A DNA stretch of 64,000 nucleotides from NCBI GenBank assembly GCA_963971405.1, contig OZ020485.1, positions 43,397,469 through 43,461,468 on the forward strand, read 5' to 3'. The notes beneath the pieces were generated by a model that worked only from the letters and a program-made list of their open reading frames with translations, did no database searches and was not told where the DNA came from. The position numbers and the translations under genes were made by a program. Source of the DNA: Psococerastis gibbosa. Taxonomy: Eukaryota; Arthropoda; Insecta; Psocodea; Psocidae. The first letter of the stretch is position 1, and each line of letters begins with the position of its first letter. Below, piece by piece: positions 1-64,000 of the stretch.

Positions 1-184
1 TAGCTACAATACATTCCAACTTGTATCGCACCTATTGTACGTACACCTACTGTATACAATGGGAAAACTGAAAAATCTTATAAACCATAGTCCCAGCGAA
101 AACACAAAATATTGACATTGCTGAAAAAATGGTTAAAAAGTATGAAAGCAGCGTTAATTAGTCATCAAATAGGGAAAAAGGCGT

Positions 185-487
185 GCTGTTGGTGATAAAA
201 GGTTTGTTGATTATAAGAAGGCAAGGGTGACCTGTTATGTGTGTAGGGATGAGAGGAAAGACCCATCCGCAATGCATATGACATGAAGATATAATAAATA
301 ATGCATAGCCTTTAGACGTGGACGCAGTGGATCCCCAAAGCGCGAACCTGGAGCTTTAGAGATGCTTCACTTGAGAGATGAGTCGTCTGAGTTTAGCCCT
401 GATGTGTTTCAAAAAAATGTCAATGTGAAATATTCTGATATTGGCACAAGACTGACACGCCATGTAAAAGATGTTACTTTTTCTACG
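185..487 (+). pseudogene. Coding-like remnant of unknown origin
   Basis: One reading frame stays coding-like over about 300 bases but is broken by two stops near 284 and 299. The first part contains a CYVC pair. The second part runs from about 302 to the stop at 488-490 and is rich in charged residues. A GTAAGA donor-like site overlaps the stop and a CATAG acceptor-like site lies at 304-308, so the second half could also be a short exon ending at 486. I do not recognise the protein. A decayed transposase or a real exon of a neighbouring gene are both possible. Confidence 0.25.
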
Positions 488-539
488 TAAGAACTTAAAC
501 CTTTATTTTTACTTTTTCCTCGCTTTTATCCCTAACACG

Positions 540-1072
540 GGTCAGCGATACGGCACGTTCTCTTCCACTTCTTGCGATTCTGTGCTTCGACAGCGGTTGC
601 TCCTACAATCTTGAGGTCTTGGCGGGCTTTTGCTTCTACCGTCGGCCTGGGTCGTCCTCGTCATCTTCTTCTTCTTCTTCTTCTGGATTACAGCCGATCG
701 ACAACACTCCTCCAGTTGTCTGGGTTTTGTATAACGCTCCACCATCTACAGACTCCCAACTCGAGAAGGTCAGTTTCCAACTCATCTGGTTTTCGAAGAC
801 GTCCGGCCAGTCGTCAGCCTGCCATGCTTGCTTTGTACATCTATTTCAGCATGTGGTCGTCTGACATTCTTACGACATGTCCGGCCATCTTATGCGTTGC
901 GCTTTTATGAACCGGACTACGTCTTCTCCATTGAGCACTGCGTCTATTTCGACGTTGTTTCTTATACGCCACTCTTCGTCTTCCGATAGGGGTCCACAGA
1001 TCCTCTTTATTATCTTCGTTTCCAATACTAGCAGTTTGTTTGCGTCATTGGCAGTAACGAATGGCTAAAAGT
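540..1072 (-). pseudogene. Non-LTR retrotransposon RT C-terminal fragment
   Basis: Read on the minus strand, the segment gives the C-terminal region typical of arthropod non-LTR retrotransposon polymerases. It has an ETKIIKRICGP-like stretch, an EWRIRNN motif, VVRFIKAQRIRW, then after a one-base frameshift AGHVVRM. Towards its end come LGVCRWWSV and DNWRSVVD, followed by a GAA-rich tract (about 664-690 on the plus strand). The catalytic domain is absent. Frameshifts and stops show that it is dead. It lies just upstream of the host gene's first coding exon. Confidence 0.7.
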
Positions 1073-1099
1073 AAAAGAAAGAAGTTCTGTTGGAAAACC

Positions 1100-1225
1100 A
1101 GGGGCGATTGATCTCTTCAGTCGCCCCTGTAGGTTAGTACCCGTGTTGAGTTACGATACTTCTCCGATCGCAAGGCGTGTAAAGACTCGCTCATGTGCAA
1201 GCACGTTACCACCTGGCCATCGAAG
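1100..1225 (+). repeat. Dispersed repeat family L, copy 1
   Basis: Shares GTGTTGAGTTACGA and CTCCGATCGCA motifs, in the same order, with segments at about 3505-3575 and 30165-30315 and, inverted, at 44955-45115. It has no coding potential. Copies differ in length, so the ends are unclear. Confidence 0.5.
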
Positions 1226-1259
1226 TCAATCGAGTAGTACGATAGAAACGTAAGTATGT

Positions 1260-1438
1260 GTATGGCGCTGTTGAAATTGTCTTGTCTCCCCGCTAGAGCA
1301 TCCCTGTCGGGGGTAGATGGCGGCGCTGCAGCGGAGCAGCTCGCACTCGCGAGTCAGTGTTGGCTGCGCTGCCGACATGCACGCACCTCGGGTTGCACGA
1401 GTGGTTTCCATCAGCGTGGGTTCCGCACGTTGGTAAAC
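1260..1438 (+). promoter_or_regulatory. GC-rich probable 5' UTR or promoter-proximal region
   Basis: This stretch is far more GC- and CpG-rich than the surrounding AT-rich DNA and runs directly into the predicted initiator codon at 1439. A TCAGT matching the arthropod initiator consensus lies at 1354-1358, about 85 bases before the ATG. I see no clear TATA box or downstream promoter element. Transcription start data would be needed to confirm it. It could instead be only 5' UTR of an upstream-initiated transcript. Confidence 0.35.
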
Positions 1439-1511
1439 ATGCGGGACGCCAAGGACCCCTCGCGAGGAATCGCCATTTGCGTTCTGCATCTTCTCACCAT
1501 TCTTTCTCATG
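1439..1511 (+). CDS. Exon 1 of an Ig-superfamily gene: signal peptide
   Basis: The ATG at 1439 follows GTAAAC, a good insect initiation context. The 24 complete codons encode a short charged N-terminus (MRDAKDPSR) and a hydrophobic core at residues 10-22 (GIAICVLHLLTIL), the layout of a secretory signal peptide. The exon ends after one base of codon 25, at a strong donor G|GTGAGT (GT at 1512-1513). The only exon in the window in a compatible phase that continues a secreted protein is 53401-53507, which begins with the last two bases of a codon. The link is inferred from strand, phase and domain logic. A different downstream partner, or a different upstream signal exon for 53401, cannot be excluded. 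Confidence 0.55.
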
Positions 1512-1523
1512 GTGAGTAAGCAC

Positions 1524-1825
1524 CAGGTCCGGGTTTGGCCTTGTGGGGCCCCTTGGGCCGGAATTGTGTGGGGGCCTTTCCCGGGCAGAAATGTCTTATA
1601 CCCTTACACTAATATTCCACTATCATTTATAGACTCAGGATGCAAAATAGAATGGAGTAAAGCGATTAATAATTAGTGCCACAGCACGTTCCAATTTCCC
1701 GCCAAATATTTCGACTAGTTTATTTATTTGTTTCAGTTTTTTTTTTTAAATATTGCGAGTTTTTCGGTTTATTGTGGGGGCCCTTTTTTGTGGGGACCCT
1801 GTTCCTATAGCCAAACCCGGCACTG
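1524..1825. mobile_element. hAT-type MITE at the exon 1 donor
   Basis: A 302-bp non-coding element flanked by a perfect 8-bp target duplication GTAAGCAC (1516-1523 and 1826-1833). Its ends, CAGGTCCGGGTTTGGCC and the complement of GCCAAACCCGGCACTG, match the ends of the autonomous hAT at 20038-23865. G-rich GGGGCCC subterminal blocks are also shared. It is a deletion derivative or relative of that element and starts only 12 bases inside the intron. Confidence 0.85.
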
Positions 1826-1833
1826 GTAAGCAC

Positions 1834-3000
1834 AGTGGGTAGTTATTTAGCATAGTTTTTTCTTTTTCCTATACCGCGACAATTTCCAGGCTGGCAACTC
1901 TTAATTACCGTACTATCCTAAGCCAATTGCTGGTACGGCCGTATTACCGGCAACACAAACACAGAAGAATAGGCTATCAATCAAAATGCTGTAGTAGGTA
2001 TTGTGTACAAATAAATTCTAAACATGTATGTATGTATTGTAATGTATATTGTATATGTTCTGTACATTTCGGATTTCCAGATTATGTAGGGTTTCTTTGT
2101 TTTTTCTATATTCCACAGTTGATACATTGCGAGTAGCGTACGGTACATGAGAAACTCCATTTATTTTTTCATGGCTATATTAATTTCCAACGTTGACGTT
2201 TTTACATGTACTGCTGTGGTTACATTAAATGTCCTGTCTTACTTATTAATCATGGAATAACAGCCAGATAAAAATATTTTATTTGCAACAATTTAGAATC
2301 ATCGAATTTGAGGTTATAATAAGAGAAGTGACATATAACAATAGAACCCCTACTGATGGTCTCACTTGGCGATATTCCTGGAATAAAATGAAATTAATGT
2401 TTGTTTGTATTTTAAATTTACAATTTTGAAAACACCATGTCAGTAAAATTAATGTTAATAGTATACGTATTACATGAAGAGATTTAAGTTAATTAGATTG
2501 TTAGGAATTTCTCTCACTTTTGTGGACAATGTATATAATGTCGTGCAACCAAATTCAAAGATATCGGAAGCATAGATGTACAGTACCGTTCTATTGTATA
2601 AATCTTTAATAATTTAATTAATCAAATTATTAAGTCAATATACAATAAGAACTGTAAAATGTAAATGACTAGAGGAAAATATTGTATCTCCCATTTACAG
2701 TGGACCATATACTGTATATACCTACTCGCACTTGTAAGCAAATAATGAAATCTTATAAACTGTGGAATGAAATGAAATTTCTCAGGAGACGAATAACTTC
2801 ACCTTTTTCTATATAACTGCAGACAAGAGACTCATAACTGCACCTCAGGATGACAATAAAAGTTTTTTAATAATTTTTTCTGCTTTATTACTTTTCTCTA
2901 TTTAATCAAACACGAAGCCCTAGATTTAACCTTACTATCGTAGCCTACATCTTTCTGCAAACACTATTGTACAGTTGAGAATCAATTTTTTTAAAGTATT
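1834..3000. other. AT-rich intron sequence, nothing recognised
   Basis: No coding frame, terminal repeat or family shared with the rest of the window was seen. Short ORFs here lack domain features. Confidence 0.5.
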
Positions 3001-3004
3001 TTTA

Positions 3005-3060
3005 AGAGGGAATTAATCGCATAAATATTATAATGAATGTATCCAATTAACCTCTTCAGT
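3005..3060 (+). repeat. Repeat family L, 5' fragment
   Basis: Resembles the start of the 30165-30315 copy (GAATGTATCCAATTAACC and CTTCAGTC motifs). It is cut off by a family C repeat immediately downstream; more L sequence reappears at about 3505-3575. Confidence 0.4.
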
Positions 3061-3061
3061 C

Positions 3062-3300
3062 AGCCGGCCGCCATACCAAGTTGAATCCAGCGGACCAGAG
3101 CAGGTTCAAAGCTGCAGATAAATTGGTCGTGTACACAGTGCCGGTAGGGAAACATGGTAGGACTTGTCCTGGTCACCTCCGAACTAATCGTGTGACTTCA
3201 CTGTGTTTCCCAAGTGGTTCGTAATCCACTATAATCAGGAGGTCCACTGGAGTCTTATGGGCCCACACCGTGGCCTGGGACTGTGTAAAACCATACTACT
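3062..3300 (+). repeat. Dispersed repeat family C, copy 1
   Basis: Near-identical to 36800-36990 and related, inverted, to 11516-11790 and 14812-15010. Shared landmarks are GGCCGCCATACCAAGTTG, GGGAAACATGGTAGG and CCAAGTGGTTCG next to AATCCACTATAA. It is non-coding. The GGTTCG block resembles a polymerase III B box, so a SINE origin is possible but not shown. Confidence 0.55.
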
Positions 3301-3351
3301 ACTACTAACCTCTTTAGTTACCCCACTAAATAACTTAATAGTACTTGTGCA

Positions 3352-3508
3352 CTCCCTACATTTTCTGGCCATGCTTCGGTAAGCATGTAAAGCAGGTGGT
3401 CCCGGGCCTTCCTAGTTGGGTGTAAGGGAGGGTTTTATAGCCCTAACTCAGCTAGGCTGGCTTAGTAATAGAACAAAAAGTCCTTATTTATATTTATTTA
3501 TTGTGTTG
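3352..3508 (+). repeat. SINE family F, 5'-truncated copy
   Basis: Carries the body of the tRNA-derived SINE (CTGGCCATGCTTCGG, GTCCCGGGCC, TTATAGCCCTAACTC) and its T-rich TTTATTTATT tail, but lacks the tRNA-like head with the B box. Confidence 0.65.
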
Positions 3509-3764
3509 AGTTATGACACGTCTCCGATCGCATGGAGTGCACGCTACACTCATGCCACCGAAGCCGATCAAAATTATAGATTTACTTTTATGTTGAAAAT
3601 AGGACACTCAACATATTTCAAAATTTCAATTTTAGTTCAAACTTCGGATCCATATTTCCTACTTTGTTTACGAGCAATTTGGTGTACCCCGACTACGCAC
3701 TTTTTGTGCAGAGCCGATTTTCACAGGAAATACCGATCAAAAATAGCCTTTAAATTCGAAGAGA

Positions 3765-4390
3765 CCATTTTTTTTATTTTGGGCTAACTCAATTGGGGGT
3801 GGGGTTTTATTCTCAAAAAACTCGAAAAAACGTCTAAAAAAATGATTTCCCAAAAACGGTTCCAACGATTTCTTTTAAATTCACATATATTGTAGCTGTT
3901 ATTAATGTTGATAAAATGCGGGGGGTCGCTTGCCCCTTCATAGTTTGCTTCTGGGGGTAAAAAAATAAAAGTAACTAAATTTTAATGAAAAATGACAAAA
4001 AAATAATTTTTCTGTGAAACCTTTCTATCGGTGATTTCTACCTTCAGGCATGTTTTAGGTGTTAAATTGAGTAACGAAACGAAACAGGTTACTTTCTCAA
4101 AAAAGTATTTGGTTTCGTGCAAAAAAATGGTTTTTTGAAAAAATGATAAAAAATTCACGCTCAAATGCATTGCGTGCTCTGCCATTATTGCTGTGTGGTA
4201 ATGTGTTGGTCTGACCTATCTAGAATTTACCTCACCTCCAGTGACGTCAGGTGGACACCCCCCCCCCCCCGGGATGCTCGAAATTTAACTATAGGAAAAT
4301 TATTTACCATGAAATTACTCATTTTCTCTAGGTACTACTTGATAAATTGGAAAGCATGTTCGAGTAAACTCGGACCGGTTCTTTTAAATT
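3765..4390 (-). mobile_element. Family E element, truncated
   Basis: Related along its length to the elements at 6346-7224, 9682-10607, 40748-41622 and 52137-52999. It keeps the end with TTGATAAATTGGAAAGCATG and CGAGTAAACTCGGACCGG, a long C tract, and the ATTTTAATGAAAAATGAC block. The opposite end with CAGA repeats and ACTACGTATAAATTGG is missing. It is non-coding; short ORFs inside recur only because the repeat recurs. Confidence 0.7.
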
Positions 4391-4529
4391 TGTCTACAAA
4401 TCGCATTATTGTACTTTAATTTTCTTTTTCACAAGTAAATAATTCTATATTATTGAATTAGTTAAGTTGGGACTCAATCGTCCCACAGCCCTATTTACTG
4501 TTTACATGTACCTAGACAGCTCGTACTTA

Positions 4530-4903
4530 GGCTGGCTTTCCACCGACCGGCTAGGGCTAATTACAAAAACGGTGACGTGGTAGCAGACATTCAAGACTTA
4601 GGTGGCGTTTCCACCGATCTCGCATTGCAGAATGCAAATGACATACAACAATTCGTTATTTTTATAAAAATCAATCAATATGTTGGTGCTCAACATATCC
4701 CATGACGCCATTTCTTAATTTTATTTTAGTTTGTTTGTGATTTGATCAATTTTAACAATGGCATAGAGTAAAACAAACATTTCCGTCAGTGTCATTTGCA
4801 TTCTGCAATGCGAGATCGGTGGAAATGCCACCTAAGTCTTGAATGTCTACTACCACGTCACCGTTTTTGTAATTAGCCCTAGCCGGTCGGTGGATACCCC
4901 ACC
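4530..4903. mobile_element. Palindromic MITE family A, copy 1
   Basis: A 374-bp near-palindrome flanked by TTA (4527-4529, 4904-4906). Outer arms carry TTTCCACCGACCGGCTAGGG, inner arms GGTGGCGTTTCCACCGA and CGCATTGCAGAATGCAAATG. A TTA/TAA target and GC-rich ends starting GG fit non-autonomous PIF/Harbinger elements. No coding capacity. Confidence 0.8.
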
Positions 4904-4906
4904 TTA

Positions 4907-5740
4907 CGTGACCTTTTCCACCAGGGACTCATCTTATATCTAATAGGCCTGTGTGGTTTTAGCCTCAACTCACCAATACCGCACTCTTGAGTCAACAATA
5001 TGAATAAATTTAGATAAAAAATCAAAATTATAATACTATTATAAAATGGCGTCGCAACTTACTATACAATATTGAAGACGCTATGTGAATACCAAAGTAG
5101 CCTACATCATATGCTATATCATAGCATCCTTAATTTTTGAAACATTCAAACAGAAGAATTGGTTAGAAATGTTTTTGTGGAGCTGATCCTTTCGAAAACT
5201 GTTAGTTAATTTGAATAATTTTTGAATATTTAATAATCATCCCTTTGTGGTGTCAAAGGGCTAATACAGGATTTTCTTCTTCTAAATTTAATCCTGCCCT
5301 ATAAACAGAGCATTACTAGTTACTATATAGTATCGGAATTGGGAATAAGTAGATCACAAGCCCATTTAGATAAAATGAATGCCTACAGTACTTCTACATT
5401 GCTATAATACAGAGGTTTACAATACATTCATATTGTATTTTGAACCTCCTATGCAATATTGATTGACAAATAGCGGCTGTGATGCTTCACGAATAAATTA
5501 TTTACTCGAATTGCGATTAGTAGCTCATCATCAGTCAAATATTTGCTATTTTGCCTAGGAAAACAATGAAATCTACCTGCCAACTACAAATGATCACTTT
5601 TTCACTGTACTTGTATACTCCACAAAAGCCTTGCTTCAAGTGTCGTTAGAAGCCAGGAGCAACCACAAATATTGTAAGAATGTTCCTCTGTTTAAAGAAT
5701 TATGAAAGCAGGGAGAATTAAAAGCTTATTATGTATCTGT
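4907..5740. other. AT-rich sequence, nothing recognised
   Basis: No convincing ORF, splice-bounded coding segment or shared repeat was seen between the two family A MITEs. Confidence 0.45.
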
Positions 5741-5742
5741 AA

Positions 5743-6066
5743 GGCGGGGTTTCCACCGACCTCGCATTGCAGAATGCAAATGACATTGACGGAAAGGTTT
5801 GTTTTCCTCTATGCCATAGTTTAAATTGATCAATGATCATACAGTAAAATCGCAAACAAACTAACTAAAATTAAAAAATGGCGTCATGGGATATGTTAAT
5901 TACAAGCATTTTAATAGCTTTCTATAAAAAGAAAAACAAACATTTCCGTCAATATCATTTGCATTCTGCAATGCGAGGTCGGTGGAAACCCCGCCTAAGT
6001 CTTGAATGTCTGTTACCACGTCACCGTATTTGTATTTAGCCCCAGCCGGTCGGTGGAAACCGCGCC
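5743..6066. mobile_element. Palindromic MITE family A, copy 2 (one outer arm missing)
   Basis: Begins directly at the inner arm (GGCGGGGTTTCCACCGACC, then CTCGCATTGCAGAATGC) after TAA, but on the right carries both inner and outer arms and ends before TTA. The left outer arm is absent. This asymmetry suggests that the inner palindrome end can act as a terminus, or that the outer arm was lost by deletion. Confidence 0.75.
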
Positions 6067-6345
6067 TTACTAAGATGAACCCGCAAGCTTAATTTAGTTC
6101 ATCGGCCTAATGTAAGTTTACAAACGAAAAACTAAATTAACACCTGAACCAGCATAGAGTTATTGATACTTGACATATGGACTCTTATCTTTATGTATAA
6201 TGTCTGAGAATGGGACAGAGTAAGATTACATGTTGCAGTGGGTTGAGAACTGGTTTTTGACCATGCCTGGATGGGGTGTGGTTTCTAAAGGCATCAAGCA
6301 AGGCTATAGTGGAGTATAGTATTGTACTAACAGCTATCTTATATT

Positions 6346-7224
6346 GTTGCTTTCCCATTTATACGTAGTATAAGGAAAGCTTTGTGATGGTCGAAATTTT
6401 CGATTCCGAGATTTCAACGGAATTACACGTTTTGAGGTCCCAGGAACCAAAAAAAGTGTTTTTTACGAAACGTCTGTCTGTCTGTCGCTCTGTCGCTGTC
6501 TGTCTATCTGTTCGTCGATTTCCGGGCAAACTACTCAGTCGATTTTGATGAAATTCGGCATGTTGGTTCACAAAAATCATGCCTTGGGCTTGGGAATATT
6601 TATTTTTATTTTGGGCTATTTCAATTTGGGGGGGTTTTATTTTCAAAAAACTCCAAAAAAACGTCTAAAAAAATTATCTATCCAAAACGGCTCCAACTAT
6701 TTCTTTTAAATTCACATGTATTGTAGTCCTTATTATTGTTGACAAAATGCGGGGGGTCGCTTGCCCATTGATAGTTTGCTTCCGGGGGTAAAAAAATAAA
6801 AATAGCTAAATTTTAATGAAAAATGACTAAAAAATAATTTTTCTGTGAAACCTTTACATCGATGATTTCTACCTTCAGGCATGTTTTAGGTGTTAAATTG
6901 AGTAGCGAAACCGGACAGATTGCTTTCGCAAAAAAATTTTTGGTTTTGTGCAAAAAATAACGTTTTTGAAAAAATGATAGAAAATTCAGGGTCAAATGCA
7001 TTGCTTGCCCTGCCATTATTGTTGTGTGGTAATTTGTTGGTCTGACCTATCTAGAATTTACCTCACCTCCAGTGACGTCAGGTGGACAACCCCCCCCCCC
7101 CCCCCCCCCCGAGATATCGGAAATTTAACTATAGGAAAATTATTTACCATGAAATTACTCATTTTCTCTGGCTACTACTTGATAAATTGTAAAGCATGTT
7201 CGAGTAAACTCGGACCGGTTCTAT
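6346..7224 (-). mobile_element. Family E element, full-length
   Basis: About 880 bp. It begins with CCCATTTATACGTAGTATAAGG and ends with CGAGTAAACTCGGACCGGTT. Between these are CTGTCTGT repeats, a motif matching AAATTCGGCATGTTGGTTCA that recurs in every copy, a long C tract at 7090-7110, and ATTTTAATGAAAAATGAC. The end segments share AATTGGAAAGCA / TGCTTTCCAATT words, so the element has short inverted-repeat character. No transposase is encoded; it is a non-autonomous element of unassigned class. Confidence 0.75.
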
Positions 7225-7275
7225 AACAAAGGGTTAGTTGGGTTTGCATTGCCTGTTGTGTTAATAGTCATTAGA
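7225..7275. repeat. Left arm of inverted repeat around a LINE fragment
   Basis: AACAAAGGGTTAGTTGGGTT and GCCTGTTGTGTTAATAGTCA here are mirrored at 8686-8740 with a few changes. The arms enclose the minus-strand reverse transcriptase fragment. Confidence 0.6.
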
Positions 7276-8550
7276 TAATAATAATAATAATGTATATATT
7301 TGGACAAGCAACAGAGGATAGATACTCAATGTAACAAAATTTCTCCAACCCCTTACTGTCTAAGTCAAACAATCTTATGGAATATGAATATATGTATATA
7401 CAGTATATATATGTAGTCAAAAGCTAAAACCTAAAAACCAACGATATTGCACAGTGTATATATTAAATAATTTCATTTTAAAAATATAAGAGATTCACTG
7501 TTCAAAGGAGAAACGCACATCATATGGGCTCAATTTTAATAATAATTCCCTAACTGAAACTCTGAAGATCTTGACACTAGGCTCGTCCCTCAAATGCCGA
7601 GGAAGACTGTTAAAGAGCGCTATTCCCCGGTACTGCGGGGAAAAGCGAAAGCTCTCAAAATGCACTCTCAACCCCCGCAACACTCTACCGTTCCTTCCAT
7701 CTCTAGTATCAAAAATTGATAGGTCCTTTCTCACGAACATAAGTAGGTTTAACGCATAGAGTGCTGGCAGTGTCAAAATCCCCAGATCCCTAAAGTATGG
7801 CTTGCAATGGGTGCGAGGATGGAGGCGGCACATGGTACGAATGGCTCGTTTCTGTAACACTAAGAGTCGATTTAAAACATTTTGAGGCGAGCCATACCAA
7901 AAAATTATTCCATAGTTGAGATGGGACTCAAAACAGGCATGGTATACTAGCTTAAGAGCCTCTCTGCTGACCTGACTGGCAAGCGTACGGAGAAGATACA
8001 GCCCTGATAACAACTTAGCACTAAGTGCGTCAATATGATCAGTCCAGCTTAGACCACTGTTAATAATTAAGCCCAGAAATTTAGTTTTTGCACTAAGCGC
8101 GAGAACCTGACCATTTACTGACAATGACGACGAAATATCATTTTTTGTGAAGTTCACAAGCACCGTTTTATTAGTATTAAGCACCAATTGGTTAGCGTCA
8201 AACCATTCTTGTGCCTTCAGTAGCGAAACTTCAGTTAACTGACTTAAATTTGCGTTCCTATTACCTGACACTAACAGGCTGGTGTCGTCGGCAAATAAGG
8301 TGCACTGTGTACAGTGGGGGCGCATGGACGCAGGCAAGTCATTTACGAATAAGATAAACAGGATTGGACCGAAAACTGAACCAGCCGGGACGCCCCTTTC
8401 TACTGGTACCCATTCCGACTGAACTGTGTCTCCACTGTCCTGATTCAAACGAACCCTCTGTACCCGACCTTCGAGGTATGAAGATAAAAATTGAAGAGGT
8501 AGTCCACGAAGACCGTAATGACTTAATTTATCAAGGTCTGCTGTCTGCAG
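7276..8550 (-). pseudogene. 5'-truncated non-LTR retrotransposon with RT domain
   Basis: An open frame of about 340 codons (stop at 7495; open upstream to about 8555) encodes the second half of a non-LTR reverse transcriptase. Recognisable parts are HYGLRG followed by LPLQFLSSYL, the GVPAGSVFGPILFILFVNDL block, the catalytic FADDTSLLV box, FLGLIINSGLSW, and the C-terminal LNRLLVLQKRAIR and ALFNSLPRHLR motifs common in jockey- and CR1-like elements. The endonuclease and early RT are missing, as expected from 5' truncation on insertion. Downstream of the stop (7276-7494) is an AT-rich 3' UTR ending in an ATT-type microsatellite tail (about 7277-7292). The frame is unbroken, so insertion was fairly recent. 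The clade cannot be fixed by eye. Confidence 0.85.
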
Positions 8551-8580
8551 CAGACCTCAGACAGAGGCACGGGCATCATG

Positions 8581-8740
8581 GTCATTGAACAATTCTCAGA
8601 ACTATGCCTGATGATGGGAGTAGCAACCACTCCCGAAACGTCGCCCCGTTCCCCTGACAATGGGCTCCGGCAATAGACCCATGCCTCTAATGACTACTAA
8701 CACAACAGGCAATGTAAATCCAACTAATCCTTTGTTAAAT
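8581..8740. repeat. Repeat family R with right arm of the inverted repeat
   Basis: Contains CGAAACGTCGCCCCGTTCCC and CTGACAATGGGCTCC, shared inverted with 38905-39005. It then has the mirrored arm CACAACAGGCAATGTAAATC. GTCATT occurs at both junctions with the LINE and may be its target duplication. Confidence 0.5.
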
Positions 8741-8744
8741 AGTA

Positions 8745-9278
8745 TTACACCATTGCCATTTACATTTACACATACACCTTTACATTGCATATTGATTTTT
8801 TTTCGTTATATCTACAGCTACAGCATGCCATTTTAATTAAATATCACGAATGTCGAATTCTGTAAACTATTTGAAAACTTTAGGAGTTTCAATATTCAAT
8901 ATTTCAGAAGTACAGCACAATGTTAATATATTTGAAACCATTATTATGAAATGTCGGATGCTCAGCTGCAGTGAGAATTTGAAAATCAAATGTGCGGTTT
9001 TATCCTGGTATAGTGGATTAGTTAAAGTGGTACAAGATCTGTGTCATTTTTCAATGTGATGAATGCCGTTCCTTCACAAACAGCAATTTGTTGACGACTG
9101 CCAGCAATGAACCGCGCTCATTTTGAAAACAGAGAACTGCCAGCTCCCCCCCCGCCCCTCGCACCCAAGACACCTGACTTTCTTTAACTAAACATACAAT
9201 ATATTATAGATATGTTTCGACCTCTGACCTAGGCTATGTTTGATATTTTACGACTTTGAAATGTTGTGAGTAGAGTTA
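8745..9278. other. Unassigned sequence
   Basis: No gene or shared repeat was seen. A 69-codon ORF at 8850-9059 has no domain features and no splice context. Confidence 0.45.
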
Positions 9279-9502
9279 ATAAATTAATAAATAAATCAGA
9301 ACTTTTTTGCTCTGTAACTTAGGCAACCTAGCAGAGTTAGGGCTATAATACCCTTTCTTACACCCAACTAGGAAGTCCCGGGACCGCCTGCTTTACATGC
9401 CCTCCGAAGCATGGCCAGAAAATGTAGCCAGTGTGGGGTTCGAACCAACAACCTTTCGGGTTAAAGTCTGAGTCCGTATTACAACTCTGCTTGTCCTGAC
9501 TG
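9279..9502 (-). repeat. SINE family F, copy
   Basis: On the minus strand a tRNA-like head (B box GGTTCGAACCC-like) is followed by the family body (TTCTGGCCATGCTTCGGAGG, CCCGGGACTTCC) and a TTTATTTATTAATTTATT tail. Near full length. Confidence 0.75.
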
Positions 9503-9681
9503 AGTACAGCAGATTCAAAGGTAGCATACGTATATTTTTTTAATAATTTTTATAACTAGGCCTACGCCATAGCACTAGGCTTCCGCCATCAGCATTCTTG
9601 CAGCAAAATACAACACAAAATCTTGTGAACCTCTGCTATTGACGACAGCAGAGCACGTGTTTATGATTGATTTTAACATAA

Positions 9682-10446
9682 AAGAACTGGTCCGAGTTTA
9701 CTCGAACATGCATTCCAATTTATCAACATTAGTAGATCTTCTTCTTCTTCTTCAGCCAACGCCCGTCCTTGGCTGGTAGGCCATTTGACGCACATTAGTA
9801 GATAGAGAATATGAGTAATTTAATGGTAAATAATTTTCCAATGGTTAAATTTCCAATATTTCGGGGGGGGGGGGGTTGTCCACCTGACTTCACTGGAAGT
9901 GAGATAAATTCTAGAAAGGTCAGACCAAGACATTGATTACCACACAGCAATAATTGCGGGGCACACAATGCATTTGAGCGCGAATTTTCTATCATTTTTT
10001 CAAAAACGTTATTTTTTGCACAAAACCAAATTTTTTTTTGCGAAAGCAACCAATGCGGTTTCGTTACTCAATTTAACACCTAAAACATACCTGAAGGTAG
10101 AAATCATCGATAGAAAGCTTTCGCAGAAAAATTATTTTTTAGTCATTTTTCAGTAAAATTTACATATATTTATTTTTTTACCCCTCGAAGCAAACTATCA
10201 AGGGGCAAGCGATCAACATTAATAATAACTACTATATATGTGAATTTAAAAGAAATCGTTGGAGCCGTTTTCGGGAAATAATGTTTTTAGACGTTTTTTT
10301 TTTTTAGTTTTTTGAGAATAAAACCCTCCCGAATTGAGTTAGCCCAAAAAAAAAAAAAAAATTGGTTCGGAAGTATGATTTTTGTGAACCTACACGCCGA
10401 ATTTCATCAAAACCGACATAGTAGTTTGCCCGGAAATCAACGAACC

Positions 10447-10482
<36 letters not shown>

Positions 10483-10607
10483 TTTCGTAAAAACCACTTT
10501 TTTTGGTTCCTGGGACCTTAAAACGTGTAAATCCATTGAAATCTCGGAATCGAAAATTTCGACCGTCACAAAGCTTTCCTTATACTACGTATAAATTGGA
10601 AAGCAAC
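9682..10607 (+). mobile_element. Family E element, full-length
   Basis: About 925 bp, opening with AACTGGTCCGAGTTTACTCG and closing with ACTACGTATAAATTGGAAAG. The GACA-repeat at about 10446-10481, CACGCCGAATTTCATCAAAA and a G tract near 9865-9875 are in family order. It hosts a 54-bp insertion at 9738-9791. Not coding. Confidence 0.75.
9738..9791 (-). mobile_element. 54-bp retroposed fragment with 12-bp target duplication
   Basis: Inserted into the family E element and flanked by identical ACATTAGTAGAT (9726-9737, 9792-9803). On the minus strand it reads GCGTCAAATGGCCTACCAGC, a short GC-rich body, then an AAG repeat tail. Related longer sequences occur near 42400-42440 and 56740-56790. The tail and the 12-bp duplication indicate target-primed reverse transcription of a very short 3' end. 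Confidence 0.65.
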
Positions 10608-11305
10608 ATTCAATGGTGTACTGATGGGCTATCTACTTCTATTTGATTATTTTTAAAGAAATGATTAAAGCGACTTGTCGGTTAATTGAAGATTCCTAGT
10701 GTTTCTGGGTTCACTTTAAATTTCTATGCATTGTATCGTAAATTGGCGCGGTTGGTGCGGTATTTCTGGAGCACGTTCTTCATATATACAAATATTGTAC
10801 GTGAAATCTTTATTAACAACACCTAGTTGTCAAGATATATTGCTGCAATATATTGAATGCAGCATCGCCTTTATGCAATAAAGTAAGCATACAGAACTGA
10901 TCGGGAAGATCAGTGGTTCCCAAACAGTGACGGTCAATGTGTCGCTGCGGACCACCCCTTACATCTATTATTATTATTATTATTATTATTTTTAAGAATC
11001 AGAAGGCTTTCAAGGATATCCCTGTATTTAGCTTACAGTATGATTTTAATGTACGACAATGTTAATGTGAAACTTGGGCACGCATGTTTTTTACAATTCG
11101 CTGTATTCTCGGCTTAATGTTCTTGTTAATATTTAGCAACTATTAATTAAGTCACTGCAGGCATTCTCGCGGACCATTTGCCAGGGTCTCGTGGACTGGT
11201 GGAGAACCACTGGGTTGGATATTAGTGTAGCTGGTGCCGACTTGTCTAGCAAATACGAATCTTGTGGAAAAGCAGATAAATAGAGGGTTTAGCGAATTCT
11301 GTTAT
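10608..11305. other. Unassigned sequence with an ATT microsatellite
   Basis: No gene seen. An ATT repeat occupies about 10967-10990, and the surrounding unique-looking DNA has no shared family in the window. Confidence 0.45.
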
Positions 11306-11470
11306 TGAAGGCTTGTAATCCAGCGGTTAAGACGATGCCTCGGATGTGGGTAGATCGTGGGTTCGAATCACGCAAGATTTTTCTAAACCCTCTAATTTCG
11401 GTCACCTAGTTATCAACTATAACGCTAAATTGACTTTAGGTTGAAGAAACATTCTCCGTAGGCCATAATG
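11306..11470 (+). repeat. tRNA-like repeat family H, copy 1
   Basis: A tRNA-like head has an A-box-like GCGGTTAAGACG and a perfect B box GGGTTCGAATC at about 11350-11361. It is followed by CCCTCTAATTTCGGT and a GGTTGAAGAAAC tail. The 5' and 3' ends cannot form an acceptor stem, so it is a tRNA-derived repeat (SINE-like), not a tRNA gene. A second copy is at 62940-63075. Confidence 0.6.
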
Positions 11471-11515
11471 TTTCTTCGTTTTTCCAAAGGAGCTGCTCTC
11501 TCAGTATTTCTGCTT

Positions 11516-11790
11516 TAAGCAACTCTGTCAGCCTGGCGGCGGGAGTGAGTTTGTTTATTAACTTGAGACACCCTAGAGGCGGACTCCTTCACCTCAGGGA
11601 GAATTGGAGTTGACTGACAGGTGGATCTCTTGTTTATAGTGGATTCCGAACCACTTGGGGAACATAGTAAAGTCATAGGATTAATTCGGAGTTGATCAGA
11701 ACTAGACACGCACTTAGACTAACTGGTAGCATCAGCACGTTATCATATCTTACGATGTTCCCTTGCCAACGCTGTGCACACTACCAAATT
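11516..11790 (-). repeat. Family C repeat, divergent inverted copy
   Basis: Shares AGTGGATTCCGAACCACTTG, GAACATAGTAAAGTCATAGG and CAACGCTGTGCACACTACC with 14812-15010, and more distantly with the plus-strand copies at 3062 and 36800. Non-coding. Confidence 0.5.
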
Positions 11791-13204
11791 TGTAAGAGAC
11801 TCTGTTTTCGTTGATTCAACATGGTATTAGCGTTGGCAGCTGTGAACATGGACTTAATTTTTATGACGCATAGTCTATGTATCTGATATTGTATGATTCA
11901 TAATACTGTTCAGGGTACTTAAGTAGACGCATTTTTATTATTGTTATTCTATTAAAATAAAAAGAGATATGGAATTTACCGTTGGTGCAAAATTTCCATG
12001 AAATATATCTGAACTACGAAATAGGATACGGTACGAACTGCAATATCGATTCAGAAGAGCAGATGTGGAATCAATCTCCCTGAAAATTCATTACGAATGG
12101 AAACGAATGATGAAACAAACGACTTGCCGTATGTTTTGGCGCGTTAAAAAAAAGTTACGTGAGACGAATGTGATTGAGATGATCTTGGGGAAGCAGTGCG
12201 CAGGTGCCTTATTATTTTTTCACCATCTTTGAACCTTGTGAGCGAGGGCAATGAGGGTGGTTTCCCGGTTTTTTTAACCGGTTAGACGTTCCTTTGTTCA
12301 ACATCGTCTTTGAAAGGCGGCAAGTTTGGCGTTGCTTAATGATAATACACTAATATTACTATCTAAAGTTAGTAGGCATTTGCCAGGTCAATTTTAACCC
12401 TCTGGGTATAGTATAGTATCCAATAGTAGGGCGCTGGCGGTGGCGTGCCCCCCCCATTTCCCCCCCTTGACAGTTCACAGGAGCATTTTAGTATACTCAT
12501 TTTGAAAAAATAAAGTGAAAAGTGTTTGGAAGTGGAACAAATTAAAAACTTGCTGACTTAATGGTTCAGTGGCACTAGACCGGTTTCGGCGGTCACCAAG
12601 CACTCCAAGCAGAGCATGCAAGTGTAATGTTTAATTAATTTACTTTATTTATTTAGCTTACGGTAGAGCTCAAGAAGGCCGGAAGTCAAAGCACAGGCTA
12701 AATTTTGGATTTTATGCTAAGTATTAAAATTGTTCAGTCTCTATTTTAGCTTATTCATTCTTTTCAACATTATTTATTATGTAGACCTTAATATTGTCAA
12801 ACCCCCAGCATTAAACTAGTCGGGTCTGATCTCTTGTCAATACCCCCTCCCCCCTTTTGAATATTCAAAAATCGCCGCTGTAGTCGTATTATTTCACTTT
12901 TCATCAGAAAAATTTCTTAAGTGTTTGAATTAGGTAGAATTGTTAAATGAGGCTTTCGTTGATCAAATTTATTTATTGTTCTATACATAACCAATGAAAA
13001 ATAATCAGAAGCCGAGTTAAATAGTCTCTAAATTTATTGCTTTTACACAGGTGACTATTTCAATTCCATTATAATTGCCATAATATTAATTGTACTATAT
13101 ACCTATGTAGAATATATTATGCTATAGTATACTGTGTTCTTCAACTAGACCAATAACTTTAATTTAATTTTTTAGTTTAATAATGATATTTTAATACATT
13201 ATTT
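11791..13204. other. Unassigned sequence with C-rich tracts
   Basis: No gene seen. C-rich runs near 12448-12470 and 12842-12856, with CTGGCGG / CGCCGCTG nearby, hint at a decayed G-rich-ended transposon. I could not find a matching target duplication. Confidence 0.4.
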
Positions 13205-13860
13205 CGCTTTTTTTTAATGCCTCTTCTTATATAAGATTGGCGACCATTGTGGCAATTTAAACTTTGGAGAAGTGCCCTTGAGAAACCAATGCAGCAGGTT
13301 TTTTAAGCAGGATGATTTTCTCCTGCCGGGAGCCCTGAGACCTTCTATCTTCCTTTAGATTATCACATGTGGAAGTCGGTATTTTTTGCTAATTATGACA
13401 TGACTGAAGTATGTTATTTTCCATATCAGAGCCTCATCATTTGGGACACAATCTCTCCATTCGTCGGTATATCCACATTTCAAATGAACTGATTTTGTTC
13501 TCCATAATAGCTTGTGTCAAAGTTCATCCCTCATCCATACCATATTTAGAACAATTGGGAGCACATAACACTTCATCATTCGCAATCGAAGGTCCAACCG
13601 CCGCAGATTCCGTCACAGAAGTACTTTCTGCATTTTGATGAAGACATTTCGAGCTTGTTCAATGCGGCTGCGACTTTCCAGATTCACCTCCCACTCACTG
13701 ATTACAATGCGTCTGTTTGCAATGCATCCGAGGTACCGGTATTGTTTACATTGCACTACAAGCCCACGATATACTTCTTCACTAATTAAGATGCCTGCTT
13801 ACTTAATAACGACTTCAGCAGTTGTTCTTCTGAAGAGGCAGCCATAACAGTGTCATAAGC
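13205..13860 (-). pseudogene. Non-LTR retrotransposon RT C-terminus, frameshifted
   Basis: On the minus strand a YRYLGC-like start is followed by LESRSRIEQARNVFIKMQKV and LRLRMMKCYV, the post-polymerase region of arthropod non-LTR elements. Next come CGYTD-like remains of the MW.YRR block. The terminal GRRKSSWLKNL and LHWF motif lies near 13280-13340. Several frameshifts and stops are present. The 3' end, with the plus-strand motif TTTTTTAATGCCTCTTCTTA, matches fragments at 33566, 44799 and 47340. Confidence 0.7.
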
Positions 13861-14449
13861 ATTTCTGTTATATCGCAGATTGTTGACAATCTCTCAATTG
13901 ATAACAATGCTGATAACTCTGCTTCATTTCATCTCAAATCGATATTTCTACTTGTCAAAATTGGTTGAACTAAACTGTACCTTAGGCCTAAATAACAGTT
14001 CACTTATCAGTGTTCTTAATGTAATATTGAAAGTACTTAGTGGCATAATTAGTTGAAATTATAGAGCTGAGGAAAGTCTGTATAGTGCAATTATATAGTT
14101 TAAATGTAGTCTAACGGCCTGCGAATATACGAGTGGGTATCGTGAGCAGTCAACAGTTAGAAATAGGGTCTTTTACAAAGTTAAATGGGGCCGGGTTGCT
14201 TCTTCCTTTGGGAACGCGGCTTCAAATTAAAGCTTTAAAGGGTCATGGTCATTTAAATTTAAATTAGTAACAATTTTTCAAGTATGAACGAGAGGATCCA
14301 AAGCAGCTCAAGCTAATGGAGCTGCTGCCATACAACCGATATTTTTTTACCAATTATAACATTTTTCCAATCGTGTGCCAATTCGAGACTCGTTGGCTGA
14401 CTGGATATTTCTGTAGTGTTGGCTTTGTTTGTTCTGTTTTCCAACGCCT
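13861..14449. other. Unassigned sequence
   Basis: No supported gene, terminal repeats or shared family noted. Confidence 0.4.
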
Positions 14450-14805
14450 ACTTTCATATATAAACAACCCTGTCCGTCTAGTGGGGGGAGCCTTCTTCGA
14501 GCTACAGCCGGCTGGCTGGTTGGTAGCAACGCATGTGGCATCAATGCCTCCACTCCCTTCGATTAGAGCACGCCGGGCTCCACGTATGTATTGGTCATCC
14601 TCCACATCCTCCATGACTTGCTCGGCTCACGCCATCTATAGTTCCTTCTACGATGAAGCTGACGAAGTTCTATTTTCGTAGCATATGTCCGATCCAGCAA
14701 GCTCTTCTAGTACATATGGATGCAACCAGAGTTTTGTTTTCGCTTTTTCTGGTTAGAACCTCCTCATTGGTAACTTGGGCTTGCCAAGGTATTCGTAGAA
14801 TGCGA
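14450..14805 (-). pseudogene. Non-LTR retrotransposon RT C-terminal fragment, second family
   Basis: The minus strand reads RILRIPWQAQVTNEEVL, then CWIGHMLRK. After frameshifts come FIVEGTIDG, MEDVEDDQYI and ending ATNQPAG, the classic tail of a jockey/CR1-like polymerase. At least two frame changes and a stop at about 14680 inactivate it. It is a different lineage from the GRRKSSWLKNL fragments. Confidence 0.7.
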
Positions 14806-14811
14806 CGGGGG

Positions 14812-15010
14812 AAGTGAGTCAGTTTATTAACTTGAGACACCCAAAAAGCAAACTCCTTCACCTCAGGGAGAAGAGGAGTTGACTGATAGGGTGGATCTCC
14901 TATGATTATAGTGGATTCCGAACCACATGGGGAACATAGTAAACATAGACTGCCTAAGCGCGTTATCATGTCCAACCATGTTCCCCTACCAACGCTGTGC
15001 ACACTACTAT
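14812..15010 (-). repeat. Family C repeat, inverted copy
   Basis: Close match to 11516-11790 (CTCCTTCACCTCAGGGAGAA, TAGTGGATTCCGAACCAC, CCAACGCTGTGCACACTAC). Non-coding. Confidence 0.5.
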
Positions 15011-15927
15011 TAAGCTTGCTGCAGTTTTTACGGGCTCAGTTCTGGTGGATATTTCTAAGTACCTGCTGGAGCTAAAAGTGAAATAGTGCAAAACACTTTT
15101 TTTTTTACATTACTCATACAGTGGTACTGTTTCAAACAGTATCAAACTAGGGCACACGATGATATTAAAATTCGAGTGGAAAGAATGCGAGAACGTGTAC
15201 ACATAATGCTATACCGTATTGTAGCAATAAGTAATCACAAAGTATGTATCGCAATACAGTTTTATAATGTAAACAACGTACGGTATATGGGGGTTATGAA
15301 CGAAAAAGTAATCCGAGTGGAGCAGCGGGGACTCTGTCTCACTTTTAATGCTGGAAAGGGCTGAGAACTTTTCCTTCTGCCAAGTACAAGTTTCGCCATT
15401 TAAATTTATATGACTTCGCGGATATGGAAAATTTAACGAACCTCTCCTTGTATATTTGACAAAAGACTTTGAGTTTAGCATCCTTGAGGGACTGGTATTG
15501 ACAAGTTAGGTTCGTTAATCAAAGGGGCAATTCAGAGAGCAGCTCAAACGATACCGAGAAGAAATTCCTGTTAAACCCAGCAGTTGTATGGAAGTCAGTA
15601 CAGCTCATTAGTCTCATCGTTACAATTATTGCATAGGTACTCGTACAATAGGAATGTACAGAAAATGGAATTGCGGGATATTGAATTTAAAAATAAGCAA
15701 ATAAATGAAATTAAAAAGTGAAGTGAATTGTGAAGAAGATAATGAATGGTATATGCGTCGTTCAAGTAATAATTACATTGAAATTAAAATAAATAATAAT
15801 AATCAATAAAAACAATTAAAGTGGAAGAAGACGCTAAGTATAAGTAATAATAGAGTATTCTCGTGGAAGGTGTCAGTGGCGGGACTTAGGGGTGTCGTCG
15901 TGTCGGGCCCCAGGCGGAATAAAATAA
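15011..15927. other. Unassigned AT-rich sequence
   Basis: No gene or shared repeat recognised between the family C repeat and the MITE that hosts the BEL element. Confidence 0.45.
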
Positions 15928-16020
15928 TTAGGCGCTTATTCCACCTACGTCAATAGTGAATAGTAAATGGGACGGACATGTCAATTTTACTCTATGCCAT
16001 AGTTAAAATTGATCAATGAT

Positions 16021-16025
16021 CATAG
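16021..16025. repeat. 5-bp target site duplication of the BEL element
   Basis: CATAG here is repeated exactly at 25777-25781 just after the 3' LTR, as expected for an integrase-mediated BEL/Pao insertion. It shows that both element ends are original. Confidence 0.85.
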
Positions 16026-16659
16026 TGTCCGTGAATGCCTCGCATTGCACAAGCTAAATATAGTTGCGGGTTGTTGTCGCAGGTACCTTACCCTAAATCG
16101 GGTAGGTACACAAGTACTCATCCCCGCATTTTACAGTTAGTGAATTCAGTCTCAATATTGTATCGGCTCCAATAGGTTGTATATTTATTTAATTATATAG
16201 CTATTGTTATTTACATTAATTTATTATAGTTGTGGTTGTAGTGTTTTCTTGTTTGTGTTATTATTCTTTATATTAAACAGTGTTTATTGTGCTCGCCCCT
16301 GCCGAGATTCCTGCGGATACTTTGCAAGCCACGGACTCCGGTAGTAGATAAGTAGCGTAGCCTATTCACTCAAAACACATACACCCAGACACTTTACAGC
16401 ACCACACTATACATTACATTTTATAATAGGTCTACCTACTGTACTACACCTTCACCACCGAGTAAGCAGAGTACGGTAGGCTTATTCTCTTCCTTTCTTA
16501 CCAATTCATAATTATTTTCATACAGTCCACTCTCATTTCATAGGTACCTAAACCTTCAGGAGCGTAATTTGGAGTTCTTAGTTATTAGCTTATTAGGATA
16601 CGCCCCTGTTGTGAGTTAGGTACTTATTTTATTGTACTGAGCTATCGCAGAAAACCACA
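16026..16659 (+). repeat. 5' LTR of the BEL element
   Basis: 634 bp, TG...CA ends. Compared segment by segment with 25143-25776, no difference was found, so insertion was recent. It should contain the element's promoter and polyadenylation signals; no canonical motif stood out. Confidence 0.92.
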
Positions 16660-16660
16660 T

Positions 16661-16678
16661 TGGTCCTTCGAGCCGGAT
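16661..16678 (+). other. Primer binding site, tRNA-Tyr
   Basis: TGGTCCTTCGAGCCGGAT, one base after the LTR, is complementary to the 3' 18 nucleotides, including CCA, of animal tRNA-Tyr. It sets minus-strand DNA synthesis for reverse transcription. Confidence 0.85.
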
Positions 16679-17245
16679 CGGTCCTACGATCTGAATAGTT
16701 CTTTCTTTTGTCTTTTTACACCTTACTTCTAGCCCCGATTGTTTTATGCTATTGTCCAGTTCTGCATTTACATACCTGGCGCAACAATTCGCAACTATCA
16801 GCTCTTAGATAAGGTTGATATATTATTATTTTCGTAGGCATTACGATATAATACAATATTATATTTTATTATAATTTTATATTTAATTATTGGCATTGAG
16901 CCTATTAGAATCTGTAGTAGCCTATGTTATAGAGCATGGTATAACGGTAACCGTTATATTGGTCGTGGGGATATTACTACCCAAGGACTGGTACCTGGAT
17001 CTGACCTTCTCGTCACCCTCTTTCAATAGATACTTTTAGGGGGATTTTTTTGGAATTGGCAGGTTTTAGGGTCTTTATTGTTAAGACACCATTACATGGT
17101 ACCGATACTATACGGTTTCTATTATTGAACTGACATTTGGGTCAATTTATGGTGTCATAGTCATTGTGTTGTGCAAATAGGGGATTGAGTATAGCCTGTC
17201 CCGTTAGGTTCCCTTTTGTGAATTGTGGGTTCATTTATTGCGGAA

Positions 17246-20029
17246 ATGGCACCGACAAGAAGGCGAACCGTTAGAAGTGACCCTGATGCGTCTAATTGTA
17301 GTAGGCTACAAATTTTGCTTCACAAACGGTCAATGATTATTAATGACGTTAAGTCAATTTTAGCATATTTAAAATGCACCACATCTCTCACGCCCGGAGC
17401 TCTAAAGATCAAATCTCAGCGTGCTGAAGGATTGGTCACTCAATTCGAATCTATAGAGTCTGAACTGATGGATATCAATTCCGGAAGTTCCACCTCCAGC
17501 CGCATATCGGTTGAAGCGGAGCGTGAGGAATTTTATAATCTTTGTGATGAAGTGCACATTTTGGCCATTGATGGCATGGATAAGGGAACTGTGTCAAATT
17601 ATTCCAGCCCAGCTTGTGGCTTAGGGCCAAACTTATTAAAGCCAATTGAAATCCCTACTCTTGAAAGCCACAATTTTGACATGTGGTATGCAGTTTTTGA
17701 CAGCTTAGTCAACAGTAGTGCGTCTTGGACACCTACCGTTAAATTCCATTACCTTATAAGCAGCTTAGGGCATGACGCCAAAGCCTTAATTAGTGAGTTC
17801 TTGCCAATATGCGATGCGAATTACGCGTTGGCATTGAATTGTTTAAAATCGCATTTTGAAAATAAAAGGCTTAAGGCATCGACCATGGTCAGCAACATGC
17901 TCAATTGCTCTCCCCTTGCGTCTGGGCGGAGCAGCGCTGATTTAAGCAATTTAATTCAGACTTTTCGGAATTCAATTAGCGCATTAGATAAAATGCAAAT
18001 TAAAGATTTAACGGAATTTGTCTTCTTTCAAGCGCTCTACGCTAAAATTGATGTTCAAACCCGTAGGGCATTTGACCATCAACTTAAAGACATTAAGGCG
18101 TTATGCAACGTACATGACCTAATAAAATTTTTACAGGCAAAGGTACAAGCTTCCGACCTAGATAAGGTTATAGCCAAACCTTTGAAAGCTAGCCTAAGCA
18201 CTTTCAAGCCTAAATCGGCTCTTTTGGTGGACCCTGCGGACTCTGCCAATGCTCGTAAAGCAGTGCGTCCAATCAGCAAGAAATGCCCGGTTTGCAATGG
18301 GTCCCACCCTGCATACCGGTGTCAGCAACTTTTGAAGCTGACTGTTCCCAAACGATGGGAAAAAGCTTTAGAAATAAAATTGTGTGCAAAATGCCTCAAC
18401 AGCACTCAGCATTCGGCCGCTGAATGCCCTGTTGAATTTTTGTGTCGAAATTGCTCTGATGGAGATAATCAGCACAATAGTCTATTGTGCCGCAAAGGCG
18501 GTTCTTCTACTTTGGACCGAAAGCAAAGGCCTACTAACAATAGTACCTCTTTAGGGCACCGCCAGACTCCTACAACTTATGAGGAGCCAGCTAGTGCATT
18601 GGTGGCATCCGGTCCACAGGCTCTATTGGCTACGGCTGTAGTCACTATTCATGGGTTTTCAATGCGTACTGTAATTGACAATGGAAGCCATCTTAGTTTT
18701 ATAACAGAAAAGGCTGCTTCACAACTTGGTTGCAAGCGGTTTTACGACAAAACTCTCATTCGAGGTATTGCCGGAACAACTAAGACCAAAGGAAGGGTTA
18801 TCTTTACCATTGAATCAACTGTTAATCCCCATTTTAAGCAAAAGATTGAGGCTTTGGTTCTTCCCCAAATCTGCGGGAATCTTCCTTCTCGACCCGTCAC
18901 TTCTGATATAAGTGGCCATTTAGGTGATATAGCCTTGGCTGATCCCCTTTTTTATAAACCTGCTAACGTAGACATTCTACTGGGAGCCAGAGTCTACTCC
19001 TCTATTTTAAGCGATTCCAAGCCTCTACTCAGGTTGGGTGGGCTAACGGCGCAGTGGACTCAGTTGGGTTACGTGCTACTGGGAAGTACGACTGCTGACG
19101 AAGCTTCCGTGTCACTTTTAGGTCTAAGTGTAGACCAGGATTTAACTGAGGATGTTGAGCGGTTATGTGAGATTGGAGAAGGTCCTAAGTCCATACCACT
19201 TTCTGCTGATGAACAGCTGGCTGAGGATATTTACTCACAAACTACAGTATGTAGAGCTGACGGCAGAAATGAGGTACGACTACCCTTTAAGCCAAATGCT
19301 GTCCCATTAGTGAAAAATAACTTTTCACCCCTTAAGAGTCTGCTTTCATTAGAAAGTAGGCTATGCAAGGAGCCCGAGAAATTTAAATTGTATCGGAATT
19401 TTTTTGCTGACTATCTTGAAAGCGGTATTCTAGAAAAGGCTAGAACCGTTTCAAAGTATATGTTACCTCATCATTCGGTTATCAAACGGTCCAGTAGTTG
19501 TACTCGTTTGCGGCCCGTTATGAATGCCAGTTGCCTCGACAAGAATGGCAACTCTCTGAATCCTCAATTGCTGACGGGACCAGCATTGCAAACTGATATT
19601 TGCGATGAGTTATTGTCTTTCAAAGAAAGAAGTGTTGGTTTGATACCCGACATTAGAAAAATGTACAATCAGGTTGTGATTGCTCCTGCTGATAGGTGTT
19701 ATCAGCATATTTTGTGGAGGCCTGCACCTGATGGTGGTTCTGAGGAACTTGAGTTCACTCGTGTGCTATTCAGCATGGCACCTAGTGCATTTTTAGCACA
19801 GCGAACTATAAAGCAGTTCATTGCTGACGAGAGCGTTAATTTCCGAAGAGGTACCAACATTTCGCTGACTCAGCTATATGTTGAAGATTTAATTACCAGT
19901 TTAGACGGCAGCGATGACGAAATCCGATTTGCTGTCAACGATTTGCTGCGCAAAGGTGGCTTTGAACTCCAAAAATTTGGAAGTTCACACCACAGCCTTT
20001 TGTTCAATCTACCGCGTGATCAATGTGAA
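17246..20029 (+). pseudogene. BEL gag-protease-RT, 5' part of the interrupted polyprotein
   Basis: The first ATG of the frame (17246, context GAAATGG) follows an in-frame stop at 17219. About 928 codons are open to the hAT insertion; translation then runs about 33 codons into hAT sequence to a stop ending at 20128. Gag region (roughly residues 100-330) has the DUF1759-like FDMWYAVFDSLV stretch. Three Cys-rich knuckles follow at about 345-415 (CPVCNGSHPAYRC, CAKCLNSTQHSAAEC, CRNCSDGDNQHNSLLC). An aspartic protease lies near 475, but the usual D-S/T-G reads DNGS. RT runs from about 690 with RPVMNAS and PDIRKMYNQV. The YVDD catalytic box is YVED near 878, replacing one metal-binding Asp. Both substitutions are likely damaging, so this copy's own enzymes are doubtful although the frame is open. 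Confidence 0.88.
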
Positions 20030-20037
20030 GACACTGA
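20030..20037. repeat. 8-bp target duplication of the hAT element
   Basis: GACACTGA, repeated exactly at 23866-23873. Without the hAT and one copy, the pol frame reads through in register. Confidence 0.9.
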
Positions 20038-20518
20038 CAGTGCCGGGTTTGGCTATGGGGCACTGTGGGCCCGGGCCCCAGGGCCCCCACAAAAATGGGG
20101 CCCCCACAAAACGAAAAAATACAAATAAAAAATTGAAAAAATTAAAAAAAATCAAAACAGATAACTTTTTAAATTTTCGCGGGAAATTCGAACGCATCGT
20201 GGCATTAATGACTCATTTTTGATAAAAATTTAACAAAAAATGAAGTATGTCCACTCCTGCTCTGAAACCACGATTGTTTTGCTTCATTAAATACAAATTG
20301 AAAATTTGAAATCAAATTTCTAAATTGAAACTACTTTTATCAGCACTTTCTGGTTGGTATATTGTTAAGGTAAGTAGCATAAGTTAATTCTTATATTAGA
20401 GGCGGAAGTACCTAATAGTTGTTCTTTATAAGATAAGGTCCTTATTTTTCGTATTCTGCGCCCATTTACCACAATTCACAGAACGCATCAAAACTTTGTA
20501 AGCCTATTAATTTTAATA

Positions 20519-20717
20519 CGAAATGTGCCCAGCCACGTGGTCGCCACAAAATCGAGCACGTTATAAATATAAAATTCATTGGTCTAAAATGTTATATGTC
20601 ATAAAATGTTATATTATAAGACGCATGATTCGGAATTTTGAGATGTTTTATACAAAAGGGGATAAAAAATAAAATGTATTCGATTTTGTGGTGACCACGT
20701 GGCTGCACATTTCATCT
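20519..20717. repeat. Inverted repeat in the hAT 5' region
   Basis: AAATGTGCCCAGCCACGTGG and GCCACAAAATCGA (20521-20556) are mirrored at about 20677-20715 (TCGATTTTGTGG, CCACGTGGCTGCACATTT). It may be a small MITE trapped in the element, or a subterminal structure of it. No target duplication could be fixed. Confidence 0.6.
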
Positions 20718-20823
20718 TAAGTAGGGCAATAGGAACAAGTGGACTAGATAATTAGGCTCTGGCTAGTGAGTTCTGAAAAAACTAATTTATTACAATTTTT
20801 ATTTTTGATTCCGTAGTGAAATA

Positions 20824-23573
20824 ATGGATCGTCACAAGGGAAAACGCGAATATGCAAGCGGCAGTGAAAAGCGGAAAATCGCAGCAGATAAAGAAAACAA
20901 AATTCAAGATGTTTTATCTAAAACGCGCCGTATAACGGATTTTGTAACAAAAATAGAGACGGGTCCATCTACTCCTAGTTCTACTTCTAATTTTGTTGAA
21001 ATGATGAGTGGTGATTCTGATTTTCCTGCATCTTCTCAAGTTATTGCTAGCCCTACCCAAGAGGTAAGAGTTTGACTTTAATTACTTAATTAAGGTGACC
21101 GCAATCAAAAATTACCGACCCCACTCACCCCAGTAATTCTTATGGAATTAAAAATGGGGGACTCCTGTTAATTTACTGTATGAATTAAACCTACCTAAAC
21201 TTGAGTCGGCCATGCCGAAAGGATTGTTTACAAAATTAATTACAACTGTAATTGTTTTACTTGTAGGCAGTAATTGATAACAATGACGAATCCGAAAATA
21301 CTGCTGATGATGGATTTTGCAAAGAAAATGACGTGGGATTGTGGCCAGCAGTTCTTAGTCAACAACACATCGACTATTGGATCAAGAAAGGAAATTTGGA
21401 AACTCAGCATTGTAATGAAGATATTTTGAAAGAAAAAAGCTTGGGACAAGTAGATGCAGTGAAAAGAAGAAAATGCCATGCAAGTTTATTCCTTCGTCAA
21501 ACTCAGGCAGGCAAGTCTATAAGCCGCTCTTGGTTATGTTTTTCACCTAGTACGGGGAAGCTATACTGCTTTTATTGTAAATTGCTCTGCAAATCAGCAA
21601 ATCAGTTTTCAACTGAAGGGTTTGCTGACTGGAAGCATGCGTCTGAGCGTTTGAAAAGACATGAAACTACCGTAACGCATTTGCAAATAGTTTGCCAATT
21701 TAAGCATCTCTCAAACGAGGCAATGCGTATTGATCGTGAGTTGGCCACACAAGTGAAGGAGAGCATTGCTTATTGGCGAAACGTTCTAAACAGATTGATT
21801 TCCGTCATAATATTTCTTTCTGGACGAGGACTTGCCTTTCGAGGGGACAACGAAATTTTGGGATCAACCAAAAATGGCAATTATTTGGGAGTCCTTGAGC
21901 TAATTGCACAATATGATCCGTTTTTAGTAGGCCACTTAGAGAAGCATGGAAATCGTGGCAGTGGTAGTGGCGGCGTTAACTACCTATCTGCCCACATTTG
22001 CGAAGAATTAATTGCGCTGATGTCCACCAAAGTTAGCGATGAAATAATTAAACGCTTAAAAGCCTGCAAATATTATTCGGTTTCGGTAGATTCAACAACT
22101 GACGAAGGCCATATAGATCAAATGACTGTGATTGTCAGGTATCTAGAAGAAAGCACACCAAAGGAAAGATTTCTTAGTTTTATGCCAAACCAAGGCCATA
22201 AAGCTAAAGAATTATTTGATGGCCTCAACAAAGTTTTAAAAAAGTTCGGCCTGGATTTGAAAGATATTCGTGGGCAGTCGTATGACAATGCTTCCGCTAT
22301 GAGTGGAGAATATAGTGGTCTACGCACTTTGGTGCTAAATGAGAATCCTTTGGCTTTATGGGTTCCATGTTTCAATCATTCCCTCAACTTAGTGGGCACA
22401 AAAGCGATGGACTCCTGCTCCCAATCGAAATTATTTTTTAGCTTTCTTGAGCAAATTTATGTATTTTTTACAAGTTCCACAGCTCGGTTCAACGTCCTTT
22501 CAAATGTTCTAAAAAGTGCTGCGAAGAAGTATGGCCACAACATACCAGTGCCCAAAAGAATCAGTTTAACCCGGTGGTCCTCAAGAGCGGAAGCTACTAA
22601 TAGCCTAGTTTTGGGCTATAACGAAATACGAGAAGTCCTTAAAGATCTCTCCGAAGAAGATGTCCAAGCAAGTGGACTCTATTTGCAAATTACCACGTTG
22701 GAGATAGCAATTTACGCTGTTCTTTGGAACGATATACTGGCAAGGGTGAATGCAGTAAACATCAATCTCCAGAATCCAAGAATCGACATTAATACTTCGA
22801 TCAGTGTGATGGAGTCCCTTAAGATCTTCATTGGGGAATTTAGGGATTCTTTCCAAGAATATGAGAAAAAGGGTGTTGAATTGTGTGGGCACAATTCTTA
22901 TAAATCGGAAACTTTGCGGAAGCGGATCCGAAATGTGAGGCTAAATCCTTTGGATTATGGGAAAACTGAGGAAGCTGAATTCAGTCATAGCGAGAAATTC
23001 CGAATCGAAAGTTTCATTCCCATAATTGACCAGTTTATGCAATCATTGGATCGGAGAATTTCAGCATATGAAGACATAAATAGGAAATTTGGATTTTTAC
23101 AATATTTAGAAAAAATAAGCCCTGATGATTTGAAAACTAGGGCAGAGAACCTGGTGAGTTGTTACACAGGTGACTTGGACGGTAACTTGTACTTCGAGCT
23201 AGTACAGTTTCGTGAGTTTGTGAAATTATTTGTGATAGATGATGCACAAAAAAACAATATAATCGAAGAAAAACGTATCAGTTTTGAACGGTTCATGTAC
23301 AATTTGATTTTAGAAAGAGGAGTAGCTGATAGCTTTCCCAATGTAGAAGTACTTTTGAAGATGTACTTAGTTATAATGAGTGGCAACATAAGCAGCGAGC
23401 GATCTTTTTCCGTACTAAAACACATAAAAAATCCTCGTCGCACCAGTTCTTCTGAAGCTCGGCTTAGCCATCTTTCAATGCTGAATATAAATCACGACAT
23501 AGTGGCAGCGTTAAATTATGACGATATAATTGACAGTTTTGCTGTAATAAAGAGTCGAAGAGTGCATCTTTAA
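20824..23573 (+). CDS. hAT transposase (ZMYM-like / DUF4371 type)
   Basis: Two exons: 20824-21063 (80 codons) and 21267-23573, joined by a 203-bp phase-0 intron with donor GAG|GTAAGA and acceptor CTTGTAG|G, giving 848 residues. The ATG at 20824 follows GAAATA and is the first in the frame. The N-terminus is Lys/Glu-rich and probably carries nuclear localisation. A TTF-like zinc finger lies near residues 165-215 (WLCFSPSTGKLYCFYC, then LKRHETTVTH). The DDE-type catalytic Asp candidates are in SVDSTTDEG (about 355) and GQSYDNASAMSG (about 419). The third acid is in the C-terminal hAT dimerisation segment SGNISSERSFSVLKHIKN (about 791). These are the expected blocks of hAT transposases, which cut and paste DNA with 8-bp duplications. 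All blocks are present and the frame is unbroken, so activity is plausible. Splicing is inferred from frame and consensus sites only. Confidence 0.88.
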
Positions 23574-23865
23574 ATAAATTAAAATTTTGTGTTTATAATT
23601 AGGTACCTATTAATTTATTCCTTTTAAAAATACACCGCAGTGTCTACAGCTTTAGTTGAGTAGCCCTTAGGCTTGTATTGTACTATTGACTTGACTTTAT
23701 ATTACTAAGAATCGCTTTTCTTTTTTATAATGATTTTGCAACCTGTGTCACCATTTTATAATTTATTGTGGGATATTCGTCTAAGGGGATTAGAAATTTC
23801 TCCCCGAGAAAGGGCCCCCACATAATTCGGGCCCACGGGCCCCCACAAGCCCAAACCCGGCACTG

Positions 23866-24903
23866 GACACTGATCTACATGGCAAAAAGGCTGTAATTAA
23901 GGTATTCGGTCTATTTTGGACTTCAGCGAAAGATATTTTTATGTATCGAGTCACTGAGTTTAATTATGTATATACCAAGCGCGGAGTCCTAAGCTTTATT
24001 GCATGTCGTTATGACATTATGGGACTACTTGCCACTTTTACTGGAAAAACCAGACACTTTCTCTGCAAATTATGGGAAATTGGCATTGATTGGGATGCAG
24101 TTTTCGACGAAAACTTGCGGAAAGAATGGCAAATTCTTATGGATGGTCTTCCATTTTTACAGGAATTAGGCCTACGTATTCCACGTCTAATAGACTGTTT
24201 TGGTTGCCCAAAACTTGAGCTATATTGCTTTTCAGACAGTTCGTCTACTGGCTATGGCGTCGCCATTTATATTTGTTGTGTTTATGAGGGTCACGCTACT
24301 ATGACCCTGATGAGGGCAAAAGGTAGAACCATGCCCGCAAAATTCAAATCGCGCTTGACAGTCTCGAAAACTGAGCTACAGGCAGCTGATTTGCTCGTTA
24401 ATATATACAGATGTATGAATTTTCTTAACGAATTACCGATGCAGCGAACCTATTTTTGCACAGATAGCACTATTGTGTTGTCGTGGTTGCGCTTAGGTGT
24501 AACTAAGCTGAAATTATTTTTGGCCAATTGTATTCCAATTATTTTGAGTAAAGCTAAAATTGAAGATTGGCGTTTCATTGGCTCTCAATTTAACGGTGCT
24601 GATCCAGCTTCCCGAGGTCTAGGCCCAGAACAGCCGCTGAACTATGTGCAACGGTGGCCTGATCCTCCCCTTTTGTTGCAAGTACCTAGCGTATGGCCCA
24701 AGACACCTCCGTTTTGTTATGATATACCAAATTTAAAAGCGGAAAAGACTATGACATTGTTGTCTTCACCGCAAAATGATTTCGACAAACGTTTTGTCGT
24801 CCGGTTTAGCTTTCCGATGAGACTACATCGTGTATTTTCCCGGATTTTACAACTGCATTTGGGCCCTGTAAACAAATTTTTGCCCCTGCCATTTCAAAAG
24901 TAG
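23866..24903 (+). pseudogene. BEL pol, 3' part: end of RT, RNase H
   Basis: Continues the interrupted pol frame directly after the hAT target duplication and runs to a TAG at 24901-24903. An Asp-Ser block CFSDSSSTGYG, KTELQAA and CTDSTIVLSWL give the D-E-D pattern of the BEL/Pao RNase H region (in the Peptidase_A17-like segment), followed by FNGADPASRG. The frame stops about 35 residues after a KAEKTMTLLSS stretch. The zinc-binding and DDE integrase domains that normally follow, several hundred residues, are absent. This part has no start codon of its own in context, so with the hAT present it is not translatable as part of pol. Confidence 0.85.
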
Positions 24904-25142
24904 GGTGCCTTAATTTTATTAGTATTAAAATTTTGTATTTTAATTTTAGCTTTAGTAGTGCATATCGTAACATTACCTACATTAATACTTCGCCAAATTG
25001 TTTTAATTTTAGTTTGCATAGTGCATTTCATTTCATTCTTTTAAGCTTTAATATGCTTAAGATTGCATATAGTATATATGTATATTTTTATATATTTCTT
25101 TATTTGTTTACCTTTTGCAAGTGCCTTGCAAGGCTGGCGGTA
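24904..25142 (+). other. Integrase-less 3' tail of the BEL element
   Basis: Only 239 AT-rich bases lie between the pol stop and the 3' LTR. No integrase sequence remains. A purine-rich plus-strand primer next to the LTR is weak (AAGGCTGGCGG just upstream). Confidence 0.75.
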
Positions 25143-25776
25143 TGTCCGTGAATGCCTCGCATTGCACAAGCTAAATATAGTTGCGGGTTGTTGTCGCAGG
25201 TACCTTACCCTAAATCGGGTAGGTACACAAGTACTCATCCCCGCATTTTACAGTTAGTGAATTCAGTCTCAATATTGTATCGGCTCCAATAGGTTGTATA
25301 TTTATTTAATTATATAGCTATTGTTATTTACATTAATTTATTATAGTTGTGGTTGTAGTGTTTTCTTGTTTGTGTTATTATTCTTTATATTAAACAGTGT
25401 TTATTGTGCTCGCCCCTGCCGAGATTCCTGCGGATACTTTGCAAGCCACGGACTCCGGTAGTAGATAAGTAGCGTAGCCTATTCACTCAAAACACATACA
25501 CCCAGACACTTTACAGCACCACACTATACATTACATTTTATAATAGGTCTACCTACTGTACTACACCTTCACCACCGAGTAAGCAGAGTACGGTAGGCTT
25601 ATTCTCTTCCTTTCTTACCAATTCATAATTATTTTCATACAGTCCACTCTCATTTCATAGGTACCTAAACCTTCAGGAGCGTAATTTGGAGTTCTTAGTT
25701 ATTAGCTTATTAGGATACGCCCCTGTTGTGAGTTAGGTACTTATTTTATTGTACTGAGCTATCGCAGAAAACCACA
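25143..25776 (+). repeat. 3' LTR of the BEL element
   Basis: 634 bp, apparently identical to 16026-16659, followed by the CATAG target duplication at 25777-25781. Confidence 0.92.
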
Positions 25777-26264
25777 CATAGAGTAAAATGACGCGCTGCA
25801 AACAATAACAAACTAAAATGTCGTCATGGAATATGTTAAGTACCCTACAAACATTTTAATAGATTGTTTATAAAACAGTTTTCATCCATTAAACAGATCG
25901 GTGAAGGTCGATCTTACTTCGAATCTCCTACTATTATTATCTTTTATTAAAAATAATAAGTGTACGAACAAAACAAATACAAACAAATTTTCAAAAAACA
26001 AATGCAAACAAATTTCAAAAATTTGGCGCATACGTGTCATTAGAAGAAAAGTGATCAATAGTTGAAAAAATTAAAATGTCCGTCAATACTACATTTACTA
26101 TTCACTATTGACATAGGTGGAATTAGCGCCTAAGGGGCCCTTAAACGGTGGCGGTTGGATTTACATATTTTTTTTAATTTCGTATCTCTAAAAATAGAAA
26201 GTTCATAATTTATAAGAGACATATTTTCGATGTGACGATGTATAATATTGTGGAGTAGTAAGCT

Positions 26265-27425
26265 TTCCTATTTATATGTTAGTATAAGGAAAGCTTTGTA
26301 ATGGTTGAAATTTTTGAATTCGAGATTTCAACGGATTTACACGTTTTGAGGTCCCGCAGGAACAAAAAAACTGAGTTTTTATGAGACGTCTCTCTGTTGG
26401 TCTGTCTGTTTGTGGGCAAATTACTCGGTGGATTTTAATGAAATTTTTGCACGCTTACAAAATTCAAACCTCAAGACCATTTAATGATATATTTTGGGCT
26501 GATTATATGTTGAGGGACCCTCTACAAAAACTACAAAAAACGGGTAAAAAAAGTTTACCATAAGAAGGCTCAAACGATTTTCTTTAAATACACATAGTAT
26601 ATTATTGTATTCGTTATTAAATGTAAACAAGCCCCTAGCTGTAGGTCGCTTGCCCCTTGATAGGTTGGTTCTGAGGGCAAAAATATAAATAATATAGTCA
26701 ATTTTCATGAAAAATAACTAAACAATAAATTTTCAGTGGAACCTTTCTATCGATTCTTTTTAACCTTAAGTATGTGTGTAGGCATTAAATAGAGTAGCGA
26801 AACCGAACCGGTTGCTTTCCCAAACAAATATTTGATTTTGTACAAAAAATTATTAAAACAAAATATGGATAGTGCCACAATACATTGCGTATGAGGTTCT
26901 GTAGGGACAGTTTTGGTCACTAGGTTCACTGACGACAAACCGATATCCATATTATTCAAAATGGCCGCCGTTTGCATGCGAAAACTAAGCTCTTAGCATC
27001 TAATTAATTCTTTTAATATTTTTTATAATATTTTTACTATGCCTGGACCTTATTTCGCTGCATATAATTTAATATATATATATTCTCCATGATTTATAGA
27101 AAAATATCACTTTAAAATAATACGTAATTAAAAACAATTTTAAAATAGTATTGAGGCTTATGGAAAAATCAACGCTTTGATATCATTGCAACTGGTGCTG
27201 CCATCTACAAAATGACGCCCATACCCTGCCATTATTGTTGTTGTTATATTTTGGTCTGCCGGTTCTAAATTATGCTATCGTCCCATCAATCAGCTCAGTG
27301 CTTTGGGATAGGGGATAGGCAACCGAAATTTAACCTTAGGAAAGTTATGTACTATGGAATTACCCATATTATGTATCTTATTGATAAGTAGGAAAGCTTG
27401 TTCGAGTAAACTTGGATCGATTCTT
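26265..27425 (-). mobile_element. Family E element, divergent, carrying repeat K
   Basis: Ends match the family (ATAAGGAAAGCTTTGTAATGG at the left; AAGCTTGTTCGAGTAAACTTGG at the right) but the sequence is clearly older than other copies. The interior at 26891-27222 is another repeat, inserted near the family's conserved CATTGCGT block. Confidence 0.6.
26891..27222 (-). repeat. Repeat K, copy 1
   Basis: About 330 bp, close to an inverted copy at 54328-54655 (GGTTCTGTAGGGACAGTTTT, ATGCCTGGACCTTATTTCGC, TGGTGCTGCCATCTAC). Non-coding. Confidence 0.65.
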
Positions 27426-27429
27426 ATGA

Positions 27430-28345
27430 TTATGATTTATTCAACATGTCCGAAAATTGTTATCTGCCTATCCGCATCACAGTTAAGTCCGGTGTTGATA
27501 ATCATGTAGTTATTTCAATAATGAGTTATGGTAAGCCTATCAATTTTAAGTTTGGCAAAACTTCAGGTGACTTTAGATCAACACATTTATAGCACCTATG
27601 GCGCCACCTTTTCCATGATAAAAACTCGAGAAATATTTAAATAAAGGAACATGAAACCAGCATTTGTATTGCTGTGTAGAAACGGAAATTTCTCTACGTT
27701 TGCTTTCGGTTGTTTGCTGCGTGCTTTTGTCTCATTATAAAAGTATTAAAAACACCAGAGCTTTGCTTTGTATTATACAAGGATCAAAACAAACGGCTTC
27801 AGTCTCATGTCCTATGTTTTTGCATTTACATTTTTTTTAAATTTTAATAATTAGCAGGAACTTTTAAAAGCCGTATATAACCTATAGGATATTCTGTATA
27901 GGTTGTGTTCCTGTGTAAGTTCTACTTGGCATCAACTGATGAGAGCACAATTTTACTTTTATAAAGCGCTGTTTTTTATGTGAACGGTACCAGTGCTGCC
28001 GTGCTAAGCTTAACTACAAAAACTTCTTTTTCAGGTAATGCGAAAAAACGTTTTAATGTACATCATCAATGTTTTGAGACTTGTTAGGATGTTTCATGCG
28101 TGGAAATAGTTTTTAGCCATTAAAATGTTTTTTTCATCATTATGTAGCATAATTTTTTTGAGACGAAATTGGAGTTAAGGCCTTCTAACTGAAGGTTTGT
28201 ATAATTTGCGAGTGTGAGATACAGACAATACACCTTAACTCTCGATGGTATCATAGCGGTGTTTTTTTTTTGGTGAAGGCAGTGTACCCTTTAGGGCTAG
28301 GTAAGGGAAAAAGTTTCCACTTATGCGAATTATCGAATTCCCGTC
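27430..28345. other. Unassigned sequence
   Basis: No ORF with domain features and no shared family recognised. Confidence 0.45.
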
Positions 28346-28347
28346 TT

Positions 28348-28558
28348 ATAAATAAATAAATAAATAAATAAGGACTTTTTTTGTTCTATTACTAAGCCAA
28401 CCTAGTCCTCTCTTACACTCAACTAGGCCCGGGACCACCTGCTTTACATGCCCCCCGAAGCATGGCCAGAAAATTTAGGGAGTTTAGGACTCGAACCAAC
28501 AACCTCTCGGGTGAAAGTCAGGGTCCGTACCACTACTCTACATGTCTTGACATCTTAC
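28348..28558 (-). repeat. SINE family F, copy
   Basis: Minus-strand head with B box GGTTCGAGTCC, body TTCTGGCCATGCTTCGGGGG, TTTATTTATTTATTTAT tail at 28348-28370. Near full length. Confidence 0.78.
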
Positions 28559-28606
28559 GTCTCATTGTCCAGTATCTATCAGCTGGACTGTCTGCTATTA
28601 TATTTA

Positions 28607-28989
28607 GGTGCCCATTCCATTGACCGGCTAGGGCTATTTCCAAAAACGGTGACGTGGTAGCAGACATTCAAGACTTAGGTGGCGTTTCCACCGACCTCGA
28701 ATTGCAGAATTGGCGGAAATGTTTATTTTCCTCTATGCCATAGTTAAAATTGATCAATGATCATACAATAAAATCACAAACAAACAAACTAAAATAGAAA
28801 ATGGCGTCATGGGACATGTTAAGTACAAACATTTTAATAGATTTCTATAACAAGAAAAATTCTAATTTCCATCAATGTCATTTGCATTCTGCAATGCGAG
28901 ATCGGTGGAATCGCAACCTAAGTCTTGAATGTCTGCTACCACGTCACTGTTTTTGGAAATAGCCCTAGCCGGTCAATGGAATGGGCGCC
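28607..28989. mobile_element. Palindromic MITE family A, copy 3
   Basis: 383 bp with outer arms GGTGCCCATTCCATTGACCGG / CCGGTCAATGGAATGGGCGCC and the usual inner arms and loop. Left flank TTA, right flank ATA, so the duplication is imperfect. The left inner arm is partly deleted. Confidence 0.8.
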
Positions 28990-29311
28990 ATACTGGTTGC
29001 TATTATGACTTTAACGCCCCCTTTTTAGCACAGATCTAAATCCACTTCGCCGCTTGAAAAGCTAACTAATTACTTTTTCGGGAGAGCGTTTAAACGTTTT
29101 TGCAATTGTATAAGCTATAATAGTTGCAACTCTCCTTAGTGGCTTTTATTGAAAATAAAGATATAACACAAAAGAAAGAGTAATATAAAAGAAAGTTTTC
29201 GATGCAGTAAAAAACATTTCATTTTTTGCAGACATATTATAACAGTTAGGCTTAGATATGTTTTTGATGCAGAAGTTTGCACGGAAGTCCAATAGGTAGG
29301 TATTGTGTAGG

Positions 29312-29575
29312 CAGGCGCGGATCTACGGGGGCTATGGGGCTATAGCCCCCCCTTTAGGTTCCTTAAAATGCGTAACACCCCACTATTTCAGTCCTATTTT
29401 TCACAAATTTTCTCCCGGGGGAGACCCCCGGCCCCCCTTGTCCTCAATTGTATTAATTCCATATAATATAGAAACCCTATTGCTCTGAAATTGCGTAAAT
29501 CCCCAATATTTCGGCCCTATTTTTCGAAAATTTTCACTTAGCCCCCTCCTTGGTCTCATTCTAGATCCGCACCTG
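29312..29575. mobile_element. hAT-type MITE, 264 bp
   Basis: Terminal inverted repeats CAGGCGCGGATCTA / TAGATCCGCACCTG, with a perfect 8-bp duplication TGTGTAGG (29304-29311, 29576-29583). The interior holds two similar GC-rich blocks (GCCCTATTTTTC-like). No coding capacity. Confidence 0.85.
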
Positions 29576-29900
29576 TGTGTAGGTGTTGTAACATTAAGTA
29601 GGCTTGTAATGCGACCATTGGAAGAAAATAGGATAATAAAAAGGGCAACAGATGGCCCAATGACGGTGTGGTCAGAGGCCACGCTGATTGGTAAAGTTGG
29701 AAGTACTTTCAGATTTTGTGTGAAATTATCGTAAGATTTAACTCAACAAACAATGTGACTATTGCTTCGCCGGTAAAGAGGCAGCCTTAAAGTTTATTTA
29801 AATAATTAATTGTCAAACTAACACATTTAATTAAGAGGGAGCTGGCGGTTTACATTGGCCACCCCTAGATCCCCCTAAAATACTTTGGTCTCTACTTTTT

Positions 29901-30122
29901 ATTTAAATAAATAAATAAGGACTTTTTTGTTCTATTACTAAGCAAACCTAGAGGAGTTAGGGCTATAAAGCACACTCTTACACTCAACTAGGAAGCCCCG
30001 GGACTGCCTGCTTTACATGCCCTCCGAAGCATGGCCAGAAAATGTAGGAAGTGTAAGACTCGAACCAACAACCTTGCGGGTGAAGGTCAGAGCCCGTACC
30101 ACTACTCTACATGTCTTGACTT
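29901..30122 (-). repeat. SINE family F, copy
   Basis: Complete body and head on the minus strand (B box GGTTCGAGTC, CCATGCTTCGGAGGGCATG, TTTATTTATTTAAATAAA tail). Confidence 0.78.
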
Positions 30123-30164
30123 TATTTAAATATTTAAGTTTTTTAAATTAATTAAATAAGATTA

Positions 30165-30315
30165 TTCGCATAAAAACCATTCAATGAATGTATCCGAATA
30201 ACCGCTCCAGTCGCCTCTGTAGGTAATACCTGTGTTGAGTTACGACAGGTCACCAATCGCATGTTGTGTAGAGACTCGCAACAAGTACGAACAGGCTACC
30301 ACAATTGCGTAAAAA
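30165..30315 (+). repeat. Repeat family L, copy
   Basis: GAATGTATCCGAATAACCGC, CCAGTCGCCTCTGTAGG, GTGTTGAGTTACGACAGG and GTAGAGACTCGC align with 1100-1225 and 3005-3060. Confidence 0.5.
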
Positions 30316-30543
30316 AAAACCGGTTTAAGCGCTTGTAGCATTCGTATCCTCGATTGGTGGGTGGAAACATTTTAAAGGAAATGAAATAGAAAGCAACATA
30401 ATGCTCACTGTAAAAGTAATCGGACAATACCTATGAAAATAATTTTAAAATATTCCAAACCGCTTTCTAAAAGGTTAATTCCCTTTCTTGATACCTGTTC
30501 GTACTCCAAACTATATTACTTGTCTATACACTCTTGAGACTTA

Positions 30544-30926
30544 GGCGCCATTCCACCGATCGGCTAGGGCTATTTACAAAAACGGTGACGTGGTAGCGGA
30601 CATTCAAGATTTAGGCGGGGGTTCCACCGACCTCGCATTGCAGAATGCAAATGACATTGACGGAAATTAGAATTTTTCTTTTTATAGAAATCTATTAAAA
30701 TGTTTGTACTTAACATATCCCATGACGCCATTTTTTAATTTTAGTTTGTTTGTTTGTGATTTTAATGTGTGATCATTGATCAATTTTAACTATGGCATAG
30801 AGGAAAATATACATTTCCGTCAATTCTGCAATGCGAGGTCGGTGGAAACCCCGCCTAAGTCTTGAATGTCTGCTACCACGTCACCGTTTTTGTAAATAGC
30901 CCTAGCCGGTCGGTGGAATGGGCGCC
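30544..30926. mobile_element. Palindromic MITE family A, copy 4
   Basis: 383 bp, perfect TTA duplication (30541-30543, 30927-30929). Both outer and inner inverted-repeat pairs are complete, with a loop containing TTGATCAATTTTAACTATGG. Confidence 0.85.
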
Positions 30927-30929
30927 TTA

Positions 30930-32190
30930 CTGCGTACCAGAAATAACGGGATTTGTTGACCGTTAAAGCCATAAGGATTGAAATGTAGGTATACAGACTG
31001 ATGCTGTGGAGCTGTGCGTGTACTGGATAGGGTTTAACAACAACACTTCAATTTGGTACTTCGTCTTCTTCTTCTAATGCCTGATTGAAGATTGGCAGTC
31101 ATCATGGTAATCGTCATGATGACTGTAATAGGAAATTGTAATGCCACGCTTTCCCGTTGCCTTTTGCATCCTTATGCCGTTGGCTCTTAATTCATTGAGT
31201 TCCTCCACCCTCGGGGCCAGTTTCCCAACCCCAGGACAAAACAATGCCCTGGACAAAACTGACTGCGTCTTTCACTAATCCCTGCTCAAACTCGGTCCCC
31301 ATATCTGTTCAGTCACTATTACTCCCATCTATCTTCACCATAAGCAGGCACAGATCAGGGATTTTCACGTCTTCTCCTCTGAGGCCATAAAGCATTACTC
31401 GGAAGCTCTGTTACTATGAAGACAATAAGTGAACAAATGAGACAAGAAATAACTAACAGATGAACAAAAAACAAAAATTCAAGTTTATTTCAGCTTCACT
31501 GCCCATAGTTTCTGTACCATCAACTTACCCTAACCTCAGATAATATCAAGTGTTAAAGTGCTTTCAAAAGTAATAATGACGGAGTGAGGGTTGAGTGGAA
31601 ATGAGTATTTCAATCGAAATATCGAGGGGTTTGTTTACGCTCACCAGCAGGAAGAGGACAAAATGAAAAGGATATGATATGCTCGTAGTTTAGCAGAGTT
31701 CCTCTCAATAGAACGGGAAAGGGGGAATAACTCCAGGTGGAAGAGGGAGGAGAGGGGATAGAAGTTGGTTGAGCCGGAAACCTCAAAAGGACATCTCCGA
31801 GACAAACAGACTGAGTCAATAATATGAAACTGACAGAGAGCCCACGTCGTCGAGAGCTTGAGGTTGGCGCATACCTTTTTTAGCCGCCATTTTCTATCCG
31901 ATCCAAGTAAAAACAAATTTTCCGGAGGTATGAACAAAGTGGAAGCTGAAACAAGTTTTTTTCTCTCTGCATTGAAAATTTTATTTGCCGTTTAGCGCAC
32001 AAAGAAAGCTGAGGCAGAGGCTCCTGTCGGCCATTAGTTGTCATATTGCAGCAATATTTTTTATGGTGTTATTTTTGTTTTATCTGTCAATTTGCCATGA
32101 CGAGCTTTTGTGTTTGAGGCAGCCTCTGTTATGGGAGAATTTGCTTTATGATTCTGTTTTTTTTTTTACTCAATATTTAGGTATTGCTAC
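30930..32190. other. Unassigned sequence
   Basis: No supported gene. A minus-strand 98-codon ORF at 31641-31937 shows no domain, initiation or splice support. Confidence 0.4.
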
Positions 32191-32195
32191 TGGGA

Positions 32196-32358
32196 ATCAG
32201 CGGGCCTACTATGACGATTATTTTTAATCTTAGCTTGGGATTAAAAATGTAAACAAGACAATTTTTTAATGGAAAGTGCTGTTCAAAATTGTTTTGTTAA
32301 CATTTTTAACCCCATGAATAAGTTAATACTAAACGGCATCGATAGTAGGCCTGCCCTC
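32196..32358. mobile_element. Family D palindromic MITE, copy
   Basis: GGGCCTACTATGACGATTAT at the left is mirrored loosely by ATCGATAGTAGGCCTGCCC at the right. The interior has the family core TAAAAATGTAAACAAGAC and ATGGAAAGTGCT. Confidence 0.6.
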
Positions 32359-32365
32359 AGCGGCC

Positions 32366-33250
32366 CGATCATGGCGATTTTAATACCGGGGTTATAATAT
32401 AATACCATGTCACGTGATGGTATTAATTCGATTGTTTTAAAATAAATTAATATTTTCTAATTTTTGATGTTGTTAACCGTTGCAGGAGTGCTAAGCGCGG
32501 AAAATTCAAATTGTGTCTATTTAAACAATTGAATGATCTTCGGCTATATGTTTGGTGAGATTCTTAATTTTTTCTACCGTAGATTTAGACAAATTGTTTA
32601 TAATATATATAATTATATATTTCAAAATTAAAATTTGCTCATTTTAATGTTTATTTCTAGGGCGATATGTTTACACATTTTGCTATTTATATTAATATTT
32701 GCTACGACAACGTCGCGTAAGCTCAGTTCTTCAGTATTGCCAACATCACAATTTAAAAAATTCTGATATTCACTGTTCATTAATTTTAAACAATTGAATT
32801 GATACCACCACGTGACATCTTAGGCGGGGATTCCACCGACCGGCTAGGGCTAAATACAAATACGGTGACGTGGTAGCAGACATTCAAGACTTAGGCGGGG
32901 TCTCCACCGACCTCGCATTGCAGAATGCAAGTGACATTGTCGGAAATTTGAATTTTTCTTTTTATAGAAATCTATTAAAATGTTTGTACTTAACATATCC
33001 CATGAAGCCATTTTTTAATTTTAGTTTGTTTGTTTGTGATTTTACTGTATGATCATTGATCAATTTTAACTATGGCATAGAGGAAAATAAACATTTCCGT
33101 CAATTCTGCAATGTGAGGTCGGTGGAAACCTCACCTAAGTCTTGAATGTCTGCTACCACTTCACCGTTTTTGTATTTAGCCCTAGCCGGTCGGTGGAATC
33201 CCCGCCTTATTATATTACCCCCGCTATTAAAATCCCCATGATCGGGCCGC
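32366..33250. mobile_element. Large family D-like palindrome split by a family A MITE
   Basis: GGCCCGATCATGGCGATTTT and ATGTCACGTGATGGTATTAA at the left are mirrored by TTGATACCACCACGTGACAT (about 32797-32817) and, beyond the inserted MITE, by TAAAATCCCCATGATCGGGC at 33227-33246. Confidence 0.65.
32823..33206. mobile_element. Palindromic MITE family A, copy 5
   Basis: 384 bp, TTA on both sides (32820-32822, 33207-33209). Ends GGCGGGGATTCCACCGACCG / CGGTCGGTGGAATCCCCGCC. Inserted into the family D-like palindrome. Confidence 0.85.
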
Positions 33251-33565
33251 AGCTACAGTTATTGTCAATTCTAGCTATTGCAGTCATTATAACCACGTCG
33301 AGATCGCGGGTGTTATTCGATAGAAGCTCAGCAATGTTCTGCTTTCCTTTGAATTGTCAAAAATACATTTTTAGAACTACAGCTGTACGTTACCCGAACA
33401 TACAGTACTAGCAAAGTAAGTCTTGGTCTGGGCTTGAATTTCTTGTCAACGCCCATAAATTGATTTATGGGCAAGTAGACATGATGGCTTATGATGCTTA
33501 TTATTCTTCATTTATACAGTACAATACAATTTTTATATAATTATATATTTGACTATCTTCTTCTT

Positions 33566-33870
33566 TCTTTTAATGCCTCTTCCATGGGAGACTGGCAATC
33601 TTGGACCTTCGAGACTGCGGCACTAAAGTAAAGTCGAGCTCTTACCAAACCACTCCCACAGTTCTTCAACCATGTCAGCAAGGACGGATACAGGGGAGGG
33701 GTAGGGGGGTAGCTGCCCCCCCCAAAATTTGGTAAATCTATTGTAAATAGATCTGATTTAATCTATCCTACATATGTTTCTCCTATTTTGACCCACAACT
33801 ACCCCCCCCCCAAAAAAAAAAATGGGCTGGATCCGCCCCTGCATGTCAGTCTTTACATAGTGCCTTAGCT
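33566..33870 (-). pseudogene. Non-LTR RT extreme 3' fragment
   Basis: Matches the terminal part of the fragments at 13205 and 44799 (plus-strand motifs TTTTAATGCCTCTTCC, GGACCTTCGAGACTGC, CAAACCACTCCCACAG). It is interrupted by a 163-bp hAT-type MITE at 33679-33841. Confidence 0.55.
33679..33841. mobile_element. hAT-type MITE, 163 bp
   Basis: Ends CAAGGACGGATAC / CTGGATCCGCCCCTG with a perfect 8-bp duplication CATGTCAG (33671-33678, 33842-33849). C- and A-rich interior. Confidence 0.82.
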
Positions 33871-34202
33871 TATTACATGCAGATGACCTGTTGTTCCTCA
33901 TCATAAGGGCAAGAAATATAAGCTATATAAAGCGCAAAAGATGGAATTAATTTTGCGCAGGGAAGTGATAAAAAAGATAAACCTAGGTAGTAGTTAGGTG
34001 TCTTTTTTTTTTACTGATTGGAGGAGACGTCACCTATACTGAAATGAAACAAAAACCACAGAAAAAGGTGGGCAAAGAATATTATCGCTTTTGAAATTGC
34101 GCTCATAATAATCATTTTCAAAAACTATATGCATGAACTTAAACCCTTATTATTCTTGGGCAGCGTCATTCAAAAATCAAGATTATAGCACTATACAGGT
34201 AT

Positions 34203-34397
34203 AAATAAATAAATATTAACTTTTTTGTTCTATTACTAAGCCAACCTAGTGGAGTTAGGGCTATAAAGTCCTCTCTTACACTCAACTAGGAAGACCCGGG
34301 ACCGCCTGCTTTACATGCCCTCCGAAGCATGGGCAGAAAATGTAGGAAGTGCAGGACTCGAACCAACAACCTTTAGGGTGAAAGTCAGAGTCCGTAT
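34203..34397 (-). repeat. SINE family F, copy
   Basis: Full body and B box on the minus strand; tail TTTATTTATTTATA at 34201-34216; head lost at about 34397. Confidence 0.75.
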
Positions 34398-34683
34398 ACA
34401 ACGGTATACAACGTATAACAGGTTCAAAAATGCCTTCGTGCCAATCAGTAAACTAGAAGTTAAATTAATGTGTAACATATACCAACATTGACATACCTTC
34501 CCTTATTTTAACATCAGAATTCCTGGATTTCCCTGTAAAATGGTAGTCAAAGGGATGAGCAAGGCTAGACTTTGCAGAGTCACAGGTAAAATCAGCAAAA
34601 TATTCATTAGTCTGTACCGTGAAAGGGCAGATTAAACGGGGAGTTGGATGTGTATGATACCTTGAATCCAGGGGGACCAGGCT

Positions 34684-34870
34684 CCCGATTAATCCATAGG
34701 GGTTCCAACGTGGAAAGTTACCGCATGAAACCCTTAGCTCCCTATTTTATTGCCTCATCACGTTCCCAACCACTTCATTTTCGATTTTTCATTATTAAAA
34801 TGAGAGTTTCAAATGTTATTATTATTTATACACGGTGCCGAATGTACAAGTTTGTTGTAAAACACGAAAG
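34684..34870 (-). repeat. Single monomer of tandem repeat G, inverted
   Basis: Contains the complements of array words at 45765-46990: CAACGTGGAAAGTTACCGCA, GAAACCCTTAGCTCCCTATT, TTGCCTCATCACGTTCCCAA and ATGAGAGTTTCAAATGTTAT. It stands alone, 11 kb from the array, and abuts a second tandem repeat. Confidence 0.7.
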
Positions 34871-34884
34871 TTTTTCTCGCAAAA

Positions 34885-36115
34885 ATGGCGACCTGGGTAA
34901 ACATTGAAAACGCTCCTTCCTTCAAATATCTACAACTAACATTTAATTGTATAACTACAAATTACTTCTCACTGAACCCAAATTGTAATATTAAAATAAA
35001 AAAAAGTGTTTTTAGTTGTGTATTTCATGAGAGCTTCAAAACGCCAACAGGCATCGGTAATATGAAAATGACGTCACAGTCCAATCGTCGTCATGTTGGT
35101 AGTTGTCCACTGGCCATCCAAATGACGTCACACTCCAATCCCACATGAACCGCTTTTTAACTATCAAACTTAAACTGAAAGGATTTTTTAAATAATATAT
35201 TTCCTTCTACTGAATATAACGTTGAAAAATTAAAAATGAATCTCCTAATGCATTAAAATAGTTTTCAAAAATTATCAGGTAGCCTATTGTATTTATGGTT
35301 ATTGTAGGTAGCAATTAAAAAATAAATATAGGCTACCAATGTTGAAAATGATGACATGGTGACCTGGTAAACATTGAGAACACTTCATTCCTTCAAATAT
35401 CTACAGCTTACTATGCTATAAAATACAAATTACTACTCACTGAACCCAAATAGTAATATTTAGAAAAATGTTTTTTTTTAGTTGTGTATTTTATGAGAGC
35501 TCCAAAACGCGAACAGACATCGGTAAGATGAAAATGACGTCTCAGTCCAATCGTCGTCATGTAGGTAGTTGTCCACTGGCCATCACAAATGACGTCACAC
35601 TCCAATCCCAAATGAACCGCTTTACAACAACTATCAAACTTAAACTGAAAGGATTTTTTAATTAATATATTTCCTTCTACTAAATATTACGTTGAAAAAT
35701 TAAAAATGAATCTCCTAATGCATTAAAATAGTTTTCAAAAATTGTCAGGTAGCCTATTATATTTATGGGTATTGTAGGTACCAATTAAAAAATAAATATA
35801 CCAAAATTGAAAATGATGACATTGCGACCTGGTAAACCATAGTGAGATTCTCCAAAGTGACTTCGTGGAACTTCATTATACTTAAAATTGTAGAAAGAAT
35901 GAGACGCAATGACATCATGTCTAGTGATGGTATTTTACCGAAACCGGTCAATGTTAATATATTTTAATGTAGATCAGCTGCGTCTCATTCTTTCTACAAA
36001 TATAAGACCTGGTAAGCATTTAAAACACTTCATTCCTTCAAATATCTACAGCTTACTATGGTATAAATACAAATTACTACGCACTGAACCTAATATTAAA
36101 GAAACTTGAAAATAA
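34885..36115. repeat. Tandem repeat with a ~470-bp unit, about 2.3 copies
   Basis: Unit starts, marked by GACCTGG and TAAACATTGA, lie at about 34889, 35361 and 35826. Units share ATTCCTTCAAATATCTACA, CAGTCCAATCGTCGTCATGT and CTCCTAATGCATTAAAATAG. The third unit is interrupted by 35838-36005 and then truncated. Confidence 0.75.
35838..36005. mobile_element. 168-bp hairpin insertion in the tandem repeat
   Basis: Flanked by GACCTGGTAAAC and GACCTGGTAAGC (11 of 12 bases equal). Contains inverted arms TGTAGAAAGAATGAGACGCA (about 35889-35908) and TGCGTCTCATTCTTTCTACA (about 35979-35998). Mechanism class unclear. Confidence 0.6.
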
Positions 36116-36119
36116 CTGT

Positions 36120-36795
36120 ATGAAAAAGTACAGAAGGAGAAGCCATAGAGCTGAAGACAGTCCTTTAATTAACAAAGGTATGAAATGGTGATTTTAAAGT
36201 ATTTTAAAGTTTTAAAAGCAGTCTCTGGCATGTCAGCATAAGGGAGTATAAGGTGGAGGGGGGGGGGCAAACTGTGATGAGATGCGCTTACCACACCCTT
36301 GTCCCACCGATGTAAAGCTGCTGACAGGTACGGTGTGCATGGGACAGTTTTGCTGACTTGCTCTTAGTTCCAATTGTCTATTGTGCTACTCTACAACAAT
36401 ATTTTGAACTCTATATAACCTTTCTGTGTACCTCATTTTGGTTTGACATACACTGGACCCATACACAAGCATAAGCTGAAATCTGTTCTAGCTCACTTGT
36501 ATTTCAATTTCATTTTGGCTAACATCAAAGGAACCTTAATTGCTTCTATTTTTTAGCTTATTGGACTTATTATAGCTTCTAGGGCCAGTTTTACGATAGT
36601 TCATTAAGATCCGTCTACCTAAATAGTTATATATATATCTACTGTGGATATTGTGCAGAACTCTATACCTACCCTATGGGCTATGAGCACAACTTGGGGT
36701 AAAACGACAAAAATACAAAATGCCTATAAACATGTACTTACAGTATAATGGATAGTGCTTCTATGCCAGCAGTTGCACTTAGTATCATTAGTAAA
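36120..36795. other. Unassigned sequence
   Basis: No gene seen; a short G-rich tract near 36256. Confidence 0.4.
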
Positions 36796-36799
36796 CCGG

Positions 36800-36995
36800 C
36801 CGCCATACCAAGTTGAATCCAGCGAACCAGAGCAGGTTCAAAGCTGCAGATAACTTGGTCGTGTGCACAGTGCCGGTGGGGAAACATGGTAGGACTTGTC
36901 CTGGTCACCTCCGAACTAATCTTGTGACTTTACTGTGTTTCCCAAGTGGTTCGGAATCCACTATAATCAGGAGGTCCACTGTCCTATGGGCTCGC
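36800..36995 (+). repeat. Family C repeat, copy
   Basis: Near-identical to 3062-3260 (GGCCGCCATACCAAGTTGAA, ACTGTGTTTCCCAAGTGG, AATCAGGAGGTCCACTG). The following family A MITE lies just inside its 3' flank. Confidence 0.6.
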
Positions 36996-37024
36996 GTAGG
37001 ACAGTCAAGTCGGGGTCGCTCTAT

Positions 37025-37404
37025 GGCGCCCATTCCACCGACCGGCTAGGGCTATTTACAAAAACGGTGACGTGGTAGCAGTCATTCAAGACTTAGGTGG
37101 CGTTTTCACCGACCTCGCATTGCAGAATGCAAATGACATTGACGGAAATTAGAATTTTTCTTTTTATAGAAATCTATTAAAATGTTTGTACTTAACATAT
37201 CCCATGACGCCATTTTTTAATTTTAGTTTGTTTGTGATTTTACTGTATGATCATTGATCAATTTTAACTACGGCATAGAGGAAAATAAACATTTCCGTCA
37301 ATTCTGCAATGCGAGGTCGGTGAAAACCCCACCTAAGTCTTGAATGTCTGCTACCACGTCACTGTTTTTGTAAATAGCCCTAGCCGGTCGGTGGAATGGG
37401 CGCC
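37025..37404. mobile_element. Palindromic MITE family A, copy 6
   Basis: 380 bp with TAT on both sides (37022-37024, 37405-37407). Ends GGCGCCCATTCCACCGACCG / CGGTCGGTGGAATGGGCGCC. Both arm pairs complete. Confidence 0.85.
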
Positions 37405-37439
37405 TATGGGCCCAAATATGAGGCCTAAGTCGTTATTAA

Positions 37440-38310
37440 CCCGACGAACACTACTACAAATACTACTAGTATCATAAGTAATAATGTTCTTCCTCGTAGC
37501 TACCACCAAAGACATGTTTCCTCAATTACTAGAAGCAGAATCTCTGCTGTCATCTTGGCAGCCTAGCCAACAATATCAGCTTAGCTGTTAATAATCAAGT
37601 AGCAATGTGCCACCACTGGAGAGGCACCCTCGGTCTTTGCCATGTCAGACAATGCAGCTCTCCATTTGTGTGACTTGAGGTTCTTTGCTTTATTTATGAA
37701 ACCTCCTGAGGACCAACAGACTTGACTGCTGACGGCTGACAGTAGAATAGCAAATGCGACACCACTGTGCGCTGCATCCATTGGAAAACCACAGCAGAAC
37801 TCGCTGAGGGACCTGTCACTGTCACCCAATTGATCGCGGTATAGTAGAGGCTATTTATCACACCAGCATGATAATGCGATGTGTCTAATACTCGGCTATT
37901 TCACGTTTCCAATCTCGTATGCCTTTATTTGCCATTAATTATTGTTATTTACGTACTCTCGATCAATCATTGATTATTGAAATTTTCATTTTGAGTCTGC
38001 TGTACCTATATGTTTTCAATACGAAACTTTGCTGCTTATCAGCTTGAGTAATGATAATAATAATAACTGTGCATTGACCGGGAATCATTTAACAATACAA
38101 ATTCAAATACATTTGAGGAACAAATTTCCGACAGTACATTACATACAGTATATAGTTCACCTTCTTCGGATATTTAATATAATTTTAATTTTGCCAGACA
38201 TTTTACACTACTCGAAGCTCGCTGTAACTCGAGAGGGAGCATGATACATACTCTAGTTCCAGAAATAAGGAGGTACGTTTGTAGTGTGTGGTTCGCGGTC
38301 GTAGTCCGGT
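37440..38310. other. Unassigned sequence
   Basis: No gene or shared repeat recognised. Confidence 0.45.
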
Positions 38311-38318
38311 GTCAATAA

Positions 38319-38715
38319 GGCGGGGTTTCCACCGACCGGCTAGGGCTAAATACAAATATGGTGACGTGGTAGCAGACATTCAAGACTCAGGCGGGGTTTC
38401 CACCAACCTCGCATTGCAGAATGCAATTGACATTGACGGAAATGTTTGTTTTACTCAATGCCATAGTTAAAATTGATCAATGATCATATAGAGGAAAATC
38501 ACAAACAAACTAACTAAAATTAAAAAATGGCGTCATGGGATATGTTAATTACAAACATTTTAATAGATTTCTATAAAAAGAAAAACAAACATTTCCGTCA
38601 ATGTCATTTGCATTCTGCAATGCGAGGTCGGTAGAAACCCCGCCTAAGTCTTGAATGTCAGTTACCACGTCACCGTATTTGTATTTAGCCCTAGCCGGTC
38701 GGTGGAAACCGCGCC
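38319..38715. mobile_element. Palindromic MITE family A, copy 7
   Basis: 397 bp, perfect TAA duplication (38316-38318, 38716-38718). Ends GGCGGGGTTTCCACCGACCG / CGGTCGGTGGAAACCGCGCC, with inner arms and loop as in the other copies. Confidence 0.87.
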
Positions 38716-38718
38716 TAA

Positions 38719-38889
38719 CGGGAGACCGTAACCAGCTCCCTGATGAGTCATTTCACCGCATCTATTGAAAACAATCATGTCTGTAACATTTATATACTGT
38801 AGGTTTAAAACAAATCTATTGGCAAAGTTAATGGCAATGGTGAAAAATTATTTAACATAGTTGGACTTGTTTGCTGCGGAAATAACCAT
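38719..38889. other. Unassigned sequence
   Basis: Short gap with no recognised feature. Confidence 0.4.
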
Positions 38890-39005
38890 TAGAGGCAAGG
38901 GCCTCACAGTCCTCGAACAATTTGGGTGGAGCCCATTGTCAGGGGAGGGAGGCGACGTTACGGAAGTGGGTGCTACTCCCATCATCAACTGATGGGTTCT
39001 GGACG
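38890..39005. repeat. Repeat family R, copy 2
   Basis: GGAGCCCATTGTCAGGGG, GGCGACGTTACGGAAGTGGG and TGCTACTCCCATCATCA are mirrored at about 8610-8680. The motif resembles the 3' stem often seen in retroposon tails. Confidence 0.5.
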
Positions 39006-39575
39006 ATGGACTCATGCTCTTGCATTTATTCTACTCTGAAATGCGATCCCCTTGAGGTTTACAACTGCCGTTCTCCCGGTTGAAATGCCAGCTCTATACC
39101 ACTCGACCACATCCTTCACCAGAGTATACTTATTTGAAACGTCTACTTGAACTTCACTTTCTCGCTAACTAGTGGCAATCATTGTATTGTCATGCTAGGC
39201 GGGCTTAAGGGAGTTTGTATAGCAAGTTTTAATTACGCGCTAAGTTTTTCTCTGTTTTTTAAAATGAAAAAAACACGAAGTCACAAGCAATTAATTTTTT
39301 TCTAGCTCAGCCTGCAGTGAAAAGTGGTCCTAAAGTACTAACTTAGTAAATAAAGGTATAGTGAATCTAATAATGTGACACCTCCGGTTACATTGGGCAT
39401 CGCAACTTGGAATCTGACTGGCCGCCTGTTTTTAAACGGTTCATATTCAAAATATTTCCCAATCGCCTTCGATTGTATTTTCTTTTCTTCTATAGCCATG
39501 GGTATTTGCCATCAGTGACTTAATTACAGGGAGCTAATCAGAGGCGGAGCGTGGGGTTGTTGCGAATGTAATGCT
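39006..39575. other. Unassigned sequence
   Basis: No gene seen. A TA dinucleotide run follows at about 39581-39600. Confidence 0.4.
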
Positions 39576-39599
39576 TGCAAATATATATATATATATATG

Positions 39600-39950
39600 T
39601 TTTAAAAAGAGAAAACACGAATCATTTTATTTAGCATGTTCTATCTTCTTAAAAAGTAAGCACTTGAAAAGAAAAAGAAAAACACTCATCATTTTATATA
39701 GCATATTCTACTGTATATTCTTGAAAAGTAAAAATTTGAAAACAAAAATGACAATATTTGAATTCTAACGTGACGAGATTCTTAATTTTCTTAGACTGCG
39801 TTGATAAGATCATGCTCATGCAATCTTATTTGCTCGTGGCTTTATATAGATTTCAACGAGCTCTTAGTATATTCAAAGGATTTGTTGAGTGTAATGCGGC
39901 ATTGCGCGCCCTACATGTAGGCTCTGCTACTGAAGAAAATATTAATATTT
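39600..39950 (+). repeat. Repeat family M, uninterrupted copy
   Basis: Shares AACGTGACGAGATTCTTAAT, AGACTGCGTTGATAAGATCA, TATAGATTTCAACGAGCTC and GGATTTGTTGAGTGTAATGC with the inverted copy at 61842-62660. It lacks the 593-bp foldback element present there, so it shows the empty site. Confidence 0.7.
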
Positions 39951-39959
39951 AGGAGTTAA

Positions 39960-40745
39960 AAATGTCTAAAATCGGAAATTGACTGCTTTCCATTTGCTTC
40001 CCAAATGAAGAGAGGTTTGCTTTGCAAGGTGACTGAGTGATTAATTGGTGAGGCTGATGGTTTCGAGCGTTATTCCGAAAGTTTAAGCGTCACTCCAAAC
40101 TGTTGCACCGGGAGATGGATTATGAAGAATTGGCGCAAACAACCTTATGAAAATGGCTGGGGTAACAGCTATAATTCCAACTAAACCGTAATTTTACTTT
40201 ATCGTTTTAGAAGCAAATCCCAGTGCCAGTAGCGTAACAAGACAGCGATAAACATAGTGAACATGCATCACAACAATACTAATCAAATACAATACGTCGT
40301 ATTCATAGATGAATAAACAATAAACATTGGTCATGTTTATAAAAATGTATTTTAGTTCACACAAAATATTACGGTTGTTAAATAAACAATTTAATTGCAA
40401 TTAATTATTAAAAACAGTGCTTTTGTTGTCAGATTTTACTTCGCGACCGATCCGCTAAGTCTCAAATATATCGTACTAGACCGCCAATGTTGTGGACTAG
40501 CTGGGTTGGGTCCTATTGCATAGCTTATAAAATAGACTGAATTTTTCCTCAGTCAAATTTGGTCTAGCCGTTGTGTTGTAATGTATTCATGTATTGTATG
40601 ATAAATTCTAAAATAGTGTTAGTCAAACATTTCCCTTTCTTCTAGTTTTTTTAGTCAGGTAAATTATAAGCGCCAAATCAATCTTTATTTGATTGATGAT
40701 TAGTACTATGTCGGAAAGCAAGGCTGATGCATGTAGTGCAATTTC
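39960..40745. other. Unassigned AT-rich sequence
   Basis: No gene or shared repeat recognised. Confidence 0.45.
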
Positions 40746-40747
40746 AA

Positions 40748-41622
40748 AGAACCGGTCCGAGTTTACTCGAACATGCTTTCCAATTTATCAATTAGTAGAT
40801 GGAGAAAATGAGTAATTTCATGGTAAATATTTTTCCTATAGTTAAATTTCGGATATCTCGGGGGGGGGGGGGGCTGACGTCACTAGAGGTGAGGTAAATT
40901 CTATATCGGTCAGACCAACACATTACCACACAGTAATAATGGCAGGGCACGCAATGCATTAGACCGTGAATGTTCAATCATTTCTTCAAACAATTTTTCC
41001 CACAAAACCAAATAGTTTTTTGGGAAAGCAACCTGTCTGGTTTCGTTACTCAATTTAACACCAAAAACATGCATGAAGGTAGAAATTATCGATAGAAAGG
41101 TTTCGTAGAAAAATCATTTTTTAGTCATTTTTCATTAAAATTGATTTATTTTTATTTTTTACCCCTGGAAGCAAATTATCAAGGGGCAAGGGACCCACCG
41201 CATATTATTAACATTAATAACAGCTACAATATACTGTATGTGAATTTAAAAGAAATCGTTGGAACCGTTTTTGAGAAATAAGTTTTTAGACGTTTTTTAG
41301 GAGTTTTTTTGGGGGCCCCCAATCGAGTTAGCCTAAAATAAAATAAAATAAAATAATCCTGAGGTATGATTTTTGTGAACCTACATACCAATTTTCATAC
41401 AAATCGACCGGGTAGTTTGCCCAGAAATCGATGAATAGACAGAGCGACAGACAGACAGAGCCACAGACACACAGACCTAATGACAGGCGGACATTTCGTT
41501 AAAACACCTTTTTTGGGTTCGTGGGACCTCAAAACGCGTAAATCCGTTGAAATCTCGGAATCGAAAATTTGGACCATCACACATAGCTTTCCTTACACTA
41601 CGTATAAATTGGAAAGCAACAA
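40748..41622 (+). mobile_element. Family E element, full-length
   Basis: Begins ACCGGTCCGAGTTTACTCGA, ends ACTACGTATAAATTGGAAAG. G tract near 40860-40873, CAGACAGAGC repeats near 41440-41475. Not coding. Confidence 0.75.
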
Positions 41623-42385
41623 TACTGTATCGCTTGGCATAATTAAATAATGTCCTACGAATTTGCCTATTTAGTCAGTTGTATTGTATTGTTATTCAAC
41701 GCCCGTTGTATGGTGTTTTTGACGGCTCAAAGTCGTAGGCGTGGTGCATGGGTTACAATGCTTGCTGGAGCTTTAGACTCCAAAATACCGGTAACAAAGT
41801 GTCCAAAACTATGTACTAGATAGCAATCAACCTTAAAATTAAACTTCCATTAAAACAAAAAAGCCTTCGGGGGAGGAAGAGTAAAAGGAAAATTGTCTGT
41901 TAGTGAAACATTTTAGTGGCTCAGAAGATGCTCATAGCTCGGGGCTACTGCTATGTGAGGGCCGGGTTCTAGGCTAAATACAGCAAACAAATATTACACA
42001 ATGTTAATTAAGCTCGTCTATTAATTCCTGGGAGAAATGTGAGGCAGTGAAAGCTGAGGTTACTGGGGTAAATTCATACTGTTGTTTCGCTTTTCCTCCC
42101 TTTCCAGCGGATGATACAATTTTATACAGTTAGCCCTGTATTTGTGTTCATCCAACACGGCTCGGTAGATTACTGGATGTTCATTGTTCTATATTCTGTA
42201 AATAAAATTATGCCTTCTATACTAGTCTAATTTAGCCTTTGTCAATGGCCCAAGATGGAAGAGCCGAAAAAACTACCAACCTAAGCTTGTTCAAAATACT
42301 AATAACTAATACGTGTAATTCAATTTCGTTGGCCAATTCACTGAAGCACCATATGCATAATTATGTCCCATCAGAACCTTCAAAA
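41623..42385. other. Unassigned sequence
   Basis: No gene seen. Confidence 0.4.
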
Positions 42386-42387
42386 TT

Positions 42388-42545
42388 ATCTTCTTCTCCT
42401 TCAGCTAAAGCCCGTCTTAGGCTGGTAAGCAATTTGACGCCGTGGCGCATTGTAGAGCTTTGTCCTTTGTCGAAGTTCGGTTTCCTACCTCAATGCCAGT
42501 GCAGCTGAATAGATGATTGGCATGCTCGTCCCCTTGCCCCTCCAA
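42388..42545 (-). repeat. Longer relative of the 54-bp retroposed fragment
   Basis: CTTCTTCTCCTTCAGCTAAAG, GCCCGTCTTAGGCTGGTAAG and CAATTTGACGCCGTGG correspond to the 9738-9791 insert but continue for about 100 further bases. Confidence 0.45.
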
Positions 42546-42561
42546 CATAATGACTTATTAC

Positions 42562-42722
42562 TTTCCTACGTTTTATATAGCAGTATAAGGAAAGTTTTTT
42601 GATGGGCCAAAATATAAATTTCCACGTTTTGAGGTCCCAGGAACCAAAAAAGTGGTTTTTACGTAATGTTTGTCTGTGGGTTGGTCAGTCTGTCTGCTGG
42701 TCAATTTGTGGGCAAAATTGTG
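42562..42722 (-). repeat. Family E end fragment
   Basis: GCAGTATAAGGAAAGTTTTT, TTTTGAGGTCCCAGGAACCA and CTGTCTGCTGGTCAATTTG match the CAGA-side end of family E. The remainder is missing. Confidence 0.55.
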
Positions 42723-43560
42723 CCGGAGCTGCAGTCTCCAAGGTCTTTGATAGAAGAAGCATTTAAATAAGGAAGAAAAATAAGATGGCACTTTTGAAGG
42801 TAGCAATGCCAAGGACCAACGAACGAAGGTGACACAGAGGAACTGAAGCAAATATGAGATGCAGAACACCAAGATAACCTCAAGGAAACATGGCGATGCA
42901 GTAGAAGCCGGTATGATAGGCCGTGGTCGTTCTGGAAGCGTACATCCAAACGTCTCGTCAACGTCAACTGCGATCGGCATCTTCAGTGGAACTACGTAGA
43001 CTTCTAAGATTATATCTCGGAGGCTCAGCATCACCCTATCATCCCGGATTCTACTGCTTCGTCACGTGACTCCGACCGTGAAAGCCTTTGTAATTATACT
43101 TAAGGGAACAGCCCAGGGTAGAGATGAATAGATAAGAATATAAAATGATTTGTTGTAAGCCAATCGTTTGACTGTGACTGAAGTAAAGTAAAGAAGATAC
43201 TCGTACAGTTTTTAATTTTTAAGCTAGACGTAATATACAATGTGTTACACGTAGATTGTACAGTACCGTATTTGAGAGTGCGGGGTAAGAGACAGAAATT
43301 TTACACCCTATCATTGAAGCAAGGGAAACTGCGGTTGGGAGTCGGTTGCTGGGAAGCGTTGGGTGTAATTGCCTTTGCAACGGCTGAGGTTCCGAATCGG
43401 ACATTGAGGTTTTGTCCAGCCCATCGGCTGAGAGGGTCAGCCATACGCCCCCATTGCTTTCTCATCTCTATCAGGCATTTTGCATCGGCTTACCGAAATT
43501 TAATTCCATTTGCGGTATTTGATACAGCGTTATCAGCAATTGATACTGTATAATATTTAA
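42723..43560. other. Unassigned sequence
   Basis: A 153-codon minus-strand ORF (42573-43034) starts in unique DNA and runs into the family E fragment. No domain was recognised, so it is not called. Confidence 0.4.
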
Positions 43561-43561
43561 A

Positions 43562-43774
43562 ATAAATAAATATTGGCTTTTTGTTCTGCTACTAAGCCAA
43601 CTTAGCGGAGCTAGGGTTATCAAGCCATTACTTACACTCAACTAGGAACGCCTGGGACTGCCATCTTTACATGCCCTCCGAAGCATGGCCAGAAAATGTG
43701 GTAAGTGTGGGACTCGAACTAACAACCTTTAGAGTGAAAGTTGGAGTCTGTACCACTACTCTACATGTCCCGAC
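43562..43774 (-). repeat. SINE family F, copy
   Basis: Minus-strand B box GTTCGAGTCCC, body CCATGCTTCGGAGGGCATG, tail TTTATTTATTT near 43562. Confidence 0.77.
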
Positions 43775-43799
43775 TAAAATTTGAGTATACAGCCGAATG

Positions 43800-44090
43800 C
43801 TGCGCATATATCCTAGAGAGATCGTGTCCCTACTGCTGAGTTCATGAGGGGAATGGATACAAAACCCGAGTTGCTGCTGAAGGCTAAAAAACTGAAACTA
43901 ACATACTCTGGCCATGAGGAACAAAAGTGTCACTTTCTGCATGTAATAATCCAAGGGAAGATAGAAGGACTGAGGGCTCCCGGCAGAAGAAGTAAATCTT
44001 GGTTGAATAACCTGTGGCAGTGGTTCAGCAAGAGCACGACCTCCGCTTCCAAGGTACAAATTGCATTTAAGATGCATTTAAAGGAGAAGA
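43800..44090 (+). pseudogene. Non-LTR RT C-terminal fragment
   Basis: The plus-strand frame from 43844 reads LKLTYSGHEEQK, VIIQGKIEGLRAPGRRSKSW and LNNLWQWFSKSTTSASKVQI, the terminal region of the same non-LTR family as 45180-45650 (GHVMRSEKYRL, IIQAKIEGR). The expected GHVMR reads GHEEQ, and the last block has internal deletions, so it is degenerate. Confidence 0.72.
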
Positions 44091-44798
44091 TGAATATTTT
44101 ACTCTGTGCCACTTCAGCGGGAAGGGGATCAAAAATTGAAACAAAGATGAGCCTGCCTCGCAACCTCATGGCGACCTTGCTAGGTCTCTCACGGGTAAAC
44201 TTCGAAATTAAAGCGAAATATTTGGGTTTTACGTATTTTACAGCATCATGTGCATTTTATTTTGTGCCCTCCTCGGGATCCACCTCTGGGGTGCATAGAT
44301 ATAATTTCGTTTCAATTGGAGAGAATTCATTATAACGTTTGGAATGAACTGAAAACACTGAAGGCTATGCTCTGAAGGGTATATCAACTTACTATACACA
44401 TATTGTACGGTGAAGTGCTAATTATTTCGGGATATCTATGTATTCATCCACTGGAGTAAAAATCCCTCAATAAATCAAACAGTTTTTATTGATGCATATT
44501 TTAATTTAGGGGTACTTCGTACGTAAAAAAGAAATTTGAGGAAAACATGGATTTTGTTATTGAAAATCAAAAAGTTTCACCTTCAAAAGGGTAGAATACA
44601 ATTTCCTGCTTTTTAGCTACTGACACCAGCTGCCTTCTTTGATACGATAACCAAATTTTAGCCTGCATTCTGATTAGAAATTTTACATGTTATTCAAAAA
44701 TAATTTTGAAGGGGGAAAGCAATATATAATGGAAGGGTCGGCTACAACTCTATTTTGATTAGGCCATGCGTTTCAGCACGTACCTGTGTAATCTTCTG
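44091..44798. other. Unassigned sequence
   Basis: No gene seen beyond the run-on of the preceding fragment's frame to 44335. Confidence 0.4.
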
Positions 44799-44935
44799 CT
44801 TTTAATGTCTCTTTTATCGAATATTGGCAACCAGTATGGCAATTTGGACCTTTGAGACTGCTGCTCTGTAAAGGGAAGTCGTGCACTTACCAAACCACTG
44901 CCTCAGGTTTTTCAAGATGTTCTTCTTCCGCAGTG
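44799..44935 (-). pseudogene. Non-LTR RT extreme 3' fragment
   Basis: Minus strand resembles ILKNLRQWFGK and a degenerate SKVQIAI end. The plus-strand motif CTTTTAATGTCTCTTTTATC is the shared 3' boundary with 13205, 33566 and 47340. Confidence 0.55.
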
Positions 44936-44954
44936 AGCCGCCCTCTGGGTTAAT

Positions 44955-45115
44955 TGCAACTTCTGTGGCAAGGTGGCAGAGTGCTTGTACTCGTGAAAAT
45001 CTCTACGTGCCTTGTGGTCGGAGACGTGCCGTAACTCGACACAAGTACCTATTAGGTTACTTAGTGACGCGGTTGAAGAGGTTAATCGGATTCATTCATT
45101 TAAATTGATTGCACG
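44955..45115 (-). repeat. Repeat family L, inverted copy
   Basis: On the minus strand GTGTCGAGTTACGGCACGTC and TCCGACCACAAGGC align with 1100-1225. Confidence 0.45.
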
Positions 45116-45130
45116 CGATTAACCTTTTTT

Positions 45131-45178
45131 AAAAGAAGAAGAGGAAGGAGTAGAAGATGAAGAAGAAGAAAAAAAGAA
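45131..45178. repeat. GAA-rich microsatellite
   Basis: Imperfect AAGAAG/GAAGAA run, next to the 3' end of the following minus-strand RT fragment and possibly its tail. Confidence 0.6.
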
Positions 45179-45179
45179 T

Positions 45180-45650
45180 TATAAGAGCCGAAAGGCCCAA
45201 AATTCGCACATATGGAAAATAAAGACAATTTCCTTTCTTACTTTCCGCCCTTCTATCTTCGCTTGGATTATTACCTGTGAAAGGCGATACTTTTCGCTCC
45301 TCATCACATGGCCGAAATATGATAACTTAGTTCCGTTTCTTAGTCTATCCGTCAACAACAACTCTGTTTCTGTATCTATTCGCCCCAGGACCTCAGCATT
45401 AGGGACACGATTCCTTCAGGATATGCGCAGTATTTGTCTGTATACCCACATTTTAAATACACTGATTCTGTTCTCCATAGCTTGTGTCAAAGTCCATCCC
45501 TTCATACCATATAGAAAGATTGGGAACGCATTACATATCACCATTCGCCATCTTAAGTCCAACAGCAGATTCTGACACCAAAGTAGGTACTTTCTGCATT
45601 TTGAGATTTCGAGATTGTACCTGTGTAGTGAGAAATAGGTATTCAGCTAG
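45180..45650 (-). pseudogene. Non-LTR RT C-terminal fragment, better preserved
   Basis: On the minus strand, FLYGMKGWTLTQAMENRIS and FKMWVYRQILRIS are followed by a stop, RNRVPNAEVLGRI, LSYFGHVMRSEKYRL and VIIQAKIEGRKVRKE. This order is standard for the post-polymerase part of arthropod non-LTR elements. The end is truncated near 45180. Confidence 0.75.
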
Positions 45651-45764
45651 CTGTATAACTGTAGCTAGGTAATTGAATCGTTAATTGCTATTGGACATAT
45701 CTGTTTCATATTTAAGAAATTTTAAAATGATGTTATTAGCATATTCATGTTCTTTTTTTTTTTA

Positions 45765-46990
45765 AAGACAAACTACGTCCAGCACAATAAAATTTGAAAC
45801 TCTCATTTCAATAATGAAAAGTCGAAAATCAAGTGGTTGGGTCCGTGATGAGGCAATAAAACAGGGAGCCAAGGGTTCCATGCGGTAACTCTCCACGTTG
45901 GATTGATTATTTATTAAAATGATGAAATACCACGAAGTCACGAGTAATTTAATTTTTTTCTACAACAAACTACGTCCAGCACCGTCCATAAATAATAATA
46001 AAATTTGAAACTCTCATTTTAATAATGAAAAGTCGAAAATGAAGTGATTATAGGAACGTGATGAGGCAATAAAATAGGGAGCTAAGGGTTCCATGCGGTA
46101 ACTCTCCACGTTGGATTGTTGGATTGATTATTTATTAAAATGATGAAATACCACGAAGTCACGAGTAATTTAATTTTTTTCTACAACAAACTACGTCCAG
46201 CACCGTCCATAAGTAATAATAAAATTTGAAACTCTCATTTTAATACTGTAAAATCGAAAATGAAGTGGTTATAGGAACGTGATGAGGCAATAAAATAGGG
46301 AGCTAAGGGTTCCATGCGGTAACTCTCCACGTTGGATTAGTTATTTATTAAAATTAAAGACCAAGAAGTAACGAGTAATTTAATTTTTTATACAACAAAC
46401 TAAGTCCAGCACCATCTATAAATAATAATAACATTTGAAACTCTCATTTTAATAATGAAAAATCGAAAATGAAGTGGTTAGGAACGTGATGAGGCAATAA
46501 AATAAGAAGTTAAGGGTTCCATTCGGTAACTCTCTCTCCACGTTGGATTACTTATTTATTAAAATGAAATACCATGAAGTCACGAGTAGTTTAATTTTTT
46601 CTACAACAAACTACGTCCAGCACCGCCTATTATGACGGCTATTCCACATATCAATATTCCGTCATTTTGCATTAATAATAAGATAAGTATATGGTAATAT
46701 TATAACTTAATGAATAATAGATAAGTTAAGTATCTACATAATAGTCACCTTAAAACAAAATCTCATCAATTATTGATGCACAAACGACGGAATATAGACA
46801 AGTGGAATAGCCACCTAACAAAAATAAAATTTGAAAATAAATAATGAGAAATCGAAAATGAAGTGGTTGGGAACGTCATGAGGCAATAAAATATGGAGCT
46901 AAGAGTTCCATGCGGTAACTCTCCGCGTTGGATTAATTATTTATTTAAATGAAATACCACGAAGTCACGAGTTGTTTAAATTTTTCTATC
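45765..46990. repeat. Tandem array of repeat G, about five ~210-bp monomers
   Basis: The CACGTTGGATT landmark lies at about 45894, 46107, 46328, 46539 and 46924, giving spacings of 213, 221, 211 and 385. Removing the 182-bp MITE at 46634-46815 brings the last to about 203. Monomers share CCACGAAGTCACGAGTAATT, CAACAAACTACGTCCAGCAC, TTTGAAACTCTCATTTTAAT and CGTGATGAGGCAATAAAATA. Confidence 0.85.
46634..46815. mobile_element. Palindromic MITE family B, copy 1
   Basis: GACGGCTATTCCACATATCA at the left mirrors CAAGTGGAATAGCCACC at the right. Flanked by TAT and TAA. Same family as 63672-63849. Inserted into the tandem array. Confidence 0.75.
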
Positions 46991-47338
46991 ATATTTTATT
47001 GTGTATTGTTTATTCCTGAGAGAAGCTGGCAAGCAGCTGTTTTCTCACCTTTCACCTCCACTCCCACATAAGAAAAAGAGGAAAGCTTCCAAGGAAACGT
47101 CCCTGAGAGAAACCATTTATTATATATTTATTCGCACCACTTACTTATATTTATAGCCAACTCTGACCCTTCCCATGTTCTAACCCCCAACATCTTCATT
47201 ATAAGACGTTTCCTCTAGACCTCTCGGGGCCGTTCTTTTGGGGCACATGATAAAATAGGTTAGATTTTTTCTATTCGGCTACTAATAGTCCATGTCTTAA
47301 ATCAAACAGTAGTTTATAATCTACATTATTTAATTCTT
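46991..47338. other. Unassigned sequence
   Basis: No gene seen. Confidence 0.4.
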
Positions 47339-47339
47339 T

Positions 47340-47640
47340 AAATGCCTGTTCTATCGAAGATTGGCGATCATAATCGGACCTTGGAGATTTCCGATCTTAA
47401 AAAGAATGTAGTGCTCTTGCCGCAACACTGATTCAGGTTCTTCAACCAGGAGGTTCTTCCTCGCAAACGCTGGAAGAATGAGTTGGAAACTGGTCTTCGC
47501 GAGTTGGGAGTCCGTAGATGGTGGAGCGTTGTACACAACCGAGATGACTGGAGGAGTGTTGACGAGCAGGCCAAAGCTTATCAAGGGCTGTACAACCAGA
47601 AGAAGAAAGAAGAAGAAGAAGAAGCAGAAGAAAAAAATTT
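47340..47640. pseudogene. Two opposed non-LTR 3' fragments joined near 47462
   Basis: 47340-47462 on the minus strand reads GRTSWLKNLNQCCGKSTTFF and LRSEISKV, the terminus of the GRRxSWLKNL family. 47463-47640 on the plus strand reads LRELGVRRWWSVVHNRDDWR, then SVDEQAKAYQGL, and runs into a GAA repeat; this is the end of the other family, also seen at 540-1072. The joint looks like a chimera or a nested truncated insertion. Confidence 0.65.
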
Positions 47641-47759
47641 TCTTCTTAGGAAATAATCGCCATATTAGGCTGACAGAGCGAAAAGCTTTAATATTATGTT
47701 CTGAAATAGGTCTTGTGCTATGAAACAAAATTCTGCAAAATAAAATAAAATAAAAGTTA

Positions 47760-47967
47760 ATATATGGACTCCAACTTTCATCCAAAAGGTTGTTGGGTCG
47801 AGTCCCACTCTTGCTACATTTTCTGACCATGGTTGGGGGGGGGGGGAATGTCCAAGTCTTTCTACTCGTAGTTGAGTGTAAGAGGGGGCTTTCCAGCCCT
47901 AACCCCGCTAGCTTGGCTTAGTAATAAAACAAAAAGTCGATATTTATTTATTTATTTATTTTCAATA
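47760..47967 (+). repeat. SINE family F, copy
   Basis: Head with GGTTGTTGGGTCGAGTCCC, body with a G tract at about 47834-47846, tail TTTATTTATTTATTT. Confidence 0.77.
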
Positions 47968-47983
47968 TCACTTTCCATTGTGA

Positions 47984-48203
47984 GGACAGCATGCAGAGTA
48001 GTGGTATGGACTCTTTCACTTGAAAGGTAGTTGGTTCGAGTCCCACACTTGCTACATTTACTGGCCATGGTTCGGGGGGCATGTAAACCAGGCGGTCCCG
48101 GGTCTTCCTAGTGGAGTGTAAAAGAGGGCTTTATAGGCCTAACTCCGCCAGGTAGGCTTAGTAATATAACAAAACGTCATTATTTATATTTATAGATATT
48201 TAT
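47984..48203 (+). repeat. SINE family F, copy, tandem to the previous one
   Basis: B box GGTTCGAGTCCC at about 48027-48038, body GGTCCCGGGTCTTCCTAG, tail ATTTATATTTATAGATATTT. Confidence 0.78.
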
Positions 48204-48204
48204 T

Positions 48205-48330
48205 TATTGTAAAATTATCTTGTTTACATATTTCATCGCAAGTTGGGATTAAAAATAATTGCTATTGTAGGCCCACCAGCGGCGGGTTGGCTTAATAGTA
48301 GAACAAGAAGTAATTATTTATTTATGCTAA
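48205..48330. repeat. Family D fragment followed by a SINE F tail fragment
   Basis: AAAATTATCTTGTTTACATA and GATTAAAAATAATTGC match half of family D. From about 48290, GGGTTGGCTTAATAGTAGAA and a TTATTTATTTATG tail match the SINE 3' end. Confidence 0.5.
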
Positions 48331-48682
48331 GAGAATGTTTAATGAAAATCAATATACGTACAATATAAATGATCTGGAAGGTAAATGTGAACCCATGTCA
48401 AGTAGGTATAGGCTTCAGCCGGGACAATTTTTCATATAGAATGAATGTATCTCTTCTTTTTGGAAAGAAAGAGGGGAAACTTAATCGGAAAAACATTATT
48501 CATTCTTTTTGGTGCCATCAATTTCCGATTTTCTTCCCTAGCACCTGTAGCGCAGGCTAGCTAAAACGCAGATATTCTTATATACGGTAAAAACCGATAC
48601 AATTTATTTTGAATACTTTTCCTTTTTATTGGGCAAGTAGGTATTTTACTTACTAAAGGGGTTAACTTTCATATGCAGTGCC

Positions 48683-48970
48683 CAGAGGCGTAAAGTTATA
48701 GAATGATGGCGGGGAACATCTAAGTCGACGTAGTCGAAGTCAAAGTATGACGTCATCAGGCAGGATAACGCATTTTAATAGTAGTAAAGTATAGATGTAG
48801 ATTTTACAAAGCCAAAAAAAAGGAATGCTTATATTGATATTGCTATGAAGAGGCCCGGGGTCTCCATGAACCACGTCTTACAATGCTCGAGGCTGGGGGG
48901 CAAAGCCCCCCCCCCCCCAAAAGGAGCTGGGGGCAAGATGGACTGTGTTCCCCCCAACTTTACGCCCCTC
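48683..48970. mobile_element. hAT-type MITE, 288 bp
   Basis: CAGAGGCGTAAAGTT at the left mirrors AACTTTACGCCCCTC at the right. The 8-bp flanks GCAGTGCC (48675-48682, 48971-48978) are identical. A long C tract lies near 48906-48918. Confidence 0.8.
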
Positions 48971-48979
48971 GCAGTGCCT

Positions 48980-49600
48980 ACTCTATGTAGCCTCTCGGCT
49001 TGTATCTGTACTTCGTTAAAATTATCATGCTTCCACCAGTTACACTACGCCAATTGTAAGCTTGCCACAGCTTGTTCATTATAGCTATAATTAATTATTA
49101 ACTAAATTATTAACTAATAACTACTAACTAACTAATAACTGCATTAATTAATAATCATAAACTAACCCTACTAACCTACTAATAAATATTGACGAAAACA
49201 AAAATTGTAATATTTTATATTGAATGAAATCATGTATCATGTATTGTACTGTATCGTCATATTGTCTCTGTGAAAAACCACGCACGGTCATGCTGCCTGT
49301 GGTAAAAGCCAATTTAACTTGTACAAATATTTTTGAGACAAATAAATAAATTGATTGATTGATTTAAAAAATTTGTTTTAAAGGATAATACCTGATTATA
49401 CAAGCTAGCTTCCAGCCAACGCAGGTTGACATCGAGAACGCATGCCAATGGATTGCCAATGGTCCAAAATTCTTACGGAAACAATATAAATAATTCGCCA
49501 AATCCATGGGGTCGTTGGCATTGGACAAGGGACCAATAAATAGATTGAGGTTCATAAAAACGTCCGTCAGGACTTTATTATTGTAATTAATATTATTACC
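48980..49600. other. Unassigned AT-rich sequence
   Basis: Contains imperfect ACTAACTAATAA repeats near 49098-49190; no gene. Confidence 0.45.
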
Positions 49601-49603
49601 CAT

Positions 49604-49829
49604 TGTCAGGACATGTAGATTAGTGGTAAGGACTCTGACTTTCACTCGAAAGGTTGTTGGTTCGAGTCCCACACTTCCTACATTTTCTGGCCATACTTCG
49701 GAGGGCATGTAAAGCAAGTGGTCCCGGGTCTTCCTAGTTGAGTGTAAGAGAGGGCTTTATAGCCCTAACTCCGCTAGGTTGGCTTAGTAATAGAAACAAT
49801 GAAAAGTCATTATTTATTTATTTATTTAC
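49604..49829 (+). repeat. SINE family F, best-preserved copy
   Basis: Full element: head GTCAGGACATGTAGATTAGTG, B box GGTTCGAGTCC at about 49658-49668, body TTCTGGCCATACTTCGGAGG and CTTTATAGCCCTAACTCCGC, tail TTATTTATTTATTTATTT. A tRNA-derived head with an internal polymerase III promoter and a body without coding capacity defines a SINE. It presumably uses a partner LINE's machinery. Confidence 0.85.
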
Positions 49830-50227
49830 ACTTATTTCCATATGGATCTCATTCATTTGCCCGGGGGGCTAGAGTGCGGTACTCTATAATGGTTTATTAT
49901 ATTAAATTATTAATTAAAATTATATTTTGCAGTGCCACTGCTCAAAGATCACGCGATAAGCGGAAGCTTAAGCGTGATAATTTCAACCGTATTCAAAAAT
50001 ATATATAGCTTATATTATACATTTATGTAGCCTTAGTAGTTTTGTGATTTTTTCAAAAATTAATCAAAATTATATACATTACGGTATGATAAACAAGATG
50101 GAAACTGTAAAATTATTTATAAACAACAGAAATGTAAAGGACTCTATTTATAAGAAAGAACCGCACCCAATGAGTTAGTCAAAAAGCCACGACTCGCGAG
50201 TCCCACATTGCCGACTCCTGTCCTAAG

Positions 50228-50460
50228 CCTAATTTTACTTTATTCAACAACTCCTGTCGTGAACTATTATTGAAAACGACAAGACTGTGGAACCTACTAC
50301 CTACTGAGATTGGGGCGGCTGGATCACACAATCAGTTTAAAAATAAAATAAAATCATATATTTTCGATAACACCTAGGCCTAGACCCTGTTACCTGGCCT
50401 CGTAGCAGTACAAACAATGGACCCCCTCCTATATCCCCTCCTTTTTTACCTTCTTTCCCC
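50228..50460 (+). pseudogene. Non-LTR retrotransposon 3' fragment
   Basis: The plus-strand frame reads RELLLKTTRLWNLLPTEIG, then SHNQFKNKIKSYIF and a stop near 50376. This resembles the last ~40 residues of CR1/jockey-like polymerases (R..LWN.LP....), with a short 3' UTR after it. Confidence 0.6.
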
Positions 50461-50555
50461 CTTTATATATTCCATATACGATAATTTAAGTTATATTTTA
50501 CTATGTATACTGTTATTAAGTTATGGTTAACATGAAAAAACGACTTTATAGTGTT

Positions 50556-50782
50556 ACTGTCAAGACATGTAGCGGTACGGACTCCGACTTTCACCCGAAA
50601 GGTTGTTGGTTCGAGTCCCACACTGGCTACATTTTCTGGCCATGCTTCGGAGGGCATTTAAAGCAGGCGGTCCCGGCCTACCTAGTTGAGTGTAAGAGAG
50701 GGCTTTATAGCCCTAACTCCGCTAGGTTGACTTAGTAATAGAAACTATAAAAAGTCCTTATTTATTTATTTATGTATTTATT
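50556..50782 (+). repeat. SINE family F, copy
   Basis: Complete head (GGTTCGAGTCCC at about 50608-50619), body and TTATTTATTTATTTATG tail. Confidence 0.8.
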
Positions 50783-50789
50783 GTTCGCC

Positions 50790-52135
50790 ATTTGTATTGC
50801 AATAAAGTCGTTTATTCATTCATTCAAAAAAAAAAAACTGTATCTGTCCCGCATGCCATGTGAGTTATAAATGAACCGGATATCTTGACATTTATTTTCC
50901 AATCCAGTTTTATACGTCGTTAATCACTAATAGTATCTTCCTCTTTCGGCCCCCCTTACAATGATCCTAAAAAAAAAAAAAAAAAAAAACGCTGCAGATT
51001 TATCATTCGCATTGAATAAAAGGTTGACAGCCGAGATTTCATGAATTTCCGCCATATTTGATACGTTTTTAATATTCACGTATTCACAACTGGCTTTCTC
51101 ATCTTTCAGTTACCTACAATCTTGCCTTTTTTGTTCTTCCTGACATGAGACGCTATGGAAAAAGCGATCTCAAATTTTTAAGTACTATTTTTTTTCAGCA
51201 AAACTCCACAGTTATTGAGGTAGATATGTCGCTCCTTGATTTACCAACTGTTTTAACTGCAAAAAAAATATTTTTTTTATTACATCCAAAAATTTCATTC
51301 CCCCCCCCCCTTTTTTGCGTTCAATCGCTGTATCTGCAAGCCTGTAACAAAATTGAAAATTTCTTGGCTGCAGTATAGAAGATACATAAATTAAAACCAC
51401 CGGAAAAAATTTTAAACGCTCTCCTGAAAAGTTAGCATTTCCCAGTTAGAACAGTTGGCTAATCAAGAAGTGATGTATTGTCTTTGGGTCTTAGCTAAGC
51501 CTGGTGACAAACATGTCTTATAATTCTGTTTTGTCTTTAGGGCGGATTCTTACATGCTCCCTATAAAGTTTTATATAGAAAAGCCTACTTTATGTGCGTA
51601 TTAGCCGATTTAATATTATTATTCTCCCCTCCAATTGTCTGTTAATGCGCTTTTGTTCCAACTGATTAATCAAAAACGTTGTTATTAGATATGAAGTTCA
51701 CCTTTTCACTCTATTGATTTTATAATCAGCTTTATTATTAGAGCATGACTGGCACCTGCGATTATGTGAAAATTTATAAAAGTTCTCGGTGAAGGCTACT
51801 ATAAATAATGACTGTATCTCACCTCAAAACTTTAATTCATATTTATAATGTGATAATATATTACCTATGGTAGGATTTATTCCCTAATAGTTATGGTGCA
51901 ATCACGACAGGTTAGTCGTTAACAAATCTCTTAATGAATTATAGACTCTACTGGGTATAATGGATAATACGTATATAGAAGCCTGATGATTAAAAATGAC
52001 GCTTATTATAGAAATTAAGCTTTCGCAATGGTGAGGTTTTGTGATTCTATTACGAAAATACATTTTAATATAAACATTGCTCTCGAATTAATTACTGAAT
52101 GAGATCTGTTGTTCGTCAAACCAACATTAAATAGT
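50790..52135. other. Unassigned sequence with homopolymer tracts
   Basis: Poly-A at about 50967-50989 and a C run near 51301-51310. No gene or shared repeat recognised. Confidence 0.45.
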
Positions 52136-52136
52136 A

Positions 52137-52999
52137 TAAGAACCGGTTCGAGTTTACTCGAACTTGCTTTCCAATTTGTCAATGAGTAGATAGAGAAAAT
52201 GAGTAATTTCATGGTAAATAATTTTCCTATGGTTACATTTTGGATATCTCGGGGGGTGGGGGGGGGGGGGTTGTCCACCTGACGTCACTGGAGATGAGGT
52301 AAATTCTAGGTAGGTCAGACCAACACATTACCATACAGTAATAATGGCAGGGCACGCAATGCATTTGACCGTGAATTTTTATCATTTTTTCAAAAAACCT
52401 TTTTTCCACACAAAACTAAATAGTTTTTTGCGAAAGCAACTTGACCCGTATCGTTACTGAATTTAACACCCAAAACATACCTGAAGGTGAAAATCATCGA
52501 TCGAAAGGTTTCGCAGAAAAATTATTTTTTAGTCATTTTTCATTAAAATTAAGTTTTCTCTATTTTTTTACCCCCAGAAGCAAACTATCAAGGGGCAAGT
52601 GACCCCCGCATTTTATTGACATTAATTACAGCTAGAATATATGTGAATTTAAAAGAAATCGTTGGAGCCGTTTTGGAGAAATAATTTTTGTAGACTTTTT
52701 TTTGGAGTTTTTGGAGTATAAAGCCCCCCCCCCCAAATTAAGTTAGTCCAGAATAAAAATAAAATGTCTCGAGGTATGATTTTTGTGAACCTACGTGCTA
52801 AATTTCATTAAAATCGACCGAGTAGTTTGACCGGAATTCGATGAACAGACAGACAGACAGACAGACAGAGCGACAGACAGACATTTCGTAAAAACCACTT
52901 TTTTGGGTTCCTGGGACCACAAAACGTGAAATCTCGGATTCGAAAATTTCTACCATCACAAAGCTTTCCTTATACTACGGATAAATTGGAAAACAATAA
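52137..52999 (+). mobile_element. Family E element, full-length
   Basis: Begins AACCGGTTCGAGTTTACTCG, ends ACTACGGATAAATTGGAAAA. G tract near 52251-52271, GACA repeats at about 52845-52880. Not coding. Confidence 0.75.
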
Positions 53000-53400
53000 C
53001 TGTATCATCGGTGTGAAAGTCACTATAAGGAATACGACCGTGATTCATGTGATCATAACCGATACTTTTCAAGCGACGGATCTGAGACAGGCTTTGGTCT
53101 TAGACCTGGCCTTAGACTAGACTGGTGTCGGTGGAGCAATGGCAAAGTGCCCTATGCATTTAACATGGTGAAATTGACTCAAGCATTTCAACAGGTGTTT
53201 AAGGGGCTACTCTGGCATGTGTCCAAATGCCAACCACTACCCAGTCTTCCACCCCCCCCCCCTCCTCCTAACCCCTAACCCAGCGTAGCCCATGTAACAT
53301 ATTATAACTAATTAATGTAATTCATCTCTGCCAGTGCTTTATCTTCTTGTATAATTTTTTAGTTTCATACCAAGCTTCAAATATTTTATATTTGTTTCAG
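53000..53400. other. 3' end of the inferred first intron
   Basis: No repeat recognised apart from a C tract near 53252-53264. The final bases form a pyrimidine-leaning acceptor ending TTTGTTTCAG, directly before the Ig exon. Confidence 0.6.
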
Positions 53401-53507
53401 TTTTGACGGATGGGCCACGATTTCTGGAACCCATTCCTAACGTAACTGTTGCATTAGGAAGAGATGCTTCACTTCCATGTGTTGTGGATAACCTCGGCAC
53501 TTATAAG
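53401..53507 (+). CDS. Exon encoding the first half of an Ig domain (DIP/lachesin-like)
   Basis: Flanked by acceptor TTTGTTTCAG and donor AAG|GTTAGA. The reading frame starts with the last two bases of a split codon (phase 1 entry) and leaves in phase 0, giving 35 full codons. The peptide contains GPRFLEPIPNVTVALGRDAS and then LPCVVDNLGTYK: the A/A' strands, a B-strand Cys at position 26 and an NVT glycosylation sequon. The P-NVTV--GR-A---C-V--LG-YK pattern is characteristic of the first Ig domain of insect dpr-interacting proteins and lachesin-like proteins, cell-surface recognition molecules of neurons. The family splits this domain before the VAW C-strand, consistent with the donor position. 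The next exon is not visible up to 64000. The member of the family cannot be named from 35 residues. Confidence 0.82.
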
Positions 53508-54320
53508 GTTAGAAACATTCATAAATTTGTCACGTTAAAATGATTAATTACAGTAAAAATTAGTTTGCCATGTTGCGGCTCCTGATATATTATAAAATAT
53601 TTGTATATACTACATAGGTACTTACTACTATACATCTACAATGAGAAATGGCGCCGTTTTGGTGACTTTAGTGCCAGGTACACGGGAACGATTCGATCGA
53701 CAGTGAGGTCATGGAAGCTAAAAGGCTCACAGACAGTTTTTGACATAATGCTCTTGCAAAACGATGTGAAAATACACGAGTTATCTATCTATTTGCTCCC
53801 ATGACAATTTTCTCAACGGGTTCCCACGCTTTAAGCAGTACCACAATTAATAGTCAATAGAATACTTGTAACCTATACGGTACTTACAATAGGTACTATC
53901 ACCAGTGCAGCATCAACAGCGAAAATCTCAGGCTGTGTAAATAGATTGAAAAGATAAGTAATGTTGACCGAAGGTCTAAATTTTCCTAAAGATTCGTATA
54001 TTTGCCGCCGTTGCGTTGCGTAAGGAGAAAAGGGTCCGCCTTAAAGATTTAGCACTTACGTGAAGATCGTTTCGGCAAGGAAAATGTAAATCAGCAGGCT
54101 TTTCTGAGCCCCGCTGCTGCTTCAGCTCATCAAAAGCTATCTGCAATGCGTCTCGCTCTCACCTATCCTACCTGTAGTCTAAAACTATTTGATAAACTTC
54201 TTTACTGTGTATCGGAGCGCGTTTTCCCATTTGATAAATTTCAGAGTTTTTATATCGGAATAATTTTGAATGCCAGTTTACCTGTTAACCATAATTACGA
54301 AGACGAAGTATGATGTTCAT
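53508..54320. other. Start of the following intron, unassigned
   Basis: No continuation of the Ig domain (VAW..., D..Y.C) was found in any frame. Confidence 0.5.
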
Positions 54321-54327
54321 TTGTGAC

Positions 54328-54655
54328 GTCATTTAGTAGATGGCAGCACCAGTTGCAATGATATCAAAGCGTTGATTTTTCCATAAGCCTCCAATCAATA
54401 CTATTTTAAAATTATTTTATTTATGTATTATTTTAAAGTGATATTTTTCTATAAATCATGGAGAATATATATATTAAATTATATGCAGCGAAATAAGGTC
54501 CAGGCATAGTAAAAATATTATTAAAAATATAAAAAGAATTAATTAGATGCTAAGAGCTTAGCTTTCACATGCAAACAGCGGCCATTTTGAATAATATGGA
54601 TATCGGTTTGTCGTCAGCGAACCTAGTGACCAAAACTGTCCCTACAGAACCTCAT
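54328..54655 (+). repeat. Repeat K, copy 2
   Basis: Inverted relative to 26891-27222 with long near-identical stretches (ATCATGGAGAATATATATAT, TAGATGCTAAGAGCTTAGCT, GGATATCGGTTTGTCGTCAG). Confidence 0.65.
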
Positions 54656-55340
54656 TGTGTCCAAATTAAGCTTTCATAATGTTCTTTACAGTGTTTTTTA
54701 GCCTGTAGAGCCTACAGTAGGAATACCTACATCATCATGACGATCACTGTATCGTCTCTTAAAATGGATTACAATACGATGAGATATACATTTTCAATGA
54801 ATGAATGCATGAATGAATTAATATTATATTGAATGACAGTGAAGTAATTTACAAACAAATCAGTCGAAATAAAATCGGAAGAGAACAATTGCTATTAGCT
54901 AGCAATTTCTAGCAATTAGCTAGCAATGTATTAAATGAATTGATCTTCCATTGCAACAAGGTAAGCAGGTTTATATTTAAGAAGACCATATTATCAAAGG
55001 TAACCACTAAATACTGCAGCGGATTCAATTTACGGACCAAGAACATGGGACTCTATGTCCTTAATTTGAGTTTATTGTCTTTTTGCTATCCGATGCGTTG
55101 TCTTGGTATAATTCACCTTAGATTCACTGCAAGGCAAAAGCCTGCCGAAGAGATTACCCAGGTATGATGCAAGTTAAGAAAAAATAGACTTTTGTGAAAT
55201 CGTTCCAATCAGTTGCATTTATACTTGACGTAGGTGGGAGATTTTTTCTGGATATTTGTGTGCCCGACATGACAAAACAGTTGAATGTCGTCTGCTTTGC
55301 AGTGAGTTTAAATAATTTCCCTATGAGCTTACTATGCCGT
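54656..55340. other. Unassigned sequence
   Basis: A short TAGCTAGCAAT repeat lies near 54896-54928; no gene seen. Confidence 0.4.
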
Positions 55341-55342
55341 TT

Positions 55343-55570
55343 GGGATTAGCTTATTCTTGGGGTTAAAAATGTAAACAAAACAATTCTGTGTAGCCATGG
55401 CCATATATACAATATATAATATAATATATATATTATATAAAATATATATATAAACATGCATACGGTATAAAACATCATGTGAATAGCACTTTCCATTACA
55501 AAATAATCATGTTTACATTTTTAATTCCAGGTTAGAATTAAAAATAATCGTCATAGTAGGCCAGCAGGTA
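55343..55570. mobile_element. Family D palindromic MITE, copy
   Basis: GGTTAAAAATGTAAACAAAA at the left mirrors TGTTTACATTTTTAATTCC at the right. The centre is a TA-rich run (about 55410-55455). Confidence 0.6.
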
Positions 55571-55919
55571 AGTTATATTATTTTCTGTTGGATGATGTTG
55601 CTGATCGGTAATATTGAAGCAATAAGCTGTCTAAAAATGAGTGGGTTACCCATTAAAGTGAAAGCTCATAAATTTTGCAAAGTTGCTATCAACGTGGCAA
55701 CTTCAAAGAAAGCAAGTTGGTAGAAGTTGGATTATCAGTGCACCTGTGCTATATAAGTTTACGGTTGCATGCTGGCAAACTTAACAAAACTTACGTTCCG
55801 CGCCCGCAGCGACGCTGACCTCAGCTAAATGAAACTTTTCTTTGATTGAATCGCTTCTTGATAGTTTTTGACTGTTATTACTCCAGATTGCTCAACTTAG
55901 AGCTGCTACTTAGGCTCCC

Positions 55920-56485
55920 AGGGGCGTATTTGCAGATGGGGCGGATGGGCCATGGCCCAACGTGGCTAATTTTAAAAGGTGGCAAAAAGAAAAATTGGAA
56001 AAAATTAAGTTTTGTTTAATTTGACAGTTTAGATGGATGAAAAGCTTTGTTGTCATAGAGTTAATGAAGGGGCCGATTATGGCAATTGGTATTAACTTAC
56101 TCCTGCGGCCGGATCATGCGATTATAATACCGGGGTTTTTAAAAATAATCCCTGGTATTAAAAATGTAAACAAGATAATTTTATAATGGAAAGTGCTATT
56201 CAAAATTTGTTTGTTTACATTTTTAATACCAGTGTATTATTTAAACCCCGGTATTATAATCGCCATGGTCAGCCTGCATGGGTATTATATATATTATATT
56301 ATATATTATAATTATGAATAGCACTTTCCATTGTAAAATTATCTTGTTTACATTTTTAATACCAGGGTATTATATTAATCCTGGTATTATAATCGCCATG
56401 ATCGGGCCGCAGGTGGACGAGTTGCACAAGGGCCTCAACCCCACCCCCTCTTGGAAGGGCAGCAAATCGTGAAATCCGCCTCTGT
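55920..56485. mobile_element. Probable hAT-type MITE split by a family D element
   Basis: CAGGGGCGTATTTGCAGATG at the left and, beyond the insertion, AGCAAATCGTGAAATCCGCC and TCTG at the right form imperfect inverted ends. The 8-bp flanks do not match cleanly, so this is a weaker call than the other hAT-type MITEs. Confidence 0.45.
56083..56412. mobile_element. Family D palindromic MITE, large copy
   Basis: GCGGCCGGATCATGCGATTA at the left mirrors TAATCGCCATGATCGGGCCG at the right. Two internal GTAAACAAGATAATTTT cores in opposite orientation and a TA-rich centre suggest a dimer of two shorter palindromes. Confidence 0.7.
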
Positions 56486-56950
56486 AAGGTATCGCACCTA
56501 CAGTAGCCATCGTACCTACTAGCTATGTATAATAATACAGTGAGGGGGGCATATAAATCCGTGTTCATCAATTGTCAAGCTTATTTCTTTCCAGGAGTTT
56601 TTCATAAATACTCAGCGATCCATTCTCACCTAAAAATGGCTGTATATATGTATGTACTGTATGTATGAACATAAGTCATAAGTCAAGTATTATAAAATTA
56701 ATGATGGTATAATAATTATTGTACTTATTAACTTTACTTTATCCAACGCCCACTCTTGGCGTTACCGCCATTTGGTGCAGCGCCTGCCAGTAAAGTGATG
56801 AGATGTCTTTGTTAGGGCTCTGGATTGCTTAGCACGTTGGAAGGTGGGCAGCATCCATACATTCGCTAAGGCAGATGGTCTGAAGTAGCCAGGCCTAGGC
56901 GAAACAAGTGAGCCTGCAGGTAGTCGTGGGCCCGTGGCCTGTAGTGCAGC

Positions 56951-57339
56951 GAAAACGGGCGACAAAAGCAGCTCTTGGTAGGCCATGCGGTAAAGGATTT
57001 GTTACCAAAGTTTCCCATGGCTGCCAATAATAATTATTGTTGCAGCACGAGCCCTTGGTTCCCACTCCTCTTCAAGTGCAAACTTGGGGATGTGGACAGT
57101 ATTATCGTATATTTCTGATGGTTAATATTTGTATGATATTATAAAATATTATAATATTATAAGTATTATAAAAATATTAACCATATACGATAATATTGTC
57201 CACATCCCCAAGCTTGCACTTGATTGGGAGTGGGGGCAAAGGACTCGTGTTGCAACAATAATTATTATTGACAGCCATGGGAAACTTTGGTAACGAATCC
57301 TTTACCAGCATGGAAGAGCTGCCTTTGTCGCTTTTAATA
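56951..57339. mobile_element. Long near-perfect palindrome
   Basis: Arms of about 170 bp. GGTAAAGGATTTGTTACCAA, AGTTTCCCATGGCTGCC, GGGGATGTGGACAGTATTAT on the left are mirrored by ATAATATTGTCCACATCCCC, GACAGCCATGGGAAACTTTG and GTAACGAATCCTTTACC on the right, around an AT-rich centre near 57150. It is a foldback element or MITE; transcripts through it would form a long hairpin. Confidence 0.75.
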
Positions 57340-57915
57340 TAATCCATCAGTATCCATCCATAACCATCACTAAATAATTCATTTTATATACAAATACATA
57401 TTATGTATTGTATATATACAGTACATTATGAATTATATACTGTATATTATGTAATAAACGTATGTTACATATTCACCAGGGATATTGTGCAAGGAAAAGA
57501 GAGAGAGTGGGGGGTACGTGGAACGTAGGTCACTAATTTGAGGTAGGTAAGTATTTTAGCAGAAAGATTGAGTATAATTAATTAATTAATTCATTCCGCT
57601 GAATGTGCTTAAGTCAATATATTGGGGTAGCAAAAAGAACCGCAGCCAGGAAAGAGGTTGGCAACTAAAAAGCGCCGTTTAAAAATTCATCGCATGCTCT
57701 TTAGACGGCGGACCACATTCAGCTGGTTGCGCTTTTCCTCGCGTAACAGATGCTTCATCTACTCCCCTTTTTTCCTTTAACCGCTTTATGCCACCATGTT
57801 TTTTATATGTTTTATATCATCTTTCGCTAATAGCTCAATTTTATATATCCTTCGTCACAAGGAGAAGTGGTGCAGTGCGCAATAATTTGACTGCCTGCTT
57901 GTTTAAAGCTCTTCA
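57340..57915. other. Unassigned sequence
   Basis: No gene seen. Confidence 0.4.
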
Positions 57916-57917
57916 CA

Positions 57918-58085
57918 GCTTCCTCTTCCAATACCAATAGCTTGTAACAAGGCCGTAGCTAGAGGGGTAACCAGGGGGTCCTGACCCTCCTCCCCCCGAA
58001 ATATTTGCAGCGTATACTTCCTCTTCCAATACTCCGTAGCTGATAACAAGGTCTAAGCCAGAGAGGGGGTCCAGGGGTCCGTTTA
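57918..58085. repeat. Short tandem duplication, ~95-bp unit
   Basis: TTCCTCTTCCAATAC, GTAACAAGGCCGTAGCTAGA and GGGTCC blocks are repeated with changes (TTCCTCTTCCAATACTCCGT, ATAACAAGGTCTAAGCCAGA). Confidence 0.55.
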
Positions 58086-59388
58086 TTTATACCCTTTGAT
58101 GCGGTAGACTATTGTACAATAGTATAATATTCAGTTCAGTGACTGTAATAAGCTTGAAATTGGTTCAATGACATTAGAAACAACAGACTCGAAATTGTCG
58201 TTTTATTATTACAATACAAAGCATAAATTAATTGATATAATTTGTGGAGTAACTATAAAATTAAGGAACAAGGTAATAAATGTAAATGAAGAAATAATGA
58301 ATTCAGTGCCGCCATTTTCTCATTTATTCCATTAAAGCAGATATTTTATTTTCCCTCAAAAACCGTAACATTGTTTTCTTCTCTTTTTCTACTTGCTGCC
58401 CTGCAATTTCACTTTGCAATAGGAGAAACCACTTTTTTATTCCTTATATACTTCTTTTAGTTTAGCCTATGTAATTTTTGAACTAATTATTTATTTCGCC
58501 TGATGCTGTAAATAGAATACTTTAAGTACCTACCTGCACTTTTCAAAAAGTGTCAATTGACATCGAAACCTAATTTTTAGACTGCAAAAATGATGCGACC
58601 TTTTAGTGTTGTTATTTTGCTTCAGACACCATTCAAACACTATTATTACACAGCCCAGGTCAAATTTAGAAAAGTATGTAAGACTTTTAAAATTGTATCC
58701 TGCAAAAATGTTGCATCTGTCCGATGCTGCACTTTTGCTTCAGCAGACACAATTCAAACACTACTATTATTCAGACTAGATTATAGGTATAATTAATAAG
58801 AAAATTAATTTTTCCTCAGTTTTGGGCTACTTAAAATCTCCATTGTATTCCATAGGTATTCAAATTTTGAATGTTTGATTGCGTCATTGGTTCATTAACT
58901 TAAAAAAGAAATATTTATGGACTGCTGCTGTAGTTGTGGAAGATCTATAGTTGTAGTACATTTGGCATATTTCCATCAGAACACGGTGGGGGCCCGTAGA
59001 ACACTACCTTAGTTGTGGAAGACACAATGTTAATAAATGAATATCGTGAATATAGGTACCCATTGAATTGAAAAGGTTTGCAGTAGGGAAGTACCTAGTT
59101 AAATAGTGTGATAGCAGCAGCGTTAGATTTTACGAGAATATCATGTAATCACCGAAGAAGTGATAACCCTTGTATCAGAACAACTTTCCTTGTCTAAGCG
59201 ACCTAAAAGCACTTTCACTTAAGCACCCTTATCGTCATTACATCCCTTAACACCTATCTCTACCACCCACATGGAAATGAACGAGCATTATAAACAAGGG
59301 GTGGTTTCATGTTGCGTTAGGTGTTACAATTTAAAATTAATTTGACAAATACCTAACTTGGATTTCAATTCATAGGGTACTCTTCTTC
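58086..59388. other. Unassigned AT-rich sequence
   Basis: Contains a roughly duplicated TTTGCTTCAGACACCATTCAA block (about 58616 and 58735). No gene seen. Confidence 0.45.
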
Positions 59389-59389
59389 T

Positions 59390-59535
59390 GCGGACCGACT
59401 AACGGGATTATCTTAACCTGGGAATAAAAATGTGAAACAAGATAATTTTACAATGAAAAATGCTACTCAAAATTGTTCTGTTTACATTTTTAACCCCAGG
59501 AACACGTTAATACTTAACGGCATAGTATAGGCCCG
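59390..59535. mobile_element. Family D palindromic MITE, short copy
   Basis: AACCTGGGAATAAAAATGTG and AAACAAGATAATTTTACAAT mirrored by TGTTTACATTTTTAACCCCA; related to 32196-32358. Confidence 0.55.
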
Positions 59536-59539
59536 ATGG

Positions 59540-60015
59540 TCATGCTTTTCAGTTGGAATATTTTCAATTTTTACTGTTATAAAAATGAAATATTTTGTGT
59601 TTTTCTTCTGCTAAATAAGACTAAGAAGGAATTTTGCCCATAATTATCTTATGAGTACAGAGTTACTAAACGGTGACGCCGAACCCAATGAGTGGTCTTC
59701 TACAACTTGCTCCTGGTCATCCATTCCATTCTATCATTCGCCATTCTCACAAATGACTACCTACTACCTACCTTCATATTTTATTGAAAGAAAATTATGA
59801 AGTAATCATACAATCATATAAAACAAAGATACGACAGGAAAATTCTTGTACTCCAGACATCTGATACGAAAAATGGGAGTTTGGTAGAAACTTTTCCGGG
59901 AGTTTTGAAATTTGTTGATTTTATAGATTTCGAGGCTCTTCCCAAATTCCCACCTTACCACCTCGTATCTTTGCCGCTTGCATCACCCTAGTGGAAAAAC
60001 CGCCAAATTTTCAAT
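59540..60015. other. Unassigned sequence
   Basis: No gene seen. Confidence 0.4.
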
Positions 60016-60021
60016 TTCGTC

Positions 60022-60312
60022 GCAGTTTTCGTAAGTTTTCGTTGAAATCATTGACCCGACGTGCCAAAACTTTCTTGACTCCATTAAATTACCTTCAATC
60101 AGACACCCTGATCAAGTTTCTAGCTTGTATACTCGTACTTTCAAGATCGGCAATTTTAAGATTAGCGCATGTTCCTCCGAAATAGGAAAATTGCCCTGTT
60201 GTGCAATTGCGCGGTTTTAGCTAGTTTTCGTTGAAATCATTGACCTGACGGAGAGACGTGCCAAAACTTTCTTGACTCCATTAAATTACCTTCAATGAGA
60301 CATCCTGATACA
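60022..60312. repeat. Direct repeat pair, ~200 bp apart
   Basis: AGTTTTCGTTGAAATCATTG, ACGTGCCAAAACTTTCTTGA and CTCCATTAAATTACCTTCAA occur at 60033-60100 and again at 60221-60296, the second copy with a short insertion. Confidence 0.7.
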
Positions 60313-60783
60313 AACACTCTCATACAATGAGCTCCCATGAGACCGGGAAAGGAAAGAGGCTCAGTTTTTTTTGTTGATAATATCTATTTTTCGACTCGTT
60401 TTATGAAACATATTTAAGATAGAAAATTAAACCAGAGATAACTGCTTAGAATATATCCTACTCTTTAAACGTCACAGATTTCATTTGGGCCCACTTCTAG
60501 ATTCTTCTAACCATTTAGCCTAGGTAATTTCATATTAAGAGTGTACATCCCGTAAGAAATATCTACCCCTTTTTTGCAGAAAGTCTACTCTATGCATCAT
60601 GTAATGGGGTATTTGATAAAAATTATTGAGGGCTAAAATTTAACGTAAAATAGATACAATGAAAAAACTACATTAAAAATTAATAATATCCTATTATTTG
60701 ATTCGTAAAGTAGTCTTCTACAACTTAAATGAACCAATATTTTAATAACTTGCTTAGTTAATTGCATACAAATAAGCAGTCGC

Positions 60784-61075
60784 ATTGTTAAAAAATTACT
60801 TAGTACAGTTTTACGTAATAAATTAAAAAACAAGCAACCGGTTTCGGCTCACGCCATCGTCAAGTGCAAATGAAAAAATGTTTAAATGCTTAATTTAAAA
60901 TTGTTTATGCGATGCTGTGTGTATCTTGACAATGCGTTTGGTTTTGTTTCCGCTTGCAAACCGTTTTGTTTTTTTCTGTTTTTCAATTGCACTTGACGAT
61001 GGCGTGAGCCGAAACCGGTTGGGTGTTATTTAATTTATTACGTAAAACTGTGCTAAGTAATTTTTTTAACAATGA
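60784..61075. mobile_element. Hairpin element with ~90-bp arms
   Basis: TACGTAATAAATTAAA, CAACCGGTTTCGGCTCACGC and CATCGTCAAGTGCAA at the left are mirrored by TTGCACTTGACGATGGCGTG, AGCCGAAACCGGTT and TTTAATTTATTACGTA at the right, with a ~110-bp loop. Confidence 0.7.
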
Positions 61076-61840
61076 GTGACTGAAAGTTTTACAAAATTAC
61101 CAAGGAGACTTTTATGTTTAAACTAATAAGTATTTAGTTTCGGGCTGCCCAAACTCCTACGGTACTGTACACTCTTAATGAGAAAAAATACAGAAATCAT
61201 ATCGCATACCATTACGAAAATCAACTCATTCGTTGAGTAAATAGCTTTCATTTATAGCTTATATATAAATGACATATTTTCACTACACCAGGCGAGCTTA
61301 AAGGTCAGTCTCCCGGTAGTATTTACATTATGCGGCATATATTATTGTACGCAATAAAATTTCAAATAGAAGTTATATGGATTGTGAGGGAACTTGCTTC
61401 GGGGGCATCGAGCTATGACGGGTTAATTATACCATCACCAAGCATTCCGCTACGACTTATCAAGGTAAGTTCAAAGTTGAGGCAATTTTCTGTTAAGTAG
61501 AATTTGGCCAAAGAAGGCAAGATAACGAGATGGAAATGGCGGGAATACGGATGGTGACGGAACCAGGGGTACCAACAGCAATTTCCCTAACGACCACCCA
61601 CCGGATACTGATTACAGACTTACACCGCGCCATCAATACACTTCCGGCCTAATCTAGGACCCGGTTCTGGCGGGAAGTTTCAAATTTATTTCCGAGTCCC
61701 CTAATTATATGGTCTTTGTTATGAAGATGTTCATAAGGTTCATGGGGCTCCCTGCTTTTTGTATTGAAATTTTGAACCACATCATTTCGACACAATTGCC
61801 AACGTAATTACTATTGTGCCAATTTAGAGGATTAGGAACG
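61076..61840. other. Unassigned sequence
   Basis: No gene seen. Confidence 0.4.
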
Positions 61841-61918
61841 TTGACAGTGGCAGAGCGTGCATGTAAGGCGTGCAATGCGGAATTGCACTCAACAAATCCA
61901 TAGAATACATTACGAGCT

Positions 61919-62511
61919 TGTAGTATGAATTAACAAAAGTAACAAATGTGGCACTCATATTGGCATGAAGTGTACGCCGATGGCAGCGGTACGCCTCTGG
62001 ATGGCTTGACCTACTTTGGGCCTGGTGTGTTGAACCTGCTGACGACCGCTGACAATGAGTACCTGGTGTGTGAGGATTGTTCAGTGGCCATCAGAGAGAG
62101 AGGAAGCACGACCCAGACCCAGGGAAGTCCAAAAGATCCAGGGGCGGACATCGAGGTCTATACGTTTCCAATACAACTGAGATCAATCGATCAGGTCTTG
62201 TCATTCATAGGGTAAGTTCCCTTTTATCAATCTTATCAGGTGTTATATGGTCCCTCAGATTCACCCTCTGAATCTGAGGGATCATTCGACATATTAGTGT
62301 CAGAAGTGGGAACTGATTACCACCTCATGTGGACCGACAACTGACCACTCGCAGAGCGATGTTTCAACTCTGTATCAGCCAATGCGTGGCTCTCTACACA
62401 AATACTGTATATTACGAATTTCAAGCCATCCAGAGGCGTACCGCTGCCATCGGCGTACACTTCATGCCAATATGAGTGCCACATTTGTTACTTTTGTTAA
62501 TTCATACTACA
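61919..62511. mobile_element. 593-bp element with perfect 91-bp inverted repeats
   Basis: Arms 61919-62009 and 62421-62511 are exact reverse complements by base-by-base reading, starting TGTAGTATGAATT. The flanks are AGCT on both sides (61915-61918, 62512-62515), which fits a 4-bp duplication on comparison with the empty site in 39600-39950. The interior is not repetitive in the window and contains an 89-codon ORF (61946-62215) that starts inside the left arm. Confidence 0.8.
61946..62214 (+). CDS. Exon-like ORF inside the foldback element, unrecognised
   Basis: Eighty-nine codons from an ATG within the left inverted repeat (MWHSYWHEVYADGSG...). It contains a LVCEDCS motif, a polar middle and an IEVYTFP stretch, and ends at a good donor-like ATAGG|GTAAGT just before the in-frame stop. 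Base composition is more balanced than the surrounding DNA and looks codon-like. I recognise no family. Either it is a fragment of a host gene captured by the element, or chance. The first ~20 codons lie in repeat sequence, so the ATG may not be the original start. Confidence 0.35.
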
Positions 62512-62944
62512 AGCTGCGTTGAAATCTATAGGAAGCCGCGATTGATTGAGCATGGTGTTATCAACGCAGTCTGAGAAAATTAAAAATCTCGTCACGTTGG
62601 AATTCAAGTGTTTTTTTTTTCAAATGTTTACTTTTTAAAAAGATGGAACATACTATAACCATAGAAATATATTAACTGGAGCGGCGGGAGCCATAATATG
62701 CCTTACGGGGCACCCGTTAACCATAAGCCAACTATCAGAGATAAGTACCAACGCAAAAAAATATCGAAGTCTTACACATTGCAGCTTAGCAGAACGGATA
62801 CCTGGACCCGGTCAAAAACTCTGTACTTAGCTTGTGTGGGCTATTTTCTCAGCGAAATTGCATACACATCTTGTGCAGGCTACACTAGTAGCCATATTGA
62901 TAACGGTCTACAGCCACGGGATGACTATTACTGAAATTAGAGGG

Positions 62945-63075
62945 TATAAAAAACTGGCGGGATTCGAACCCACGATCTACGCCTAACTGGGGCGTCGTCT
63001 TAATCGCTACACCACAAGCCTTGTAGGTTATTTCTTCAACCTAAGTTAATTTAATGTCAGAGTTATACAATTTTT
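62945..63075 (-). repeat. tRNA-like repeat family H, copy 2
   Basis: The minus strand has TGTGGTGTAGCGATTAAGACG (A box) and GGGTTCGAATCCC (B box), then CCCTCTAATTTCAG. No acceptor stem pairing, so not a tRNA gene. The GGTTGAAGAAA block lies 5' of the head here but 3' of it in 11306-11470. Confidence 0.6.
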
Positions 63076-63079
63076 TTTC

Positions 63080-63349
63080 TTTATAAGAAGATAGGACATG
63101 CTACTACAATGATGCGTGTTTTCTTTTCCTAAACTTAAATAAATATTTGCCAGTGTTACACTCGCAATTATCCCACACTCTGCCACTGAACGTTGATATT
63201 CGTCACCTCTGGATTATTTGGTTGTTGTTGTTTTTTTAATTACTGCACAGGTTATTTGGATTTCGTTATCTGCAATTTTTAATTACTATTATTAATAATT
63301 TCTTGTCGCACTTTACACTTTAATTCAACCTAATTGTTTTATAGACCTG
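63080..63349. other. Unassigned sequence
   Basis: No recognised feature. Confidence 0.4.
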
Positions 63350-63632
63350 CAGCCTGATCGAGGCGATTATAATACTGGTATTTATTTAATCCCCTGGTAA
63401 TAAAAATGTAAACAAGATAATTTTTTAATGGAAAGTGCTATATTTAAAATTTGTTTGTTTACAGTTATAATCCTAGGGTTTTTATTCAACCCCGGTATTT
63501 ATTTAATCCCCTGGTATTAAAAATGTAAACAAACAAATTATGAATAGCACTTTCCATTATAAAATTATCTTGTTTACATTTCTAATATCAGGGTATTTAT
63601 TTAGCCCCGGTATCATAATCGCCATGATCAGC
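63350..63632. mobile_element. Family D palindromic MITE, dimer-like copy
   Basis: GCCTGATCGAGGCGATTATA at the left mirrors TATCATAATCGCCATGATCA at the right. Two opposed GTAAACAAGATAATTTT / AAAATTATCTTGTTTAC cores lie inside, as in 56083-56412. Confidence 0.7.
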
Positions 63633-63671
63633 CTGCTGAATCATCCATTATTCATTGCCAAATTGCTTTAA

Positions 63672-63849
63672 GGTGGCTATTCCACTTGTCAATACTCCGT
63701 CATTTGTAAATCAATAATTGATGAGATTTTTGTTTTAAGGAGACTATTATGAAGATACATAACTTATCTATTATGAATTAAGTTATAATATGGTACAGAT
63801 TTATTATTTATGCACAAATTACGGAATATTGACAAGTGGAATAGCCGCC
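63672..63849. mobile_element. Palindromic MITE family B, copy 2
   Basis: 178 bp, perfect TAA duplication (63669-63671, 63850-63852). Ends GGTGGCTATTCCACTTGTCA / TGACAAGTGGAATAGCCGCC. Fits a PIF/Harbinger-type non-autonomous element. Confidence 0.83.
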
Positions 63850-64000
63850 TAAAACCCATTATCAACGAGTATCACAAACTTATATTTCTACTGTTCGCAG
63901 TCAGCCATAAAAATCAAATATTATTATATATTCGGAATTCTTGTGTTTCTTTTAACATAAAACTGACTAGGTACATATATTTACCAATAGACCTCATGGG

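Follow-up and report, generated by a model that had tools for sequence, protein, structure and literature searches.

A probable 5' portion of an insect DIP gene with a first intron swollen by mobile elements

Overview

The 64-kb stretch of DNA analysed here ("the window"), from a genome of 409 Mb, most likely carries the beginning of an insect DIP gene: a probable signal-peptide exon 1, an intron 1 swollen by mobile elements and an exon 2 encoding half of the first Ig domain (Ig1). At least four further exons lie downstream, beyond the window. DIPs (Dpr-interacting proteins) are neuronal cell-surface adhesion proteins with three Ig domains. The family is already known across arthropods, and what is new here is one more member together with a close paralogue exon nearby. 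Exons of 73 and 107 bp, lying 52 kb apart, could be recognised from raw sequence; such genes are easily missed or shortened by annotation where insect genomes are repeat-rich. The parts of the gene are as follows.

1226-1438, plus strand: candidate promoter and 5' UTR, GC-rich and CpG-rich, with an insect initiator-like TCAGT at 1354-1358
1439-1511, plus strand: probable exon 1, MRDAKDPSRGIAICVLHLLTILSH plus one base, signal-peptide-like, phase-1 donor GTGAGT, putatively linked to exon 2
1512-53400, plus strand: intron 1, if exon 1 partners exon 2; 51,889 bp, of which repeats or mobile elements make up no less than 59%
53401-53507, plus strand: exon 2, first half of Ig1, (G)TT plus LTDGPRFLEPIPNVTVALGRDASLPCVVDNLGTYK; DIP-eta in the PDB at 5.5e-6; exon borders shared by 12 of 13 exon-2-like places in the genome
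53508-64000, plus strand: first 10.5 kb of intron 2, which measures 17.9 kb as a whole, the next exon starting at 71415 in window-extended numbering

Exon 2 and the downstream exons

Exon 2 has the borders tttgtttcag|TT TTG ACG ... TAT AAG|gttaga; its position, phase-1 entry and length of 107 nt are as given in the preliminary description, and it exits in phase 0. That description also proposed comparing its 35 residues with DIP proteins, and a phmmer search against 177,635 PDB sequences indeed returns the first Ig domain of a Drosophila DIP as the best match (5.5e-6). Among the 37 matches listed up to an E-value of 10, the top five are named DIPs and the sixth is CG32791, which we take to be DIP-alpha; all six align at the N-terminus of Ig1, and the seventh is titin, at 0.0018. 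Spread over the ~3,660 35-residue stretches of the six frames, the E-value is still ~0.02, with splice sites and downstream exons left uncounted. Pfam found no family with the 35-residue exon alone, a query too short for it; the family is settled by the PDB match and by the exons further downstream. Judged on its sequence, exon 2 is certainly a real DIP-family exon, beyond chance.

The next exon, predicted to carry a VAW...Y.C pattern downstream of 64000, was found at window-extended 71415-71600, 7.4 kb beyond the window end, where it reads VAW...YMCQ. Exons 3-6 are all bounded by GT-AG and are in phase, and the known exons are open. Exons 2 to 6 follow one another in order and in phase, belong to the DIP family and keep the core residues of Ig1. 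The joined protein comprises three Ig domains, with three stretches each for Ig_3 and I-set. It matches DIP-theta (2.6e-102), DIP-alpha (1.9e-97) and DIP-eta (2.5e-96) end-to-end over the three domains, which bears out, together with the exon 2 match, the DIP-like Ig gene claimed earlier; this closest-family result rests on the PDB, where lachesin is not represented among the best 60 matches listed. Within the PDB, the next other family is neurotrimin (1.1e-33), and Dpr2 follows at 1.4e-16. Chains holding a single DIP Ig1 score ~3e-33, similar to neurotrimin, because they are short. It is highly improbable that, instead of a working DIP, the gene is a decayed copy or encodes a DIP relative such as lachesin, a Dpr or an IgLON-like protein: IgLONs and Dprs do match the joined protein, but far behind all three three-domain DIP chains, and the three Ig domains, the open, in-phase exons and the Ig1 core are all in place.

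Searches for a terminal exon with a C-terminal anchor signal (hydrophobic patch or GPI anchor) found none and returned only weak candidates. A candidate for exon 7 was found.

Comparison with known DIPs and IgLONs

Solved Drosophila DIPs (DIP-theta 6efz, DIP-alpha 6efy, DIP-eta 6eg0 and DIP-gamma 6nrr) have three Ig domains, as this gene does. None of them is clearly nearest to it, and it may lie near DIP-delta. What sets it apart from the Drosophila DIPs is an intron 1 that far exceeds the coding sequence in size and is rich in mobile elements. Its Ig1 is 52-54% identical to those of DIP-eta, DIP-theta and DIP-alpha, close to the family average of 53 +/- 10% (PMC6374074). The same paper describes a hydrophobic Ig1 interface core of alpha Ile83 / eta Ile87, eta Ile92 and eta Met132, and the equivalents in the joined protein are Ile, Ile and Met, all three kept. 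In DIP epsilon and zeta the equivalent of eta Met132 is alanine (PMC6374074), and this gene is therefore unlike these two. IgLON proteins (neurotrimin and others), described in PMC10863630 as vertebrate relatives of the Dpr-DIP family, also have three Ig domains but score 1.1e-33 or weaker, versus 2.6e-102 for DIP-theta.

Exon 1 and its probable link to exon 2

Exon 1 begins with an ATG at 1439 and runs for 73 nt to CATG|GTGAGT (1511/1512), leaving in phase 1; its position and phase-1 exit were correctly described beforehand. The join to exon 2 would read ...ILSH-V-LTDGPRFLEP, with a junction codon G+TT encoding Val. The N-termini of DIP proteins are not known to be conserved. By a simple donor-plus-hydrophobicity score with assumed donor weights, no other stretch in 53.4 kb of plus strand equals or exceeds exon 1 on both measures, and none does so in 64 kb of minus strand; a Markov control gave two such stretches in 20 sequences of 53.4 kb. 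When 264 kb of real sequence are scored, it alone on the plus strand passes both cut-offs, and a single minus-strand stretch outscores it on both measures, so that ~0.2 would be expected by chance per 53.4 kb.

The setting of exon 1 is promoter-like. The GC content is 0.566 in 1226-1511 versus 0.379 in the window, and of the 1275 segments of 286 bp compared, only 3 reach that value, all three overlapping 1226-1511. A 144-kb stretch contains two GC-rich islands, and exon 1 lies in one of them. TCAGT is an arthropod initiator motif; its presence here is weak evidence, as chance alone would place a given 5-mer in roughly one of four stretches of this size.

A rather unlikely alternative is that exon 2 is a genuine DIP exon whose partner is not 1439-1511. 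The latter would then be open merely by chance, or would begin some other transcript, perhaps a non-coding one, and the true signal exon would have to be sought at another place, such as 50772-50859 or still further upstream. The better-scoring minus-strand stretch noted above speaks for it, as do four more weak plus-strand candidates upstream of exon 1. The plus-strand stretch 50772-50859, a weaker rival, lies only 2.5 kb before exon 2 and has a higher hydrophobicity than exon 1 (2.87 versus 2.70) with a weaker donor (4.72 versus 5.94). Phase-1 entry, moreover, is what members of the family generally show in this genome, and the phase match of exon 1 alone therefore excludes little. Against this alternative, among 12 looser candidates in 144 kb the GC-rich setting is found only at exon 1 (0.57), the other eleven ranging from 0.34 to 0.42, and among the ORFs scanned in the 64-kb window no other non-mobile coding domain came to light.

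The stretch 1439-1511 is accordingly best read as the probable signal-peptide exon of the DIP gene. Splicing of 1511 to 53401 is probable: no other candidate fits better in strand and phase, and this one lies within a promoter-like GC-rich stretch. Of the earlier proposal that both exons belong to one gene, the part on exon 2 is established by its DIP Ig1 match, and exon 1 may be its partner on the grounds of strand, phase and GC-rich setting.

In the proposed working of the gene, the candidate promoter at ~1226-1438 would start the transcript, the first coding exon would supply a signal peptide, and splicing would remove the 51.9-kb intron 1, joining exon 1 to exon 2. The latter would encode the first half of Ig1, and the four or more exons beyond the window would complete Ig1, Ig2 and Ig3. 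The product would be secreted and presumably membrane-anchored. By analogy with Drosophila, it may bind Dpr partners, or itself, via Ig1, and may help neurons choose their partners.

A close paralogue

Exon-2-like places in the genome combine phase-1 entry with phase-0 exit in 12 of 13 cases. The close paralogue exon, at C2:43275066-43275161 on the minus strand, shares 81% identity with exon 2 over 32 residues; its exon borders are the same, and it sits 124 kb upstream of exon 1 in the opposite orientation. A tblastn search for a relative of exon 1 in 144 kb gave, beyond exon 1 itself, a best E-value of 0.10, with an internal stop, so that nothing resembling exon 1 was found there for the paralogue; the interval 43276662-43317468, outside the DNA searched, may also hold the paralogue's first exon. 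Viewed as a candidate for that exon, a GC-rich island at C2:43334519-43334969 has 10 bases, CATGGTGAGT, in common with the exon 1 donor and no other convincing similarity to exon 1; inspection of its six frames by eye found no in-frame start with a signal peptide.

Mobile elements in intron 1

The 51,889-bp gap between the exons is confirmed on the sequence. That it consists almost entirely of transposons, as also claimed, is only partly borne out, the 59% being a lower bound. Four elements stand out.

1524-1825, no strand assigned: hAT-type MITE of 302 bp, recognised by its ends and an exact 8-bp duplication, GTAAGCAC, at 1516-1523 and 1826-1833
7495-8556, minus strand: reverse transcriptase ORF of a retroelement (Pfam RVT_1, 7.5e-12)
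16026-25776, plus strand: Bel/Pao LTR element interrupted by a hAT; LTRs at 16026-16659 and 25143-25776, duplication CATAG
20038-23865, plus strand: hAT element inserted within the Bel/Pao element; duplication GACACTGA; DUF4371 transposase ORF at 21267-23573

The LTRs of the Bel/Pao element are identical (634/634 bases), and the element encodes a Pao peptidase domain (Peptidase_A17, 4.8e-27). A 5-bp target duplication is typical of Bel/Pao elements.

The MITE starts 12 bp beyond the exon 1 donor, and the left copy of its duplication contains bases +5 and +6 of that donor. A speculative and unlikely reading is that the MITE hit the 5' splice site of exon 1 itself, the donor surviving because the duplication kept bases +5 and +6, and that a second GT donor (CTG|GTAAGC, at 1826) was thereby made 314 bp further on; with the recent Bel/Pao and hAT nest and the opposite-strand paralogue, the locus would then represent live intron growth and the birth of an alternative donor in a DIP gene pair. 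The MITE resembles the 20038-23865 hAT at each of the latter's two ends, with 79% and 72% similarity.

Exon 2 and the downstream exons

Both exons were re-read in the sequence, and their positions agree with the preliminary description. Exon 2 (53401-53507, plus strand, 107 nt) follows tttgtttcag, has two bases ahead of its first complete codon (phase 1), and exits at TATAAG/gttaga in phase 0. A comparison of its 35 residues with PDB sequences returned 37 matches at E <= 10. DIP-eta, DIP-theta, and DIP-alpha chains fill the top five places (5.5e-6 to 4.0e-5), and CG32791, which we take to be DIP-alpha, comes sixth (4.5e-5). All six align at the Ig1 N-terminus; titin (0.0018) and DIP-gamma (0.0062) follow. 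With DIP-eta leading at 5.5e-6, the exon is of the DIP family and of the Ig1 type, as had been proposed.

The window corresponds to G000:C2:43397469-43461468 in a genome of 409 Mb; the sequence examined also takes in 170 kb past its end and 30 kb ahead of its start. The next exon, expected past 64000 with VAW and Y.C motifs, was indeed found: in a six-frame downstream scan, a single stretch holds both in the right order.

Exons downstream of exon 2 (window numbering carried on past 64000)
71415-71600, plus strand: exon 3, from the VAW/Y.C motif scan (VAWIHIDRQMILTIHRFVISRVPRFGVSHDNQKTWLLHVYGVQQEDRGYYMCQVNTEPMMSQ)
72615-72798, plus strand: exon 4, with AG/GT borders and matching phase
79099-79227, plus strand: exon 5, with AG/GT borders and matching phase
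96272-96556, plus strand: exon 6, with AG/GT borders and matching phase
from 105266 (EIPMPSQPSAVKEV...): likely exon 7, with a GC donor after 105334

Exons 2-6 display AG acceptors, GT donors, and compatible phases throughout; counting the likely exon 7, introns 2-6 measure 17.9, 1.0, 6.3, 17.0, and 8.7 kb. Reading through the exon 6 donor, a stop and an AATAAA occur within 45 bases (96557-96601), making a short alternative 3' end conceivable. Intron 2 harbors a tRNA-Thr (AGT) gene or tRNA-like copy (62949-63022, minus strand).

Family placement and proposed function

The joined protein of 321 residues matches PDB chains of DIP-theta (2.6e-102), DIP-alpha (1.9e-97), and DIP-eta (2.5e-96) across three domains, and the shorter DIP chains of CG32791 (9.5e-63), gamma (3.8e-56), and single Ig1 domains (2.7e-33 and 2.4e-32). 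Among the best 60 of 68 matches, the non-DIP proteins include neurotrimin (1.1e-33) and Dpr2 (1.4e-16). Pfam finds Ig_3 and I-set, three stretches each. Among 103 Ig1 positions, 54 are identical in eta, 56 in alpha, and 55 in theta; PMC6374074 gives a DIP family mean Ig1 identity of 53 +/- 10%. Of the interface residues named there, the product has Ile at alpha Ile83/eta Ile87, Ile at eta Ile92, and Met at eta Met132. DIP-epsilon and DIP-zeta, in contrast, carry alanine at the last position (same source), so the gene is probably neither of these two. The gene itself is ordinary, and had been spotted correctly despite hard conditions. It may be near DIP-delta.

By analogy with Drosophila, the product would be a surface protein that may use its Ig1 to pair with itself or with Dpr partners. 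According to PMC10863630, a GPI anchor is present on most of the Dprs and DIPs that were tested. For this product a membrane anchor is predicted; a downstream search for a terminal exon with an anchor signal found none.

Relatives of exon 2 in the genome

Used as a query against the genome, exon 2 retrieves 13 places, 12 of them with E < 0.003. A scripted border check, with each acceptor picked beforehand by hand, gave one layout for 12 of the 13: the frame is open, the AG acceptor is followed by two bases and then the first codon, and a phase-0 GT donor comes directly after the YK position. The thirteenth (L034, E 0.89) lacks a donor at that point. Exon lengths range from 95 to 137 nt. Phase-1 entry is thus the rule for this DIP exon in the genome, so that a phase match alone says little in favor of exon 1.

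The closest paralogue exon (L023, G000:C2:43275066-43275161, minus strand) shares 81% over 32 residues. It is oppositely oriented and lies upstream at a distance of 124 kb from exon 1, which would place the two genes head to head. Between them, locus L038 (G000:C2:43334519-43334969) shows a minus-strand donor within CATGGTGAGT, a context common to the exon 1 donor. It is the sole GC-rich island besides that of exon 1 in 144 kb, and is possibly the first exon of the paralogue.

The probable exon 1 and its alternative

The probable exon 1 runs from an ATG at 1439 to 1511 (plus strand, 73 nt) and ends CATG/GTGAGT in phase 1, with a good donor and a hydrophobic core of ~12 residues, one histidine among them. 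Strand and phase agree with exon 2, and the junction codon, if joined, would be G+TT, a valine. The best PDB alignments begin at residue 28, 30, or 24 of the joined protein, so exon 1 contributes almost nothing to the match; DIP sequences outside the Ig domains are little or not conserved (PMC6374074), which leaves homology unable to decide on this exon.

On a simple screen of donor and hydrophobicity scores, no other stretch equals exon 1 on both, whether on the plus strand (53.4 kb scanned) or on the minus strand (64 kb), against two equals in 20 Markov control sequences of 53.4 kb. At cut-offs of 5 (donor) and 2.2 (hydrophobicity) over 264 kb, it is the sole plus-strand match, and the minus strand holds two, one outscoring it on both scores. 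Exon 1 also lies in the window's most GC-rich segment (3 of 1275 segments are this rich, all overlapping it), and 144 kb of sequence hold just one other island of this kind. Among 12 looser candidates in 144 kb (5 on the minus strand and, counted as far as exon 2, 7 on the plus strand), the surroundings are GC-rich for exon 1 alone (0.57 vs 0.34-0.42). One open stretch at 50772-50859 (plus strand, MYLLFAICIAIKSFIHSFKKKKLYLSRMP), 2.5 kb before exon 2, is a weaker alternative first exon: its very hydrophobic start exceeds exon 1 in hydrophobicity and its donor is in phase 1, but that donor is weaker (4.72) and its GC surroundings are ordinary (0.42). Splicing of the candidate exon 1 to exon 2 is the reading we hold with good confidence.

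Mobile elements and repeats

Intron 1 (1512-53400) had been described as made almost entirely of transposons. Similarity to other sequence within the 351 kb compared covers 41% of it, and 59% once the LTR element, RT ORF, and MITE are added. As the comparison took in 351 kb out of a 409-Mb genome, 59% is a minimum; "almost entirely" is compatible with this figure but goes beyond it.

Elements and arrays in intron 1
1516-1833 including duplications: hAT MITE, 302 bp, ends similar to the hAT at 20038-23865, GTAAGCAC on either side
16026-25776: Bel/Pao element, LTRs identical at 634/634 bases, CATAG duplication
20038-23865: hAT with DUF4371 transposase, inside the Bel/Pao element, own duplication GACACTGA
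34885-35837: tandem array, 470-bp unit, 2.0 copies
45786-46625: tandem array, 221-bp unit, 3.9 copies

The identical LTRs point to a recent Bel/Pao insertion and the nesting to a later one of the hAT; together they account for ~9.75 kb of recent intron growth. The MITE starts 12 bp past the exon 1 donor. Its left GTAAGCAC copy overlaps GTGAGT by the final two bases of that donor; on the other side, the right-hand copy creates a second candidate donor at 1826.

Pfam analysis of 82 of the 197 ORFs (>= 62 residues) gave two matches, both mobile-element domains. In a set of exon 2 plus seven ORFs, four sequences matched mobile-element families above cut-off, one matched HYLS1_C weakly (E 0.048, failing its cut-off), and three sequences had no match. 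Further downstream (168000-218000 in the extended window numbering, L012-L017), reading by eye picked out plus-strand frames in several similar copies, which may be integrin-alpha-like repeats, and on the minus strand a possible chitinase.
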